From Rhodobacter sp. (GTDB lineage Bacteria > Pseudomonadota > Alphaproteobacteria > Rhodobacterales > Rhodobacteraceae), in NCBI GenBank assembly GCA_027484985.1, contig JAIXRW010000055.1, positions 1 through 64,000 of the forward strand: a stretch of DNA of 64,000 bases, given 5' to 3'. Shown in pieces: positions 1-64,000 of the stretch. The translations under genes and the position numbers were made by a program. Each line of letters begins with the position of its first letter. Within the stretch, counting starts at the first letter, position 1. The notes beneath the pieces were generated by a model, which saw only the letters and a list, made by a program, of their open reading frames with translations, ran no database searches and was not told the DNA's origin.

Positions 1-9
1 ATCCCCGCC

Positions 10-1608
10 ATGCTGGACAACCGCCCCCAACTCCCGACCGAAATCGCCCGCCGCCGGACCTTTGCGATCATCTCGCACCCCGACGCCGGAAAAACCACGC
101 TCACCGAAAAGTTCCTGCTGTTCGGCGGTGCCATCCAGATGGCAGGCCAGGTCCGCGCCAAGGGCGAGGCGCGGCGCACGCGGTCCGACTTCATGAAGAT
201 GGAACAGGAACGCGGCATTTCCGTTTACGCATCCGCCATGTCCTTCGACTATGGCAAATTCCGCTTCAACCTTGTCGATACCCCCGGCCACAGCGATTTT
301 TCCGAAGATACCTACCGCACGCTGACGGCCGTCGATGCCGCCATCATGGTGATCGACGGCGCCAAGGGCGTGGAATCCCAGACGCAAAAGCTGTTCGAGG
401 TCTGCCGCCTGCGCGATCTGCCGATCCTGACCTTTTGCAACAAGATGGACCGCGAATCCCGCGATACCTTTGAAATCATTGATGAAATTCAGGAAAACCT
501 TGCCATTGACGTAACCCCCGCCTCGTGGCCCATCGGCATGGGCCGCGATTTCGTGGGCGCCTATGACCTGCTTCGTGACCGCTTGGAAATCATGGACCGC
601 GCCGATAGGAACCGCGTGGCCGAAACCGTGCAGATCAGCGGGCTTGACGACCCGAAACTTGCCGATCACGTCCCCGCCGACCTTCTCGCCAAACTGCGCG
701 AGGAAGTGGACATGGCCCGCCAGCTGCTGCCCGCCTTCAACCGCGAATCCTTCCTGAACGGATCGATGACCCCCATCTGGTTCGGTTCCGCCATCAACTC
801 TTTCGGCGTGCGCGAACTGATGGACGGCATGGGCGATTACGGCCCCGAACCGCAAATCCAGACCGCCGCCGAACGCAAGATCGCGCCCGAGGAAACGCCC
901 GTCACCGGTTTCGTGTTCAAGGTGCAGGCGAACATGGACCCCAAACACCGCGACCGCGTAGCCTTTGTCCGCCTCGCCTCGGGCCATTTCGAACGCGGCA
1001 TGAAGCTGACCCATGTCCGCTCCAAGAAGCAGATGGCGGTCAGCAACCCCGTCCTCTTCCTCGCCGCCGACCGCGAACTGGCCGAAGAGGCATGGGCGGG
1101 CGACATCATCGGCATCCCCAACCACGGCCAGCTTCGCATCGGCGACGCGCTTACCGAAGGCGAAGCCCTGCGCTTCACCGGCATCCCCTCGTTCGCGCCC
1201 GAACTGCTGCAAGGCGTGCGCGCGGGCGATCCGATGAAGGCCAAGCATCTGGAAAAAGCCCTGATGCAATTCGCCGAGGAAGGCGCCGCCAAGGTGTTCA
1301 AGCCCATGATCGGTTCGGGCTTCATCGTGGGCGTGGTGGGCCAGTTGCAGTTCGAGGTTCTGGCCAGCCGGATCGAACAGGAATACGGCCTTCCCGTCCG
1401 GTTCGAGCCGTCGCAATTCACCTCGGCGCGCTGGGTATCAGGGCCCAAGGACGAGGTTGACCGCTTCGTCAACGTCAACAAGGGCCATATCGGCAATGAC
1501 AGCGATGGCGACCTTGTCTATCTCACCCGCCTGAAATGGGATATCGACCGGATCGAGCGGGACTATCCCAAGATCACCCTGACCGCGACCAAGGCGATGA
1601 TGGTGTAA
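10..1608 (+). CDS. prfC: Peptide chain release factor 3
   Basis: RF3 is the translational GTPase that recycles RF1 and RF2 from the ribosome after peptide release. The 532-residue product has the family's usual length. The G1 P-loop HPDAGKTTLTEK lies near residue 23, the G2-type RGISV segment near 67, DTPGH near 92 and NKMD near 145. An EF-Tu-like domain II and the RF3 C-terminal domain follow, including the GQLQFEV segment. The start at the ATG in position 10 gives the normal N-terminus, but only nine bases lie upstream, so its promoter cannot be seen. The next gene begins one base after the stop codon, suggesting co-transcription. Confidence 0.97.
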   Translation: MLDNRPQLPTEIARRRTFAIISHPDAGKTTLTEKFLLFGGAIQMAGQVRAKGEARRTRSDFMKMEQERGISVYASAMSFDYGKFRFNLVDTPGHSDFSEDTYRTLTAVDAAIMVIDGAKGVESQTQKLFEVCRLRDLPILTFCNKMDRESRDTFEIIDEIQENLAIDVTPASWPIGMGRDFVGAYDLLRDRLEIMDRADRNRVAETVQISGLDDPKLADHVPADLLAKLREEVDMARQLLPAFNRESFLNGSMTPIWFGSAINSFGVRELMDGMGDYGPEPQIQTAAERKIAPEETPVTGFVFKVQANMDPKHRDRVAFVRLASGHFERGMKLTHVRSKKQMAVSNPVLFLAADRELAEEAWAGDIIGIPNHGQLRIGDALTEGEALRFTGIPSFAPELLQGVRAGDPMKAKHLEKALMQFAEEGAAKVFKPMIGSGFIVGVVGQLQFEVLASRIEQEYGLPVRFEPSQFTSARWVSGPKDEVDRFVNVNKGHIGNDSDGDLVYLTRLKWDIDRIERDYPKITLTATKAMMV

Positions 1609-1609
1609 G

Positions 1610-2233
1610 ATGGCCGCCAACCGCGTGCAGCCTGACGGATCGTTCGACAGGCTGCCGCAGCGCGGGCAGTTCATGGGCAATCGCGGATGCCTGCATGATG
1701 ATGCGGGCAACATCCGGCGCAAACATGCGGGCAAGCTTTGGATCACCTGCACGCTGCGCGAAAAGCCATCACGCGGTGCGGTGCCCCGCTTTGCGCCCGG
1801 ACGCTATACACCGTTGTTTTTCTTGGATGAATCGGTCGCCTGCGCCGCTGGCCACCGCCCCTGCGCCGAATGTCGCCGCGCGGTCTATGACGATTTCCGC
1901 GCCGCTTGGGCCCGCGCCTTCGGGCAGGCGGAAAAGGCCGATGCGATGGACCGCATCCTGCACGCCGCCCGCTTCGATACCGCGACCCGCCGCCCAATCC
2001 GCCATGCGACGCGGGCGGAAACCCTGCCCTTCGGTGCGTTCATCCTGTGGCAGGACCGGCCCCATCTGGTCACCGATGACGCGCTTTTGCCCTATGCGCC
2101 GCACGGATACGCGCCCCCCGTGACCCGCCCCGATGGTACCGTGACCGTTCTCACCCCCGAACCGCTGGTGCAGGTCATGCGGGCGGGCTGGCGGCCCCTG
2201 CTGTCCGCCGCGGGCGACCGGCCGAACTGGTAA
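1610..2233 (+). CDS. Conserved hypothetical protein with Ada-like cysteine motif
   Basis: This 207-residue soluble protein has no function I can name. It begins immediately after the prfC stop codon (TAAG-ATG), so translational coupling is likely. Near residue 80 it carries CAAGHRPCAECRR, which resembles the GxRPCxxCxP part of the zinc-binding N-terminal domain of Ada-type methyltransferases. A full four-cysteine Ada set is not evident: other cysteines lie near residues 27 and 46. The rest is rich in Arg, Ala and Pro, with no signal peptide or membrane segment. It may be a small metal-binding protein, but this is a motif-level guess. Confidence 0.75.
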   Translation: MAANRVQPDGSFDRLPQRGQFMGNRGCLHDDAGNIRRKHAGKLWITCTLREKPSRGAVPRFAPGRYTPLFFLDESVACAAGHRPCAECRRAVYDDFRAAWARAFGQAEKADAMDRILHAARFDTATRRPIRHATRAETLPFGAFILWQDRPHLVTDDALLPYAPHGYAPPVTRPDGTVTVLTPEPLVQVMRAGWRPLLSAAGDRPNW

Positions 2234-2260
2234 GACCCCCGCCGCACAGGACCGCCGCCT

Positions 2261-3922
2261 TCACCCGTTCCGCTTTGCCAGCGCCGCTGCGCGCATCGCG
2301 CTCAGGCTTTGGCGCGGGGTCAGCGCCTCGGCCGAAATGGCAAGGTCCAGCACAGCCCCCGTGGGCGAGGCCAGCGCCCGCGCAAAGGCGGCTGGGAAAT
2401 CCTCGGTCGTCTCGACCCGTTCGCCGTGAAAGCCATAGGCGCGGGCAAGGGCTGCGAAATCGGGGTTTTGCAGCGTGGTGCCTGAAACGCGGGCGGGATA
2501 GGTCCGTTCCTGATGGGCGCGGATGGTGCCATAGGTGCCGTTGTTCAGCACCAGCACCACAGGCTGCGCGCCTGCCTGCATCGCGGTGCCAAGCTCTTGA
2601 CAGGTCATCTGGAAATCGCCGTCACCGGCGAAACACACCACCACGCGGCCGGGGCAGGCGATCCGCGCCGCAATGGCGGCGGGCAGGCCATAGCCCATCG
2701 CCCCCGATTGCGGCGCAAGCAGCCGCGCTTTCGGGCCGAATTTGTAGAACTTGTTGGGCCATACGGTGAAATTCCCCGCCCCGTTGGTCAATATCGCATC
2801 CTCCGGCAGAACCGCGCGCAGATGCGCCGTCACCACGCCCATATCCACCGGCGAAGGCTGCGGCGGCAGATCAAAGCTTGCCTCCCAATCCGCCCGCCCC
2901 TTGGCCCGCCATGCGGCCCACCCGCCCGCCACGGGGCGCAAGGCCGCCGCCAGCGCATTCGGCCCCGCCACGATGCCGATCTCGGGCTGATAGATCTTGC
3001 CGATCTCGCGGTCCGATCCATGCACATGGATCAACCGCTGGCGCGCGGCGGGCACATCCAGCAAGGTATAGCCATCGGTCGTCATCTCGCCAAAGCGGAT
3101 GTTCACCGCCAGTATCACATCCGCCTCGCGGATCAGCGCCTTGACATGGGGCGGCATCCCCACCCCCGCCTCGCCGCAATAGACGGCCGAGAAATTGTCG
3201 AACTGGTCCTGATAGCGAAAGGCCGCGACAACCGGAATGTCCGAGGCTTCGGCAAAATGCTGCATGGCGCGGCGTCCGGCCCCGGTCCAGTTGCAGCCCC
3301 CCAGCAGAACCAGCGGCCGCGCCGCGCCACCCAGCAGGGCCAGCGCCTCGGCCAACGCCACCGGGTCGGGCGCGGCTTCGGCCACGCGGGCGGGGGCTGC
3401 CAGCGGCGCGGCATCGGTCAGCGCGGTCAGCATGTCCTCGGGCAGGGCGATCACCACGGGGCCGGGCCGCCCCGTCAAGGCCGTCACCCAGGCGCGGCCG
3501 ATGATTTCGGGAATACGTTCGACGCGGTCGATCTCGACCGCCCATTTCGCCACGCTGCCGAACATGGCGCGATAGTCGATTTCCTGAAACGCCTCGCGCC
3601 CCGTCATGTCGGTGCCGACCTGCCCCACCAGCACGATCATCGGCGCCGAATCCTGCATGGCGGTATGGATGCCGATGCTGGCATTCGTCACCCCCGGCCC
3701 CCGCGTCACCATGCACAGACCAGGCGATCCGGTCAGCTTGCCATAGGCCGCCGCCATAAAGGCCGCTCCGCCCTCGTTGCGGCACAGCACGTAATCCAGC
3801 CGCCCGCCCGTATCATGCAGCGCGTCCAGAACAGCCAGATAGCTTTCCCCCGGCACGCCAAAGGCCTTGGTCGCGCCCAGCGCCACCAGACATTCCACCA
3901 AAAGCTGCCCGCCGTTCCGCAT
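2261..3922 (-). CDS. Thiamine diphosphate-dependent enzyme, acetolactate synthase-like
   Basis: This 553-residue product belongs to the ThDP enzyme superfamily that includes acetolactate synthase large subunits, glyoxylate carboligase and benzoylformate decarboxylase. The catalytic glutamate lies in FGVPGESYLAVLDAL near residue 20. The ThDP/Mg motif GDGDFQ...NNGTYGTI lies in the C-terminal third. The ATG at 3922 is chosen because GAGGG sits about 8 bases upstream; in-frame ATGs at 3940 and 3994 lack such a site. No ilvN-type regulatory subunit follows, which argues against the housekeeping enzyme. The substrate is unknown. Confidence 0.85.
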   Translation of the reverse strand: MRNGGQLLVECLVALGATKAFGVPGESYLAVLDALHDTGGRLDYVLCRNEGGAAFMAAAYGKLTGSPGLCMVTRGPGVTNASIGIHTAMQDSAPMIVLVGQVGTDMTGREAFQEIDYRAMFGSVAKWAVEIDRVERIPEIIGRAWVTALTGRPGPVVIALPEDMLTALTDAAPLAAPARVAEAAPDPVALAEALALLGGAARPLVLLGGCNWTGAGRRAMQHFAEASDIPVVAAFRYQDQFDNFSAVYCGEAGVGMPPHVKALIREADVILAVNIRFGEMTTDGYTLLDVPAARQRLIHVHGSDREIGKIYQPEIGIVAGPNALAAALRPVAGGWAAWRAKGRADWEASFDLPPQPSPVDMGVVTAHLRAVLPEDAILTNGAGNFTVWPNKFYKFGPKARLLAPQSGAMGYGLPAAIAARIACPGRVVVCFAGDGDFQMTCQELGTAMQAGAQPVVLVLNNGTYGTIRAHQERTYPARVSGTTLQNPDFAALARAYGFHGERVETTEDFPAAFARALASPTGAVLDLAISAEALTPRQSLSAMRAAALAKRNG

Positions 3923-4118
3923 CCCGTATTCCCTCGCCATCCCGGGCGCATGGCCCCTGCGCCCTTCATGCCACGCCCCGCCGCGCCCCGCCACCGCCCG
4001 AACAGGCGCAAAGCCGCATTTCCGGTTGACCGGGCCCTTTCATTCATCACAAGCTATGGTGGCAAACTATGTGCATTCTACAAGATGACCGGCAGGATAC
4101 CGCGGCCTGCCACCCGTT
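3923..4118. promoter_or_regulatory. Divergent intergenic region
   Basis: About 196 bases separate the ThDP enzyme (leftward) from the membrane glycosyltransferase-like gene (rightward), so promoters for both should lie here. The stretch near 4035-4085 is less GC-rich than its surroundings. No clear -35/-10 pair or operator could be picked out by eye. Confidence 0.35.
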
Positions 4119-5825
4119 GTGAATGGTGCCCCTGTGATCCGACCGCACAAGCCGATGGCCAAGCCGCCAAGCGCGCAGTTTCTTGGACCGTCCGTCTTTC
4201 TGGCCGCGGTGGCGGCGGCGTTGCTTTCGGCCTATGCGCTGAACCCGCGGCTGACGCCCTCGCTCGCCATCACCTTCCTGCACCGCCAGGACCTGCCGCT
4301 TGCGCTTGCCGCCAGCCTTTTGCTCGCGCTCTGCGCCCTGCGCCCCCGACCCGCCCCCGACCCGCGCGGCCTGACCCTTGGGCCGGTATTGTGGCTGGGC
4401 ATATTGGCGGCGCTTGCGGCATGGGCGGGGCACCATCTGGTTCTGATGGGCCATGATCTGAGCCGCGATGAACAGATGGCCAATTTCGACGCCATGATCT
4501 TCGCCTCGGGCCGTCTGGTCGCGCCGCTGCCTGCGGGCTGGGTCGGGCATGAGGACGCGCTCAACACCCTGTTCATGCTGCCGGTCGCGGACCGCATCGC
4601 CTGGGTGTCGGGCTATCTGCCGATGAACGCCGCGATCCGCGCGCTGCTGTTTCCTTTGGGGATGCAGGCGGTGGTCGGGCCGCTGGCGGTGCTGGCAGGG
4701 GCGGTCGCGCTATGGGGATGTGCGCGGCATCTGTGGCCGCAAGACCTCAGTTGCGCGACCCTTGCGCTGCTGCTCTACCTCGGGTCGGGTCAGGTGCTGG
4801 TCAACGGCATGACAAGCTATGCCATGCCCCTGCATCTGGCCGCCAATCTGATCTGGCTGTGGCTGTTCCTGCAAGACCGCCGGTCTGCCGACCTTGCCGC
4901 GCTGGGCATCGCCTTTATCGCCGTCGGCCTGCACCAGCCGGTCTTTCACCCGATGTTCGCCTTTCCCGTCCTGCTGGGGCTGGTCGTGCGGCGCGACTGG
5001 CCCCGCGCGGCGCTGTTTCTGGGCGGCTATGCGCTGATCGGGGCCTTCTGGTTCGCTTGGCCCACCTATTCCGCCGCGCTGACAGGAACGCCCCTGCCCG
5101 GCGGCGATGCGGGCTATATCAAGCGGCTGACGGACGAGTTGCTGCATGGCCAGTCAGGCGGCCTGCCCGAGATGATCGCCAATATCCTGCGCTTTTTTAC
5201 ATGGCAGCACCTGCTGCTGTTGCCGCTGCTGCGGTTGGGGCTGACAGGGCCCGCCCGCCGCGCGCCGATGGCGGGGCTTGCGGGCGGGCTGGCGCTGACC
5301 TTGGGCGTCATGGCGGTCATCCTGCCCTATCAGGGCCACGGCTTCGGCTATCGCTATCTGCACGGGCTGATCGGCAATGCGATCCTGCTGGCCGTGGCGG
5401 GCTGGCATGCGCTCGGGCCGGAACGGGCGGCGTGGAACGGGCTTGTGCGCCGCGCCTCGGTGGCGGGGCTGGTGGTTGTGCTGCCGCTGCAACTGGTGCT
5501 GGCCCATGCATTTTATGCCCCCTTCGCCAGCGCAGCGCGTCTGATCGACCGCAGCGCGGCCACCTACCTTCTGGTCGATCCCGCCGCCGCGCCCTTTGCG
5601 GGCGATCTTGTCATCAACACGCCCGATCTGACGAACCGCCCCGTCCGCCTGCTGGCCGACCGCGTCGATGCGGCGCTGCTGGCACAGCTATGCCGCGATG
5701 GCGCGACGGTGGACCGCCTGCCCGATGCCGCGTATGCCCCGATCCGGCAGTATTTCGGCCAGCCCGCGCCTGCTGAAAACATCGCGCAGGCACGCCCTGA
5801 CGCAGGCGGCTGCCCGCCGCCCTGA
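4119..5825 (+). CDS. Polytopic membrane protein, GT-C glycosyltransferase-like
   Basis: This hydrophobic protein of about 568 residues has roughly ten or more membrane segments. After the first membrane segments, SRDEQM near residues 115-120 falls in a loop, like the acidic catalytic loop of GT-C enzymes that use polyprenyl-phosphate sugars. Downstream genes encode a dolichol-phosphate-mannose-synthase-like GT2 and a GtrA flippase, so it could be the final transferase of a Gtr-like three-component system. The start is uncertain: GTG at 4119 is the longest option, while GTG 4134 and ATG 4155 are alternatives. No family assignment is firm. Confidence 0.7.
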   Translation: MNGAPVIRPHKPMAKPPSAQFLGPSVFLAAVAAALLSAYALNPRLTPSLAITFLHRQDLPLALAASLLLALCALRPRPAPDPRGLTLGPVLWLGILAALAAWAGHHLVLMGHDLSRDEQMANFDAMIFASGRLVAPLPAGWVGHEDALNTLFMLPVADRIAWVSGYLPMNAAIRALLFPLGMQAVVGPLAVLAGAVALWGCARHLWPQDLSCATLALLLYLGSGQVLVNGMTSYAMPLHLAANLIWLWLFLQDRRSADLAALGIAFIAVGLHQPVFHPMFAFPVLLGLVVRRDWPRAALFLGGYALIGAFWFAWPTYSAALTGTPLPGGDAGYIKRLTDELLHGQSGGLPEMIANILRFFTWQHLLLLPLLRLGLTGPARRAPMAGLAGGLALTLGVMAVILPYQGHGFGYRYLHGLIGNAILLAVAGWHALGPERAAWNGLVRRASVAGLVVVLPLQLVLAHAFYAPFASAARLIDRSAATYLLVDPAAAPFAGDLVINTPDLTNRPVRLLADRVDAALLAQLCRDGATVDRLPDAAYAPIRQYFGQPAPAENIAQARPDAGGCPPP

Positions 5826-5896
5826 CGACAAATGACAAGCTGCCGTCCCGAAAGCACCACAATCTTCGGGCAGTCAAGTGGTAAGGAGTGACGAGT

Positions 5897-6907
5897 ATGC
5901 AACCCGCAACAGCCTTTGCCCCCCCGCCAGACAGTGCGCCCGACCCCGCCCCCCAAACGCGGTTCGCAGGCCTGAACATCGCCGTCCTGCTGCCCTGCTA
6001 CAACGAGGCCGCGACCATCGCAGCCGTGGTGGCCGATTTCGCCGCCCACCTGCCGGAAGCCACGATCTACGTCTATGACAACAACAGCTCCGACGCTTCG
6101 GTCACACTGGCGCGGCAGGCCGGGGCCACGGTCCGTCGCGAAACGCGGCAGGGCAAGGGCTTTGTAGTGCGCCGTATGTTTGCCGATATCGATGCCGACA
6201 TCTATCTGCTATGCGACAGCGACAACACCTATGACGCCGCCGCCGCGCCACGCCTTGTGGCGCTGCTGCTGGAAGACGGGCTCGACATGGTCGTCGGCGC
6301 CCGGCAAGAGGTGGGCGAAAACGCCTATCGCCCCGCGCACAGGTTCGGCAACTGGCTGCTGACCACCCTTGTCAAACAGATGTTCGGCAAGGGCTTTGAC
6401 GACATGCTCAGCGGCTACCGCATCATGTCACGCCGCTTCATCAAATCCTTCCCGCAAATCTCGCAAGGGTTCGAGATCGAGACCGAACTGACCATCCACG
6501 CGCTGCACCTCGAAATGCCCGTCCGCGAAAGCGTGACCGACTATCGCGAACGCCCGCTGGGTTCGACCAGCAAACTTCGCACCATTCCCGACGGCATCCG
6601 CATCCTGAAAACCATCCTTGTCATGCTGCGGCAGGAACGCCCGCTTTACCTGTTCGGGCTGGCCTTCGTGCTGCTTGTCACCGCCTCGCTGCTGGCGGGC
6701 GCTCCGGTGATCATCGAATTCCTGCGCTCGCATACCGTGCCGCAGCTGCCCTCGGCGGTGCTGGCGACGGGGCTGATGATCCTCGGCTTTCTCAGCCTGT
6801 GCTGCGGGCTGATCCTTGATACCGTGACGCGCGGCCGGAACGAGGCCAAGCGCCTGCGCTATCTTGACCTGCCCGGCATCCATGCCGTGCTGCAATCGCC
6901 GCGGTGA
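5897..6907 (+). CDS. Polyprenyl-phosphate GT2 glycosyltransferase, DPM synthase/GtrB-like
   Basis: This 336-residue GT-A fold transferase probably loads a sugar from a nucleotide donor onto polyprenyl phosphate at the cytoplasmic membrane face. LLPCYNEAAT near residue 31 and the DSDNT metal-binding motif near 107 mark the GT2 domain. QGKGFVVRR is typical of the dolichyl-phosphate mannose synthase/GtrB branch. Two C-terminal hydrophobic segments near residues 250-275 and 285-310 would anchor it. AAGGAG lies 9 bases before the ATG at 5897, so that start is preferred over an upstream GTG. It leads a cluster with a methyltransferase and GtrA. Confidence 0.85.
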   Translation: MQPATAFAPPPDSAPDPAPQTRFAGLNIAVLLPCYNEAATIAAVVADFAAHLPEATIYVYDNNSSDASVTLARQAGATVRRETRQGKGFVVRRMFADIDADIYLLCDSDNTYDAAAAPRLVALLLEDGLDMVVGARQEVGENAYRPAHRFGNWLLTTLVKQMFGKGFDDMLSGYRIMSRRFIKSFPQISQGFEIETELTIHALHLEMPVRESVTDYRERPLGSTSKLRTIPDGIRILKTILVMLRQERPLYLFGLAFVLLVTASLLAGAPVIIEFLRSHTVPQLPSAVLATGLMILGFLSLCCGLILDTVTRGRNEAKRLRYLDLPGIHAVLQSPR

Positions 6908-6911
6908 TGCC

Positions 6912-7625
6912 ATGACCCGCACCGCCGACCCGACGCGCCGCCTGTTCCCGCGCCTGATCGATACCGACTGGCTTTTGCTGCGCCGTCTGACCGCCGCCTT
7001 GCAGCAAGCCATTGCGGGCAGCGTGCAACCGGGCACGCGGCTGCTCGATTTCGGCTGCGGCACCATGCCCTACCGCGCCATGGTCGAAGCCTGCGGCGCC
7101 CGCTACACCGGCGCCGATTTCGGCACCGAAGCCGAGGTTGCAATCACCCCCGACGGCCGCATCGCCCAGCCCGATGGCAGTGTCGATGCGGTGCTTTCGG
7201 TGCAGGTGCTGGAACATGTGCGCGATCTTGACCGCTATTTCGCCGAAGCCGCCCGCGTGCTGGCCCCCGACGGGCGGCTGATCCTATCCACCCATGGCAC
7301 ATGGCTTTACCACCCCCATCCCGAAGATCACCGCCGCTGGACAAGGACAGGGCTGATCCATGACATCGAAACACGCGGCTTCACGGTCACGGGCATCGTG
7401 CCGCTGGTCGGCCCGCTCGGCTGGACCACGATGCTGCGGCTGACCGGCTTTGCCTATGCGCTGCGGCCGATCCCGGTTGCCGGGCCGGTGCTGACGGCCC
7501 TGCTGGCCATCGTGATGAACCTGCGCGCCGCGTTCGAGGATGCGATCACCCCCGCCGCAATCACCGCAGACAATGCCTGCGTCTATGTCGTCACCGCCCG
7601 CAAATCCGGCGGGGCGGCGGCATGA
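6912..7625 (+). CDS. Class I SAM-dependent methyltransferase
   Basis: This 237-residue protein has the Rossmann motif I sequence LLDFGCGTMPYRAMVE near residue 40. An acidic strand-2 end follows in YTGADFG, and VLSVQVLEHVRDLDRYF forms the post-II region, as in Methyltransf_11 proteins. The C-terminal half contains hydrophobic stretches and lacks substrate-specific features I can name. The start is 4 bases after the preceding stop, and its own stop overlaps the GtrA start in an ATGA. It probably modifies a sugar, or a lipid-linked sugar, made by the surrounding glycosyltransferases. Confidence 0.83.
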   Translation: MTRTADPTRRLFPRLIDTDWLLLRRLTAALQQAIAGSVQPGTRLLDFGCGTMPYRAMVEACGARYTGADFGTEAEVAITPDGRIAQPDGSVDAVLSVQVLEHVRDLDRYFAEAARVLAPDGRLILSTHGTWLYHPHPEDHRRWTRTGLIHDIETRGFTVTGIVPLVGPLGWTTMLRLTGFAYALRPIPVAGPVLTALLAIVMNLRAAFEDAITPAAITADNACVYVVTARKSGGAAA

Positions 7626-8026
7626 CGGCGCGCCTGCTGGGCCCTTACGGCTTTGTCGCGGGGCTATGTGTGGTGGTGCATCTGGCCATCCTTGTGGGTG
7701 GCGACAGGCTGGGCCTGCACTATGCCCTCTCGACCACGCTATCCTTCATCAGCTGTGTCGCCATCGGCTACAGCCTCCATTCGCGCCTGACCTTCGGCGT
7801 TCCGGCCAGTTTGCGCGGCCTGTCGCGCTATACGCTGGCCATGGCGCTGAACTATCCGCTGTCGATCCTGGCGGTCTGGCTGTTCTACCGCCTGCTCGGC
7901 CAGCCCATGGCCATCGCGGCACCCGCTTCGACGCTGGCGATGACGCTTTACAACTTCGTCTCAAGCCGCTGGGCCATCACCGGCAGCCAGCGCGCCCCGC
8001 AAGAACGAGCACCCCTGCATGACTGA
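7622..8026 (+). CDS. GtrA-like four-helix membrane protein
   Basis: This 134-residue protein has four predicted membrane helices and a GtrA-family layout, including YSLHSRLTF between helices 2 and 3 and YNFVSSRWAI after helix 4. GtrA proteins are thought to move polyprenyl-phosphate-linked sugars across the inner membrane. With the upstream GT2 and the GT-C-like membrane protein it would complete a Gtr-style glycosylation set. It overlaps its upstream neighbour by 4 bases and the downstream methyltransferase by 8, so the genes are probably one transcript. Confidence 0.85.
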   Translation: MTARLLGPYGFVAGLCVVVHLAILVGGDRLGLHYALSTTLSFISCVAIGYSLHSRLTFGVPASLRGLSRYTLAMALNYPLSILAVWLFYRLLGQPMAIAAPASTLAMTLYNFVSSRWAITGSQRAPQERAPLHD

Positions 8027-8666
8027 CATCACCCTTGATTCTGTCTCCGCCTGCCTGTCGCGGCACACACCGCTCTATCGCCGCCGCCCGCCGGTCTATC
8101 AGACGGTGATGCTGGCGGCACTTGCCAGCCTCTGGCGCGGCCCGCATGACCGCCTGCTCGATATCGGCGGCGGCACCGGCGTCATCGCCCAAGCCATGCA
8201 AGACCTGCTTCCCGTGGGCCAAGTTACCAGCGTCGATGTGGTGGACCGCTTCTTCCAGACCCTGACTGTCGAAACCTGCGTCTATGATGGCACGCGCCTG
8301 CCCTTTGCCGATGCCGCGTTTGACGGCGCAACCATCAACAATGTGATGCATCACATCCCCCCCGCCCTGCGCCCCGCTGTGATGGCCGAGGTGCGGCGCT
8401 GCGTGACGGGGCCGGTCTATATCAAGGACCACGTGGCGCGGTCTTGGCTTGACCACCGCCGCCTCATGGCGCTTGACGCCATCGGCAACCTGCCCTTCAG
8501 CGGCCAGATCACCGCATGGTATCTGTCCGAGGGGGACTGGCAGGCGCTGGCCGCAGGGGCGGGCTACCGCATCGTTGCGGCCGAAAGCGGCCCTTATCGC
8601 AGCGGTGCCATGGCAGCGGTCTTTCCCAACCGGCTGGAACGCGCGATGCGCCTTGAACCGCGATAG
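8019..8666 (+). CDS. Class I SAM-dependent methyltransferase
   Basis: This 215-residue methyltransferase has motif I LLDIGGGTGVIAQAM near residue 46, an acidic residue in VTSVDVVDRF, and NNVMHHIP at the motif IV/post-II position. It is unlike the 6912-7625 methyltransferase in sequence, so the pair is not a recent duplication. It lies within the glycosylation cluster, overlapping gtrA by 8 bases, which suggests methylation of a glycan or its carrier. The acceptor cannot be read from sequence. Confidence 0.82.
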   Translation: MTDITLDSVSACLSRHTPLYRRRPPVYQTVMLAALASLWRGPHDRLLDIGGGTGVIAQAMQDLLPVGQVTSVDVVDRFFQTLTVETCVYDGTRLPFADAAFDGATINNVMHHIPPALRPAVMAEVRRCVTGPVYIKDHVARSWLDHRRLMALDAIGNLPFSGQITAWYLSEGDWQALAAGAGYRIVAAESGPYRSGAMAAVFPNRLERAMRLEPR

Positions 8667-8677
8667 GCCCGGTTCCC

Positions 8678-9790
8678 ATGCGTATCCTGACGGTCAGCAA
8701 TTTTTACGATACGCATGGCGGCGGGCTGGAACGGGTCGCAGGCCAGCTTGCGCGTGAATTTGCCGCTGCCGGCCACCATGCGCTTTGGGCCGCCTGCGAT
8801 GCCGACGGCCTGCCCGACAGCCCCGCCGAACCTGTGCCCTTGCGCTGCGCCAATCCGGTCGAGCGGTTGACTGGCCTGCCCCTGCCCCTGCCTGGCCCCG
8901 TCTCGGTCATGCGGCTGTGGCGGGCGGTTCGCGGGGCCGATCTGGTGGTCATCCATGACGCGCTTTATGCCGGATCGGTCCTTGCCATGCTGATGGCCAA
9001 GGCAGCGCGGCGCCCCGCCGTGCTGATCCAGCATATCGGATCGATCGATTTTGCCAGCCGCGTGCTGGCGGCGGTGATGCGGCTGGCCAACCGGATCGTC
9101 ACCCGCCCGATGATGAAAGCTGCCAACCGCCTTGTCTTTATCAGCGCGACCGTGCGTGACGAACTCGCCCCCGATACGCGCCGCCTGCCGTCACTCTTGC
9201 TGTTCAACGGCATCGATGCCCGCATCTTTTCCCCCGATCCATCGGCCGACCGCGCCGCCCTGCGCCGCGCCCATGGCCTGCCCGTGTCGGCACCGCTGGT
9301 CGTCTTTGTCGGCCGCTTCGTGGAAAAGAAGGGTCTGGTCATCCTGCACGCGCTGGCCCGCCTGCGGCCCGATCTTCACATCGCCCTTGTCGGGCGCGGC
9401 CCGATCGATCCTGCCACATGGGGGCTGGCGAATGTCCATCCCCTTGGCCAGCTTGACCAGCCCGCACTGGCCCAACTCTACCGCGCCGCCGATGCGCTTG
9501 TCCTGCCCAGCGTGGGCGAAGGCTTTCCCCTTGTGGTGCAAGAGGCCATGGCCTGCGGCCTGCCCGTCGTGACAGGCGATGTCACCGCCCGCGCCGATCC
9601 CGATGCCACGCGCTTTCTGTCGGGCGTGCCGGTCACGCTGTCCGATCCGCAAGGCTCGGCCAGCCGCTGCGCTTTGGTGCTCGACCGCCTTTTCGCCAAC
9701 CCGCCCGACCGCGCCGCCATGGCCGCCTATGCCCGAACCGCCTATGACTGGAAGGCCATGGCCATGCGCGTCATCGCGCCGCTTGCCTGA
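8678..9790 (+). CDS. GT4 family glycosyltransferase
   Basis: This 370-residue GT-B fold transferase is the last gene of the rightward run that starts at 4.1 kb. The N-terminus MRILTVSNFYDTHGGGLERV has the glycine-rich acceptor-domain loop of GT4 enzymes. VVFVGRFVEKKGL opens the donor domain near residue 205. The retaining-enzyme signature appears as VLPSVGEGFPLVVQEAMACG, with the glutamate pair spaced seven residues apart. It is convergent with the deacetylase gene, 13 bases away. Donor and acceptor are unknown. Confidence 0.88.
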   Translation: MRILTVSNFYDTHGGGLERVAGQLAREFAAAGHHALWAACDADGLPDSPAEPVPLRCANPVERLTGLPLPLPGPVSVMRLWRAVRGADLVVIHDALYAGSVLAMLMAKAARRPAVLIQHIGSIDFASRVLAAVMRLANRIVTRPMMKAANRLVFISATVRDELAPDTRRLPSLLLFNGIDARIFSPDPSADRAALRRAHGLPVSAPLVVFVGRFVEKKGLVILHALARLRPDLHIALVGRGPIDPATWGLANVHPLGQLDQPALAQLYRAADALVLPSVGEGFPLVVQEAMACGLPVVTGDVTARADPDATRFLSGVPVTLSDPQGSASRCALVLDRLFANPPDRAAMAAYARTAYDWKAMAMRVIAPLA

Positions 9791-9803
9791 CCCCCGCGCG
9801 GCT

Positions 9804-10535
9804 TTACAGAAAACACCGGTAGGCCGAACTGCGCCCGCCCAGCAAAGCCCCCAACCCGCCCAAGGCGACCGGCCCGTCCAGCACAAAACCCTCGCCATAT
9901 CTGGCGCCGATCATGCTGCCGTAATGGATGGCCCGCGCCTCGACCGCGCGCAGGAAATCCCCGCCGCTCAGCGCCGTGTCGCCGCCACCGCCCCCGACCG
10001 GCCCGAACTGGCTGGCATAGGACCGCAGGGCTGCCATGCGCCCCTCCCACACCGCCGTGACATCGATCACGAAACCGGGCGCCACCGGATGATGCCCCGG
10101 ATAGGCCGCAAAGGCCGCGATGCGGTGGCTTTCGCCCGTCCCGTGGCGCGGCAGTCCCGCCAGAAAGACCGCCCGCCGCACGATGGTGGCCGCCGCCGTA
10201 TGGTCAGGGTGGCGGTCAGGTCCGACCGGCCCCAGCACCAGACGCGGGCGAACCTGCCGCAACACCGCCACCAGCGCCTCGGCCTCGTCCGGCCCCTGCC
10301 CTAGCCCTGTATCGGCCAGCCCCAGCGGCGCAAGCCGCACCACACCCAGAAGCCGCGCCGCCTCGGCCGCCTCGGCGGCGCGGATATGCGGCGCCCCGCG
10401 CGTGGCCATCTCGCCCGCCGTCAGGTCCAGCACCGCCACCTTCAGCCCCGCCTGCACGGCAAGCATCAGGCTGCCGCCACAGGCTAGTTCGACATCATCG
10501 GGATGCGCCCCGATGGCAAGGATATCATATTCCAT
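9804..10535 (-). CDS. PIG-L/LmbE family N-deacetylase, BshB1-like
   Basis: This 243-residue zinc-dependent deacetylase has AHPDD at residues 10-14 and HPDH at 109-112, the two metal-binding motifs of the PIG-L/LmbE family. LDLTAGEMATRG, RHPDHTAAATIV and VWEGRMAALRSYASQF closely follow the BshB1 branch, which removes acetyl from GlcNAc-malate in bacillithiol synthesis. Its ATG at 10535 overlaps the stop of the upstream gene (TGATG) and GGGGAG lies about 10 bases before it. It is the third gene of an operon with a BshA-like GT4 and a BshC-like protein. The BshB role is inferred from sequence pattern and context. Confidence 0.82.
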   Translation of the reverse strand: MEYDILAIGAHPDDVELACGGSLMLAVQAGLKVAVLDLTAGEMATRGAPHIRAAEAAEAARLLGVVRLAPLGLADTGLGQGPDEAEALVAVLRQVRPRLVLGPVGPDRHPDHTAAATIVRRAVFLAGLPRHGTGESHRIAAFAAYPGHHPVAPGFVIDVTAVWEGRMAALRSYASQFGPVGGGGGDTALSGGDFLRAVEARAIHYGSMIGARYGEGFVLDGPVALGGLGALLGGRSSAYRCFL

Positions 10536-11677
10536 CACGGCTGCTCTCCCCTAAGCCACAGCTGGAACAGCCCCGCCCCGCCCGGCTGCCACCCCGCCAG
10601 CGCCGGCGGAACCAGCATCGGGCATATCGACGTGCCAAACGCCTTGCGAAGGCCCGCCTGCATCACCATGCCATAAAGCGCCGAGCTGCGCCCCACGACA
10701 AGCCCGCTGAACATATCCGCCAGCAGGACCGGCAGCATCACATCCACGCTCCAGCGCCCCGTTGCGGCCAGCGCGTCGATCTCGTCGCCACGCCCCAAGG
10801 AAAAGCGATAGCTTCGGCCATGGCGCGACAGGGCCTCGGCCATGACCACGCCCCCCTCGCGCCGCCGGTGCAGGCGCATCCGCTCGCCCGTGACCGGACA
10901 GGAATAAAACAGCGGCAGGTAATCGGGCGGCAGCGGGCCGATGGCCGTGCCCAACCCCAGCGCGTGATGCGCGGCGATCTGGTCGTTGACCGCGGCAACA
11001 AATCCGTCCAGCCCGCCAAGCACCCCCACCAAAGCGCGCCTCGCGACGGGGTGGTCCTGCAAGGCCGATGAAAAGCTGATTTCGGGCACAGTCCCGAACT
11101 GCGCGCCGATCAGAAAGGCCCCGATCCCCGCCGCCAATCGGCCATAGTCCACGCCTGCCCCCTTGCCCGCTTCTTCGGGCGCGATATGGGGCGCGATGCA
11201 CTGCAAGCGTGCTTGCTGTGCAGGCGTGCCATGCCGCGCCAGATGCGCGGCCAGACGGCCGACCACACCGGCCAGTTGCGCCGGATCGGTGCGGATATGG
11301 CGGAATTCCAAATATTTGCTGCCCGGCGGGGTCAAGGGAAAGACCTGCGGCCTTGGCCCGTCATCATCCAGCACCAGCCGCGTCGCCCCCCGCGACGAGG
11401 CCGCACGATCCGTATCTATCGCCACCAGATGGGGCATGACGCGGCCCCCGCTGCGTTGGCTCAGGTCAATCAGCGCCGCGATCTTGGCCACCACACCCGC
11501 CCCGAAATCGGGCGCGGGCTGCTGGTGCAGATAGACGGGCAAAGACCCCGACGCGCCCTTTGGCCCCATCGCAGGGCGCAGCGCGGCCAGAAACGGTTCG
11601 GGCGCAGAAAACACGCCGTGACCGGCCAAAAGATCGGCCCCCCGCGGATCGGACAACAGGGCTGCCAGCGTCTGCAT
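10535..11677 (-). CDS. BshC-like putative cysteine-adding enzyme, short and divergent
   Basis: This 380-residue soluble protein sits between BshA-like and BshB1-like genes with overlapping start and stop codons on both sides. Two stretches resemble BshC, the ligase thought to add cysteine to GlcN-malate. One is YLHQQPAPDFGAGVVAKIAA near residues 50-68, compared with the GGQQ..L.TGPLY...K region. The other is the C-terminal segment from VMLPVLLADMFSGL to AFGTSICPMLVP, compared with the RPL.Q...PTLA.I.GPGE...W..LK..F...P.V.PR region. BshC proteins usually have about 540 residues and end in a coiled coil, so this would be a reduced form. The assignment is tentative and rests largely on its neighbours. 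Confidence 0.5.
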   Translation of the reverse strand: MQTLAALLSDPRGADLLAGHGVFSAPEPFLAALRPAMGPKGASGSLPVYLHQQPAPDFGAGVVAKIAALIDLSQRSGGRVMPHLVAIDTDRAASSRGATRLVLDDDGPRPQVFPLTPPGSKYLEFRHIRTDPAQLAGVVGRLAAHLARHGTPAQQARLQCIAPHIAPEEAGKGAGVDYGRLAAGIGAFLIGAQFGTVPEISFSSALQDHPVARRALVGVLGGLDGFVAAVNDQIAAHHALGLGTAIGPLPPDYLPLFYSCPVTGERMRLHRRREGGVVMAEALSRHGRSYRFSLGRGDEIDALAATGRWSVDVMLPVLLADMFSGLVVGRSSALYGMVMQAGLRKAFGTSICPMLVPPALAGWQPGGAGLFQLWLRGEQP

Positions 11678-12792
11678 CAGCCCGCCACCGCCGCGAACAG
11701 CGCCAGATAGGCCTCCACACTGCGCCCTTCGTCAAACCGCGCGGCAAGGCGCGGGGCGTTGCGGGCCATCGCCCGCTGCAAGGCCGGACTTCCGATCAGG
11801 CGCAGCACATTCAGAACCGCCGATGCAGGGCGGTTCGGGGCGAACAGCAACCCCGCCTGCCCATGTGGCACCGTCTCGCACAATCCGGCGATGCGCGGGG
11901 CCACGACCGGCACCCCTGCCGCCATCGCCTCGAGCGCGACAAGGCTGAAGCTTTCCGCAGCACTGGCCAACAGCAGCAGGTCCGCCTGTCGCAGCACCGC
12001 AGCCGAACTGTCCTGCCGCCCCATGAACCGCACCCTGCCGCGTTGCGCCCGCAGCATCGCCTGCAAGGCGGGACGTTCCGGCCCATCGCCCACAAGGATC
12101 AACCGGCAGGGCATGCGGCGGGCCAGCGCCAGAAACACCAGCCCCACCTGCCGCACCTGCTTGACGCGACGAAAGCTTGATACATGCACCAGGGTCGGCA
12201 TGGCGGGCGGGCGGCGCAGGGGGGGCCTTGCCACGGCCACCTGTCGCGCCGCTGGCAGAAAGTTCGGGATCATCCGACAGTCACTTCCCCCCGCCGCAAG
12301 CGCCGCCAACCGCGCGTGATAGGCCTTTGACACCGTCACAACGGCATCGGCCGCAGCCACCGCCTGCCAAAACCCGTCAAAGCCCGCAGGGTCGCCTTGG
12401 GCGCGCTGGATGTCACTGCCGTGCAGCGTGGCGATCAGGCGCAGGGGGGACGGGGAAAGCATCGCCCTTGCACCGGCACAGGCCTCGGCAAAGGGCAAGC
12501 CGAAATGATAATTCAGCACATCGATCCCCGCCACGCGGCACTGCCACGCAAGCGCCTGCGACAGGCATGCAATCTCGGCCGGTTGCCAGACCCTGTCGAT
12601 CGCCTCCACTGACAGACCGCCCCCTTCGGGCAAAAGAGACCGATGCGGCAGGCCGCACGGCACGCGCCAACGCGGTTGACCCAGCGTCAGCAACAGCGTT
12701 TGCACCCCCCGCGCGTGTAATGCTATGGCTAAATCCAGTGCCGCACGCGTGCTGCCGCTGCCCTGCCCATGGGCAAGGATACCGACCCGCAT
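11677..12792 (-). CDS. GT4 glycosyltransferase, BshA-like
   Basis: This 371-residue retaining GT-B transferase reads like BshA, which joins GlcNAc from UDP-GlcNAc to L-malate. Shared landmarks are NYHFGLPFAEA near 94, TLHGSDIQ near 122, the VVTVSKAY segment, VHVSSFRRVKQV near 202, VGDGPE near 234, FMGRQD near 256 and ESFSLVALEAM with E280 and E288 eight positions apart. These match the BshA-typical strings TLHGTDI, ISNFR.VKR and LGKQD. The ATG at 12792 gives the expected N-terminus MRVGILAHG. It is the first gene of the three-gene operon. An ordinary glycan transferase remains possible. Confidence 0.75.
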   Translation of the reverse strand: MRVGILAHGQGSGSTRAALDLAIALHARGVQTLLLTLGQPRWRVPCGLPHRSLLPEGGGLSVEAIDRVWQPAEIACLSQALAWQCRVAGIDVLNYHFGLPFAEACAGARAMLSPSPLRLIATLHGSDIQRAQGDPAGFDGFWQAVAAADAVVTVSKAYHARLAALAAGGSDCRMIPNFLPAARQVAVARPPLRRPPAMPTLVHVSSFRRVKQVRQVGLVFLALARRMPCRLILVGDGPERPALQAMLRAQRGRVRFMGRQDSSAAVLRQADLLLLASAAESFSLVALEAMAAGVPVVAPRIAGLCETVPHGQAGLLFAPNRPASAVLNVLRLIGSPALQRAMARNAPRLAARFDEGRSVEAYLALFAAVAG

Positions 12793-12872
12793 CACCCTGA
12801 CCCATCCGCGACAACAGCCGCGCGCATGCACCGCACGGGCGACACCAAGACATTCGACAGATCGGCAAAGCA

Positions 12873-13859
12873 TTGCATCGACATACCTTAACCTTTGGAT
12901 CCGACTTGCGAAAGCACTGGCTCCCGCTGTTGAGAAGAAGCCCCCGCAGCGCGCTTGACCGGCTGCTTGGCCTTGGCGTTGCCCGTCTGGAACCGCCCGT
13001 GCAAGACCGCGCGATCCGGTATCTTTTGTGCCGCAGATTCCACCGCCTGATCGGCCATTGGCCCGATCTCGACGCGCCGCGCAGCTTTAGCGAATATATC
13101 CTGCGCCGCATCATCCACGACCGCGACCCGCGCCTGAAAATCCTGTGCGATAAGGTCGCCCTGCGCAGCTATATCGCAACCGCGCTTGGCCCCGAATTCG
13201 TGGTACCGTTGCTGGGCGTTTGGGACAATGCCGATGCCATCGACTGGACCCGCCTGCCCGAACGTTTCGTGCTGAAACCAAGCCATTTCTCGGGCCCTGT
13301 CCAGTTGGTGCGCGGGCCTTATGACGGGCACAAGCTGGCGCGATGGGCCAAAAGGTGGCTGGCACAGGATTACTTCCACCGCTCGCTCGAATGGGGATAT
13401 CTGGGCGCGCCTCGCCGCATCCTTGCCGAACCGCTGCTGATCGGCCCCGATGGCGGCCCCGCGCTCGAGGTGCAGGTTCAGGTGGTCGCGGGACAGACCG
13501 TCCTGATCGGGCTGGTCACGGGCGAAAGGGGCACCCCCGACCGCTATGGCGACTGGTTCTACCCCGACGGAACCCGCCCTGCGAACCGCGCCCGCCAACC
13601 GCTGCGCCACGGCCCGCTTCCACAGGGCATTTTGCGCGATGTCGTTCCCCTCGCCCAAAAGGTTGCCACCGGTTTTTCACAGCTGCGGGTCGATTTCTAC
13701 CTGACCGATCAAGGCCCCCGAATAGGCGAACTCACCCCCTATGACAGCGGGGGCCACCGTCGATTCGATCCGCCCGGCCTTGATTTCGAACTGGGCGCGC
13801 TATGGTCGCGTCTTGACGGTGCCTTTCCCGACAGGCCAGCGCAAAGCCTTGCGCCATAA
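12873..13859 (+). CDS. TupA-like ATP-grasp protein
   Basis: This protein of up to 328 residues resembles the TupA-like ATP-grasp family first seen in teichuronic acid loci. FHRLIGHWPDLDAPRSFSEY near residue 44, KILCDKVALRSYI, RFVLKPSHFSGPV and the C-terminal RVDFYLTDQGPRIGELTPY fit that family's order. The last segment carries the acidic metal-binding residues of ATP-grasp enzymes. ATP-grasp ligases join a carboxylate to an amine or thiol; this substrate is unknown. The start is unclear: TTG at 12873 is the longest option, and TTG 12906 or 12930 are alternatives. It is transcribed away from the bsh-like operon, 80 bases from that operon's start. Confidence 0.75.
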   Translation: MHRHTLTFGSDLRKHWLPLLRRSPRSALDRLLGLGVARLEPPVQDRAIRYLLCRRFHRLIGHWPDLDAPRSFSEYILRRIIHDRDPRLKILCDKVALRSYIATALGPEFVVPLLGVWDNADAIDWTRLPERFVLKPSHFSGPVQLVRGPYDGHKLARWAKRWLAQDYFHRSLEWGYLGAPRRILAEPLLIGPDGGPALEVQVQVVAGQTVLIGLVTGERGTPDRYGDWFYPDGTRPANRARQPLRHGPLPQGILRDVVPLAQKVATGFSQLRVDFYLTDQGPRIGELTPYDSGGHRRFDPPGLDFELGALWSRLDGAFPDRPAQSLAP

Positions 13860-14128
13860 ACCCTTGCAGCGTGATCCGCGGCCATAAGAACAGGACCAGT
13901 CTGCCGTTGCTTCGCCATGCGGTGTCGATCAAAAGATAAAAAATAACCATCTACACAATTTAGATTATCCAAAATAAATCAAACATATCTTAAGTTAAAA
14001 GTACCCCCCCAACTCCCGTATCCAATGGAACGCCCATAACCAGAGGATAACTTGCATCAAATTGATCCCTCGGTGATTGATCGGCAATCCGGCCCCGTCC
14101 GGGTTATCTAACATCGGAGGCATGAATT
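13860..14128. promoter_or_regulatory. AT-rich intergenic region upstream of the exported-protein operon
   Basis: This 269-base gap is the most AT-rich part of the left half, especially 13930-14002. It should contain the promoter of the secreted-protein gene at 14129. A run of seven C residues occupies 14004-14010. GGAGG near 14116 is the ribosome-binding site for the ATG at 14129. I see no reading frame here and no sigma-factor box that I can assign. Confidence 0.5.
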
Positions 14129-15022
14129 ATGAAAAAACTATTGTGCGGCACTGCACTTGTCCTTTTGGGCAATGCCGCCTACGCCCAGCCTGTCCCCAAC
14201 AACATGACGCTGACCTTCTCTTCCGGTCTCGAAGGCGGCGTGTCTGGCGCGGCAGCGGGCGAGTTCTACTCGGGCGCGGGTCTGTCGGTTGACAGCAACA
14301 TCGACGGTATCCAAAGCGCTGCGGTCTTCGCCCAGAACAATGACACGTCGGTTGACGCTTCTGCCGGCACCTATGGCGCCCAGTCGCCCGTCTGCATCAG
14401 CCTGATGTCCGAATGTGGCGTCATGACCAATGGCGCCCGCTTCGACGCCAACAACGAGCGTGACGTTCAGGTCAGCGGTTCGGTCATCGGCACCGCCGAT
14501 GTGCGCGGCTATACCGAAACCACCGGTGCAGCCGAAGGCGGCGCTGCCACGTCGGGCATGCTGAAAAGCGGCCTGATCGGTGATGTCGATGGCATGTTCG
14601 GTGACAATGTCACGATCAATGGCATGCTGACCACGGAAGTTGACCGCGCAGGCGCAGTGACCGGCGGTCTCGACAACGCGACCGCGTTCGAATTCCGCAT
14701 GACCGGCGAAAACGAAGACTTCGTGTCCGCCTTCAACTCGGGCATCGTTGCCGATTCCGATTACACTTCGGCGGTCTATACCGGTACGGACCGTGAAGGG
14801 TATCAGAACCCCTTCGAAGAAATCGATCTGAGCGGGGACGAAAACTTCGCCAACTTCGACGCATCGGAAAGCGGCGTGGGCATCGCGATCTCGACCCTCG
14901 GCAAGGGCGTTGTTTCGGCCAAGGGCGAAAACACCTCGTCGGGCTTCGGCACCTTCAGCATGGACAGCAAGTTCTCGCTCGATGGCACGCTGAACTACGA
15001 CGGCGGCATCCCGACCCCGTGA
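14129..15022 (+). CDS. Secreted protein of unknown function
   Basis: This 297-residue product begins with a Sec signal peptide (MKKLLCGTALVLLGNAAYAQ) that would be cut after AYA. The mature part is acidic, rich in Gly, Ala, Ser, Thr, Asn and Asp, and almost free of Lys and Arg clusters, as in surface or fibre proteins. Only two cysteines lie in the mature chain, in SPVCISLMSECG, and they could form a disulfide. No repeat of fixed length or known domain was recognised. A strong intrinsic terminator follows the stop codon, so this gene is probably expressed at a higher level than the three exported-protein genes behind it. Confidence 0.8.
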   Translation: MKKLLCGTALVLLGNAAYAQPVPNNMTLTFSSGLEGGVSGAAAGEFYSGAGLSVDSNIDGIQSAAVFAQNNDTSVDASAGTYGAQSPVCISLMSECGVMTNGARFDANNERDVQVSGSVIGTADVRGYTETTGAAEGGAATSGMLKSGLIGDVDGMFGDNVTINGMLTTEVDRAGAVTGGLDNATAFEFRMTGENEDFVSAFNSGIVADSDYTSAVYTGTDREGYQNPFEEIDLSGDENFANFDASESGVGIAISTLGKGVVSAKGENTSSGFGTFSMDSKFSLDGTLNYDGGIPTP

Positions 15023-15030
15023 TGATGATT

Positions 15031-15066
15031 GCCCTTTCCGCGCAACGGCGCGGGAAGGGCGTTTTT
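15031..15066 (+). terminator. Intrinsic terminator between the first and second exported-protein genes
   Basis: A 13-base stem (15031-15043 with 15048-15060, one G-T wobble) closes a 4-base loop and is followed by GTTTTT. It lies 9 bases after the stop of the 14129 gene and 18 bases before the start at 15085. Read-through would give the downstream genes lower expression. Confidence 0.85.
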
Positions 15067-15084
15067 CCAACCGAAAGCAATATC

Positions 15085-15744
15085 ATGCTGAGACCTGTCC
15101 TTGGACTGCTGGCAGTCCTGTTCCTTGCCACCCCGAGCCTCGCGCAATCGACGCTGGGCACCTTTGACGGGTCCGCCAATTCCGACTCGGCTTCGGATGC
15201 CCATGCGGCAAACACCACGATGGTCGGCGGCAACAATTTCGATTTCTCCAGCAATTCCGACGGCTCGCTGCGCGTGCCGCCGCCGGGTCTGGCCAATATC
15301 GCTGCCGGTCCGTGCAGTGGCGGGGGTGTGACGGGGTCGCTGTCAGTTACGGGCGTCGCGCTTGGTGTCGGCAAACAGAAGATCGACGAAAGCTGCGACC
15401 GCCGCGCTTGGGTGCAAACCCTGCTGGGCGCCGCACAACAGATGAACGACAAAGACGGTCAGGTGCTGCGCGCCGTGGCGGTCAAGGTGATGGAAGGCGA
15501 CCCCATCGTGGGCGAAGCCTTTGATGCCGTGCTGGGCCGCACGCCCGACGACAAGAAAGCAAAGGGCGCCGCACAGGAACGCGCCGCCGATGCCGGAACG
15601 CCCAAAAAGGTCGGGCTGAGCATTTCGTCGCAAAACGCCGATACGGCGGAAAACACCTGCCTGATCGCCGCCTCGGCGGCATCGCCGGTGGCCTATCTGA
15701 ACGCGATCAAGGCACGCGGCTGCCAGATCCGCATGGTGCAATAA
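15085..15744 (+). CDS. Secreted protein of unknown function, second of exported set
   Basis: This 219-residue protein has a signal peptide (MLRPVLGLLAVLFLATPSLAQ) with a likely cut after SLA. The N-terminal mature part is Ser/Asn/Asp-rich, like the preceding protein. The C-terminal half is helical and has four cysteines: GPCSGGG, DESCDRRAW, ENTCLIA and RGCQIRM. GSLSVTGVALGVGKQKIDES precedes the helical part. It starts just after the terminator hairpin, and the next gene starts 17 bases after its stop. I do not recognise the family. Co-localisation suggests an accessory or minor subunit for the 14129 product. Confidence 0.75.
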   Translation: MLRPVLGLLAVLFLATPSLAQSTLGTFDGSANSDSASDAHAANTTMVGGNNFDFSSNSDGSLRVPPPGLANIAAGPCSGGGVTGSLSVTGVALGVGKQKIDESCDRRAWVQTLLGAAQQMNDKDGQVLRAVAVKVMEGDPIVGEAFDAVLGRTPDDKKAKGAAQERAADAGTPKKVGLSISSQNADTAENTCLIAASAASPVAYLNAIKARGCQIRMVQ

Positions 15745-15761
15745 GCATGAGGTCGGGAAAG

Positions 15762-16310
15762 ATGAAACATTCAAGCATCCTCGTGCTGCTTCAAGCCGGT
15801 CTGCTGATGGCAGGCTGCACCGTGGCCGAGGCGCCCGTGGCCCGCGATTTCGGCGATCAGCTTGTCACGGGCCCCGTCGCCTGCGATGAGATTTCGCCCG
15901 CCGAACGCGGCCAGTATCCGGCCTGCACCGCCGTTGCCACGCCTACGGCAATCGATGTTCTGTGCCGCCATCTGGTCTTTCCGCTGCCCAAGCGGTTCAT
16001 CGAACAGTGCCGGCCACAGGTTGCAGCCGTGACCGTGCCGGGCGGCGGATTGCCGCCGCCGCCTCCCCCGCCGCCGCCGCCGTCACCCGATCCGCAATAT
16101 GGCTCGATCGGATCGAACGCGGGGTCGGCCAATGGCACCGCAACCCGCAACGAAAACGGCGCAACGGCCTATTCCAACGTGGGCGGCGCAAGCTCGATGG
16201 CGAACAAGACGCGCGAAGCCACCTTCACCACGGCCACAGCGGGCGGCTATTCGGCCAGTGCCAATCCCAAAACGGGCGTGAATGCCAACGAGGTCTCGAT
16301 CACACGATGA
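15762..16310 (+). CDS. Lipoprotein with poly-proline linker
   Basis: This 182-residue predicted lipoprotein has the lipobox LMAGC about 18 residues from the ATG at 15762; an ATG at 15747 would add five residues. A cysteine-containing N-terminal domain of about 80 residues is followed by a run of ten prolines. The tail is low in complexity and rich in Gly, Asn, Ala, Ser and Thr, recalling the 14129 product. The layout suggests an anchored protein whose tail reaches through the linker to meet a surface structure. Its stop overlaps the next start in an ATGA. The function is unknown. Confidence 0.72.
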   Translation: MKHSSILVLLQAGLLMAGCTVAEAPVARDFGDQLVTGPVACDEISPAERGQYPACTAVATPTAIDVLCRHLVFPLPKRFIEQCRPQVAAVTVPGGGLPPPPPPPPPPSPDPQYGSIGSNAGSANGTATRNENGATAYSNVGGASSMANKTREATFTTATAGGYSASANPKTGVNANEVSITR

Positions 16311-16750
16311 CCAACCTTGTTCACGCAAGACGGGTTCTGCTTGCCGTATCTGTCGCCCTGTCTGGGTTCGCCCTGACAGGCTGCGGCGATACGGCGGGCA
16401 GCCCGCCCGAAGCGGCAGCCCCCGCCTTGCCCGAAAACACCTCGGCCTATGTGATGTTCTTTGACCAGTACAAGACGCAGGCCCTTGATATGGCCGTGTT
16501 GCAGACGGTTCAGCAGGACTTTGCCGAGAAAGGCTATGCCGGTCTGGCCATCGTGGGCTTCCACGATCCGTCCGAACCGGCAGATACCGCGCAAAAACGC
16601 GTGCTGGCCGTGGCCAATTCGCTGGTGGGTCTTGGCATCCCCAAACCCGCCATCTCGATCGCGGCCGACAGCAACGGCGGCAAGACCGAAACCGAATTCG
16701 GCGATCCTGCCGTTTCGCGGCGGGTCGAGATTTACCCGCTGACCCAGTGA
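16307..16750 (+). CDS. OmpA-like lipoprotein
   Basis: This 147-residue lipoprotein has a lipobox in ALTGC near residue 26. The C-terminal 100 residues follow the OmpA peptidoglycan-binding fold: YVMFFDQYKTQALDMAVLQT at the start, IVGFHDPSEPADTAQKRVLAVAN at the GHTD..G...YN..LS..RA region, and SRRVEIYP at the end. The classic GHTD is changed to GFHD, but an aspartate and an arginine remain in roughly the expected places. It may tie the exported-protein system to peptidoglycan. It is the last gene of the four-gene run. Confidence 0.75.
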   Translation: MTNLVHARRVLLAVSVALSGFALTGCGDTAGSPPEAAAPALPENTSAYVMFFDQYKTQALDMAVLQTVQQDFAEKGYAGLAIVGFHDPSEPADTAQKRVLAVANSLVGLGIPKPAISIAADSNGGKTETEFGDPAVSRRVEIYPLTQ

Positions 16751-16758
16751 CACGCGAC

Positions 16759-16780
16759 GGGCCGCCCTTTTGGGCGGCCC
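16759..16780. terminator. Hairpin after the exported-protein operon
   Basis: A perfect 9-base stem (16759-16767 with 16772-16780) with a TTTT loop lies 8 bases after the 16750 stop. It has no U-tract, so it could be a weak terminator or an mRNA 3-prime end stabiliser before the glycosyltransferase gene at 16807. Confidence 0.6.
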
Positions 16781-16806
16781 GCTACCGTCAGGACCCGCCC
16801 GGACGC

Positions 16807-18510
16807 ATGACCCAGACGCAAAGCGATGTCGAATTGGCCGTTGCGGCCTTCAAGGCCAAGGAATACGAGGTCGCGCTGGTTTTCGCGGATCGCGCGCTGC
16901 GGCAGGATTTCAGGGTTTCAACGCTGAAGATCGTCGCCCTGTCGCTGTTCCAGTTGGGCGATCACGCCGCGCTGCGCCAATTGCTCGGTGCGCTGGACAC
17001 CGATCTTGACCCCGATCTGACCGGCCTTGGGCTGCAACTTCTGGTAACCGAACGCCGCTGGCCCGACCTTCATGCCGCAATCCGCGACCGGTTCACCCGC
17101 CACGGACTGGACGCCCCCCTGACCCAATTGCGCGACCTGCTGGCCGCCAAACCATGGGCCATCGATCAGGATTTGCTGGCCTATGTCGATGGCATCGGCT
17201 GTCCCGTGCGCCTGCCTGCCTTTTGGGCCATGCTTCATTCGGCGCTGCCATCGCTTTCCGAAGCCGCGCCCGCCGCCCCGCCCGCCAAGGGGCTGATCTA
17301 TATCGATGCCACCTGCTTTCTTGATAACCTGCGCCATGGCGGCCATCTGACCGGCATCCAGCGGTCGATCCTCGAATTGCTGCGCGCCCTTGCGGCTGAC
17401 AGCGCGTGCGAACGGGTTCGTGTCAGTTTCTTTGCCCGCCATTCGGGGGCGTTCCTTTCGGTCGCGCTGACCGATTTCATCGCCCATCTCGAACAGGTCG
17501 GCTTGAAACAGCTGGCGTCCGATCTTTTGCTTTCCGCGCCCGCAGACCATCCGCTATCGGGGCTGTTGTCAGGGCTTGATGTCTCGTCCGCCTTGCCCGG
17601 CCCGTCGGACACGCTTTTCGTCATGGATGTGTTCTGGTCGGTCTATTTCAGCCGCCTGCATTCGGCTTTCAGCCATTACCCCTGCCGCAAGCTTCTGTTC
17701 GTGCATGATCTGATCGGCATCAACCTGCCGCAGGAAAACGCGGTCGTCACCAATCGCCGCTTTGCCGCAGCCCTGCCGCGCATGGTCGCGCTGGCTGACG
17801 GGCTTGTCGCCCAGTCGCAGGCCACGCGCACCGACCTGACCCGGTTCCTTGCGACCCAAGGCCTGCAAAAGCCGGTTTTCGCCCTGCGCTTTGCCCATGC
17901 CCGCATCGCCCCCGACGGCCCGCTGGGGCAGATCGAATCCGACACGCTCAAACGCTTGGCAGGCCGACGCTTGCTGCTGTCGGTCGGCACGCTGTCATGG
18001 CGCAAGGGTTTCGTCGAACTGGCCGAGGCTTTTGCCGCCGCGATCGACCGCTTGCCCGCCGATGCGGTTCTGGTTCTGGCGGGACGCTTTCAGCCCCATC
18101 TACCCGAGGCCGCGCAGCTGACGGCCCTGTTCGAACGGCACCCCGACCGCATGATGTGGCTCAACGTGCCAAGCGATACCCTGCTTGACCAGCTTTACCG
18201 CGCCTGTTGGGGCGTGGCCCTGCTCTCCTACGCCGAAGGCTGGGGCCTACCGGTATCGGAAGGGCTGGCTTACGGCAAACCGCTGATCGTCAGCGACCGC
18301 ACTTCGCTGCCCGAAGTGGCGGGCGACGCGGCGCATTACGTCGATCCGGCCAAACCCGGTCAGGTGCAGGATGCGGTGCTGCGGCTGTTTCTGGACCGCG
18401 GCTTTCATGCAGGGCTGCACGCCCTGTCAGAAACCGCGCCAAAGCGCGACTGGGCCGATGTTGCCGCCGATCTGCTGGCAATCACCGCCACGCTGCACGG
18501 CGCGGCCTGA
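16807..18510 (+). CDS. GT4 family glycosyltransferase with N-terminal helical domain
   Basis: This 567-residue protein has about 150 N-terminal residues that look like helical (TPR-like) hairpins, then a GT-B transferase. IYIDATCFLDN and HLTGIQRSILELLRAL near residue 185 match the G-I-Q-R acceptor motif of many O-chain mannosyl or rhamnosyl transferases. LLSVGTLSWRKGFVELAEAF opens the donor domain. SYAEGWGLPVSEGLAYGKP holds the paired glutamates. The ATG at 16807 follows the hairpin after the exported-protein genes. It is convergent with the dehydratase gene at 18519. Confidence 0.85.
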   Translation: MTQTQSDVELAVAAFKAKEYEVALVFADRALRQDFRVSTLKIVALSLFQLGDHAALRQLLGALDTDLDPDLTGLGLQLLVTERRWPDLHAAIRDRFTRHGLDAPLTQLRDLLAAKPWAIDQDLLAYVDGIGCPVRLPAFWAMLHSALPSLSEAAPAAPPAKGLIYIDATCFLDNLRHGGHLTGIQRSILELLRALAADSACERVRVSFFARHSGAFLSVALTDFIAHLEQVGLKQLASDLLLSAPADHPLSGLLSGLDVSSALPGPSDTLFVMDVFWSVYFSRLHSAFSHYPCRKLLFVHDLIGINLPQENAVVTNRRFAAALPRMVALADGLVAQSQATRTDLTRFLATQGLQKPVFALRFAHARIAPDGPLGQIESDTLKRLAGRRLLLSVGTLSWRKGFVELAEAFAAAIDRLPADAVLVLAGRFQPHLPEAAQLTALFERHPDRMMWLNVPSDTLLDQLYRACWGVALLSYAEGWGLPVSEGLAYGKPLIVSDRTSLPEVAGDAAHYVDPAKPGQVQDAVLRLFLDRGFHAGLHALSETAPKRDWADVAADLLAITATLHGAA

Positions 18511-18518
18511 CCCGATCG

Positions 18519-19547
18519 CTACCACAGCGCACACCCCGGCACCGCCGCCTCGGCCCGCGCCATCAGGGCGGCCAAGGTGGCCACATCCGTCTGCGCGGAC
18601 CAGCCCAGCCGATCCCGCGCCTTTGCCGCATCCCCGATCAGGTCCACAGCCTCGGCCGGCCGGTAGAATTCCGGATCGACCGCGACGATAATCCGCCCAT
18701 CACTGCGCCGGCGCCCCACTTCGCCGGCCCCGCTGCCTTCCCAGTCAATCTCGATCCCCAATGCGGCGGCGGCATGGGTGGCGAAATCACGCACTGTCGT
18801 TCCGATGCCAGTCGCAAGAATGAAATCCTCGGGCTGGTCCTGCTGAAGCATGCGCCACATGCCTTCGACATATTCGGGCGCGTACCCCCAATCGCGCCGC
18901 GCCGAAAGATTGCCAAGCCGACATATCTCGGGCGCGCCCGCCGCAATCCGCGCCAAGGCCAGGGTGATCTTGCGCGTCACGAATTGTCGGCCGCGCAACG
19001 GGCTTTCGTGGTTGTAAAGTATACCGCAAGACGCATGCATCCCGAACCGCGTGCGGTAATTCTCGACCAGACAATGCGCCATCACCTTGCCCGTGCCATA
19101 GGGCGCGCGTGGCGCAAGCGCGGTCAGTTCAGTCTGCGGGCAGGTGCGGGCCGTGCCGAAAATCTCGCTGCTCGAGGCCTGGAAGATCCGCGTATCGCCG
19201 CCCAGCGTCCGCAGCGTATCCAGCAGACGCGCCGTCCCCATCGCATGAATGTCCAGCGCCTGAATCGCATTGTCCCAGGACGCGCCGACGAAGCTTTGGG
19301 CGGCAAGGTTGTAAACCTCGTCAACCGAAACCTCGCGCAGCACGCGAAAGATGTTGTTATGGTCGGCAAGATCGAAAGGATGCAGCCTGATCCGGTCGCG
19401 CAGCCCCAAAAATTCCAGCCGCTCCAGCCCCGAATGGGCGACCGACCGGATACCGCCATGCACCTCATAGCCCTTGTCCAGCAAAAAGGCCGCCAGATAG
19501 GCGCCATCCTGCCCGCTTATTCCGGTGATAAATGCAGATCGTCCCAT
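18519..19547 (-). CDS. GDP-mannose 4,6-dehydratase-like SDR, second copy
   Basis: This 342-residue extended SDR resembles GDP-mannose 4,6-dehydratase, with NAD(P) motif GISGQDGAY at residues 9-17, S126-x-E128, Y150 and K154 as the catalytic set, and VTRKITLALARI. It is clearly divergent from the canonical Gmd at 26438-27559: it has GGIRSVAHSGLERL where Gmd has [11 protein letters not shown]. It may be a paralog that dehydrates another GDP- or dTDP-sugar, or a reductase that acts after Gmd to give GDP-rhamnose or GDP-talose. The ATG at 19547 is preferred over one at 19577. Confidence 0.8.
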   Translation of the reverse strand: MGRSAFITGISGQDGAYLAAFLLDKGYEVHGGIRSVAHSGLERLEFLGLRDRIRLHPFDLADHNNIFRVLREVSVDEVYNLAAQSFVGASWDNAIQALDIHAMGTARLLDTLRTLGGDTRIFQASSSEIFGTARTCPQTELTALAPRAPYGTGKVMAHCLVENYRTRFGMHASCGILYNHESPLRGRQFVTRKITLALARIAAGAPEICRLGNLSARRDWGYAPEYVEGMWRMLQQDQPEDFILATGIGTTVRDFATHAAAALGIEIDWEGSGAGEVGRRRSDGRIIVAVDPEFYRPAEAVDLIGDAAKARDRLGWSAQTDVATLAALMARAEAAVPGCALW

Positions 19548-19848
19548 CCTGCCGTATGTCCCCCGCTTGCGCCCCATGCGGAAATCGGCCGGTGCAAAAT
19601 GCGATAAGGCCTGTTTGCCAATTCACCGCCAGCGCGCAAGCAATCAAAAGGCGGGCCGAAACGCGATGACCCGCGAAATGGGCTAGGTTCCGCGCTAAAA
19701 TACTCTTGGTAAAAGACAAAAAGTTCAACCGAAATTCGTTAGTGTTATATCCTGTAACGCTTCGGTTTATCCCCCTTGTCCTTTGCACCGCTTCCTTCGG
19801 CGCGGCGGCTGCCCCTATAAACCGGCAGCAATAGCCATAGGCCCACGC
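19548..19848. promoter_or_regulatory. Divergent AT-richer intergenic region
   Basis: This 301-base gap lies between the leftward dehydratase-like gene and the rightward TPR-FkbM gene, so promoters for both are expected. The part from 19690 to 19770 is AT-rich and holds a GTTA-N7-TAAC inverted repeat near 19743-19757 that could be an operator. No open frame with coding character is seen. Confidence 0.4.
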
Positions 19849-22038
19849 ATGCCAGACCCGATCCACGCCCTGCCCAAGGCGCTCGCCCAATTGCGCCAAC
19901 GGGCCGAGGCCGCGTTTCACGCTTCGGGGCCGGGGGCGGCGCTGGCCGCGCTAGATCACGGTTGGTCGGACGGCCTGCGCCACCGTGACCTTGCCCTGCT
20001 CGCCGCAAAACTCGCCCGCCGTGCCGCACGCCCGGATGACGTGCTGTCATGGCTGCAACGGGCGCGCGATCTGTCGCCGGACGAGGCCGCGATCTGGATG
20101 GGCATCGGCCAATGCCTGCTGGAACGGGGCGCGGCCGAAGATGCCGCAGCGCATGTCCTGTGCGCCCTGCGCCTTGCCCCCGCATCGGCTGACATCCGGC
20201 TGATCGCGGCCATCGCCCTTCGGGCCGCGGGCGACACAGCGGGCCAAGCCGATCAGGCCAGCCATGCGCTGCGCCTGTCAGGCGGCACGATGACAACCGC
20301 ACGGCTGATACTGGCGCAGGCCCATATGGCGCAGGGCGATTTCGCCGCGGCCGAGGCCGATATCGCCCCGCTTGCCACCTCGGCGCAGGAACCGGTCGCG
20401 CTGGCCATCCTGCGCGCCGAACTGGCCATGGCCAAGGGACAATGGGCCGAAGCCCTGCTGCTGCTTGCGCAACAGGCCGAAAGCACCCCCGCCGCCCTGT
20501 CCGAAATTGCGGCATCCTTCGATGCCTGCCTGACACTTTTTGTGCAACGTGACACGGCAGCGGCACAAAATTTCTTTACCGCCCAAGGCTTTGGCGACCC
20601 ATCCCAACCGGTGGCCGAACGGGCGGCGGGCCCTGTCCTTGTCCGGTCCTGGCAGGGCGATCCCATCACGCCGCCTTGTCCCGACAGTTCTGCTGTGACT
20701 GACAATCCGCAAGACGCCGCTTTTGTCCTGTGGTTGGCCCCGGATACCCGTTTGGCACCCGGCGCCATCGATGCCCTGCGCGACGCCTTGGTGGAAGAAC
20801 CCTCGGCCTGCGCCGCCGTTCCGCTGCTCTGGGGGGGCACAGGCGCACAGGGTGTGACGGACCGTTTGTCATTGGAAGAAACCGCAAGGCAGCTGACAAC
20901 GGGCGATCTTGCGCTCGGGCGCATCCCCCTTGCCGCGCCAGTCGCCCTGCTGGTCGCACGGGGCGAAACCGGCTTGCCCGCCGCTCCGCCCAGTCCGGCC
21001 GACCTGCTGCACGCCGCGCTGAACGGGCGTGCTGCCGTGGTCAGCCCGTCCGCCCTTGCCGCGGCCCCGCGCCAAGCCGCGATTGATCCGCCATTTCCGG
21101 CCCTTCTGGCCCGTTTCGGGGCGATGAACCTGCTGTGCGCGCTGCATCTGGCCAAACAGAACATCGCCAGACACTGCGCCCAGCGGCGGCTTGACCGGCC
21201 AGATGCCTTTGCCCCACAGGAAACACCGGCCCCCCTTTTCGTCAGCCACGCGCAGAATTTCGAGGATATCATCCTGCACCGCGCCCTGCGCGATATCTCG
21301 CGCGGGCTTTACATCGACATCGGCGCCTCGCATCCGCGTGACGGCTCGGTCAGTCTGGCCTTTCACCGGATGGGCTGGCGCGGCGTGCATGTCGAACCTT
21401 TGCCCAAGGTCGCCGCCCGTCTGCGCCGCGACCGCCCCGGTGATACCGTGCTTGACGTTGCGGTCAGCAGCCAAACAGGGCCGATTACCCTGTTCGAAGT
21501 GGGTGAAGGCATCGGCCTTAGCACGCTGGATGCCGACCTTGCCGAAACCCACCGCGAAGCGGGCTGGCAGGTTGGCACATGCACCGTTGCCACCATGACG
21601 CTGGAAACGCTGCTAGACCGCCATGGCGCCAAAGGCGATGTCCATTGGCTCAAGATCGATGTCGAAGGGGCCGAGGCCGATGTGCTGGCCAGTTGGGGCA
21701 CCTCGCCCATCCGCCCGTGGATCGTGGCGGTCGAGGCGACACGACCCGGTTCGCCCGAACTGATGCATCAGGACTGGGAACCGCTTTTGCTGGAAAAAGG
21801 CTATGACATGGTCATGTTCGACGGGCTGAACCGCTATTACCTTGCCCCCGGACAAGACCACCGCCGCGCTTTCTTTGCCGCGCCGCCGAATATCTTTGAC
21901 GGCTTCACCACCACCCGCGCCCATTGGGCCCAACGCCCCGCCCCCGCCGCGCAGGGCACAGGCGGTCCTGCGCCCGAAGCGGTATGCCGGATCGATCAGC
22001 TGCGCGACAGGCTGCTGGCTGCGGCAGGTCTGGCATGA
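19849..22038 (+). CDS. TPR-FkbM methyltransferase chimera
   Basis: This 729-residue protein has three parts. Residues 1-250 form TPR-like helical repeats. Residues 270-420 contain VLWLAPDTRLAPGAIDALRD and resemble part of a GT2-like domain without an intact donor motif. Residues 465-690 form an FkbM-type methyltransferase: HAQNFEDIILHRAL, YIDIGASHPRDGSVS (motif I), GVHVEPLP and WLKIDVEGAEADVLASW. FkbM domains O-methylate sugars or polyketides. The stop overlaps the next start in an ATGA. The combination suggests a scaffolded enzyme that methylates the glycan made by the adjacent GT4 protein. Confidence 0.83.
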   Translation: MPDPIHALPKALAQLRQRAEAAFHASGPGAALAALDHGWSDGLRHRDLALLAAKLARRAARPDDVLSWLQRARDLSPDEAAIWMGIGQCLLERGAAEDAAAHVLCALRLAPASADIRLIAAIALRAAGDTAGQADQASHALRLSGGTMTTARLILAQAHMAQGDFAAAEADIAPLATSAQEPVALAILRAELAMAKGQWAEALLLLAQQAESTPAALSEIAASFDACLTLFVQRDTAAAQNFFTAQGFGDPSQPVAERAAGPVLVRSWQGDPITPPCPDSSAVTDNPQDAAFVLWLAPDTRLAPGAIDALRDALVEEPSACAAVPLLWGGTGAQGVTDRLSLEETARQLTTGDLALGRIPLAAPVALLVARGETGLPAAPPSPADLLHAALNGRAAVVSPSALAAAPRQAAIDPPFPALLARFGAMNLLCALHLAKQNIARHCAQRRLDRPDAFAPQETPAPLFVSHAQNFEDIILHRALRDISRGLYIDIGASHPRDGSVSLAFHRMGWRGVHVEPLPKVAARLRRDRPGDTVLDVAVSSQTGPITLFEVGEGIGLSTLDADLAETHREAGWQVGTCTVATMTLETLLDRHGAKGDVHWLKIDVEGAEADVLASWGTSPIRPWIVAVEATRPGSPELMHQDWEPLLLEKGYDMVMFDGLNRYYLAPGQDHRRAFFAAPPNIFDGFTTTRAHWAQRPAPAAQGTGGPAPEAVCRIDQLRDRLLAAAGLA

Positions 22039-24527
22039 CCGGCCCGATGCGTCTGGTGATCGACATGTATGGCGCGCAGGCGCCGGCCAACCGGCTGCGC
22101 GGCGTCGGGCGTTATGCCGCCGACCTGACCGCCGCCATGCTGGCCCGCGCCGGCACGCATGAGGTGCATCTGCTTTATTCCGCTGCCTATCCAACCGATT
22201 TCGCCCAATTGCGGGCGCGGTTCTCGGGCCAGCTTGGCCCGGGGCGGCAAAGGGCATGGCAAAACGCCGCGCCGGGCGGGGCCGAGGCGTTGTTTTCCAC
22301 CCCGCAAGGCCGCGCCGCAACGCTTTTGCGCGAAGATGCCATCCGCGCGCTGAACCCCGATGCGCTGCTGGTGATGTCGCTCTTCGAAGGATTCGTCGAT
22401 CTGCATCACGCGCCGCTTTCGGCAACGCCGAAAGCGTTCACCACCGGCAACATCGTCTATGACTTCACGCCGCTTGATCCCGCCTATGGCTATCTGGCAG
22501 CGGGCCCCCTGCGCGACTGGTATGACGAGGTGCTTCAGGCCCAATCCCGCCATGACCTGCTATTCGCCATCAGCGAGGCGACGCGCCGCGACGCGATCCG
22601 CGTTCTGGGCGCGGCGCCCGAACGGGTCGTGACTGTCCACGCCGGGGTGGACCGCAGCCTGTTTTACCCCGCCCCCCCGGGCACCGACCGGCAGGCCCTG
22701 CGCCAAAAGCTGGGCTTGGGCGAACGGACGGTGTTCTGCTATGGCGGAACCGACCTTCACAAGAATATCGAAGGATTGATCCGCGCCATCGCGCTTGCAG
22801 GCCATCATGCCCGACCGGTGACATTGGCCCTTGCCGGCAAGATCGCGCCTGATCGGTTGCAGGCGCTTCAGGCCACAGCCCTGTCGGCTGGCCTGCCTGC
22901 CGACCGGTTGCGCCTGCTCGGGCGGCTCGACGATGGCGATCTGCTGCACCACCTTTGGGCGGCAAATGTCGTGGTCTATCCGTCGCGGTCCGAAGGCTTC
23001 GGCCTGCCCGTGGCCGAGGCGATGGCCGCAGGTGCAGCCGTCCTGTGCGGTGACAGAACCAGCCTGCCCGAAATCATCGGCCGCCCTGATGCGATGTTTC
23101 CCCCCGACGATCCGGCCGAAATGGCGCGCCGCATCGCACAGGTGCTTGACAACGAAGGCTTCGCCCGCGACCTGCGGCACACTGGGCCGGACCGCGCGGC
23201 CCGCTTCGACTGGAACCACGTGGCCGACCGTATTTGGGCCGCCTTTGACGCCGCGCATGACCGGCGCCAACCGCGCAACCCGCAGTCATCCGCGCTGGCC
23301 CAACGCCGTATCGAGCGCAGGCTTGCCGATACCCTGCCCGCCTTTGGCCCTGCGGCCCCCGAACAGGCGGCTCGTCTGGCCCGCGCCATGGTTCAAAACC
23401 GCACCGTCCCGTCCGCCCGCCCCCGCCTTCTGGTTGATTGCACCGAAACCCAGTTTACCCATACGGCCTCGGGCATCGGCCGGACCGTGCGACAGGCCCT
23501 GCGCGCGCTGGCGGCGATGGGGCTGCAATCGCGGGTCGTGCCAGTTTACCTGCATCCCACCGAAGGCGATTGGCGGCAGGCCCCGCCCGCCTTTCTGCGC
23601 CGCCTCGGGCTTGTCGAAGGGCCAGATGACGGCGCGACCCTCCTGCCCGAAGCAGGCGATCATTTCCTCGCGCTTGACCTGAACTATGCCCTGCCCCGCC
23701 AAACCGCCTTTCTCGACGCGATCCGCGCCGTGGGCGGCCAGCTTTCCGCCGTGGTCTATGATCTTTTGCCGATGCAACGCCCCGACTGGTTCGCGCCGGG
23801 CCTCGGGTTGCGGCACCACCGTTGGTTCGACACCGTGGCCGGTTTCGACCATCTGGCCTGCATCTCGGGCGCGGTGGCCGATGCCGTCAGGGCCGAGCTT
23901 GCCTTGACCGACCGACCGCTTGCGCCAAAAGTCGGCTATTTCCACCTTGGCACGGGGCTTGAGGAAACGGCAATTGATCCGCTGCCCGCCGCACTTGCGG
24001 GGCGCGAATTTGTTCTGACGGTCAGCACCCTTTATGCCCGCAAGGGGCAAGAACAGCTTCTCGATGCGTTTGAACGCCTTTGGGCCGCTGGTCACGATAC
24101 CGCGCTGGTCTATGTCGGCGCAGCGGGTTTCGGGGTTGACCGGCTGATCGACCGTCTGGCCCACCATCCCGAAAACGGCCGCAGGCTGTTCTGGTTTGCC
24201 AATGCACCTGACCGGCTTTTGGCGGCGCTTTATGCCGCCTGCCGCGGCGTCGTCACCCCCTCGGAAGGCGAAGGATTCGGGCTTCCGCTGGTCGAGGCAC
24301 TTCAGCGCGGCTGCGCAGTCCTTGCGCGCGATCTTCCCGTCTATCGCGAGGTTTCACAAGGCGACGTGACATGGTTCACGGGCCTTGCACCGCAAGACCT
24401 TGAACAGACCCTTGCAGGCTGGATCGCGGCCCTTCGGTCAGGAACGATCCGGCCCGCAGCGCCACGCCGGTTTCTCGACTGGCCGGAAAGCGCAGCGCAG
24501 TTGCGCGATCTGATCGGGGTGCCGTGA
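22035..24527 (+). CDS. Tandem two-domain GT4 glycosyltransferase
   Basis: This 830-residue protein contains two complete GT-B transferases in series. The first (about 5-400) has RLRGVGRYAADL, CYGGTDLHKNIEGL and PSRSEGFGLPVAEAMAAG. The second (about 455-830) has ASGIGRTVRQALRAL, TVSTLYARKGQEQLL and PSEGEGFGLPLVEALQRG. Both carry the spaced glutamates of retaining GT4 enzymes, so both halves look active. Such double enzymes make alternating linkages of a repeat, for example in mannan or rhamnan O-chains. It is translationally coupled to the TPR-FkbM gene and ends 1 base from the convergent fucosyltransferase. Confidence 0.87.
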   Translation: MTGPMRLVIDMYGAQAPANRLRGVGRYAADLTAAMLARAGTHEVHLLYSAAYPTDFAQLRARFSGQLGPGRQRAWQNAAPGGAEALFSTPQGRAATLLREDAIRALNPDALLVMSLFEGFVDLHHAPLSATPKAFTTGNIVYDFTPLDPAYGYLAAGPLRDWYDEVLQAQSRHDLLFAISEATRRDAIRVLGAAPERVVTVHAGVDRSLFYPAPPGTDRQALRQKLGLGERTVFCYGGTDLHKNIEGLIRAIALAGHHARPVTLALAGKIAPDRLQALQATALSAGLPADRLRLLGRLDDGDLLHHLWAANVVVYPSRSEGFGLPVAEAMAAGAAVLCGDRTSLPEIIGRPDAMFPPDDPAEMARRIAQVLDNEGFARDLRHTGPDRAARFDWNHVADRIWAAFDAAHDRRQPRNPQSSALAQRRIERRLADTLPAFGPAAPEQAARLARAMVQNRTVPSARPRLLVDCTETQFTHTASGIGRTVRQALRALAAMGLQSRVVPVYLHPTEGDWRQAPPAFLRRLGLVEGPDDGATLLPEAGDHFLALDLNYALPRQTAFLDAIRAVGGQLSAVVYDLLPMQRPDWFAPGLGLRHHRWFDTVAGFDHLACISGAVADAVRAELALTDRPLAPKVGYFHLGTGLEETAIDPLPAALAGREFVLTVSTLYARKGQEQLLDAFERLWAAGHDTALVYVGAAGFGVDRLIDRLAHHPENGRRLFWFANAPDRLLAALYAACRGVVTPSEGEGFGLPLVEALQRGCAVLARDLPVYREVSQGDVTWFTGLAPQDLEQTLAGWIAALRSGTIRPAAPRRFLDWPESAAQLRDLIGVP

Positions 24528-24528
24528 T

Positions 24529-25374
24529 CTACAGGCGCACCCACTCGGGCGGGCAAAGCTCGGGGCGCGCATCGTCTTTTGCGAACCAGACCTTTGGCGC
24601 GACCACCACCTTGGCCGGGTCCGTGTTCAGCCATGCCCCCCACCATGAAAAGGTGGAATTTGCGATGACATGATGGCGGCAGGCCGACATCAACCGCAGG
24701 TCTTCGGCCGCTGCCGCCCCGTTGTGGCGGATCACGATCTTTTCGACCCCAAGATCCAGCTTCTGCGATGCCCAGTCAGGATCGTCCGAAAACACATAGG
24801 CCCGTGGCACGATCCCGGTGCGCCCCGCGATAGCCGCCAGCGCCTGCGCGTAGTAGTCAGCATCGCAAATGACATATTTCTGCAACAGCAGGTAATCGCC
24901 CCGTCTGACATGCACCGAAACCGCCTGGCGGTCGGCGGCGATGGTTTGCAGCATCTGCGCCGTCTGCCCGCTTGGCGCCGTGCAATGGCTCAAATCCCGC
25001 CGCAAAACAGCGGTCTGGTCGGCAAAATAGGCCTCGCTGTGGAAATAGCCTTCCAGATAAACCCCGTCCGGCGCGCTTAGCACCCGCGGGTCCGGAAAGG
25101 GCCTGCTTTCGCGCAAGGGTCGCGGCCCCGGCCAAAGCCCGGCACGCCACAGCGCATAGGGCGCGACCTGATCGCGCCGGGGCGGCAATCGCGCCTTGCC
25201 CGCCGCCTTTGCAATCTGGAAGCGGTCAAGCGCAAAGAGGTTGTGGTTTTCGCGACCGTCCAGCAGGCGGCAGTCCAGCCGCAATTCGGTGCCGCGCCGC
25301 AGCGCCAGCGCGCGGCCTGCGGCATATTGGAACAATTGGTTGCCAAGGCCACCGGTCAGACGAACGAAGATCAC
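24529..25374 (-). CDS. GT11 family alpha-1,2-fucosyltransferase
   Basis: This 281-residue inverting fucosyltransferase has the N-terminal LTGGLGNQLFQYAAGRALA, the GDP-fucose-binding motif HVRRGDY at residues 155-161, and ANSTFSWWGAWL near 243, all family hallmarks. It probably starts at a GTG (25374). It would transfer L-fucose from GDP-L-fucose, which the two genes immediately upstream should produce, to a galactose or similar residue on a surface glycan. A gap of 108 bases separates it from the GDP-fucose synthase gene, and all genes from 28.1 to 24.5 kb read leftward. Confidence 0.93.
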   Translation of the reverse strand: MIFVRLTGGLGNQLFQYAAGRALALRRGTELRLDCRLLDGRENHNLFALDRFQIAKAAGKARLPPRRDQVAPYALWRAGLWPGPRPLRESRPFPDPRVLSAPDGVYLEGYFHSEAYFADQTAVLRRDLSHCTAPSGQTAQMLQTIAADRQAVSVHVRRGDYLLLQKYVICDADYYAQALAAIAGRTGIVPRAYVFSDDPDWASQKLDLGVEKIVIRHNGAAAAEDLRLMSACRHHVIANSTFSWWGAWLNTDPAKVVVAPKVWFAKDDARPELCPPEWVRL

Positions 25375-25482
25375 GCGGGAATTCCAGATGCTAAGGCCGG
25401 TGCTAGCAGGACACTTCCCATTTCCAACACGGGCAAACGGATGGGCAGATAGCGAAGGGCAGATGCAGCGTGCAAATCCCGC

Positions 25483-26436
25483 CTAAAGCCGCCCCGCCGC
25501 ACCCCGATCGAGAAAATCGCGATAGGTTTCCGCAAGACCCTGCTCCAACGGAATTTTCGCCGCCCACCCCATCTGGCGCAAACGCGATACATCCAGCAGC
25601 TTGCGCGGCGTGCCATCCGGCTTGGTTGGATCGGTCACGATACGCCCCGTGAACCCGGTCAGGGCGGCCACCCGTTCCGCCAGTTCGATGATCGAGATGT
25701 CAACACCCGTGCCGACATTGATATGGCTCAGCATCGGCTGGGTTTTGGAATCATAGACCGCCTTGGGCAGGTCCAGCACGAACAACGACGCCTCGGCCAT
25801 ATCGTCCACATGCAGGAACTCTCGCCGCGCCGTGCCTGTGCCCCAGATCACCACCTCGTCCGCGCGCGATACCACGGCCTCGTGAAACCGGCGGATCAGG
25901 GCAGGCAGGACATGGCTGTGATCGGGGTGGAAATTGTCGCCCGGCCCGTACAGGTTCGTCGGCATGACCGACCGGTAATCCACCCCGTATTGGCGGTTGT
26001 AGCTTTCGCACAGTTTGATGCCCGCGATCTTGGCCACGGCATAGGGCTCGTTCGTCGGCTCGAGAACGCCGGTAAGCAGCGCCTCTTCGCGCATCGGCTG
26101 CGGCACATCCCGTGGATAGATGCAGGATGACCCCAGTTGCAAAAGCCGCGTCACCCCGGCGGCAAAGGCCTGATGGATCACATTAGCCTCGATCATCAGG
26201 TTCTGATAGATGAAATCTGCCGGAAAGGACTGGTTGGCCATGATCCCCCCAACCTTTGCCGCGGCAAGAATTACGGTATCGGGCCGTTCTGCCTGCATAA
26301 AGGCGCGCACGGCACTCTGGTCGGTCAGGTCAAGCTCGGCACGGCTGCGCGTCAGCACCTCGGCCCCCGTGGCCCGCAGGCGCCGTAGGATCGCGCTGCC
26401 GACCATGCCCCGATGCCCCGCAACAAAGGTCTTCAT
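25483..26436 (-). CDS. fcl: GDP-L-fucose synthase
   Basis: This 317-residue SDR epimerase/reductase converts GDP-4-keto-6-deoxy-mannose to GDP-L-fucose with NADPH. The cofactor loop [10 protein letters not shown] lies at residues 7-16. [10 protein letters not shown] near 102, with Ser and Cys, and the Y132/K136 pair in [10 protein letters not shown] form the active site. [20 protein letters not shown] is the typical Fcl region. Length matches E. coli Fcl. The ATG at 26436 lies one base after the Gmd stop codon, so the two genes form a coupled pathway pair. Confidence 0.96.
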
Positions 26437-26437
26437 G

Positions 26438-27559
26438 CTAGGCCGTGTCCGACAGGGCAACCGCCAGCCCGTTGGCCCGCAGCAGCCGATGGCGCATCGC
26501 CACGCGCAGGTCTTCGGCCACCATCTCGCGGCACATCTCGCGCGCGGTGATCTTGGGCGTCCAACCCAGCTTGGCCTTGGCCTTTGACGGATCGCCCAGC
26601 AGGGTTTCCACCTCGGCGGGCCTGAAATAGCGCGGGTCCACACGCAGCACCACCTGCCCCGGTTTCACCCCATGCGGCATGTTCGAATGGACAGCCCCCA
26701 CCACGCCCACCTCGTTCACCCCCTCGCCCTCGAACAGCAGGGTGAAGCCCAGCTCCTCGGCGGTCCAGCGGGCGAAATCGCGCACGGAATGTTGCACGCC
26801 GGTTGCGATAACGAAATCGTCGGGCGCATCCTGTTGCAGCATCATCCACTGCATGCGGACATAATCCTTGGCGTGGCCCCAATCGCGCAACGCCCCCAGA
26901 TTGCCCAGATACACGCAATCCTGCAACCCTTGCGCGATAAGGGCAAGGGCGCGGGTGATCTTGCGGGTGACAAAGGTTTCACCCCGGCGCGGGCTTTCGT
27001 GATTGAACAGAATGCCGTTGCAGGCATACATCCCATAGGCTTCGCGGTAATTCACCGTGATCCAGTAGGCATACATCTTGGCCACGGCATAGGGGCTGCG
27101 CGGGTGGAACGGGGTCGTCTCGCTTTGGGGCACCTCGCGCACCTTGCCGAACAGTTCGGACGTTGACGCCTGATAGAACCGCGTCTTGCCCTCAAGCCCA
27201 AGAAACCGGATCGCCTCGAGCAGGCGCAGCGTGCCCATGGCATCGACATCCACGGTGTATTCGGGGGCCTCGAAACTGACAGCCACATGCGATTGCGCGG
27301 CCAGATTATACACCTCGTCCGGCTCGACCTCGCGCAGGATGCGCGTCAGGTTGGAACTATCGGTCATATCGCCGTAATGCAGCCGAAGCCGCGCCCCGCC
27401 TCCTTGCGGATCGTCGATCAGATGGTCGATCCGCGCCGTGTTGAACATCGAGGACCGGCGCTTGATGCCATGGACCTCATACCCCTTGTCCAGCAGGAAT
27501 TCCGCCAGATAAGACCCGTCCTGCCCGGTGATGCCCGTGATCAATGCGCGCTTTGTCAT
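26438..27559 (-). CDS. gmd: GDP-mannose 4,6-dehydratase
   Basis: This 373-residue enzyme converts GDP-D-mannose to GDP-4-keto-6-deoxy-D-mannose, the precursor of GDP-L-fucose and GDP-D-rhamnose. [13 protein letters not shown] (9-21), the [12 protein letters not shown] segment, catalytic T133, E135, Y157 and K161, and the [12 protein letters not shown] region fit canonical Gmd. The ATG at 27559 begins 2 bases before the end of the preceding methyltransferase gene; an upstream ATG at 27577 is less likely. It is followed directly by fcl. Confidence 0.96.
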
Positions 27560-27560
27560 G

Positions 27561-28109
27561 TCAGGCCACCGCTTCAAGGTTCAGCGAAACCAGCGTTCCG
27601 TTTTCCTTGTCCATATGCGGCAGATAGGCCTGCGAATAATCGTCCAGCCACGCATGGTCGGTCAGCCGCCAGTCCCACCGCCGCACCTGCGCGAAGCCCG
27701 CCGCAAGCAGCGCGCGCGTCAGGTCGGCCTCGTCAAAGATCATTCCGTGAAAATCGTTGCGGTCCCGCTGCCCGCCACTGACAAGACCGCGCACCCCTTC
27801 GATCCCATCGGCCAGTTGACCCGCCAGATACAGCCGCGCCGCCACCGCAAAATCCGGCACAGCCAGCCGCAGCACCCCACCCGGACGCAACACCCGCCGC
27901 CATTCGCGCAGCGCCGCCTGATAGGTCATGCGCCCGAAATGTTCCAGCACATGCGACGCATAGATCAAGGCGACCGTGCCATCCCCAAGGAACGACAGGT
28001 CCTCGACCGGACCACAATGATCGACATGCGGATAGCTTTGCACGTCAATATGGAAAAACCCCGGAATACGCTTGGCGCCACACCCAAGGTGCAATCTGAT
28101 GTCAACCAT
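27561..28109 (-). CDS. Class I SAM-dependent methyltransferase
   Basis: This 182-residue methyltransferase is of the short type common in lipopolysaccharide loci, with [18 protein letters not shown] at the N-terminus, [13 protein letters not shown] as the post-II motif, and [18 protein letters not shown]. It heads the leftward run that continues through gmd, fcl and the fucosyltransferase. It may methylate a deoxysugar of this glycan. GGGACAG lies 3-10 bases before the ATG. Confidence 0.85.
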
Positions 28110-28511
28110 TCTGTCCCAAACCGGCCCAGATCAGGGCCTTCTGAAAACCTGTCGCCCAAACTGCGATTGAATTACCGTTGAACACAAAAACGCGGGCCAA
28201 ATCGCCTCGCGGGCGTCCCGCGCGATACGCGAACGAAACCGTGGCACCACGGGGTCGGACCACTGAAACGCAGCCATACCCGCCACACTGATCATCCGCC
28301 ATCCGCCACCGGGTCGCAAGCCCTTTTGCCCGCCGCGCGCCGACCGCAACACGCCATCATCGGCCGCGCCGCACCGCAGCGTAAGACATTCCGGCCGGGG
28401 CGGCACCGATCCGCGGCACATGAGCACGCAGCGCGAACGGGTTGTGAACGGCGGCGAAGTCTTGCAAGCTGCCTGCCTGCGGGGTTGCGGCGACTTCAGG
28501 GGAAACGACTG
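28110..28511. promoter_or_regulatory. Divergent intergenic region between glycan and aromatic loci
   Basis: These 402 bases separate the leftward fucose operon from the rightward aromatic catabolism cluster. The segment 28150-28190 is AT-richer and is the best place for promoters. A frame upstream of 28512 can be read in phase with the regulator but has no family-like content, so I treat it as non-coding. No operator repeat stands out. Confidence 0.4.
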
Positions 28512-30020
28512 ATGGCAGATGAAAGCCACCCCCCGGTTGCCGCTTCGTCGGCGCGGGGAAGCCTGTCCTGTTTCGGCATCCGTCAGGGCGATTTGCTGCG
28601 CGACTTCGGCCAATGGGCGCGGCTGCATCTGGGCATGACGCGGCTTGTCTATGTGGCTCCGTCGCCCGCGCGGCTGCGAAAGCCCGCCTTTCTGGCCGGA
28701 AAGGGCGCGTTCGAGGTGATACCCGCCGCCGAGATGGGGTTTGAACGGGTGCCGATCTCGCTGCGCGCGGTGGGGCGGGCAATGGCCGACCGGCTTTCGG
28801 GCGCGCCCCAGGGCACGGTCCTTGCGGTTGATATGGGCTGGGGCCTGCAAACCGCCTCGGCCACCGCCAATTTCGAAGGCTGGACCGGCGTTGCCGCCGA
28901 TCTGGCCGAGGCGACAGGCCACACGGTCGTGTCGCTTTACAATCGCAGCCTGCTAATCGACGAACACCTGCTCGCGGCCCTGCGCGGTCATTCTGCCGTG
29001 CTGACCCCCGAAGGCGTGGTGGATAACCCGCATTGGCTGCCCCGCGCGCTGCAAGAAAAGGGCACCCTGCGCGAACATGTGAACCACTGGCTGGGCGGCC
29101 TGTCGCCCAGTCTGATCCGCAACAACCCCTTTGCCGACCGGCACGCCGCCGAAGGCGCCGATCCGATGTGGCTTCTGGGCCGCCGCGCCGAAGAAAAGGT
29201 GATCCCCACCGAAGAAGCCGTGCGCGAACGCTGGAAAATCCGCTGCTTCGGCCGCCTGCGCGTCTATCGCGCCGATGGCAGCCAGATTGACTGGGCCGCA
29301 TCGGGCGGCGCTACGATGAAGACAAAGACCCTGTTTGCCTATCTGTTGCAGCAGGGCGGCAAGGGGGCGCAGACCGATGATCTTGCCGATCTTCTCTGGC
29401 CCGATGCCACCAGCATCGAGGCCGCGCGCAACCGCCTTTACCACACGGTGGGCTGTCTGCGGCAGGCGCTTGATGGCGGGTCAGCCCGGCGCGGGGCCAG
29501 CACGGTCCGGCGCGATGGCAACAGCTATGTGCTTGTCCCGCCCGAACGCAGCTGGCTCGACATCTCGACCTTCGAACAGCTGTGCCGCCAGTCGCAAAGC
29601 CATCTCAAGGCGGGCGATCTGGACGAATCCCTGATCTGCCTGCGCGCGGCAGACCGGCTTTATTCCGGCGACCTGTTCGAAGACATCCCCGCCGAATATG
29701 TCGATGACCAGGAACGTGACTGGTGCTGGACCCGCCGCTACTGGCTGCGCGACATGTATCTCAAGGTGCAGCGCGATGCCGCCCGCATCTACCGCCGCCG
29801 CGCCGACCATTCCGCCGCCCTCAGCCATTGCAACAAGGCCCTCGCACTCGACCCGCTGGCCGAGTTCGCACATGAAGAGGCGATGCAGGTTTTCGCCGCA
29901 CAGGGACGGCGCGAGGCGATCGAACGCCAATACGCGCTCTACCTTGATTCGCTGTCACGATTCGATGACCGCCCGCGCAGCGCGGAACTGGTAAAACTTT
30001 ACCGCAGCCTGACCGCGTGA
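28512..30020 (+). CDS. MEDS-sensor transcriptional activator with winged helix and BTAD
   Basis: This 502-residue regulator has three parts. Residues about 25-190 match the MEDS domain of the DcmR family, with RLVYVAPSPARL, VLAVDMGWGL and SLYNRSLLIDEHLLAALRGH. Residues about 235-320 form an OmpR-like winged helix with FGRLRVYRADG and LLWPDATSIEAARNRLYHTV. The rest is a bacterial transcriptional activator domain (YSGDLFEDIPAEYVDDQ, HCNKALALDPLAEFAHEEAM). It reads toward the P450 gene 122 bases downstream and is the natural candidate regulator of the catabolic genes. The ligand is unknown. The ATG at 28512 begins at the known domain boundary. Confidence 0.83.
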   Translation: MADESHPPVAASSARGSLSCFGIRQGDLLRDFGQWARLHLGMTRLVYVAPSPARLRKPAFLAGKGAFEVIPAAEMGFERVPISLRAVGRAMADRLSGAPQGTVLAVDMGWGLQTASATANFEGWTGVAADLAEATGHTVVSLYNRSLLIDEHLLAALRGHSAVLTPEGVVDNPHWLPRALQEKGTLREHVNHWLGGLSPSLIRNNPFADRHAAEGADPMWLLGRRAEEKVIPTEEAVRERWKIRCFGRLRVYRADGSQIDWAASGGATMKTKTLFAYLLQQGGKGAQTDDLADLLWPDATSIEAARNRLYHTVGCLRQALDGGSARRGASTVRRDGNSYVLVPPERSWLDISTFEQLCRQSQSHLKAGDLDESLICLRAADRLYSGDLFEDIPAEYVDDQERDWCWTRRYWLRDMYLKVQRDAARIYRRRADHSAALSHCNKALALDPLAEFAHEEAMQVFAAQGRREAIERQYALYLDSLSRFDDRPRSAELVKLYRSLTA

Positions 30021-30142
30021 AACAAAATTTCCTGATATGTAACAGCATCTTAACGGCTAAAGAAAAACCAAAGATCACTGTTGCATGTTTGTTTCCAAGC
30101 TGGCCACCGTGCCGGTTCCGCCTTTTCTGTTGGGAGGACAGA
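30021..30142 (+). promoter_or_regulatory. Leader and likely promoter of the cre-like operon
   Basis: This 122-base gap is AT-rich in its first 70 bases and ends with GGAGGA 4 bases before the P450 ATG. It is the likely site of the catabolic operon promoter and of binding by the upstream regulator, although no repeat is obvious. Confidence 0.45.
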
Positions 30143-31393
30143 ATGAACACCATGGCCCCGGCGAAAGCCTGCCCGTTCTCCAATGCTGCCGAAGATTTCG
30201 ACCCCTTCGATCTGACCGATCCGTTCCCCTTTTACGCCTATGCCCGTAACGAGGCGCCGGTGTTCTTTTCCGAAAAGCTGGGCTACTGGGTCGTCTCGCG
30301 CCATGCCGACATCAAGGCGGTGTTCGACGATTGGCAGGTCTTTTCGTCGGAAAACGCGCAGGCCCCGATCCGTCCCTTGGGCGAACCCGGCCGCGCGGTG
30401 ATGAAGGCGGGGGGCTTCACCGCCTATTCCGGCCTGTCGGCCCGCATCCCGCCGGACCACACCCGCATCCGCAAGGTGGCGCAAAGCTGCTTCGGCCCGC
30501 GCCGTTTCAAATCCATCGAACCCCAGATCTATGAAATCGTGAACCGCGAGATCGACAAGTTCGCCCATAAGGGCAGCGCCGATTTCTTCCGCGAATTTGC
30601 CTATGACGTGCCCGCCTATGTGCTGTTCCGTCTGGTCGGCGTGCCCGATGCCGATGTGCCAAAGGTCAAATCATGGGCCGTCAGCCGCGCTGTCCTGACA
30701 TGGGGCGACCTGTCGGACGAAGAACAGATCCCCCATGTTCACAACATGGTGGAATACTGGGCCTATTGCCGCGCCCTTGTCGCCGCCGCCCACCAGAACC
30801 CCGGCGACAACCTGCCCGGCGATATGGTGCGCGCCCAACTGGCCGGCGCTGAAATCAGCGATGACGAAATCGCAGGCGTTCTGTACTCGGTCCTCTTTGC
30901 CGGGCACGAAACCACCACCACCCTTCTGACCAACGCCCTGCGCGAGTCGCTGCTTTCCCGCGACCAGTGGGAAAAACTGACCGCCGACCCCGACAAATGG
31001 ACCGCCGCAACCGAAGAATTCCTGCGCTTTAGCCCCTCGATCGTGGCTTGGCGGCGCCGGGCGCTGCAAGATGCCGAAATCGGCGGGGTCGCCATTCCCA
31101 AGGGGGCGAATATCCTGCTGCTTCTGGGCTCGGCCAACCGCGATGCGACGGTCTTTGATCAGCCTGACCGGCTTGACATTGACCGCCCCAATGCCCGCAA
31201 CCACCTGTCCTTCGGCTATGGCATCCATTTCTGCCTTGGCCAGCAACTGTCCAAGCTGGAATTCGGCATCGCCATGCGCGAACTCGCCCGCCGCCTGCCC
31301 TCGTTGCGGCTGACGCCGGGGCAGGACTTCACCTTCGCGCACAACACCTCGTTCCGGGTGCCCACCGCGCTGCATATCGAATGGGATCTGTGA
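30143..31393 (+). CDS. Cytochrome P450, CreJ-like
   Basis: This 416-residue soluble class I P450 has AGHETTT in helix I (residues 253-259), the K-helix E292-x-x-R295, and FGYGIHFCLGQQ with heme-ligand C364. Ferredoxin and ferredoxin reductase genes lie in the same operon. The genes that follow encode a two-part aryl phosphotransferase, so by analogy with CreJ of Corynebacterium glutamicum it would hydroxylate the methyl group of 4-methylphenyl phosphate. The substrate is inferred from context only. The ATG at 30143 follows a strong ribosome-binding site, and the stop overlaps the next start by one base (TGATG). Confidence 0.9.
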   Translation: MNTMAPAKACPFSNAAEDFDPFDLTDPFPFYAYARNEAPVFFSEKLGYWVVSRHADIKAVFDDWQVFSSENAQAPIRPLGEPGRAVMKAGGFTAYSGLSARIPPDHTRIRKVAQSCFGPRRFKSIEPQIYEIVNREIDKFAHKGSADFFREFAYDVPAYVLFRLVGVPDADVPKVKSWAVSRAVLTWGDLSDEEQIPHVHNMVEYWAYCRALVAAAHQNPGDNLPGDMVRAQLAGAEISDDEIAGVLYSVLFAGHETTTTLLTNALRESLLSRDQWEKLTADPDKWTAATEEFLRFSPSIVAWRRRALQDAEIGGVAIPKGANILLLLGSANRDATVFDQPDRLDIDRPNARNHLSFGYGIHFCLGQQLSKLEFGIAMRELARRLPSLRLTPGQDFTFAHNTSFRVPTALHIEWDL

Positions 31394-32490
31394 TGACCGC
31401 CCCCCTGTCCCCCACCCTTACCGCTCAGGCCGCCATGATCGACGCCCGCTACATCCTGCCCTTCGAAACCGCGCAAGACGCCGACCATCCCCGCATGGGC
31501 GGCAAATGCGCCAGCCTTGCCCGCATGATCGCCATGGGCGTGCCCGTGCCGCGCGGCTTTGCCGTGGCGACCGATGCCTATGCCGCCCATCTGGCGGCGG
31601 GCGGGCTGAATGCCGCGATCCGCGCCCAGCTGTCGCATCTCGACACTCACAACGTCACGGACGAAGAGGCCCGCAGTCAGGCGATCCGCCAACTGGTCAA
31701 TGACCGCGCCATGCCGCCCGAGGTGGAAGCCGCCATCCGTGCAGCCTATGCCCTGATGGCACCGGCCGATGACCTGCCGGTCGCGGTGCGCTCCTCTGCC
31801 ACCGCCGAAGACATGCCCGATGCCAGCTTTGCCGGACAGCAGGACACCTATCTGTGGGTCGTCGGCGCCGATGAGGTGGTGGCCAAGGTCCGCGCCTGCT
31901 GGTCCAGCCTCTTCACCGCCCGCGCCATGAGCTACCGTGCCGACCATGACCTCGGCCAGATCGAGGTGCTGATGGCCGTGGCCGTGCAGGAAATGGTCGA
32001 TGCCCGCAGCGCGGGCGTGGCCATGACGCTTGATCCCATCAACGGCGATCGCACCAAGATCGTGATCGATGCCTCTTGGGGCCTTGGCGAAAGCGTGGTG
32101 TCGGGCGAAATCACCCCCGACAACTTCCTTGTCGAAAAGGTGCTGATGCAGGTGCAAAAGCGCAAGATTTCCGTCAAGACCCACGAAATCATCGCCGACC
32201 CCGCCGCCCGCTGCACCGTCGACCGCGAAGTCGAGGCCGATCGCCAGTCGCAGCCCAGCCTGTCGGATGACGAGGTGATCGCCGTGGCGCAACTGGCGCG
32301 GCGGCTGGAAAAGGCCATCGGCGGGCCGCAAGACCTTGAATGGGCGATTGACCGTCAGGGTCGTCTGGTCGCGCTGCAATGCCGGCCCGAAACGGTCTGG
32401 AGCCAGAAAAAGGCCGCACCGCAAAGCTTTGCCATGGGGATCGAAGGCGTGCTCGGCACGCTGATGGCCCCGATCCAGAACAAAAACTGA
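31393..32490 (+). CDS. PEP synthase N-terminal-like ATP-binding subunit of aryl phosphate synthase
   Basis: This 365-residue protein matches the ATP-grasp half of PEP synthase/pyruvate phosphate dikinase: RMGGKCASLARMIAMGVPVP, VAVRSSATAEDMPDASFAGQ, VQEMVDARSAGVAMTLDP, WGLGESVVSGEITPD and LVALQCRPETVW. It lacks the swivelling histidine and PEP domains, which lie in or are replaced by the next gene. The same split is known for phenylphosphate synthase (PpsB) and for 4-methylphenyl phosphate synthase (CreHI). It should use ATP to phosphorylate the histidine of the partner, which then passes phosphate to a phenol. Confidence 0.85.
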   Translation: MTAPLSPTLTAQAAMIDARYILPFETAQDADHPRMGGKCASLARMIAMGVPVPRGFAVATDAYAAHLAAGGLNAAIRAQLSHLDTHNVTDEEARSQAIRQLVNDRAMPPEVEAAIRAAYALMAPADDLPVAVRSSATAEDMPDASFAGQQDTYLWVVGADEVVAKVRACWSSLFTARAMSYRADHDLGQIEVLMAVAVQEMVDARSAGVAMTLDPINGDRTKIVIDASWGLGESVVSGEITPDNFLVEKVLMQVQKRKISVKTHEIIADPAARCTVDREVEADRQSQPSLSDDEVIAVAQLARRLEKAIGGPQDLEWAIDRQGRLVALQCRPETVWSQKKAAPQSFAMGIEGVLGTLMAPIQNKN

Positions 32491-32522
32491 CCGCCATAAC
32501 GTTTCTCGGGGAGGAGAGACCC

Positions 32523-34337
32523 ATGACTGCACGCACGAGTTTTCCAAGCGCCTATGACCTTGCCGCACCGGCGGGGGCCGAGGCGTGGCGCGACCTGTAT
32601 CCCTATTACCTGATGTTCGCCGACAACCGCCGCGCCGAAGAAGATGGCAAGTTCTGGTTCTGCGACAGCCAGCACTGGCCCAACCCCTTCAAGCCCTTTG
32701 ACGCCGTGACGGTGGAATATGCGGTCAAATGCCTTGGCCAGTATAACACCCGCCATTACCTTGTGCCGCCCGCCAATGGCGTCGATTTCCGCATCCACAA
32801 CGGCTATGTCTATATGTCGCCCGTCGGCGTCGCGCCCGAAAACATCGGCCCCCGCGTGCCGCAATTCATGGACCGCGCAGGCCATTATTTCATGAACTGG
32901 AACAGCCTGCTCGATCAGTGGCTGGTCAAGGTCAAGGCCAACATCGCCGAGATGGAGGCGCTGCGCTTCGACGACCTGCCCGAGGTGGTGCCGGTCGAAT
33001 GGGTCAAGGAAGGCCGCGGTCTCGACAACACCGTCCCGCTGTCGGAAGCCTATGACAAGGCGATCCAGCTGCTTTACCGGACGTGGAACTACCATTTCGA
33101 ATTCCTCAACCTCGGTTATGCCGCCTATCTCGATTTCTTCGGCTTCATGAAATCGCAGTTTCCCACCATCTCCGACCAGTCCATCGCCAAAATGGTGCAG
33201 GGCGTGGACAGCGATCTGTTCCGCCCCGATGACGAGTTGAAGAAACTCGCCAAACTCGCGGTTTCGTCAGGCCTGGCCGCGCATCTGTCGGCCGGTTCGG
33301 TCGATCAGGTTCTGGCCGCGATGGCGGGCAGCGATGCAGGACGCGCTTGGGTTGCCGCATGGGAAGGCGCGAAAGACCCGTGGTTCAACTTTACCTCGGG
33401 CAACGGCTTCTATTCGGATGACAAATACTGGATCGAGCATCTCGACATCCCGATGGGCTATATCCGCGACTACGCCGCCCGCGTGCAAAAGGGCGACGAG
33501 ATTGACCGCCCCACCGCCCAGATCGCGGCCGAGCGTGACCGCATCACCGCCGAATACCGCGACCTTCTCGATGCCGAGGCGCAGGGCGCCTTTGACGGCA
33601 AGCTGGGTCTGGCACGGACCGTGTTCCCTTACGTCGAAAACCACAATTTCTACATCGAACATTGGTCGATGTCGGTGTTCTGGCGCAAGATGCGCGAACT
33701 GTCGGCCCTGTTCCACCGCGCAGGCTTCTGGGAAAACGCCGATGACATGTTCTACCTCAACCGCAACGAAGTGCGCGACGCGCTCTTTGATCTTGGCATG
33801 GGTTGGGGTGTCGGGGCGCCTGCCACCGGCCCGACCTATTGGCCTGCGGAAATCAAGCGCCGCAAGGCGATCCTTGCCGCCCTGCAATCGGCCCCGCCGC
33901 AGCCCGCGCTGAACACCCCGCCTGCGGTGATCACCGAACCCTTCACCATCATGCTGTGGGGCATCACCACCGATGCCGTGCAGAAATGGCTTGTCGGGTC
34001 CAGCGACTCGACCAAGCTCGAAGGCATGGCCGCCTCGCCCGGCGTGGTCGAAGGCCGCGCGCGGGTGATCCGCTCGGCCAGCGACCTTGGCCTGATCCAA
34101 GAGGGCGAAATCCTGGTCACCCCGGTCACGGCCCCCAGCTGGGCGCCCGTCTTCGGCAAGATCAAGGCCACCGTCACCGATATCGGCGGCATGATGAGCC
34201 ACGCCGCCATCGTCTGCCGCGAATACGGCCTTCCGGCCGTGACCGGCACAGGCACCGCGTCCAGCACCATCAAGACCGGGCAGATGCTGCGCGTCGATGG
34301 CACCACGGGCGAGGTGACGATCCTGTCGGCCGCCTGA
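32523..34337 (+). CDS. Phosphohistidine-domain subunit of aryl phosphate synthase, PpsA/CreH-like
   Basis: This 604-residue protein ends in a PEP-utiliser mobile domain with VVEGRARVIRSASDL and DIGGMMSHAAIVCREYGLPAV, whose histidine should carry phosphate. The first 490 residues are unlike PEP synthase and resemble the large subunit of phenylphosphate synthase; this part should bind the phenolic acceptor. GGGGAGGAGAG precedes the ATG at 32523. Length and gene order next to the ATP-binding subunit support a two-component kinase that converts a cresol or phenol to its phosphate ester. Confidence 0.83.
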   Translation: MTARTSFPSAYDLAAPAGAEAWRDLYPYYLMFADNRRAEEDGKFWFCDSQHWPNPFKPFDAVTVEYAVKCLGQYNTRHYLVPPANGVDFRIHNGYVYMSPVGVAPENIGPRVPQFMDRAGHYFMNWNSLLDQWLVKVKANIAEMEALRFDDLPEVVPVEWVKEGRGLDNTVPLSEAYDKAIQLLYRTWNYHFEFLNLGYAAYLDFFGFMKSQFPTISDQSIAKMVQGVDSDLFRPDDELKKLAKLAVSSGLAAHLSAGSVDQVLAAMAGSDAGRAWVAAWEGAKDPWFNFTSGNGFYSDDKYWIEHLDIPMGYIRDYAARVQKGDEIDRPTAQIAAERDRITAEYRDLLDAEAQGAFDGKLGLARTVFPYVENHNFYIEHWSMSVFWRKMRELSALFHRAGFWENADDMFYLNRNEVRDALFDLGMGWGVGAPATGPTYWPAEIKRRKAILAALQSAPPQPALNTPPAVITEPFTIMLWGITTDAVQKWLVGSSDSTKLEGMAASPGVVEGRARVIRSASDLGLIQEGEILVTPVTAPSWAPVFGKIKATVTDIGGMMSHAAIVCREYGLPAVTGTGTASSTIKTGQMLRVDGTTGEVTILSAA

Positions 34338-34345
34338 ACCAACCC

Positions 34346-34377
34346 GAACGGGCCGCCGCCACCACGGCGGCCCGTTC
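34346..34377. terminator. Intra-operonic hairpin
   Basis: A perfect 13-base stem (34346-34358 with 34365-34377) with a 6-base loop lies 8 bases after the phosphotransferase subunit stop. There is no U-tract. It may lower expression of the downstream genes or protect the upstream mRNA. Confidence 0.6.
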
Positions 34378-34421
34378 CCCCCGACGCCCCAACCGCCGTC
34401 CCGATGCCGCAAGGAAGCGCC

Positions 34422-35024
34422 ATGCAGATGCCCGCCCCCCCCACCGCCCGTTACGATGCCGTCTGGCGGCGAGCCGAACCCTACATGCGCGCGCGCAAGA
34501 ACGATGTGCATGTGCCGCTTTCCTTTGACTGGGCGCAGCGCCTTCTGGCCGCGCACCCCGAGGCAGATGCCGACATCGTCTCGCTGGCCATCCTGCTGCA
34601 CGATATCGGCTGGTATTCCATCGACATGGAAGACATCATTGAAAAAGGCTTTGGCCCCAATATGATGCAATCCGATGTTCGCTTTCTGCACGAAAGCGAA
34701 GGCGTCCGCCTGTCGCGCCCCGTGCTGGAAGAAACCGGCTGGGGCGAAGATACCATCCGCGCCGTGGCCGAAATCATCGACGGCCATGATACTCGCCCCC
34801 ATCCCCGCCACCTGAACGACCGGCTGGTCCGCGATGCCGACAAGCTGTGGCGCTTTTCCGTCACCGGCGTTTCTGTCGCCTGCGACTGGTTCAAGATGAC
34901 CCCGCGCCAATATGCCGACCGGCTGGAACATCAGGTCGCCCAACTGGAAACCGAAACCGGCCGCGCCTGGGCCGCGCAGGAATTGCGCGCCACCCGTGCC
35001 GCGTTGATGCTGCATGTGATCTGA
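34422..35024 (+). CDS. HD-domain phosphohydrolase, first copy
   Basis: This 200-residue HD-superfamily protein has H30, the H60-D61 pair in LLHDIGWYS, further histidines near 90 and 122 (IIDGHDTRP), and D140 in RDADKLWRF, which would bind divalent metal. In the cre pathway of C. glutamicum an aryl-phosphate hydrolase (CreD) removes phosphate after P450 oxidation, and this protein is a candidate for that step. A second, related HD protein lies at 36476-37066. AAGGAAG lies 4-10 bases before the ATG at 34422, which decides the start over an ATG at 34404. Confidence 0.82.
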   Translation: MQMPAPPTARYDAVWRRAEPYMRARKNDVHVPLSFDWAQRLLAAHPEADADIVSLAILLHDIGWYSIDMEDIIEKGFGPNMMQSDVRFLHESEGVRLSRPVLEETGWGEDTIRAVAEIIDGHDTRPHPRHLNDRLVRDADKLWRFSVTGVSVACDWFKMTPRQYADRLEHQVAQLETETGRAWAAQELRATRAALMLHVI

Positions 35025-35036
35025 AGGACAAAGCCG

Positions 35037-36479
35037 ATGGAAATGTTCATCGACGGCTGCTGGAAACCTGCGGTTTCCGGCGCGACCCAGCCTGTCACCA
35101 ACCCCACGACCGGCGCGATCATCGACACGGTTCCCACCGGCGATGAACAGGATGCCGATATCGCCATCCGCGCCGCCGACCGGGCGCTGGCGTCATGGCG
35201 CGCCGTCCCCGTGGCCGAACGCGCCCGCCTGCAAAAGCGCGCGGCACAGTTGATGCGCGAAAATGCCGACCGGATCGGGCGCGTCCTCACCTCGGAACTC
35301 GGCCGCCCCGTGGCCGCCGCGATCACGGAAATCCAGCGCTCCGCCGACCTGCTCGATGTCTATGCCGAAGAAGGCCTGCGCCTGCATGACGAGGTGATTG
35401 TCAGCCAGCCCGGCGAAAAGATCATGGTGCGCCGCGAACCCGTGGGCGTCGTGGTCGCCATCACGCCCTTCAATTATCCCATCACCCTTTTGTGCTTCAA
35501 ATTGGGCGCAGCCCTGATCGCGGGCTGCACCGTGGTCGCCAAACCGGCCGAGGATACGCCGCTTTCCACCCTGCTGCTGGCCGAACTGTTCCATCAGGCG
35601 GGCTTTCCGGCGGGCTGCTTCAACGTCGTCACCGGGCGCGGGCGCGGGATCGGCATGGCCATGGTCAACCACCCCATCCCCGGCAAGGTCGCCTTCACCG
35701 GCGGCACGGCGGCGGGCAAGGCCATCGCGGCCGCCGCCGCAGGCACGGTCAAGCGCGTGACGCTGGAACTGGGCGGCCAAAGCCCCGCCATCATCTGCGC
35801 CGATGCCGATCTTGCCAAGGCCGCCGCCGCCATCGCCCGCCACGGTTTCGCCAATTCCGGCCAGTTCTGCTACCGCGTGAACCGCGTCTATGTGGAACGG
35901 CCCGCCTATGACGCCTTCCTGTCCGCCCTTCTGACCGAAGTCGCCAAGATCACCGTAGGCGATGGCCAGACCGACCCCGTGACCATGGGCCCGATGGTCA
36001 ATGCCAAGATCTTCGGCAATGCCTTTGGCCAGATCGCCGATGCCCGCGCCAAGGGCGCCCGCATCTGCTGCGGCGGCGACAGGCTGTCGGGCGGCATCTA
36101 TGACGGCGGCTATTTCCTGCCGCCCACCGTCATCGCCGATACTGACCATTCCATGCAGATCATGACCGAAGAAACCTTTGGTCCCGTGCTTGGCATCATG
36201 TCCGTTGAAAGCCCCGCACAGGCGCTGCACCTCGCCAATGATACCGTCTATGGCCTTGCCGGATTCGTTTTCAGCGGCAACCTTGCCCGCGGCATGGCGT
36301 TGGCCGAACGCATCAATGCGGGCTCGGTCTGGGTCAATGACATCCACCGCTCGAACCACTCGGCCCCCTTCGGCGGGATGAAGCAATCGGGCATCGGGCG
36401 CGAAAAGGGCCGCTACGGGGTGGAAAGCTACCTCGAATACAAGACCCTCTATCTGACCTATGACGAGGCGCTGGCATGA
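35037..36479 (+). CDS. NAD(P)-dependent aldehyde dehydrogenase, CreC-like
   Basis: This 480-residue aldehyde dehydrogenase has the catalytic pair E244 (LELGGQSP) and C278 (NSGQFCYRVNR), the cofactor segment ITPFNYPITL and the C-terminal SNHSAPFGGMKQSG. In this operon it would oxidise 4-hydroxybenzaldehyde to 4-hydroxybenzoate, the substrate of the nearby PobA. GAAGGAC lies before the ATG at 35037. It sits between the two HD-protein genes and overlaps the second by 4 bases. The substrate is inferred from context. Confidence 0.92.
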   Translation: MEMFIDGCWKPAVSGATQPVTNPTTGAIIDTVPTGDEQDADIAIRAADRALASWRAVPVAERARLQKRAAQLMRENADRIGRVLTSELGRPVAAAITEIQRSADLLDVYAEEGLRLHDEVIVSQPGEKIMVRREPVGVVVAITPFNYPITLLCFKLGAALIAGCTVVAKPAEDTPLSTLLLAELFHQAGFPAGCFNVVTGRGRGIGMAMVNHPIPGKVAFTGGTAAGKAIAAAAAGTVKRVTLELGGQSPAIICADADLAKAAAAIARHGFANSGQFCYRVNRVYVERPAYDAFLSALLTEVAKITVGDGQTDPVTMGPMVNAKIFGNAFGQIADARAKGARICCGGDRLSGGIYDGGYFLPPTVIADTDHSMQIMTEETFGPVLGIMSVESPAQALHLANDTVYGLAGFVFSGNLARGMALAERINAGSVWVNDIHRSNHSAPFGGMKQSGIGREKGRYGVESYLEYKTLYLTYDEALA

Positions 36480-37066
36480 CCCCCCGCGACCTTGCACTGT
36501 GGCAGGCGGCGCGCCCGTGGCTGGATGTGCGCTCGAACGATGTGCATACGCTGATTGCATGGCGTCTGGCCCGCACGCTGCTTGCGCTGCGCCCCGGTGC
36601 CGATGAAAGCGTGGTCCTGCCCGCAATCATCCTGCACGATACCGGCTGGAAGAAGATGCCACAGGACAAGCTGGCGCTGGCCGTGGGGCCCAAACCGCAA
36701 TTCCCCGAACTCCAGCGCGACCACGAAGTGGCGGGGGTCGCGATCGGGCGCGATATTCTGCACCATCTGGGGCTGGGGCTTGATGACGCGGCAATCCTTG
36801 CCATCATCGACGGACATGACACGACCAAGGCCGCCCGCTCGGCCGAAGATGCCATCGTCAAAGATGCCGACAAGCTGTGGCGTTTCACCCCGCACGGGGT
36901 CGAAACCATCGGCGGCTGGTTCCAGACGCCCGCGCCAGAAACGCTGGCGATGCTGGAAGATTTCGTCCTGCCCTCGTTCCTGACGCCCGAAGCGCGGATC
37001 ATGGCGCAGGGTTTTCTGGCCGAAGGCTGGGCCTCGGCCGAACATGAAGAAAGGATGCGGGGATGA
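36476..37066 (+). CDS. HD-domain phosphohydrolase, second copy
   Basis: This 196-residue HD protein keeps H24, H54-D55 in ILHDTGWKK, H83, H114 (IIDGHDTTK) and D132 (KDADKLWRF), aligning with the 34422-35024 protein throughout while differing at most other positions. The two are therefore old paralogs. One could be the aryl-phosphate hydrolase; the other may act on a different phosphate ester or form a hetero-oligomer. It overlaps both the aldehyde dehydrogenase and the SDR gene by 4 bases. Confidence 0.82.
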   Translation: MTPRDLALWQAARPWLDVRSNDVHTLIAWRLARTLLALRPGADESVVLPAIILHDTGWKKMPQDKLALAVGPKPQFPELQRDHEVAGVAIGRDILHHLGLGLDDAAILAIIDGHDTTKAARSAEDAIVKDADKLWRFTPHGVETIGGWFQTPAPETLAMLEDFVLPSFLTPEARIMAQGFLAEGWASAEHEERMRG

Positions 37067-37815
37067 GCGGACTTGATCTTGCAGGCAAACGCGTGGTCGT
37101 CACTGGCGCGGCGGGCGGTCTGGGCCGCGCCTTTGCCCAAGCCTTCGCCCGCGAAGGCGCATCCGTGGTTGCAGCCGATATCAACCTGACCGGCGCACAG
37201 GAAACCGCGGCGCTGATCGGCGGCGCGGCCTTTGCGGCACAGGTGGATGTCACCTCGCAGGTCTCCACGGCGGCACTTGCGGCACAAGCGGCCGAAACCA
37301 TGGGCGGCATCGACGTGCTGGTGAACAACGCCGCCATTTATGCCGGACTCGAACGCAAGGGCTTCGAACAGATCGACGAAACCATCTGGGACCGCGTGAT
37401 GGCCGTCAACGTCAAGGGCCCGTGGCAGATGACCCGCGCCGTAGCACCGCATCTGCGAAAGGCGGGCGGCGGGGCGGTGATCAACGTCTCTTCGGCCACG
37501 GTGATGAGCGGATCACCCGAATGGCTGCACTACGTCAGCTCGAAAGGCGCCGTCATCGCCATGACCCGCGCGCTGGCCCGCGAGCTGGGCAATGACCGCG
37601 TCACCGTCAACGCCCTCGCCCCCGGTTTCACCCTGACCGAGGCAAGCCTTGGCCTGATGGAGGATGCCGCCAGCTATGGCGTCACACGGGGCGCGATCAA
37701 ACGCGCCGCCGGGTCCGACGACATGGTCGGTGCGGCGCTGTTCCTTGCCTCACCTCTGGCCGGTTTCATCACCGGACAGACGATCATCATCGATGGCGGA
37801 CGCCAGTTCCTGTAA
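37063..37815 (+). CDS. Short-chain dehydrogenase/reductase, CreG-like
   Basis: This 250-residue classical SDR has the cofactor motif TGAAGGLGRAF near residue 15, VNNAAIY, a catalytic serine in INVSSATV, and YVSSKGAVIAM with the Tyr-x3-Lys pair. It ends in FITGQTIIIDGG. In the predicted pathway it would oxidise 4-hydroxybenzyl alcohol to the aldehyde. It lies between the second HD gene (ATGA overlap) and the ferredoxin gene. Activity on the alcohol is inferred from the cluster. Confidence 0.9.
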   Translation: MSGLDLAGKRVVVTGAAGGLGRAFAQAFAREGASVVAADINLTGAQETAALIGGAAFAAQVDVTSQVSTAALAAQAAETMGGIDVLVNNAAIYAGLERKGFEQIDETIWDRVMAVNVKGPWQMTRAVAPHLRKAGGGAVINVSSATVMSGSPEWLHYVSSKGAVIAMTRALARELGNDRVTVNALAPGFTLTEASLGLMEDAASYGVTRGAIKRAAGSDDMVGAALFLASPLAGFITGQTIIIDGGRQFL

Positions 37816-37824
37816 GGTTAGCCC

Positions 37825-38133
37825 ATGCCCACAATCACCTTTGTCGAACCCGATGGCACCCGTCGGGATGTTGCCGCACACCCCGGCGAAAGCCTGATGG
37901 CCGCCGCCACCCGCGCCAATGTCGCGGGCATCATCGCCGAATGTGGCGGCAGCGCGATGTGCGCGACCTGCCATTGCTACCTTGTCGCGGGCACCCTGCC
38001 CGAAGCCGAACCGCTCGAGGCTGAAACCCTTGAATTCGTCGCCCGCAACACCCGCGCAACCAGCCGCCTGTCCTGTCAGATCACCGTGACCGACACCATG
38101 GAAGGGCTTGTCTTGCAGGTTGCCCCGCAATGA
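37825..38133 (+). CDS. 2Fe-2S ferredoxin, putidaredoxin type, CreF-like
   Basis: This 102-residue ferredoxin has cluster ligands C40, C46, C49 and C84, the C-x5-C-x2-C-x34-C spacing of vertebrate/putidaredoxin-type proteins that serve P450s. ECGGSAMCATCHCY is the core motif; C51 is an extra cysteine. It should pass electrons from the adjacent reductase to the P450 at 30143-31393. The stop overlaps the reductase start in an ATGA. Confidence 0.95.
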   Translation: MPTITFVEPDGTRRDVAAHPGESLMAAATRANVAGIIAECGGSAMCATCHCYLVAGTLPEAEPLEAETLEFVARNTRATSRLSCQITVTDTMEGLVLQVAPQ

Positions 38134-39335
38134 GCGGCGTTGTCATCATCGGGGCGGGCCATGCGGGCAGCCAACTGGCCGTATCGCTGCGGGCCGAAGG
38201 CTATGCCGGCGCGGTGACACTGATCGATGCATCCGATGCCCTGCCCTATCACAAGCCCCCGCTGTCCAAGACCTTCCTGAAAGACCCCGCTGCCCTGCCC
38301 CAACCGCTGCGCGCGGCGTCGGCCTATAAGGCCGCGGGCGTGACCCGTCTGACCGGAACCGTCACCGCCATCGATACCGCCGCGCAAACCGTCACCCTGC
38401 ACGGCGCGGCGCTGGATTATGACCATCTCGTTCTGGCAACCGGTGCGCGCAACCGGATGCTGCCCGATCTTGCAGGGGCCGCGAATGTCCATTCCCTGCG
38501 CGACCTTGCCGATGCCGAACGCCTTCGCGCCGCACTCGCGGATGCCGCGCATGTGGTGGTGATCGGCGGGGGCTTCATCGGGCTGGAATCGGCCGCCGCC
38601 CTTGCCGCCATGGGCAAAACCGTCACCGTGCTCGAATCCGCCCCCCGCGTGCTGGCCCGGGTTGCAGCCCCCGAAACCTCGGCGCGGGTCGAAGCCACGC
38701 TTGCCGGTCTGGGCGTGACGATCCGCACGGGTTTTTCCGCAGGCGGCTTTACGCGCCAAGGCGACCGCATCCACGCCGTGCAGGGGGCACAGGATACCGT
38801 CCCCTGCGACCTGCTGCTTGTCGGCATCGGCGCGCAGGCTGACACCGCGCTTGCCCGTGCGGCGGGCATCGCCTGCAATCAGGGCATCCTGACCGACAGC
38901 CATCTTGCCACCAGCGCGCCCCATGTCTGGGCGATAGGCGATGTTGCCGAAACCCCGCACTGGCAGGCCGATGCGCCGTTGCGGGTGGAAAGCGTGCAAA
39001 ACGCCACCGATCAGGCCCGCCATCTGGCACGCCATCTTGCCGGCGCGGCCCCCGCCGCGTTCTGCACCGTGCCGTGGTTCTGGTCCGATATCGGCCCGCT
39101 GAAACTGCAAATCGCAGGTCTCGCCCTTGGTGCCGACCGGCGCGTTCTGCGCGACGATGGCGCGCGTCTGGCCGTGTTCCATCTGGCGGGGGATCGTCTG
39201 GTATCGGTCGAGACATTGAACAGCCCCGCCGATCACATGATCGCCCGCCAATTGCTCGACGCCGGACTGACCCCGCCCGATGCATTCATGCAGGATGGCG
39301 CCCCCGCCATGAAGGCGTGGCTGGCCCAAGCCTGA
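38130..39335 (+). CDS. FAD/NAD(P)H ferredoxin reductase, CreE-like
   Basis: This 401-residue flavoprotein is of the putidaredoxin reductase type. VIIGAGHAGSQLAVSL binds FAD near residue 4, VVVIGGGFIGLESAAALAAM binds NAD(P)H near 145, and VWAIGDVAETPHWQ is the second FAD motif. It completes a three-part P450 electron chain with the ferredoxin and P450. It is the last gene of the rightward operon and is followed by a strong bidirectional terminator. Confidence 0.94.
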   Translation: MSGVVIIGAGHAGSQLAVSLRAEGYAGAVTLIDASDALPYHKPPLSKTFLKDPAALPQPLRAASAYKAAGVTRLTGTVTAIDTAAQTVTLHGAALDYDHLVLATGARNRMLPDLAGAANVHSLRDLADAERLRAALADAAHVVVIGGGFIGLESAAALAAMGKTVTVLESAPRVLARVAAPETSARVEATLAGLGVTIRTGFSAGGFTRQGDRIHAVQGAQDTVPCDLLLVGIGAQADTALARAAGIACNQGILTDSHLATSAPHVWAIGDVAETPHWQADAPLRVESVQNATDQARHLARHLAGAAPAAFCTVPWFWSDIGPLKLQIAGLALGADRRVLRDDGARLAVFHLAGDRLVSVETLNSPADHMIARQLLDAGLTPPDAFMQDGAPAMKAWLAQA

Positions 39336-39346
39336 ACCCTACGGCA

Positions 39347-39386
39347 GCGAAAAAGGCTCGCCCTGTTTCGGGGCGGGCCTTTTTCG
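39347..39386. terminator. Bidirectional intrinsic terminator
   Basis: A 16-base stem (39348-39363 with 39371-39386, one wobble) with a 7-base loop has A-tracts on one arm and T-tracts on the other. It therefore can end both the rightward cre-like operon (stop 39335) and leftward pobA (stop 39399). Confidence 0.88.
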
Positions 39387-39398
39387 TTGCGCGGCCCC

Positions 39399-41477
<2,079 letters not shown>

Positions 41478-41481
<4 letters not shown>

Positions 41482-42797
41482 TCGCCCGCCCCCACGCAGG
41501 CCGCAAAGGCGCGCGCCTCGTCGGGGGCGGTGCCAAGGCCGCCGCTGGTGGTGATATCCAGCGCGGGAAAGGCCGCAGCCACCAGTTCCCCCAGCGCAGG
41601 CCCCCCCGGTTTTGCCTTGGCGCACAGCTTTTTCACGGCCTCTTGCGCCTCGGGGCGCGGGATGTGGCGCGACAGGGCAAAGGTCAGTTCTTCCGCGCGG
41701 ATCAGGCCGCTGCCATCATCCAAGCCCCGCGCCATCGCCGCCGCATCGGGCCGCAGGCGCTGCACCAGATCGACCGCCAGCGCCAGGGCGCGTCCGGTCA
41801 GGATGCACATTTGCGGCAGGCTCAGCCACTCGGTGAACCATGCCGCCCCGTCGCGCTGCTGGCGGTGCAGCCCCGCCCCCTGCATCGCCCCCGCCAGCGC
41901 GATGACCTGCCGCGCCAGCGCGACCAGCACCGAAGGTCCGACCGGATTCTGCTTCTGCGGCATGGTCGATGACGCGCCCGCGCCCGAAATCGCCACCTCG
42001 GCCACTCCACCTTGGGTCAGCAGGATCAGATCCTCGCCCATCTTGCCAAGGGTTGCGGTCAGCCCCGCCATCCACGCGGCAAAGGCGCCGATACGGTCGC
42101 GTTCGGCATGCCAGCTATGGCCCGGATCGGTCAGCCCCAGCGCCTGCGCCAGACCGGCCCGCACCGCCGGACCCTCGGCCCCCATGGCCGACAGCGTCCC
42201 CGCCGCGCCCGACAGCGACACACATGCCAGTTCGTCCCGCATCCCGGCCAGCCTTGCACGGTGGCGCAGCACCGGATGCCCCCATCCCGCCACCACCGCG
42301 CCGAAACTGGTGGGCGTTGCCACCTGACCATAGGTGCGCGCCGCCATCGGCAGGTCGGCATGGGCCAGCGCCAACCGGCCAAGCTGGCGCGCCAGGGCGT
42401 CAAGCCGCCCGTCCCACAGCGCGATCACACGGCGCAGGCGCAGCGCCTGCCCCGTTTCCATGATATCCTGACTGGTCGCACCCCAATGCAGGTAACGCGC
42501 ATGGTCCGGCGCCTCCATCGCCTTGCGAAAGGCGGTCACAAGCGCGGGCACCGGCACGCCATTCACCGCCGTCTCGGCCGCCAGCGCGGCGGGGTCGATC
42601 AGCACCTCGCGCGCGGCACGGTCGATAAAGGCGGCAGCCGTTTCAGGAATCAGCCCCAGCTGGCCCTGCACCCGCGCCAAAGCCCCCTCGACCAGCAGCA
42701 TGGCGCGGATCTCGGCGCTGTCGGTGAACAGGGCGGCGGTCTCGTCATCGCTGAAAAGACCACGGTATAGGGGGCTGTCGGCGGGCGATGCGGGCAT
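41478..42797 (-). CDS. pcaB: 3-carboxy-cis,cis-muconate cycloisomerase
   Basis: This 439-residue fumarase/aspartase superfamily enzyme lactonises 3-carboxymuconate to 4-carboxymuconolactone. GASSTMPQKQNPVGPS is the superfamily signature, here with the serine loop. HWGATSQDIMETGQ near residue 155 is the second conserved region. It is the last gene of the leftward pcaDCHGB run, 69 bases after pcaG. Confidence 0.94.
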
Positions 42798-42866
42798 GGG
42801 GGGGCCTTTGGTCAGAAAGCGGACAGGGCGGGGATGCCCCCTGCCCTGCCCTGCGTCAAGCCGCGA

Positions 42867-43484
42867 TCAGATGTCGAAGAACACCGTTTCCTGCGGACCT
42901 TGCAGATGGATGTCGAAACTATAGGCACCGGGCCCGACCTTGCGCGCAAGCAGCGTTGCCAGCCGTTCCCGATGCTCGATCCGCGCCAGTACGGGGCAGG
43001 CATCATTCGCCTCGCCTTCGTCATCGAAATAGATGCGCGTCTGCAAGCCAAGGTTCACCCCCCGCGCCACCAGCCAGACCGATATATGCGGCGCCATCAT
43101 CCGCCCGTCGGGAAAGGGCACGCGCCCGGGCTTGACCGTCTCAAGCCGCCAGATGCCGCTGTCGAAATCCGCCGCCACCCGCGCCCAGCCCGTCACCGCC
43201 GGATCGGCCGCGCCGCGCGGGTCATTGGCGGGGTAAATCCCCGCCGCATCGGCCTGCCAAGTCTCGAACACCACATCGCGCAGCACCATACCCGCCCCGT
43301 CCAGCACGCGCCCCGTCAGCACGATCCGCTCGCCCTTGGCGCCTTCGGAAACGGGCGACAGCCCAAGGTCCACCGGATAGATGCCCGCAATGCCCAGCCG
43401 GTTCGGCGTCAGCCCGATATGCACATAGGGCCCCGCCGTCTGCGACGGGCTTTCCTTCAGATAGTCCAGCCGCTGCACCATCAC
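42867..43484 (-). CDS. pcaG: Protocatechuate 3,4-dioxygenase alpha subunit
   Basis: This 205-residue subunit pairs with PcaH to cleave protocatechuate between its hydroxyl groups. [17 protein letters not shown] at the N-terminus, [13 protein letters not shown] and [14 protein letters not shown] are typical. It lacks the full set of iron ligands found in the beta subunit, as expected for alpha chains. Its ATG overlaps the pcaH stop by 4 bases, which favours equal synthesis of the two chains. Confidence 0.95.
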
Positions 43485-44218
43485 ATCCCCTCCTTGCGGT
43501 TCTCGAAGAACGATTGCCGCCGCCCTCGCAAGACGATGTCAAACCGGTAGGCAAGGCAATCCATCGGGATCGCATGGTTCATGTCCAGCGCCGCAACCAG
43601 CACGTCGATGGCCTCTTGCCGCGCCAGCGTGTTGACGATGGGGCATAGCGGGATCAGCGGATCGCCCTCGAAATAGTTCTGCGTGATCAGCCGCTGCCCG
43701 AAACCCGACCCAAAGACCGACCAGTGAATATGCATCGGCCGCCAGTTGTTCACATGGTTCGGCCAGGGATAGGCGCCGGGGCGGATGGTCAGGAATTCAT
43801 AGCGCCCGTCCGGCCCCGTTAGGGTGCGCCCGCAGCCGCCGAAATTCGGGTCCAGCGGGGCCAGATAGCCGTCTTTCTTGTGGCGATACCGCCCGCCCGC
43901 ATTGGCCTGCCACATCTCGACCAGCACACCCGGCACGCCGCGCCCGTTCTCGTCCAGCACGCGGCCATGCATGATGATCCGCTCGCCAATCGCGGGCTGG
44001 CCGGTAAAGTTCATCACCAGATTGTTGTCCAGCTCGCCGATCATCGACTGGCCAAAAGCGGGGCCCGTCTCTTCCGACAAGGTTGACCCCAGCGGGACCA
44101 GCGGCCGCTGCGGCGCGCGGGTCATCGAGGTCTTGTAGCCCGGCGTATAGGCCGCAGGATGCCAGTCGCGATCGCGAAAGAACAACGGTCCGTGCTGGCT
44201 GGCTTGGGTCTGGGTCAT
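43481..44218 (-). CDS. pcaH: Protocatechuate 3,4-dioxygenase beta subunit
   Basis: This 245-residue subunit carries the non-heme Fe(III) site. Y111 (GGRYRHKK), Y150 (GAYPWPNH), H163 and H165 (RPMHIHW) have the same spacing as Tyr408, Tyr447, His460 and His462 of Pseudomonas putida Pca[12 protein letters not shown] and [13 protein letters not shown] are further family segments. It overlaps pcaC and pcaG by 4 bases each. Confidence 0.96.
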
Positions 44219-44598
44219 GTCCGTTCGGCCTCCATCGCGGCGAAAGTCTCCTTGGCGATCTTCATGGCATGGTTCGCCCGCGGCACGCCCGCATAGACCG
44301 CCACATGCAACAGCACCTCGGCCACATCCTCGGGCGTGGCGCCGGTATTGGCGGTTGCGCGCAGATGCAAAGCAAGCTCGTGGTCATTGCCCAGCCCCGC
44401 CAGCAGGGCGATGGTCAGCATCGACCGTTCGCGCGGGGTGATCGTGTCGCGCGACCAGACCAGCCCCCACGCGCCTTCGGTGATCAGGGTCTGAAACGGC
44501 GTGTCGAATGGGGTTCTGGCCGCTTCGGCGCGGTTGACATGGGCATCGCCCAGCACGCGGCGGCGCGTGGCCATGCCTTGGCTGTATCGGTCGGTCAT
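44215..44598 (-). CDS. pcaC: 4-carboxymuconolactone decarboxylase
   Basis: This 127-residue CMD-family protein decarboxylates 4-carboxymuconolactone to beta-ketoadipate enol-lactone. [17 protein letters not shown] and [19 protein letters not shown] are family motifs. It is a stand-alone protein, not the PcaL fusion found in some actinobacteria. The ATG at 44598 overlaps the pcaD stop. Confidence 0.94.
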
Positions 44599-45368
44599 CG
44601 TGCCTGTTCCACCAGAAAGGGGGCCACCAGCGCGGCCCATGCGGCAGGGGTTTCGACGCAGGGCAGATGCCCCGCGCCCGCGATCACGTGAAAGGCGGCA
44701 CCGGCAATCCGGTCTGCCGTTCCGCGTACCAGATCGGGCGGCGATGCCCCGTCCTGCCCGCCCGCAATGGCCAGCACCGGCAGGCGCAGACGCGCGGCTT
44801 CCCCGGTCAGGTCGGCCGCGGCGATGGCGCCACAAGCGGCGACGTAGCCTTCCGCATCGGTTCGCACCAGCATGTTGCGCCAAAGCGCCAGTTCCGGCGT
44901 CGCGCGAAAGGCAGGGGCGAACCAGCGCTCCATCACCGCATCCGCGATGCTGCCCATCCCGCCCGCCCGCACGGCGGCGATGCGGGCGGCCCAAGCCTCG
45001 GGCGTGCCCATCCGTGCGGCGGTGTTCGACAGGACCAGCGCCCGCACCAGATCGGGGCGCCGCGCCGCCAGCGCCTGCCCGATCATCCCGCCGATCGACA
45101 GCCCGACAAAGACCACCGGCCCCTCTGCCACCGCCTCGATCAGCGCCGCGGCATCCTCGGCGAAACCGTCAATCCCGTCCTGCGGCCCGCGATCCGACAG
45201 GCCATGTCCGCGCTTGTCAAAGCGGATGGGGCGGCAACCGGGCAAAAGCGGCAACACCGCATCCCACAGCCGCAGATCGGTTCCCAGCGAATTGGCAAAC
45301 ACGACAGCGGGGCCCGCGCCATCGATCCGGTAGTGCATCGCGCCCCAAGGGCGGGTCAGAACTTGCAT
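44595..45368 (-). CDS. pcaD: 3-oxoadipate enol-lactonase
   Basis: This 257-residue alpha/beta hydrolase opens the enol-lactone to beta-ketoadipate. The nucleophile S91 lies in VFVGLSIGGMIGQAL, RFDKRGHGLS precedes it, and the C-terminal GAGHLPCVETP holds the catalytic histidine. It leads pcaDCHGB. GGAGG lies about 9 bases before the ATG at 45368. The next steps (PcaIJ, PcaF) are not encoded in the window. Confidence 0.95.
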   Translation of the reverse strand: MQVLTRPWGAMHYRIDGAGPAVVFANSLGTDLRLWDAVLPLLPGCRPIRFDKRGHGLSDRGPQDGIDGFAEDAAALIEAVAEGPVVFVGLSIGGMIGQALAARRPDLVRALVLSNTAARMGTPEAWAARIAAVRAGGMGSIADAVMERWFAPAFRATPELALWRNMLVRTDAEGYVAACGAIAAADLTGEAARLRLPVLAIAGGQDGASPPDLVRGTADRIAGAAFHVIAGAGHLPCVETPAAWAALVAPFLVEQAR

Positions 45369-45434
45369 GCTATCCTCCGTCCATCCATAATCTGACAGAG
45401 CGGTTCCGACATTGATAATGCAAAATGGGCCAAG
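45369..45434. promoter_or_regulatory. pcaD-pcaQ divergent promoter region
   Basis: This 66-base region must hold both promoters and the PcaQ operator. An AT-rich stretch around 45409-45425 is the best candidate. I could not find a full ATAACC-N4-GGTTAA PcaQ box; one ATAACC half-site lies just inside the pcaQ reading frame near 45438. Confidence 0.5.
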
Positions 45435-46358
45435 ATGAATAACCATTTCGCTATGCATCCGGCCATCAAGCTGCGCCATATCCGCGCCTTTCTCAATATT
45501 GCCGCCGATGGCACCCTGTCGGCGGTGGCGCGGGCGCAGGGCATCACGCAACCCGCCCTGTCGCGCACCCTGGCCGAGCTGGAAAGCCTGCTCGGCCAGC
45601 CGCTGTTCCTGCGGCAGGGGCGCCGGCTGGTGCTGACCGAACAGGGCGTGCTGTTCCGCCGCCATGCGCTGGCCGGGCTACAGGCGCTCGAGGCCGGTTT
45701 CGCCGCCCTCCGCCCCGGTCAGGGCGGGTCGATCCGCGCAGGCGTGCTGCCCACGGTCGCCACGCGCTTTTTCCCGCAGGTCGCCATGCGCTTTTTCCAA
45801 CTGCGACCCGACATCACCCTTTCTGTCGAAACCGGCCCCCATCATTATCTCATCCGCCAACTTCGCGACGGCGCGATCGACCTGATGATCGGCCGCCTTC
45901 CCGCCGCCTCGGATATGTCGGGTCTTGGCTTTGACCATTTGTATGAAGAAGACGTGGTTCTGGTCGGGCGCGCGGGGCATCCCATGGCCCATCTTCCGCT
46001 GGCCGCGGTGCTGTCTGCCGTTCCGCTGATCCTGCCGCCCGCCACCGCGCTGATCCGGCCCGCGGTCGATACCTATCTTGCCGCGCTCGGGCTGAACGGG
46101 TTGCGGCCCGCACTGGAAACCGTGTCACTGGCGCTGGGTCGGGGAATTTGTCTCGCCTCTGACGCGCTGTGGTTCATCTCGCGCGGGGTGGTGGTTGAAG
46201 AACTGGCCAACGGCACAATGGCCGAACGCCCGACAGGGGCGCGTTTCCTGTCGGGCGCGGTCGGCATCACCCGCCAGCAGGGCGACCCTGCCCCCGGCCT
46301 TGCCGTGCTGGAAACCATCGCGCGCGAGGTTGCGGCAGGCCTGAACACCCCGCCATAA
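45435..46358 (+). CDS. pcaQ: LysR-family regulator PcaQ
   Basis: This 307-residue LysR regulator has the N-terminal helix-turn-helix in KLRHIRAFLNIAADGTLSAV and ITQPALSRTLAELESLLGQ. A periplasmic-binding-like effector domain follows, with VLPTVATRFFPQ and DLMIGRLPAASDMSG. Divergence from pcaD and overall sequence point to PcaQ, which activates pcaDCHGB with beta-carboxymuconate-type inducers. ATG 45435 is used; ATG 45453 is possible. It ends 8 bases from the convergent PP-loop gene. Confidence 0.9.
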   Translation: MNNHFAMHPAIKLRHIRAFLNIAADGTLSAVARAQGITQPALSRTLAELESLLGQPLFLRQGRRLVLTEQGVLFRRHALAGLQALEAGFAALRPGQGGSIRAGVLPTVATRFFPQVAMRFFQLRPDITLSVETGPHHYLIRQLRDGAIDLMIGRLPAASDMSGLGFDHLYEEDVVLVGRAGHPMAHLPLAAVLSAVPLILPPATALIRPAVDTYLAALGLNGLRPALETVSLALGRGICLASDALWFISRGVVVEELANGTMAERPTGARFLSGAVGITRQQGDPAPGLAVLETIAREVAAGLNTPP

Positions 46359-46366
46359 CCGCGCCC

Positions 46367-47596
46367 CTATCGACGGCCGATCACCTTGCGCACCCGCGCC
46401 TTGGCTTGGCGCAGCATCGTCACGGCCATCTTGCGGCCCTTGTAAACCACTTTCGCCGTGGGCTTGGGCATCACAACACCCAGACGTTCTGCAAGCCGGA
46501 TATCTGCCAGCATCGAATACCGCTGGTCATGCACCGACATGTCCAGCAGCACGCGCATCAAATCCGCATGGTTCGCGCGGTAATAATCAATATCAAAGAC
46601 GGCGCGGAAATCGTCCAATTTGCCGTAGGATTCCACGGTCATCAGCGTCATCGCGCATTTCCAGCAGCGCGAGCAGTTCAGCTTTCCCTCTTCGGGCCGC
46701 TTGTCGAGATGCAACAGGCAGGGATGCAGGTTTTCCTGCGCGTCCTTGCGGTCAACGATCAGCCTGACCTTGTCAGACCGCGCCAATCCAGCCCCCGCCG
46801 GAATGATCCGCAACGTCTCGGATTGCATCAAGGGTTGCAGAACGGGGTCCAACTGCTCGGTGCAGTCGGTCGGGCCATATTCGGCAAAGGCATAAGACCG
46901 GTTGCCAGACGGCAGATAAAGCCGAACGCCCTTGTGCAAAAGATGCGCCGCAGCGGCATTGCGAAACCCGACCGTCTTGCCAAAACCGATTGGCCCGAAC
47001 GCCATGGCCGGGGCATAAACCTCGTTCAGATTGGCCGCCACGCCGTAAAGCTTCATCCCGCTTGCGCGCGCATGGGGGCCGATATTGGCCAAGGCCTTGT
47101 CCAGCAATTCGGGCTTGCCCGTGGTCGGACCAAGGGAACCTACGTGAAAATTCGCCAGCGCCGTCAACCGCAGGCTCGGTGGCACCTCTGGCGCGGTGTA
47201 AAGGGCAAAGGTGGCGAAACTGTCCACCCCAGCCGAAAAACCTGTCATCACATCGCGGCTTTCGTCGGGCAGCACCCGCGACGATACCCCCGCATTGATC
47301 CTGATCTTCTTGAGAAGCGGCTCATAGTTCCGCATCAGGGCCATCAGATCGTTCCGCATCGCGTTCAGCAGCATGGGCGAAAGGTCGGCCTCGATCGTCA
47401 GATCCTCGCCCATCATCATGGCCGGATAAAGCAGCGACAGCGCGGCCCAGTTCGGCTCGTCGATATCGACGGCCTCGGCGTTATCCAAAGGCACCTCGAA
47501 TGTCAGATGGTCCGGCATCCCCGGACCAGACAGATCGCAGGTGGCCACAAACCGGTGCGCCGTGGCATATGTGCGGAAATTGCGGGCGACGATCAT
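46367..47596 (-). CDS. QueC-like PP-loop ATPase in glycan locus, first copy
   Basis: This 409-residue protein has the PP-loop GFSAGVDSFATF (ATP pyrophosphatase, residues 119-130) and a C-terminal zinc-type set C293, C308, C311 and C314 (NCSRCWKC), the layout of QueC/ExsB enzymes. Those enzymes activate a carboxylate with ATP and form an amide or nitrile. It is about 180 residues longer than QueC, with a unique N-terminal domain, and no queuosine genes are nearby. It may amidate or thiolate a glycan precursor. The ATG at 47596 has AAAGGG upstream. A related gene lies at 50348-51496. Confidence 0.78.
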   Translation of the reverse strand: MIVARNFRTYATAHRFVATCDLSGPGMPDHLTFEVPLDNAEAVDIDEPNWAALSLLYPAMMMGEDLTIEADLSPMLLNAMRNDLMALMRNYEPLLKKIRINAGVSSRVLPDESRDVMTGFSAGVDSFATFALYTAPEVPPSLRLTALANFHVGSLGPTTGKPELLDKALANIGPHARASGMKLYGVAANLNEVYAPAMAFGPIGFGKTVGFRNAAAAHLLHKGVRLYLPSGNRSYAFAEYGPTDCTEQLDPVLQPLMQSETLRIIPAGAGLARSDKVRLIVDRKDAQENLHPCLLHLDKRPEEGKLNCSRCWKCAMTLMTVESYGKLDDFRAVFDIDYYRANHADLMRVLLDMSVHDQRYSMLADIRLAERLGVVMPKPTAKVVYKGRKMAVTMLRQAKARVRKVIGRR

Positions 47597-47666
47597 CAGT
47601 AGAACCCTTTGTAATTGATGCCATATCCTAGCGGGATCAGGCCTAAGGCGGCAAGAACGCCGCGGA

Positions 47667-48713
47667 TCACACTCGCACCAGACTGCGAACGAATTCTTGC
47701 ATGGTCGCATGGCTTCCAACCGCAGCGTTGCGGCAGATGTCAAAGTCGAACCCACGGTGGCGGTCAAATGTCTCGGGCGTGCAAAGCGGAAAGCCCAAAG
47801 CTTCGGAAAAACCGGCCATGCGGTCATCGACATAGGTCAGCCAGCTTCGCTTGGCCTGCGACAGGAAATGCAGATGGGCATGCAGACGGCTGCCGAAATG
47901 CAGATCGACCCCCTTGTAGAACGCCAGTGTCGCATCTGCCGTGCCGGGGGCCACAATCTCGAACCCCAAGCGCCGCGCCAGCAGGCGCAAACGGGCCCGA
48001 CGGTTCAGCAACGCTCCCAAAACCGGCCAGCCATCCGCGCTGCGTTCAAGCGCCGAGATGCGGTCAAACACCTGGTGCAACACCAGAAACTTCCGCGCCT
48101 TGCGAAAGCGTTCCGCCACATAGCGCAGCGTGCCCGCCTCGCGTTGCCAGAAGTCATCGCGCTCTGTCACCGTGACGGCGACCGAAGCCTCGGCCGTGGA
48201 AAACGGCCTCTCCTCCAGTAATGGCGCATCATAAAGCACCGGACAGCCCGTCATCAGGAAACGCCCCTTCAGGTCGGGCAAGGCCGCCTCAAGCACACGC
48301 AGGGTGATCGGGCACCGCCATGACGAGTATTCCACCCGTTCATGGATCGCCCGCAACACCTCTAGCGCCGCCGCCGAAAAGCCTTGATTGTGCATCGCCA
48401 AACCATTGATACCGATGGCAAAGGGCACGAACCGCGTCGGCATTTTCCGCATCTGTTCGGCCGTCAGCCCCGGCCAGACGCAAAACCTGTCGTCCAGCTG
48501 GTTCGCCCCCCCCAGAATGACCGTGCGAACCCCCGCCAACCGCGCCAGATCCGATGGATCGGGCGCACTGCGGCCGGTCAGAATGCGGGAAGGGCTGAAC
48601 TGGCCCAACTGCCGCTCGATGCCACGCAGGATGAAGCCGTCCCCGACATTCACCTTCTTCTTCGGCATCGAGGCAGGGATCAGATACGGCGACAGGATGG
48701 CAAAATCGTTCAC
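47667..48713 (-). CDS. Polysaccharide pyruvyltransferase-family protein
   Basis: This 348-residue protein looks like the WcaK/CsaB superfamily. VNVGDGFILRGI near residue 18 is the N-terminal loop, TVILGGANQLDD matches the GGG region, and HFGSRLHAHLHFLSQAK matches the conserved RxHx segment. These enzymes add pyruvate ketals from PEP to sugars. The start at GTG 48713 overlaps the preceding stop (GTGA) and has AGAGGGG upstream; GTG 48740 is the alternative. It follows a glycosyltransferase-like gene, which may provide its acceptor. Confidence 0.75.
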   Translation of the reverse strand: MNDFAILSPYLIPASMPKKKVNVGDGFILRGIERQLGQFSPSRILTGRSAPDPSDLARLAGVRTVILGGANQLDDRFCVWPGLTAEQMRKMPTRFVPFAIGINGLAMHNQGFSAAALEVLRAIHERVEYSSWRCPITLRVLEAALPDLKGRFLMTGCPVLYDAPLLEERPFSTAEASVAVTVTERDDFWQREAGTLRYVAERFRKARKFLVLHQVFDRISALERSADGWPVLGALLNRRARLRLLARRLGFEIVAPGTADATLAFYKGVDLHFGSRLHAHLHFLSQAKRSWLTYVDDRMAGFSEALGFPLCTPETFDRHRGFDFDICRNAAVGSHATMQEFVRSLVRV

Positions 48714-49978
48714 GCGGTCCCCTCTTTGCGAAACAGCCACAGCGTTGCGCGTTCGTTCAGGCTTTTGCGGTTCCGGATGGCCGCATAACCGGCATCCGCC
48801 AGACGGCTTTCAAAGGCCTGCCCATCCGATCGGGTCAGATCCTGCGCGACGATCAGCCAGCTTGGCGCCAGCCCCCCGCCTTTCAACCTGTCCAGCAAGG
48901 CCACCCCATCTTCATGCTCCAGCGCCATGGCAACATCTGCCGCTTCCCCCCCTTCGGACGGCGCAAGATAGCGCAGACCGAAGCCCCGTCGCACCAGCAC
49001 CCGCTCAAACCGTGGGCCCGCCCCGCTGTCCCAAAGGGTGGAAACCGGCCCCGCCGCAGCAATCACGCCAAGGAAATCGCAGGCAATCTCGGCGCGGTCG
49101 ATCCATGCTACGGCCCCGCTGACATTCTCGTCAAAATGCTTGCGCCCCCGCCGGATCGCGCCGATGACCCCCAAAAGATCGACAAAGTGCCCAAGATTGG
49201 CCCTTGCAACGGTCAACAGGTCGAACAGCCGGTTGCCCCGTTTGGCCGGAAAGTTGATCTCGAAAAACGGGCGCATTTGGATGCGGCTGTTTCCCTTGAA
49301 ATGATAGATCAACGCATCCTCGGGCCGCCCCACATTCATCGGCAAAGTGCGCGGCGAATAGTTGTAACGTGAACAGGGGAACAGCATGATCACCGCCTCC
49401 CCGCAGCTTAGCGTGGTCGCGGCGTAGATTTCGGAACAGGTCACACCCAGAAAAGCCTGAATGGCATATTGGTCGCCAAACCAGTCCTCGACCTCAAGAT
49501 AGCGGTCCCGATAGATCGCCAGAATGTCGGCAAAAGCCTTGCGGCTGGCTTCGGGCCTACGGGTGTTCACGAAGATCACACCGCCGTTGACCGGCATGTC
49601 ATCATTCCTGCGCCAGGTGAAGCCAAGGTCAAAGTCCTGCGCGAACAGCGGCGCCAACTCTCCGGTGACCAACGTATCGGTGTCGATCAACACCATGGGG
49701 CGCCGGAAATCCGATTGCGCCAGCCATGCCGTTTGCACCCGCATACGCTCGTACATGATGCGATGCAGGTCCAGTTCGTAACGATGATAGGCCACGCCCG
49801 GCGGCAGGCCCGACATATCGGTCAACGCGTCCGTCAAGACAACCAGACGGGCCAAAGGATCATGCGCCGTGATCGAAACCCACAACATCGCAATCTGGTC
49901 CAACCCGGAAAGACCCGCCGTTGGCGACGGGCGCGGTCGCCCGCCATCCGCGTAAAATGTGACGAATTCCAAGGTCAT
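48710..49978 (-). CDS. GT-A-like glycosyltransferase with unknown C-terminal domain
   Basis: This 422-residue protein has DTD at residues 99-101 in VLIDTDTLVTGEL and a GT8-like layout, with NGGVIFVNTRR and DQYAIQAFLG. Residues about 235-422 form a second part with no family I recognise, including WDSGAGPRFERVLVRRGFG and WLIVAQDLTRSDG. The ATG at 49978 is preferred to one at 49993. It overlaps the pyruvyltransferase-like gene by 4 bases. It probably adds a sugar to the second glycan. Confidence 0.72.
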   Translation of the reverse strand: MTLEFVTFYADGGRPRPSPTAGLSGLDQIAMLWVSITAHDPLARLVVLTDALTDMSGLPPGVAYHRYELDLHRIMYERMRVQTAWLAQSDFRRPMVLIDTDTLVTGELAPLFAQDFDLGFTWRRNDDMPVNGGVIFVNTRRPEASRKAFADILAIYRDRYLEVEDWFGDQYAIQAFLGVTCSEIYAATTLSCGEAVIMLFPCSRYNYSPRTLPMNVGRPEDALIYHFKGNSRIQMRPFFEINFPAKRGNRLFDLLTVARANLGHFVDLLGVIGAIRRGRKHFDENVSGAVAWIDRAEIACDFLGVIAAAGPVSTLWDSGAGPRFERVLVRRGFGLRYLAPSEGGEAADVAMALEHEDGVALLDRLKGGGLAPSWLIVAQDLTRSDGQAFESRLADAGYAAIRNRKSLNERATLWLFRKEGTA

Positions 49979-50347
49979 CCCCAACGGCCCCAAGGCACAA
50001 CACCGCCCGCTCCACCGCTCGCCCTACCCACCGCTTCACAGCCCACCGCGCAAGGAAAACGGCCTACCCCCGCAAAGGCAGCAATAGGTCGTACGACCGG
50101 ACAATCTGGCGCCCAAACCGGAAAAACCAAAAATGCGCCTTGCTGCAATCGTGGCCCCCCAGTTCCGGCCCGCATAGGGATATCCCCCACCCACGCTATC
50201 TTCCATGCTGACCACAAAGCAAGAAGCGCGACCAGTGAAAAAACCACGCATCGCCGCTGGACGACCCTTACCCGTGTAACGGCAAGGATGCGGGCAAATC
50301 ATTAAACTTTCGCCCCTTCCTCGCAATCCCGGTCGCGACGCGGGGCC
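49979..50347. other. Non-coding gap
   Basis: These 369 bases lie between two leftward genes and show no frame with coding character. They should contain the promoter of the gene at 48710-49978. No repeat or hairpin with a U-tract was seen. Confidence 0.4.
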
Positions 50348-51496
50348 TTAATCCGCGTATAGAAACCGAAGCATCGACCGCTCCTTCCTTTCAAGCTGAC
50401 GTTCAACCCTCAAAGCCACACGGGAAAACTCCTGCCGGACCTTACCGTCAGGCAAGGCATCAAGAATTTCAGCGTTCCTGATCACGACCCCCCTATGTGA
50501 ATATAAATTGCTCGGGGTCTTGATATCAAACACCTGCCCGATTGGCAAAACATCCGGAAAAGCCATCTTTTCATCAATGCCCAGACACGCAAAAACAAGC
50601 CTTGTCTGCACGCATTTCGTGCATTTTCCGCAGTTCCCGCCTTGCGACTTGTCCCGCCAGCAAACTGAAAGCAAGGACAACAAATCCAAATCATATTCTG
50701 CAATCCGCCTCAGTTTCCCCACCCGATTTGTATCTTGATCATAGGCCTTAATCGGAAAAGCCCTTGACGACAGTAAATCAGCCAATGGTGCGGAATTGCC
50801 CCAAGGGTGGCGCGCAAGGTCCTGAAGGGCGGTGTTGTCCAGCGCATAGGCACCCGATGAAAACCGCGCCGACAAAACGTTCAGGCACATGGCAAGGTTA
50901 ACGGCGTGAAGCATGTTCCAATTGAATTTCATGGAACGTATGTTTGTGCTGACAATCTCCAATCCCAGACCAAGCCGATCACAGATCGTGGTTACCCTGC
51001 CACGCAAGTCGCGGAAGCCTGCGCTGCCATCTTTATAGTCGGCACCCGCAATCAACAAGGCGTGGGTAACCTGATCTTCCTGCTTCGCACGTATGGCCGC
51101 CGCAAGGCTGTCAACCCCACCACTTACACAGATGATCTTATTCCTGCCACTTGCAGGCCGGGCATCAACGATTGACCCAAAGCTCAGCTGCAACGGGAAC
51201 GTCTTGGGAAGCTTCAACACCGCCAATCCCGCAGCAAGTTTCTCCATCTGCTCGACAACATCGCGGCTGACCGGCTGTTCGACATGTATTCTGACACCAA
51301 ACGAAGCAGATATTATCGCCAACCCGTAAGCCGCAAAATCTATCGTCCCGGCGGGCCCATCAACCCCGGGAGTTTGAATCCAGAAACCATAATCACCCGC
51401 CCGGACCACAGCGCGCTGACCACTCCAATTTACTTCAGCTTTGATCGATTCATTCCGTTTCAAACCAAATACCTTCGCAAATCGAATGGATCGCAT
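50348..51496 (-). CDS. QueC-like PP-loop ATPase in glycan locus, second copy
   Basis: This 382-residue protein has the PP-loop IICVSGGVDSLAAAI at residues 121-135, closer to the SGGxDS consensus than the first copy. Its zinc-type set is C279, C289, C292 and C295 (NCGKCTKC). The N-terminal 115 residues are a separate domain. It follows a pyruvyltransferase-like gene, as does the first copy. The ATG at 51496 has GAGGGG upstream; a GTG at 51505 is possible. Codon third positions are visibly less GC-biased than in the catabolic cluster, suggesting different ancestry. Confidence 0.78.
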   Translation of the reverse strand: MRSIRFAKVFGLKRNESIKAEVNWSGQRAVVRAGDYGFWIQTPGVDGPAGTIDFAAYGLAIISASFGVRIHVEQPVSRDVVEQMEKLAAGLAVLKLPKTFPLQLSFGSIVDARPASGRNKIICVSGGVDSLAAAIRAKQEDQVTHALLIAGADYKDGSAGFRDLRGRVTTICDRLGLGLEIVSTNIRSMKFNWNMLHAVNLAMCLNVLSARFSSGAYALDNTALQDLARHPWGNSAPLADLLSSRAFPIKAYDQDTNRVGKLRRIAEYDLDLLSLLSVCWRDKSQGGNCGKCTKCVQTRLVFACLGIDEKMAFPDVLPIGQVFDIKTPSNLYSHRGVVIRNAEILDALPDGKVRQEFSRVALRVERQLERKERSMLRFLYAD

Positions 51497-51608
51497 CTGA
51501 CTCACCCCTCCTCCAAATGCCTGACCTCCCGCCTACTCCCGGAAAGGGATTTTAAAGCCGCCGCCACACAGATACGAACCTGAATTTCTCACAATCAAAT
51601 CAAAACAG

Positions 51609-52454
51609 TCAAAAAATGGTCCGCCAGAAAGACATCGACGGAATAACACTCGGATCAAACGAGTCATGATACGCAACACAGGGGAAGTTCCCCTGAATCG
51701 AACTGTGATAGATCGCGCGAATCTTAAAATAGTCGTTTGAATAAAGATGAGTCTCGCGCCCAAGCAGCGCAGCGGCTATTCCAACATGCAGCCTGTCCGT
51801 GTACACTTCTTGAAACGAGGCAATTTTCCGCAAAAATCCATCCACTGGTGCCATCGCGTTTCCCCGTTTCGAAATGTCCAGGTTAGGCCAAACCCGCCGC
51901 GTCCCGTCAGCTCTCTCCTTATCCCGTCGAAATAACCGCCCCGCTCCGTGACCAACCGGAAGGCCGAAATCCGTACATCCCAGAAAGAAAGCCATGTCAT
52001 GACAGAATTGTGCGTCCGGAACGGCGGCTTGGCTTTCAAATCGGTCACGGACAAAGATCGTCGCAGAATCGGGCAGGTCAATTTCCCGTAAATCAAGCGC
52101 AATCGTAGAAGGCAAGATGACGGATCGGTCGAATTGTCTGGCAATTTCAGCGATGCGAACACCCTGCCGATAATGCGCGTTCAGCGCGCCACCGCCGTTA
52201 AACACTGCCACAGGAAAACGAAAACCTGTCGATGCGATGACCTCTGCAACCGAAACTTTCCCTCGATAAACCGGCCTCAGATCACAAATGCTGTAAACGA
52301 ACCCGTAGTGTTTGAAGAACCGCTCACTCCCCTCGCGGATTAGGCTATCACCATAGTTTCCGGCAAGAACAAAAAACAGGATCGGTCGATCCTTCACAAT
52401 TCGACGCAAAGTCGCGGCGAGCGCGTCAAAATCACGCATCATTTCCGATTTCAT
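51609..52454 (-). CDS. Polysaccharide pyruvyltransferase-family protein, short
   Basis: This 281-residue protein resembles ExoV/WcaK-type pyruvyltransferases: FFVLAGNYGDSLIREGSERF near the N-terminus, AVFNGGGALNAHYR, and YTDRLHVGIAAALLGRE matching the T(D/S)RLH region. The ATG at 52454 overlaps the preceding stop (ATGA) and has GGTGGA upstream; three other in-frame ATGs are nearby. It would add a pyruvate ketal, or be a phosphoryl/pyruvyl homologue, in the second glycan. Confidence 0.76.
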   Translation of the reverse strand: MKSEMMRDFDALAATLRRIVKDRPILFFVLAGNYGDSLIREGSERFFKHYGFVYSICDLRPVYRGKVSVAEVIASTGFRFPVAVFNGGGALNAHYRQGVRIAEIARQFDRSVILPSTIALDLREIDLPDSATIFVRDRFESQAAVPDAQFCHDMAFFLGCTDFGLPVGHGAGRLFRRDKERADGTRRVWPNLDISKRGNAMAPVDGFLRKIASFQEVYTDRLHVGIAAALLGRETHLYSNDYFKIRAIYHSSIQGNFPCVAYHDSFDPSVIPSMSFWRTIF

Positions 52455-53329
52455 CTGTTCCACCATTGATGAAAGAAGTGACAAGATGCGTTAAAATGGT
52501 TTCGAAACTGGCGGACGAATTCACGCAGCAAAAAGTAGCAACTCCTGGACGATGTTCTTCGAAATGCACTGCCGGCATCGATGTCGATTTCCGAAACGAC
52601 ATCACGGGGCAAGAAAAGCGGTGGCCCAAAAGCCAATCCAAGACCGGACTTGCAGCACCACTGCCTGAGATAATGATCCACTGGCGCAATGATCCGATCA
52701 TGATCGGAAAGGAACTTTTTCGCACCTCTTCGCGACCAAAGCAACGCATGGGTCGTCGTCGGGAAGTAATTGGAGCGCAACAGATCTTTCGTTTCAAACC
52801 GGGCAATGGAATGTGAAAGAATTCTCGGAGTTCGGCCGAGATTCACGACATCCCATTCCACGGTATTCTGCCCCGATAGCCATTCAACAACCTGACGCAG
52901 GATAATCACATCCTCTGCGCGGATTTCCACGTCATCCTCAAACACAAGACCGAATTCAGCTTTACTCGAAAGAAACCGTTCAGCGCAACTCAGATGGCTC
53001 AGATAGCACCCAACCTCGCCTCCGCTCAACGCGCGTCCAAAGTACTTTATTGCATGCGCGGCGTCGTAGGCTTTGACATGTTCGGGGGGTTTTCCTCGGC
53101 CGTCATATGCAGCGACACGTTCAAAGGGAAGTTTTACAATGCTCATACGCGTTGCAAATTCGCGCATCCTATCTGAACTTCCGTCCAAATTGATGACATA
53201 TGTTGCCAACACCGGCGCCCGAGTGCTTTGGGGCCGATCAAACAGCGAAGTCATCGGCATCTTTAAGTCGCCATTCATCGAAAACATATTCTTCTGCTGC
53301 GGGTTGCTACCAAAATCAGTGATGTGCAT
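52451..53329 (-). CDS. GT25 family glycosyltransferase
   Basis: This 292-residue GT25 protein has YVINLDGSSDRMREFATRM near residue 44, LSGGEVGCYLSHLSCAERF near 101 and LVFEDDVEIRAED near 128, all family landmarks. GT25 enzymes (LpsA/LgtB type) often add galactose to lipopolysaccharide or capsule. It overlaps its neighbours on both sides (14 and 4 bases). The start at 53329 is the longest; ATGs within the first 26 codons could also serve. Confidence 0.87.
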   Translation of the reverse strand: MHITDFGSNPQQKNMFSMNGDLKMPMTSLFDRPQSTRAPVLATYVINLDGSSDRMREFATRMSIVKLPFERVAAYDGRGKPPEHVKAYDAAHAIKYFGRALSGGEVGCYLSHLSCAERFLSSKAEFGLVFEDDVEIRAEDVIILRQVVEWLSGQNTVEWDVVNLGRTPRILSHSIARFETKDLLRSNYFPTTTHALLWSRRGAKKFLSDHDRIIAPVDHYLRQWCCKSGLGLAFGPPLFLPRDVVSEIDIDAGSAFRRTSSRSCYFLLREFVRQFRNHFNASCHFFHQWWNR

Positions 53330-53939
53330 GCAACCTGAACCGAAGATCTTGACGCATAAGGTTCATGACCCATTCTTGTTCGGCATTGAAGTCATGGGCA
53401 ACATCGTTGGCTTTGCGCGATCCGCTCAGGGATAGGCTGGCAAAAAAATCGAACCCATATATGTCAACTTGCGCCGCTTGCGATCTTTGAAGCAGATCAA
53501 GGATAAGCACACCCGTTGACGGCCTTGATCCCAGTACTTTCGACAGTTCTTCCTGATGTGTTAGCGGATTTAAAAAGAAACTCCGGTTCCGCGCCAATGT
53601 CCATTGCAGCCGCTTGCGCCTTGGCGTCATCCATAAAATACGTGGCGACCCTCTTGACGCAATCAGACTTTGGTCAAGCGGAATCGACGTGGCAATCCAG
53701 TCCGTACGGGTTCCATGGGATGCAGCGTCTGGCATAGGCGCAGCATTCAGCCGGACGACATGATCCGCCTGATCGATACGGACACCGTGGCGTGACTGGG
53801 CAAGACCGCGGGCATTTCCGACCAGTGCAACGGATTTTCCCGTTATCTCATCGTAAATGGTTTGGATCGGAACAGAGAGTGTTGAAAGTCTGCTCTCATG
53901 GCCGGTAATCTTTGCCAGAAGAAATTGAAACCTGTTCAT
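53316..53939 (-). CDS. GT29 sialyltransferase-like protein
   Basis: This 207-residue protein recalls family 29 sialyltransferases. GKSVALVGNARGLAQSRHG and VRIDQADHVVRLNAAPMP (34-70) resemble the L-sialylmotif VGNS..L..S..G..ID..D.V.R.N.AP. RPSTGVLILDLL and VDIYGFDFF resemble the S-motif and motif III/VS region. It is shorter than animal enzymes and has no signal anchor. The donor could be CMP-sialic acid or CMP-Kdo; the upstream Kdo-transferase-like gene makes the latter attractive. Overlaps of 4 and 14 bases with its neighbours support a single operon. Confidence 0.72.
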   Translation of the reverse strand: MNRFQFLLAKITGHESRLSTLSVPIQTIYDEITGKSVALVGNARGLAQSRHGVRIDQADHVVRLNAAPMPDAASHGTRTDWIATSIPLDQSLIASRGSPRILWMTPRRKRLQWTLARNRSFFLNPLTHQEELSKVLGSRPSTGVLILDLLQRSQAAQVDIYGFDFFASLSLSGSRKANDVAHDFNAEQEWVMNLMRQDLRFRLHAHH

Positions 53940-54919
53940 GCCATCGCCCGGATATCATCAAACAGGCTTTCGGCCGACCGGTTGGCGAATTCTACATATG
54001 TCCGGATACGTGATAGTTCCGCCGCCCCGAAAGGCGGGGCCGTTATACCGGGAGTGGTGGCAAGATCACCATCCGACAGTAACCGCCCTTTGTCCAGCCC
54101 GATATCCGCAAGCAACGTCTGAACCTTGGAAGTCTTCGATGCAACCGCCAGAAACGGCGTTTGTGTCAGGACAGAAAGGCACGCTCCGTGGAAACGGCCG
54201 GTGATGTGCGATTTCGCGGTCTGAAGCCGTTTGATATAATCCTCATCCGCTTCTGCCATTTGGAATTCGGGAACCTGCCCATCCCAAACCCGGTTATACA
54301 GGCGCCAAAGCAAGGCAGACATATATCTGTTCTTCCATATCGGCGAAGCGAGGGTCTTTGTCGGTAGATAAATTGCCTTCTGTTCCTGCGCAGCCCGCGC
54401 AAGAACGCTGCGTGAATTCTGCCGCACGCTGTCACCGATTATGATCGCCCATCGGGTGGCGTTTTGTTCGGGGAAGTCACCTGTCAGCGAAAGGTCTGGC
54501 ATCAGCCGGACAGCCGAAATTCCACCCGCAGCAAGTTCCTTTGCGCTTTGACTGTCGCGAACCGAAACGATGGCACAGCGCCCGGCCATTTCGGCCCATT
54601 CGGATGGATTGTTTTGCCAGAGGGCATTTATCAGGGCAACCGGCCGCCCACGGCGTTCGGGCGCATCCAGAACCTGAAGCAGGCGGTGACCGCCTTTTGC
54701 GGCGTCATGGATGGTGCCTTCACCGTTGACGATGATCACATCGCAATGGGCAAGGGCATCCCGAAATCCAGCATCCTTGCGCCAATCCCGATGCGCCAGA
54801 CTGGTCGCAACAAGCGACAGATCCCGTTCCGCAAGCAGTGTCTTGATGCGACGCGTTACCCGGCTGCACCCGTGGTGAAACCGGGCCGAGGTGTCGTTCA
54901 AAAGGACCGCCTTCTTCAA
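53936..54919 (-). CDS. Polysaccharide pyruvyltransferase-family protein
   Basis: This 327-residue protein has the WcaK/CsaB order: LLNDTSARFHHGCSRVTRRI at the N-terminus, VIIVNGEGTIHDAAKGGHRL, VRDSQSAKELAAGG, and HITGRFHGACLSVLTQTPFL matching the GxRxH segment. The TTG start at 54919 is chosen because it overlaps the upstream stop (TTGA) and has AGGGGCAGG before it; no ATG lies near. It is the third member of this family in the window. Confidence 0.78.
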   Translation of the reverse strand: MKKAVLLNDTSARFHHGCSRVTRRIKTLLAERDLSLVATSLAHRDWRKDAGFRDALAHCDVIIVNGEGTIHDAAKGGHRLLQVLDAPERRGRPVALINALWQNNPSEWAEMAGRCAIVSVRDSQSAKELAAGGISAVRLMPDLSLTGDFPEQNATRWAIIIGDSVRQNSRSVLARAAQEQKAIYLPTKTLASPIWKNRYMSALLWRLYNRVWDGQVPEFQMAEADEDYIKRLQTAKSHITGRFHGACLSVLTQTPFLAVASKTSKVQTLLADIGLDKGRLLSDGDLATTPGITAPPFGAAELSRIRTYVEFANRSAESLFDDIRAMA

Positions 54920-56496
54920 ATGCCTGCCCCTTGAAACGAAGGGGCGGCATTGCGTATCTGCGAAATCACGATCTCTGCCGCCGGATAAAGATCGGCCTCG
55001 ATCGCAGAAACAGGCTGTTTCACTTCCCCGTCGATTTTTCCCGCCGACCAAAACGCCATGACAGATCGTGAAAGCTGTTCGGGCGTTTCGATAAATTCGG
55101 CAATTCTTTCGTCCCGAAACGTCTGGAACGCATGTTCAAAGTTTTCGACCCGAGGACCTGACAGCAGGGCACAGCCAAAAGCCGCAGGCTCATAGGGATT
55201 ATGCCCACCCTCGCCGCCAAGACCGCCACCTAGATAAACGATCCGCGTCAGACTGAAGAACGTTCCCAACTCGCCGAAGCTGTCGGCGATATAGACATCG
55301 GTATCATCCGCAACCGCTTCACCTTTGCTCCGTTGCGCGATCTTGAAACCGTGGCGCAGGCAGGCGGTGCGCACCCCGGATGCATCCCTTGGATGGCGGG
55401 GCGCAATAATCAGCAATGGCGCCGCGCTGATCGCAAGCTGACGATGTGCGCCAAGAACCACGTCCAGATCGGACCCGTGCGTCGAGGCGGCGACCCAAAC
55501 ATTCCGCTTGCCGATTTGCCGTGCAAATTCCTGCCGTGTCCTTTCGTCCACCGGCAAGCGAGCCGTGGCCTTCCTTGCATCCTGACCCAGCACGATGCGC
55601 GCGGGATCAACGCCGCAGTCGATCAATTCGCCACGCACTTTTTGCGTAATGCAGGTGATCACGGCAAAATGGTTCAAAAGAAACCCGACCGATCGCGCAA
55701 ACCTGCGGCGCGTGCGCGACGGCCTTGCCCCAACCTGCATCAGCACAAGCCCCGCTTCAGCCGATTTCACGATCATCTCGGGCCAAAGCTCGTTCTCGGC
55801 AATAATCAAGGTATCGGGTCGCCAATGGTCCAGAAAACGCGAAACACAGCCCGCCGTATCGATCGGGGCGTATTGATGCACCGCTTGGGGGCAGTCCTGC
55901 GCCAACCATGCCGCGCTGGACGCGGTAAAGGTGGTCACAACAACCGCAACGTCCGGCTCGGCCTGCAATTTTGCGATAATCTCGCGCAATTGCTTGGCTT
56001 CGCCAAGACTGGCCGCATGCAACCACACGATGCGGCAATCCGGCCGGCCGCGATTTGTCCAGCCAAAGCGTTCGCCAATCCGCGAAAGTCGGCCAACCTC
56101 GCGCAGGTGAAGGATGACGCCGCACAGCCATAAGACCGGCCAAAGCACACGAAGTGTCAGGCGAAGCAGCGTCAGCGGCCAAGGCATTTCACCGGTCTGA
56201 CCGGCCTTTGCCAAACGCCATTCCCAATTCAACACGTCCGCAGCAGCAACGTTCTGGCGTGCAAGTTCACGCGCGTAGCTATCGGTCAATCCTGCGTGGC
56301 GGTGCAGCCAGAACGGGGGCAGATCGCGGGGAAACCGTGCGACAAGATAGTCGGCATCCTTATTCCCCTCCAGATCGGTCGGGTGCTCAAGGTCGATCCT
56401 GCCACCCGGCACGACGGCATGGCCTTCCTTGAACGGCAGGCGACGCAGACCAAGGTCAAGGCGTATGGCAGCATATCTCAGGTCTGCATCGTCCAT
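54916..56496 (-). CDS. Kdo transferase (KdtA/WaaA)-like enzyme with N-terminal extension
   Basis: This 526-residue protein has about 105 N-terminal residues of unknown type, a membrane segment near 110-130, then a WaaA-like GT-B transferase. WLHAASLGEAKQLREII holds the catalytic-base glutamate. LIIAENELWPEMI and VYLGGGLGGEGGHNPYEP with LSGPRVENFE match WaaA donor-site motifs. WaaA adds Kdo from CMP-Kdo to lipid A, but housekeeping enzymes have about 425 residues. Its place as first gene of a five-gene glycan operon suggests a Kdo-containing capsule or lipid linker. The ATG at 56496 has GGGGA upstream. Confidence 0.82.
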   Translation of the reverse strand: MDDADLRYAAIRLDLGLRRLPFKEGHAVVPGGRIDLEHPTDLEGNKDADYLVARFPRDLPPFWLHRHAGLTDSYARELARQNVAAADVLNWEWRLAKAGQTGEMPWPLTLLRLTLRVLWPVLWLCGVILHLREVGRLSRIGERFGWTNRGRPDCRIVWLHAASLGEAKQLREIIAKLQAEPDVAVVVTTFTASSAAWLAQDCPQAVHQYAPIDTAGCVSRFLDHWRPDTLIIAENELWPEMIVKSAEAGLVLMQVGARPSRTRRRFARSVGFLLNHFAVITCITQKVRGELIDCGVDPARIVLGQDARKATARLPVDERTRQEFARQIGKRNVWVAASTHGSDLDVVLGAHRQLAISAAPLLIIAPRHPRDASGVRTACLRHGFKIAQRSKGEAVADDTDVYIADSFGELGTFFSLTRIVYLGGGLGGEGGHNPYEPAAFGCALLSGPRVENFEHAFQTFRDERIAEFIETPEQLSRSVMAFWSAGKIDGEVKQPVSAIEADLYPAAEIVISQIRNAAPSFQGAGI

Positions 56497-56619
56497 CCGG
56501 TCCCCGCATTCACCGCCTTGGGCACGACCATGTGGTTGCCTGGGCCACGGTCGTTAACTAAGGTTAATATCGATAAGCGAAGCGGAGCGAAAGCCTCTCC
56601 GCCGCCGGTCTATTGCGGT
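56497..56619. promoter_or_regulatory. Likely promoter of the Kdo-transferase-like operon
   Basis: This 123-base gap has an AT-rich patch near 56550-56575 (GTTAACTAAGGTTAATATCG) upstream of the leftward gene at 56496. It contains a GTTAA-type inverted repeat. No other gene is seen here. Confidence 0.45.
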
Positions 56620-57354
56620 TCAGACCCCCGTTTGCGGGATCGTTCGGGGGACAAGCCTCAGGGCTTTCCTCATGCGCCGCCTGTAAAGCCGCATGCGCCC
56701 GGTCGCGCGGCGCAGCAGGAAGGGAAAGAACCGGATTGTCCCAAGGGCCGCCCGTTCGATTTCGATCGTGCTGCCCGCGATCAGCTTTCCGAAAAGCGGC
56801 AGGTAAAGCGGTTCGATCCCGCATTCTGCAACAAACCTGCTCCAGTCATCGGCGCGCACCAGCGAACGCCGCTGGAACGAAGCGATTGACGCGGCACTGC
56901 GGGGCGAAACGACATAGGCCGCAGTGCCCGAAAAATCCCACGCGCAATCCACCTCGTAGAATCCGTCCTTCCGCAGCCTGCCCCGCATCGGCCGGAATGT
57001 ATCACCCTGCAAATGGAGAAAATCCAGATCCGGCCGTTCCGCCATCAGGCGCCGCACCCGCAGCAATTCTGCGGCCGTGACTGGCTGGTCCTGCTCCAGC
57101 ACCAGTCCATGGCGGCCAGATGTTGCAATACGCTCCAATACGGCGACATGGGCCAAAGCGCAGCCCACTTCCGCCGGAGTCATGACCCGATCGCCAACCG
57201 ACATCGCATTGCGCACCAATTCGAAATAGCGCGTTGCCGGAATGTCTTTCGCCCAAACAGGATCGATCCGCATCACCCCAAGCGCGTGATCGCCGTCATG
57301 CAGATCATCTGCAATGCGGTAAACGGCAAGTGCTTCATCCATGCTGGCACCCAT
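56620..57354 (-). CDS. GT25-like glycosyltransferase
   Basis: This protein of about 244 residues resembles GT25. MTPAEVGCALAHVAVLERI near residue 58 matches the ..EIGC..SH region, and LVLEQDQPV takes the place of the usual ExD motif. AWDFSGTAAYVVSPRSA follows, as in family members. The N-terminus is shorter than usual and lacks the INLD.S.DR segment, so it may be truncated or begin farther upstream by a route I cannot see. Start choices are ATG 57354, ATG 57342 and TTG 57366. It lies 27 bases after the GT4 gene. Confidence 0.7.
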   Translation of the reverse strand: MGASMDEALAVYRIADDLHDGDHALGVMRIDPVWAKDIPATRYFELVRNAMSVGDRVMTPAEVGCALAHVAVLERIATSGRHGLVLEQDQPVTAAELLRVRRLMAERPDLDFLHLQGDTFRPMRGRLRKDGFYEVDCAWDFSGTAAYVVSPRSAASIASFQRRSLVRADDWSRFVAECGIEPLYLPLFGKLIAGSTIEIERAALGTIRFFPFLLRRATGRMRLYRRRMRKALRLVPRTIPQTGV

Positions 57355-57381
57355 GGTTTTTGCCAAGTAAACGAGCGGAAT

Positions 57382-58545
57382 TCACGTCGGCGGGATGGCG
57401 ATAGCCCCCAATTGCAAAAGGACATACGCGGTCTGGCGGTCGGCGTCGAACAGATCATGCGCCCGCCGCAACCCCGCGTGGCCCATCCGCTTGCGCAAAT
57501 CGGGCCTTCGCGCCAGCCCAAGGATCGCATCCGAAAGGGCTGCGATATCGGCGGCATCAACAAGAAGCCCCGTCACGCCATCCTCCACAACCTCGGCGAT
57601 ACCGGTGCCCGCAGCGCCGATCACGGGAAGCCCGCAGGCCATCGCCTCGACATTCACTCGCCCCATCCCTTCGTGCCGCGACGGGGAAACAAGAAAATCA
57701 AGCGCCGGAAGAATCTCGGCCACGTCGCTTCGCGCGCCAAGCCAAAGGACATTCTCGTCCGCTTGGCCCCGCAGGCGGTCCGCAAACTCCGCGGTCTCCG
57801 CTTCGGGGGAACCGATGACCAGCAGGGCAAGGTCAGGCAGGACAGAACGGGCTGCCCGAAAGGCCGCAAGTAACCGGTCATGCCCCTTGCGCGCGCATAT
57901 CGTGCCGATGATGCCCAACACAATCGCATCCCGACCCAGACCAAGGCTTAACCGCGCGCGCGCCTCTGTGCGGTCGGCGGGCCGGAACCGCAGCAGATCG
58001 ACACCATTGCGCGCCACCGCCATTTTCCCGCGCCACACGCGGCGCTGCCATGCCGGATATTTGGCCGCAACCGACCGGGCGATCATCAGGTTCCGGCTGG
58101 CCAGCGGCAGTTGCAAGGCGTCGTAAAGCCCGTGTGGCTTGTCCAGCTTGTCCCATATCAGAACCGGAACCCCCAGCGACCGCGCGGCCAGACCAAAGGT
58201 CAAAAGCGCACGCATGTCATTGACATAGACCGCCGCAAAGCGACGGGACTTCATCCATTTCCGCAAGCGCCAGACATATCCGCCGACCTGCCCCGCCATA
58301 TGCAGGCGCCCCGACAGCCCATAGCGATAGACCGCACCGCCATAGGCACCGATGCGGTCAGGCTGTTGCAATATCTCGACAGGGTATCCGGCGGCGCGCA
58401 ACGCTTCTGCGAACTCGCCTTGTGCCGGCATCGCAACGGTCGGATCGATTCCATGATCGGAACAACCCTTTAGCAAGGCTGTCAGCGTTTCTTGCTGGCC
58501 CGCCATGGCTTGCGGATAGCTGTCAACGAAAAGAACGGAAATCAT
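57382..58545 (-). CDS. GT4 family glycosyltransferase
   Basis: This 387-residue retaining GT-B enzyme has MISVLFVDSYPQAMAGQQET at the N-terminus, a donor domain opening at IGTICARKGHDRLLAAF, and SRHEGMGRVNVEAMACG with the paired glutamates. The ATG at 58545 overlaps the stop of the small upstream gene (ATGA); an ATG at 58551 lies two codons earlier. The donor and acceptor are unknown. It belongs to the leftward run from 62.6 to 56.6 kb. Confidence 0.87.
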   Translation of the reverse strand: MISVLFVDSYPQAMAGQQETLTALLKGCSDHGIDPTVAMPAQGEFAEALRAAGYPVEILQQPDRIGAYGGAVYRYGLSGRLHMAGQVGGYVWRLRKWMKSRRFAAVYVNDMRALLTFGLAARSLGVPVLIWDKLDKPHGLYDALQLPLASRNLMIARSVAAKYPAWQRRVWRGKMAVARNGVDLLRFRPADRTEARARLSLGLGRDAIVLGIIGTICARKGHDRLLAAFRAARSVLPDLALLVIGSPEAETAEFADRLRGQADENVLWLGARSDVAEILPALDFLVSPSRHEGMGRVNVEAMACGLPVIGAAGTGIAEVVEDGVTGLLVDAADIAALSDAILGLARRPDLRKRMGHAGLRRAHDLFDADRQTAYVLLQLGAIAIPPT

Positions 58546-58709
58546 CTGCATTCCCGGGTTTCGTGCGGCAAGGCGCTGCCCGTGGCCTCTATGGGGCGCC
58601 GTTCACCGTGAACCATTCCCGCAGCACCGGCAATCTGACCAACCCGCGTCATAATGGTTGTGACCCCCGCTGCGATCCCCGCCACGGAGTAAACGGCCCA
58701 AATCAGCAT
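58542..58709 (-). CDS. Small single-span membrane protein
   Basis: This 55-residue frame fills the otherwise empty space between the O-antigen ligase and GT4 genes. Its ATG (58709) lies inside the end of the ligase gene, overlapping it by 7 bases. Its TGA overlaps the GT4 ATG in an ATGA. The first 20 residues (MLIWAVYSVAGIAAGVTTIM) form one membrane helix, followed by a polar tail. Coupling on both sides supports a real gene; there is no homology I can name. Confidence 0.55.
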   Translation of the reverse strand: MLIWAVYSVAGIAAGVTTIMTRVGQIAGAAGMVHGERRPIEATGSALPHETRECR

Positions 58710-60091
58710 GGCCGCGCCGCTGCGGCGACAGCATCCGGTTGCACCGCCGCCTCTTCGGACAATGCGCTGCGGCGCAGCACGCTTGCCGTTGCAAGACCGA
58801 TGGCCGGCACGAACCAGAAAGGCCGCTGCCGCAACCCGTTGGTCGTCACCTGATAGATTGCGATAGACACGAAACCCAAAGTCACCAAGCGCATGATCAG
58901 TTGCCGGGTTCCGCGCAGCCGTGCAGCCGCCATGATCAGGACAGCGCCGATCGCGGCCCACCAAAACATCAAGGCGATAAAGGCCAGCAACCCGTTTTCG
59001 GCCAAAACCGAAACATAGCTGTTGTGGATTTCGTTGATCCGGTAGGTCTGGCTGAACATCCCGCTTCCGGTGCCCAGAAACAGGTGCCTGTGCATATTGT
59101 CCAACGCGGTTTCAATCTCCACCGCCCGCGTTCCGCCCACAGTCTCCAGTTCGATCTCGTCGGCCCGGCTTTGCTCTGACCACATCTTGAGCGCCCGTTC
59201 AAACGGCGATGTCTCGACGATGCTGTAACTGGTGGTCGTGTCGGTCCAGACGCTGATGGCAAAGGAAAGAAAGACCGCAATTCCAACCCCTGTTGACACA
59301 AGCAAAACCCCCGGACGAACCAGCCGGGGCGATGTCTTCAATATGACCACCGCGCCCAGCAGCATCGCCAACACCATGATAACAAGGGAAATGCGGCTAC
59401 CGGTGCTTAGCATCACATAAGCGGATGCCACCAGAAGCACGGTAAAACCCAACCGGCGCCAAAAGCTGGCCTGCCTTAGGGTTGCAAGGTAGAACAGCAG
59501 AAACATGGCAGGGCCAAGATAGGATGACACCTGTCCAGACATCTTGAAGGTTGAACTGACACGATTGATCGTCGCATCATAGGACCACGCTGGCCGATAA
59601 AGGCCGGTCGCTGCCAAGACACCGACCGCGACCACCATTACGATCGCACATGTCCACCACGCGAAAACCCGCCGAAGTGCCGCCTCGTCTGTCAAAATCC
59701 GCAGGATCACGCGAAAGCAAAGATAGCCGTAAAGATAAATCAGCATGAAAAGGGTCACCCTGACGGGGTCACCCCGGGTGAACATGGCCAACCCCGACGA
59801 CAGCGTGGCAATGGCAATGAAAACCCCCGCCAACTGGTCAACCAGCCGCAAACCGGGCGGAGCGGGCCGGAACAACAGGCCGTTGATGGCACTGATCACG
59901 ATCACGAAAAGCATGATGCCGTCCGCCGCGATGATGCGATCACCGATCACGGGCAGTTCGGGCGTCACCGTGATCGCGGACATGAAGACAAAAATGCAAA
60001 CACCCAGCACCGGATCACGCGCGATCCTCGCCAGCAGGTAGCCAAGACCCAGCACCGCCAAAACCGCCATAACAGCAAAGGCGATGATCAC
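58703..60091 (-). CDS. O-antigen ligase/polymerase family membrane protein
   Basis: This 462-residue protein has about ten to twelve membrane segments and the Wzy_C/WaaL pattern: STGSRISLVIMVLAML in the membrane, a long periplasmic loop, and NEIHNSYVSVLAENGLLAFI near residue 350 with the conserved HN..... .E.G motif. It either polymerises glycan repeats or ligates them to lipid A or a protein. It overlaps the GT2 gene (ATGA) and the small membrane gene. Confidence 0.88.
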   Translation of the reverse strand: MIIAFAVMAVLAVLGLGYLLARIARDPVLGVCIFVFMSAITVTPELPVIGDRIIAADGIMLFVIVISAINGLLFRPAPPGLRLVDQLAGVFIAIATLSSGLAMFTRGDPVRVTLFMLIYLYGYLCFRVILRILTDEAALRRVFAWWTCAIVMVVAVGVLAATGLYRPAWSYDATINRVSSTFKMSGQVSSYLGPAMFLLFYLATLRQASFWRRLGFTVLLVASAYVMLSTGSRISLVIMVLAMLLGAVVILKTSPRLVRPGVLLVSTGVGIAVFLSFAISVWTDTTTSYSIVETSPFERALKMWSEQSRADEIELETVGGTRAVEIETALDNMHRHLFLGTGSGMFSQTYRINEIHNSYVSVLAENGLLAFIALMFWWAAIGAVLIMAAARLRGTRQLIMRLVTLGFVSIAIYQVTTNGLRQRPFWFVPAIGLATASVLRRSALSEEAAVQPDAVAAAARPC

Positions 60092-60969
60092 GTCGGGTCC
60101 CCGAACCGTTCGCGCAGCCCGGCCCGTGCCCGCACATGTCGTTTCAGCTTGTCGGGGAACAGGTCATAAAACAGCCGCGCCAGACTGAACAGGTAATACA
60201 ACATCGGCAATTTCAATCGCCGCACTGCCGAGGCTGACAGTCTGGCAAGCGCGCGGTTCTGGATGCGCCGGTTGAACTGGCTTTGAAAGTAACTTGCCTG
60301 CCTCAGGCGGCGCATCACCAGAACCTCGGGCAGGTTGGCAACATCGTGCCTTTCGGCCACACGCAGGAAAAACTCGAAATCGATCAAATAGGGAACCGAC
60401 GGGTCATAGGTCAGCCCTTCCTCAAGCAGCGAGCGCCGAAACACGACACTGCTGTGCGAATAGGGGATGCAGCGCGCCGCCATGCGCCGGACTGCCGCAT
60501 TTTCCGACGGATACAGGCGCAACGCGGTTTCGCTGCGGCGGCTGTCCTGACGCTCCTCACCACAGCCCAGCCACGCCACTTTGGGATGGGCATCAAGATA
60601 GGCGACCTGCTTTTCCAACCGCTCCGGATAGGCGACATCATCGGCATCAAGGATCGCGACATAGGCACCGCGCGCTTCCTTTACCCCCAAAACCAGCGCC
60701 GCGGCCCGTCCGATCCGCGCACAGCGCAAGACCTTCAATCGACAATCATCGATGGCCGCCAGCCGCAGGGGTGTCTCGTCGGTGGACCCATCGTCGATCA
60801 CCAGAATTTCGATATCCGAAAGCGTCTGCCGGCACAGGCTGATGACAGCCTCGGTGATCCACCTTTCCTCATTGAAAACGGTTATCAGCGCCGTGATGCG
60901 GGGGGCATCGCTCCCCCGAACGGGCGCCACCGGAACCACTCGCTCCCGCAGGGCATCATCCGGTCGCAT
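60088..60969 (-). CDS. GT2 family glycosyltransferase
   Basis: This 293-residue GT-A transferase has ITALITVFNEERWITEAV near residue 25, VIDDGSTDETPLRL near 57 and AILDADDVAYPERL near 107 (the DxD motif), followed by SHSSVVFRRSLLEEG. It probably works on an undecaprenyl-linked intermediate on the cytoplasmic side. It overlaps the sulfotransferase gene by 14 bases and the ligase gene by 4. Confidence 0.9.
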   Translation of the reverse strand: MRPDDALRERVVPVAPVRGSDAPRITALITVFNEERWITEAVISLCRQTLSDIEILVIDDGSTDETPLRLAAIDDCRLKVLRCARIGRAAALVLGVKEARGAYVAILDADDVAYPERLEKQVAYLDAHPKVAWLGCGEERQDSRRSETALRLYPSENAAVRRMAARCIPYSHSSVVFRRSLLEEGLTYDPSVPYLIDFEFFLRVAERHDVANLPEVLVMRRLRQASYFQSQFNRRIQNRALARLSASAVRRLKLPMLYYLFSLARLFYDLFPDKLKRHVRARAGLRERFGDPT

Positions 60970-61780
60970 GATGCGCCTCGTATCCCATCATGCCCTGAAC
61001 TTTGCCGCAGCGCCGGACAAAGCGTCTCAACTCCCTCTGGGACAGGCCCGTGCGCCACCCGCCAGACCCGTTGAACAACGGGCTATTGATCTGCGCGTTA
61101 CGGCGCTGGCTGTGTTCGGATGCGTCCTTGTACCAGTCACGCCCATGTGCGTGGAATTCTTCATGCAAGGGGCGATATGGCTCGCCCAGAAATTCAAGAA
61201 CGCCGCGCATCGTGTCTTGGGAACGGGTAACAAGGTCCTCGTAACGCAGGACATGGACCCAGCCCTGACCTCTCAAATCGAGAAGGGCCCTGTTGTCGCG
61301 GTTAAAACGCGCCATCGCCGGGCCTGATCGACCGGTGCGCCGTTTGATACTGGCCACAACATCGCGCCCATCGCGGATGATTGCGACGAACTGCGCGCAC
61401 GGATAAAGCTTCTTTATCCGCAACACCTCATGCACCTGGCGCGGCGTCTTTTCCAAAGGACGACATCCATCGGGCACTTGGTCGCGGATCTTTTGCCCTA
61501 GAAAAGCGGCAATCTGCCGTTTCCGGAACCAAGGCCGAAACGCATAAGTCTCGCCCACCACAGCCCCGAAAGACGGGTGTGCCGCCAGAAAGGCGGCAAG
61601 CAGCGATGTTCCGCTATGGCCACAGCCAATCACGAAAACCGGCCGAAGCCTCTCGTCGATCGGGCCGTCGTCCGGCGCCAATCGTGACCATATTCTCCGC
61701 ACCATCGACCATTGAAACAAACGGTTGAGCAACGCGAACTGAACACCGAACACATCCGTGGAAATGGCCCGAACTTTCAT
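60956..61780 (-). CDS. Sulfotransferase, first of tandem pair
   Basis: This 274-residue protein has the PAPS-binding loop VFVIGCGHSGTSLLAAFL near residue 50 and the 3-prime-phosphate motif AIIRDGRDVVASIKRR near 130, as in the bacterial sulfotransferase family. It would move sulfate from PAPS to a glycan hydroxyl. The ATG at 61780 overlaps the upstream sulfotransferase stop (ATGA); an ATG at 61831 is less likely. Sulfated exopolysaccharides are common in marine bacteria. Confidence 0.85.
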   Translation of the reverse strand: MKVRAISTDVFGVQFALLNRLFQWSMVRRIWSRLAPDDGPIDERLRPVFVIGCGHSGTSLLAAFLAAHPSFGAVVGETYAFRPWFRKRQIAAFLGQKIRDQVPDGCRPLEKTPRQVHEVLRIKKLYPCAQFVAIIRDGRDVVASIKRRTGRSGPAMARFNRDNRALLDLRGQGWVHVLRYEDLVTRSQDTMRGVLEFLGEPYRPLHEEFHAHGRDWYKDASEHSQRRNAQINSPLFNGSGGWRTGLSQRELRRFVRRCGKVQGMMGYEAHHATG

Positions 61781-62643
61781 CGTGCCAACCCGCGCGTTTC
61801 GCGCGGATCTTTGCCGCAGATTTGCCGGCAAAGATCACATTCAGCGGCAAAGGTTACCCGCAATGCCTCGGCCAGTGCCGGATCAAGCGGGGAACGGATG
61901 ACGGTTCGGGTATTCCAATCAGTAAACAGCTTTCCCAGCCCCAAATTGCCACGGAACCCGATTTTTCGTTTCAGAGCGGCGGCAGGCTGTGCCAGCATCG
62001 TTTTCATGCGATGCAGCCAACGGAAGCGATAGGTGCGATTGACATTGTCACGGGCGAGGTCGAGCCTGACGCGGGGAAGATCGAGAAACCTGAAGATTTC
62101 GTCCAGAACCGCCTGTCCATCTTGCGTCAGTTCGGAAAAGGTGAATATCCGCAAGTTATCCCGTGGCACCAAAGAAACCAGCGCCGCAATCTGCCGCCCA
62201 TAATCATAGAATTGAAAATAGACCGGCCCCGAAACCTTTCCCTGCGCCCGGTCATCCTGTTGCTTCCATGCTGTCTCGAAATTGATTTCCGGTTCAAAAA
62301 AATGACGGCGAAACTCGCCGTGCAACGATGGCACTGCCTCGACCGGATCTCTGAGAATTGCGATAAAGCGCGCATCGGGAACAACGCGCATGATTTCCAG
62401 AATGGCACTTTTGGACCGCAATGTATTTGTGGACGCATCGATGCGATAGCGAACGCCTTCACATCCACCGAAAAGCGCCGCGTAGTCCGAAATCGATTTG
62501 TATTTGGTCCGCAGGTCGCGCCCGAAGTGATTGGGCTCTTTGACATGGGGCAAAAAGATATCGGGGTGCTGCCCCAGCGTGTTTGCCAGGGATGTCGTCC
62601 CCGCCTTTGGGGCGCCAATGATAAAAAGATTGGAAAGCGTCAT
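61777..62643 (-). CDS. Sulfotransferase, second of tandem pair
   Basis: This 288-residue sulfotransferase has LFIIGAPKAGTTSLANTLGQ near residue 6 (5-prime-phosphosulfate loop) and FIAILRDPVEAVPSLHGEF near 92 (3-prime-phosphate motif), typical of heparan-sulfotransferase-like bacterial proteins. It is only distantly related to its downstream neighbour, so the two likely sulfate different positions. It leads the leftward run 62.6-56.6 kb. Confidence 0.88.
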   Translation of the reverse strand: MTLSNLFIIGAPKAGTTSLANTLGQHPDIFLPHVKEPNHFGRDLRTKYKSISDYAALFGGCEGVRYRIDASTNTLRSKSAILEIMRVVPDARFIAILRDPVEAVPSLHGEFRRHFFEPEINFETAWKQQDDRAQGKVSGPVYFQFYDYGRQIAALVSLVPRDNLRIFTFSELTQDGQAVLDEIFRFLDLPRVRLDLARDNVNRTYRFRWLHRMKTMLAQPAAALKRKIGFRGNLGLGKLFTDWNTRTVIRSPLDPALAEALRVTFAAECDLCRQICGKDPRETRGLAR

Positions 62644-63129
62644 TGCATGTATTCTTTCGATACATATCGCCGGTGCATCGAAGCGGGCATCAATCTGCGC
62701 GCGACTGGCGAAACGCCGCGATCATGCGACCCTGTCCAAAGAACAGCTTCGCTCGTACCCCGGCCAGCACGGCAATGACAGTTACAAGTGCCAATCCCTC
62801 TGCCTTACGGGTTCGGCCAAAACCTTGAAACGGGTGCAGGAAATCGACCTGGTCCATTCGCTCTCACCTCTGGTTTTGCTTGGGGTTTGCGGGCCCACCA
62901 CCGCATGATCCTTTGCTGTTAATAATCATTAGCAACAAAAGGACAAGGAATCTTCCGCGCACCAAGTCACAAACATCGGTGCAAAAGCGTATTTCAAATC
63001 CAGACGATGGAAACCAAGGACCGATAGATACAGAATACAAATTTCCGAACCGCCAAAAATCCGAAAGGATGCAGCATGATCACCATTTCGAAAGACCGAC
63101 CCGATTGGATTTCCACGATATAGGCGGGA
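62644..63129. promoter_or_regulatory. Non-coding region upstream of the sulfotransferase operon
   Basis: These 486 bases should hold the promoter of the leftward sulfotransferase operon. An imperfect inverted repeat TTGCT...ATTAGCAA lies at 62913-62935. The part from 62910 to 63110 is AT-rich. Short frames on the plus strand lack coding character. Confidence 0.4.
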
Positions 63130-64000
63130 TCAGCCGCCCGAATGGGCGGAAAGTCCGCGCCTGACCATCTCCGCCTCGTAAAGCGCCAGATAGGCATCCA
63201 CCATGACGCTTTGGTCCATCATGGCAGGGGCCGCGCTTGCAGCGGGCGGCGGCGCCAGCATGGCCTCGGCCAGCATCTGCGGGTTCGCGGTATCCAGCAG
63301 GCAAACCCCGTCTCCCAAATCCGCGACCTCGCGGAAAACGGCAATCTTTGATGCCACCACCGCGCAGCGCATGGCCATCGCCTCGGCAAGAACCAGACCG
63401 AACCCCTCTTGCACCTGACTGCTGGGCACAACGACCAAAGCCGCAGAACGCATCCGCGCCAAGGTTTCCTCGCGCGGCCGCCAGCCCAGAAAATCAACGC
63501 GCCCGGCCAAGCCAAGCCGCGCCACCTCGGCCTCAAGCGCCGGGCGCATCGGCCCGTCACCGACAAATTCAAGCCGCAACTGCGGGTTCTGCGCCGCGGC
63601 CAGCAGAAACGCCGGCAGCGTGCGGGCCTGCCCCTTGACCGCAACCATCCGGCCACAAACGATAATCGTCCGCGCACCTGCGGGGCGGGGCCATGGCCGG
63701 ACCCGCGCCAGACTGTCCAGATCGACCCCGTTATGGATGACAATGCTGCGCACGCGCCCCCGCATTTGGGCTCCGGCCGTGCCGTAACTGGCCGCCACCG
63801 CCTTCGAAACATGCACCTCGGCATTGATCCAGCGCGCAGAAAGGGCCGAGAGCAGGCGCAAATGCGGGCCCATCGAACCGGCAAGCTCGTGTCGCGTCGC
63901 CAGAACCAGCGGCACTCCGCTCCGCCGGGCCAGCCATGCGGCAATCCCCCCCGGAATGACGAAATTGGTATGAACCGCAAAAGGCCTTAGGTCTTTCAGC
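63130..64000 (-). CDS. GT4 family glycosyltransferase, partial
   Basis: This leftward gene enters from the right edge, so its 5-prime end is missing. The frame stays open to position 64000, with FAVHTNFVIPGGIAAWLARR readable before the internal GTG at 63915. The donor domain begins with IIVCGRMVAVKGQARTLPAF. VVPSSQVQEGFGLVLAEAMAM carries the glutamate pair, and FREVADLGDGVCLLDT follows. It is a retaining GT-B transferase of unknown specificity, and the glycan locus clearly continues beyond the window. Confidence 0.88.
   Translation of the reverse strand, partial: LKDLRPFAVHTNFVIPGGIAAWLARRSGVPLVLATRHELAGSMGPHLRLLSALSARWINAEVHVSKAVAASYGTAGAQMRGRVRSIVIHNGVDLDSLARVRPWPRPAGARTIIVCGRMVAVKGQARTLPAFLLAAAQNPQLRLEFVGDGPMRPALEAEVARLGLAGRVDFLGWRPREETLARMRSAALVVVPSSQVQEGFGLVLAEAMAMRCAVVASKIAVFREVADLGDGVCLLDTANPQMLAEAMLAPPPAASAAPAMMDQSVMVDAYLALYEAEMVRRGLSAHSGG

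Follow-up and report, generated by a model that had tools for sequence, protein, structure and literature searches.

To our knowledge, the phosphorylation-first oxidation of alkylphenols has been worked out only in Corynebacterium glutamicum. The Cre system of this organism (cg0637–cg0645, creC–creJ) comprises a cytochrome P450, a two-subunit dikinase, a ferredoxin, a ferredoxin reductase, an HD phosphohydrolase, an SDR and an aldehyde dehydrogenase (ALDH). The phenylphosphate synthase PpsAB of Thauera aromatica shares the dikinase mechanism and belongs to anaerobic phenol catabolism, which is not known to involve a P450. In the Hpe pathway of Rhodococcus rhodochrous GD02, a two-component phenolic dikinase, HpeHI, likewise starts catabolism, but the route leads to carboxylation rather than to P450 oxidation. 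According to excerpts of a study on HpeHI, CreH and PpsA carry Ser before the catalytic His while HpeH carries Cys, and the activity of HpeHI towards cresol is roughly one quarter of its highest (PMC12167813).

We analyzed a window of 64,000 nucleotides from Rhodobacter sp. (GCA_027484985.1, contig JAIXRW010000055.1, positions 1–64,000 of the forward strand) and studied the block at 28512–46358 within it (Table 1). This block of about 18 kilobases holds cre-type and pob-pca genes together, in the series regulator, P450, two-subunit dikinase, HD1, ALDH, HD2, SDR, ferredoxin and reductase, followed by pobA, an AraC-family gene, pcaBGHCD and pcaQ. The original prediction had named the enzyme genes and placed the cre set beside pobA and pcaDCHGB; the open frames were confirmed close to where it had put them, and profile matches bore out the families as well as the adjacency, with PcaB scoring below its cut-off. 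The block very probably combines a catabolic module of the Cre type with a pob-pca module, and the two together would convert 4-cresol or a similar 4-alkylphenol to beta-ketoadipate.

Table 1. Features of the cre-pob-pca block, in positions of the window
Feature	Position	Strand	Basis
DNA homology extent with congeners G010 and G016	28557..46311		dc-megablast
Regulator: N-terminal alpha/beta domain, winged helix, BTAD/TPR domain	28512..30020	+	BTAD E 6e-16
CreJ-type cytochrome P450, heme Cys364	30143..31393	+	PDB chains E 1e-143; Rhodococcus orthologues
Aryl dikinase, ATP-grasp-type subunit (CreI position)	31381..32490	+	PPDK_N E 1.6e-107
Aryl dikinase, substrate and swivel subunit (CreH position), catalytic His560	32523..34337	+	NF006150, PEP-utilizers domain
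HD1 phosphohydrolase, probable CreD orthologue	34404..35024	+	PF01966; tree; HD residues invariant
Aldehyde dehydrogenase (CreC role, putative)	35037..36479	+	PF00171 E 3e-160
HD2, second conserved HD phosphohydrolase	36476..37066	+	PF01966; own clade
SDR alcohol dehydrogenase (CreG position)	37063..37815	+	56–63% to actinobacterial CreG-position SDRs
[2Fe-2S] ferredoxin (CreF position), C-x5-C-x2-C ... C	37825..38133	+	PF00111; motif
FAD ferredoxin reductase (CreE position)	38130..39335	+	PF07992 and PF14759
pobA, 4-hydroxybenzoate 3-monooxygenase	39399..40562	-	TIGR02360 654.8 bits (cut-off 538.7)
AraC-family regulator, probable pobR	40462..41481	+	partial HpaA/AraC matches below cut-off
pcaB	41478..42797	-	TIGR02426 316.1 bits, below cut-off 355.75
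pcaG, protocatechuate 3,4-dioxygenase alpha	42867..43484	-	TIGR02423 226.3 bits (cut-off 126.25)
pcaH, protocatechuate 3,4-dioxygenase beta	43481..44218	-	TIGR02422 342.7 bits (cut-off 296.4)
pcaC, domain part of ORF 44215–44994	44215..44604	-	TIGR02425 186.3 bits (cut-off 155.7), ORF residues 134–254
pcaD, domain part of ORF 44595–45665	44595..45341	-	TIGR02427 288.8 bits (cut-off 255.85), ORF residues 110–351
pcaQ-like LysR regulator	45435..46358	+	TIGR02424 283.0 bits, slightly below cut-off 303.8

DNA homology with the two sister congeners G010 and G016 stops abruptly at both ends of the shared stretch (28557 and 46311). The flanks fetched outside it showed no dc-megablast homology to either congener and are unrelated, and no convincing repeats were found at the borders. 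All nine cre enzyme genes keep their order in G010, G016 and the MAG SKW120, with 77–95% identity, and because of this co-linearity the gene set is not due to chance. A further congener, G015, has eight of the nine with a shortened ferredoxin gene, and its cre genes are separate from its pob-pca genes, which speaks against the joined-module reading.

The best PDB chains for the P450 were 5xjn/7ccf and 5gwe (E about 1e-143; next chain 3.5e-84), which we take to be CreJ. The protein is 58 and 56% identical to two Rhodococcus plasmid orthologues and 51–58% identical to actinobacterial orthologues overall. Residues were compared in 30 of the 32 kinase-linked P450s (L040 and L125 have frame breaks) and in 15 of 22 unlinked ones. 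In the P450 of G016, Ala replaces the I-helix Glu, a substitution that counts against the Cre-type reading. The kinase pair adjoins the P450 in all 32 distinct cre loci and is absent beside all 28 more distant P450s (6 of them checked in 1.5-kb flanks only), and this association supports a phosphorylation-first pathway. The CreH-position subunit scored 1077.7 bits against NF006150 (cut-off 650), matches the profile of the PEP-utilizers mobile domain, and, like CreH and PpsA, has Ser before its catalytic His (SH motif); a ggaggag ribosome site precedes its gene, and the ATP-grasp-type subunit has an alternative start at 31393. Assignment of the pair as a PEP synthase was rejected, as PPDK_N and the mobile domain match and the PEP-binding C-terminal domain does not. 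Best matches of the P450 and kinase to families with another proven substrate were the outcome that the original prediction had named as damaging to it; both proteins group with Cre-type clusters.

The remaining cre enzymes correspond to the known set to different degrees. In a midpoint-rooted tree, HD1 clusters with the operon HD proteins of 13 actinobacterial cre clusters (C. glutamicum CreD itself was outside the tree), and HD1 is a probable CreD orthologue on this basis. HD2 forms its own clade in the midpoint-rooted tree, which includes actinobacterial copies encoded upstream of the P450, and no description of this component was found in the excerpts of the literature searched. Cas3 and YqeK functions were rejected for the HD proteins, whose scores of 20.9 and 19.5 bits fall short of the respective cut-offs of 43.45 and 70.15. 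A PDB search gave no match for HD1 and one chance-level match for HD2, and generic relatives only for the ALDH and the SDR. The cluster ALDH is 37–40% identical to the actinobacterial cluster ALDHs, another ALDH of the same genome is closer to the Corynebacterium-like protein in the CreC position, and tree support is only 0.73; orthology of the window ALDH to CreC is therefore uncertain. The ALDH, reductase and HD trees were built from chosen loci, fewer than 29 in number. By position and similarity, the SDR, ferredoxin (42–53% to actinobacterial clusters) and reductase (33–39%) appear to be the counterparts of CreG, CreF and CreE; NCBIfam reductase models scored below cut-off, and the reductase is a putative CreE orthologue.

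The gene for the regulator lies upstream of the P450 in L027–L033, L035 and L041, and its longest open reading frame in the window begins at 28326. The AlphaFold model of the protein (mean pLDDT 71) gave Foldseek matches to AfsR/EmbR over its C-terminal half (E 5e-7 to 1e-5) and weak RecA-like matches for the rest (about 5e-3). A MEDS match is weak and below cut-off (0.008 for the window protein), and five of nine homologues match, the best at 6e-4. The BTAD protein is likely a substrate-responsive regulator.

A near-CreJ orthologue, with 92% to a 100-residue CreJ stretch, was found in a genome (G384) whose cre cluster has the order J-I-H-G-F-E-D-C, here called type A. Excerpts of the C. glutamicum literature give the same order in reverse for cg0645–cg0637 (PMC7764795). 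Compared to the C. glutamicum set, the window shares the P450-kinase-kinase order but continues differently, as J-I-H-HD1-ALDH-HD2-SDR-Fdx-FdR (type B), and has an extra HD2, an ALDH of uncertain orthology, a BTAD-type regulator (C. glutamicum's own regulator was outside the comparison) and attached pob-pca genes. The original prediction of a match between 30.1 and 39.3 kb and the C. glutamicum cre set holds for the enzyme types; the gene order, the second HD gene, the ALDH and the regulator set the two operons apart. Gene order is not taken as defining membership of the Cre pathway. The window's operon is a reordered variant common to Rhizobium, Kaistia and Runella, and the named strains that carry it are Rhizobium alvei TNR-22, Kaistia dalseonensis B6-8 and Runella defluvii DSM 17976. 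Two Rhodococcus plasmids (R. oxybenzonivorans pRB98 and R. ruber Y14) encode all eight cre enzymes under generic annotations only. Their clusters differ from the window in having the C. glutamicum-type order and an IclR regulator and in lying beside toluene-monooxygenase-type genes, not pob-pca; in R. ruber Y14, HD2 is upstream.

Cre and pob-pca genes (pobA and pcaGH) occur together in 9 of the 32 distinct cre loci, in about seven arrangements carried by Alphaproteobacteria, the Rhodococcus family and Bacteroidota; the other 23 show no pobA and pcaGH in the stretches inspected, which speaks against the reading. That these arrangements are distinct and found in separate lineages indicates that the union was assembled repeatedly; the idea that the contiguity is a single-lineage accident was put to the test and did not hold. 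The counts exclude L126/G295 (P450 43–44%, no kinase) and the duplicates L097, L098 and L099 (of L016, L034 and L038), and L027–L029 denote the contigs of G010, G015 and G016; the concatenated tree used 29 of the 32 loci (L040, L117 and L125 left out). In a class-wide draw, 6 of 384 other alphaproteobacterial genomes had P450s that reached an E-value of 1e-90 or lower, all 37–40% identical and with no kinase homology in their 1.5-kb flanks; at most four candidates were scored per genome in these draws, and misses are possible. The original prediction, made without database searches, suggested that the arrangement might be undescribed in Alphaproteobacteria. No description was found in the open-licence papers searched, a set that does not include the 2016 Cre paper. 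The supercluster is also present in other lineages.

These genes most likely encode a phosphorylation-first oxidation of 4-alkylphenols, with 4-cresol as the likeliest substrate. The dikinase would phosphorylate the phenolic hydroxyl of 4-cresol, or of a similar 4-alkylphenol, via a phosphohistidine, and the P450, fed by the ferredoxin and the reductase, would oxidize the para-methyl group of the aryl phosphate. The SDR and ALDH may help to take the alcohol and aldehyde to the acid, and HD1, probably with HD2 at a different intermediate, would strip the phosphate to yield 4-hydroxybenzoate. PobA would then form protocatechuate, which PcaGH, B, C and D, all encoded in the window, would convert to beta-ketoadipate. 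Another contig is predicted to supply the final steps through pcaF (660.4 bits, over cut-off; G000:C2:89009-90199) and a CoA transferase; a pcaI/scoA-family gene lies near pcaF there (342.9 bits, over cut-off; C2:90935-91609), in a scan that covered pcaF and pcaI. The Cre-type P450 and kinase and the adjoining pob-pca genes thus favor the proposed run from 4-cresol to beta-ketoadipate from one locus. Within the block, the true start of the AraC gene is probably near 40567, and the collinear alignment with G016 begins at residue 36. Other species in the genus also have pobA, pcaB, G, H and D beside an AraC-family gene, with C and a LysR gene in most, but in the order AraC-PobA-PcaQ-PcaDCHGB, at 42–74% identity and away from cre.

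The same machinery could have another para-alkylphenol or a lignin-derived 4-methylphenol such as creosol as its physiological substrate, with 4-cresol only a side substrate. Excerpts of two studies report that engineered CreHIJ-CreD oxidizes various p- and m-alkylphenols (PMC9549646) and that HpeHI, a related kinase, has relaxed substrate specificity (PMC12167813), and kinase homology therefore does not fix the substrate. The pobA linkage, which recurs in separate lineages and suggests that the product is an unmethoxylated C7 compound, namely 4-hydroxybenzoate, makes such a substrate rather unlikely. A more elaborate version of the cresol pathway, which we regard as possible but tentative, treats type-B cre as a distinct form: the two HD hydrolases would remove phosphate at different oxidation levels, for example HD2 from the alcohol or aldehyde and HD1 from the acid, the ALDH would be non-orthologous, a MEDS-like domain would sense cresol or its phosphate and drive the BTAD activator as a new class of regulator, and cre-pob-pca would be one transferable unit assembled repeatedly in three phyla.

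Carboxylation of the aryl phosphate, as in the Hpe or the anaerobic phenylphosphate (Pps/Ppc) pathway, is highly improbable here. According to the excerpted literature (PMC12167813), the kinase pair shares homology with HpeHI and PpsAB, and a plasmid of the alphaproteobacterium R. leguminosarum has a kinase-carboxylase cluster. However, a scan of the main ORFs between 28.3 and 48.7 kb found no biotin carboxylase or carboxylase subunit (HpeCBA); the block instead encodes a P450 together with its redox partners, and the residue before the catalytic His is Ser, not Cys. A biosynthetic P450-kinase cluster for a secondary metabolite, controlled by a SARP-type regulator, would suit the BTAD domain and the AfsR-like fold found here, but this is scarcely credible for a cre set linked directly to pob-pca; the scanned ORFs include no assembly-line genes, and the same gene set is described as catabolic in C. 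glutamicum (excerpts of PMC7764795).

Collectively, these results present cre as a system that spans phyla and comes in two types of operon, and the named type-B strains let its mechanism be tested outside Actinomycetota. HD2 is a conserved cre component beyond the C. glutamicum set. The supercluster is not peculiar to the Rhodobacter-related lineage; unrelated bacteria have united both gene sets several times, and this repeated joining is comparative evidence for 4-hydroxybenzoate as the natural product. Compact p-cresol-to-beta-ketoadipate cassettes of this kind may be useful for the conversion of lignin and pollutants.

The locus at 28512-46358 of the window comprises two gene blocks: a set corresponding to the cre genes for 4-cresol degradation in Corynebacterium glutamicum, and a pob-pca set for conversion of 4-hydroxybenzoate via protocatechuate to beta-ketoadipate (see table). 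From the P450 to the ferredoxin reductase, the successive junctions of block one are -13, 32, 66, 12, -4, -4, 9 and -4 bases, a spacing as in one operon. The coordinates of the original prediction proved sound, as the P450 start at 30143 agrees with the congeners, whose frames have upstream stops, and the start of the second kinase half at 32523 is preceded by a ribosome site. In profile searches, PobA, PcaH, PcaG, PcaC and PcaD passed their curated cut-offs and PcaB and PcaQ scored under theirs. A pcaF thiolase gene (660.4 bits) and a pcaI-family subunit gene (342.9 bits) are separated by 0.7 kb on a different contig of the same 3.6-Mb assembly, in which the window is contig 46.

Features of the locus, its flanks and the related Bacteroidota clusters
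Feature	Coordinates	Strand	Content
Left-flank polysaccharide genes	24529-27577		GDP-mannose dehydratase, epimerase, GT11
Block one	from 28512	+	regulator, P450, two kinase halves, HD1, ALDH, HD2, SDR, ferredoxin, ferredoxin reductase
Regulator	28512-30020	+	BTAD protein
Kinase, first half	31381-32490	+	CreI position, PPDK_N
Kinase, second half	32523-34337	+	CreH position, swivel half
HD1	34404-35024	+	HD phosphohydrolase
ALDH	35037-36479	+	aldehyde dehydrogenase
HD2	36476-37066	+	second HD phosphohydrolase
Block two	to 46358		pobA (-), AraC regulator (+), pcaB, pcaG, pcaH, pcaC, pcaD (-), pcaQ (+)
Right-flank polysaccharide genes	47667-61831		pyruvyl transferases, Kdo-transferase-like, GT25, GT29 (sialyltransferase-like) match, Wzy-like ligase, GT2, sulfotransferase
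Bacteroidota cre cluster (L039)	10004-11131; 12845-13555		second P450; alpha/beta hydrolase
Bacteroidota cre cluster (L040)	17612-18559; 20456-21163		second P450; alpha/beta hydrolase

The best PDB chains for the P450 were 5xjn/7ccf and 5gwe (E ~1e-143), which we take to be CreJ, itself presumably a member of CYP288; the next chain reached 3.5e-84. C. glutamicum did not turn up in the genome scans, and its stand-in was G384, whose P450 matches a 100-residue stretch of the CreJ chain at 92% identity and whose cluster, in the order creJ-I-H-G-F-E-D-C, corresponds to the cg0645 to cg0637 set of a published table (PMC7764795). The swivel half of the kinase scored 1077.7 bits against NF006150 and carries Ser-His at 559-560; according to the HpeHI paper (PMC12167813), the residue before this His is Ser in CreH and PpsA and Cys in HpeH. 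The original reading of the locus as a Cre-type cluster joined to pob-pca genes was right. On the rhizobial plasmid pRlBT01c of R. leguminosarum (L018 7980-15082), genes for a biotin carboxylase, a biotin/lipoyl protein and a HAD hydrolase accompany an aryl-dikinase-like pair, a combination that resembles the Hpe pathway.

A collection scan using a P450 alignment and only two peptide patterns returned 37 loci; both kinase halves adjoined the P450 in all 16 loci at 51% P450 identity or above, and the kinase was absent from all 21 at 38% or below. Together with the window, two plasmid clusters and 13 of 401 genomes drawn from the Rhodococcus family, these 16 loci gave 32 distinct genomes or plasmids, and homology to both kinase halves was present in 32/32, counting one second half that runs off its contig (G459) and two in two pieces (L039, G266). 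No kinase was found beside the 43-44% P450 of G295, nor within 1.5-kb flanks of six alphaproteobacterial P450s at 37-40%. Forty-four residues, including Q73, S96, G97, S99 and R101, separate the two groups, with conservation of 93% or more among 30 kinase-linked P450s against 20% or less among 15 unlinked P450s, and we infer from sequence that some of them may bind phosphate. The P450 of the congener G016 (L024 18035-19282) has AGHATTTT in its I-helix in place of AGHETTTT, either a real change or an assembly error.

These clusters fall into two operon types. Type A (J-I-H-G-F-E-D-C) occurs in Rhodococcus, Microtetraspora and Corynebacterium-like genomes and in other Rhodococcus-family members, with an IclR regulator in both annotated plasmid clusters. 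Type B, in which the BTAD regulator precedes J-I-H-HD1-ALDH-HD2-SDR-Fdx-FdR, occurs in Rhodobacteraceae, Rhizobium alvei, Kaistia and two Runella; in the Rhodobacteraceae MAG NORP153 (L041) only the regulator, P450, kinases, one HD gene and the SDR gene are seen up to the contig end. The type-B order is shared by a Flavobacteriales MAG and Nitritalea, but an upstream AraC-family gene replaces the BTAD regulator, and their clusters hold an extra second P450 (29% identical to that of the window) and an alpha/beta hydrolase. In a concatenated tree, actinobacterial sequences stand apart from type B with support of 100, and Bacteroidota lie on the type-B side under midpoint rooting. The Rhodococcus plasmid cre clusters (L016 4386-8870, L017 18999-21158) differ from the window in adjoining toluene-monooxygenase-type genes, which suggests a route from toluene through p-cresol to 4-hydroxybenzoate on one plasmid.

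The HD tree shows HD1 and HD2 as old paralogues, both keeping the HD residues. HD1 groups with the type A HD protein at the CreD position; HD2 lies upstream of the P450 in 11 actinobacterial loci, and no copy turned up close to the Corynebacterium-like clusters L119 and L123. The ALDH of type B is not necessarily orthologous to CreC: a different ALDH from the genome of the window gives a better match to the Corynebacterium-like protein (318.7 versus 292.7 bits), and tree support is just 0.73. The regulator has an AfsR/EmbR-like C-terminal half and a predicted structure of moderate quality (mean pLDDT 71, pTM 0.44); its N-terminal half gives a weak match to the MEDS (DcmR sensory) model, seen in 5/9 homologues (best E 6e-4; window 0.008).

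Within the genus, the kinase was present in 4/19 genomes (that of the window and the congeners G010, G015 and G016) and in 0/42 further relatives, and a class-wide draw gave no P450 above 40% in 384 other genomes. pobA occurs in 8/19; five of these (G001, G007, G011, G015, G018) have a different type of pob-pca locus, cut by a contig end in G001, and in the window genome, G010 and G016 the sole pobA is the cre-linked one. G015 has cre beside unrelated genes and pob-pca on another contig, and its cre ferredoxin gene is about 200 bases shorter than the counterpart in the window (L022 about 12817-12838). DNA homology with G010 and G016 extends from 28557 to 46311 and is absent from the fetched flanks; as these two are sisters in the tree with like upstream ORFs, they count as one comparison. 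Border repeats of this block were sought and none was convincing, which leaves a mobile mechanism hypothetical. The module lies within a surface-polysaccharide locus, with such genes on both sides, and GC drops to 0.51-0.53 at 50-54 kb.

Across the collection, nine of the 32 have pobA and pcaGH in the vicinity of cre, in about seven arrangements, the flanks having been inspected unevenly (to contig ends; usually about 10 to 16 kb). Besides the window, G010 and G016, these are Kaistia dalseonensis (10.1 kb from pcaQ to the regulator, a gap that holds a branched-chain-type ABC transporter), a Runella MAG (1.6 kb) and four Rhodococcus-family genomes (G135, G267, G389, G115; 0.1-2.1 kb). In these last five loci, PobA and PcaH score above the NF006091 and TIGR02422 cut-offs, and all five PobA proteins fall under the stricter TIGR02360 cut-off. 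In a tenth case, MAG SKW120, pobA and an AraC gene lie inverted beside cre, with no pca on the stretch read. pobA is on a different contig from cre in Rhizobium alvei and Runella defluvii, and the Flavobacteriales MAG and Nitritalea gave no pobA match at E 1e-60. The crude binomial chance of at least 7/32 is 2.4e-9 for 3-Mb genomes and smaller for larger ones, a figure only indicative owing to relatedness and ascertainment. Attachment of cre to pob-pca has arisen repeatedly.

A table in PMC8197338 includes two CYP288B P450s among alphaproteobacteria. PMC9618137, PMC8796525, PMC13101465 and PMC9549646 were also consulted. A literature search that did not take in the Cre papers of 2016 (Du et al.) and 2014 (Li et al.), either of which may hold one, found cre described neither in Alphaproteobacteria nor in Bacteroidota, and no account of a cre-pob-pca cluster. 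The locus is an apparently undescribed variant of a known pathway, and one that is more widely distributed than assumed.
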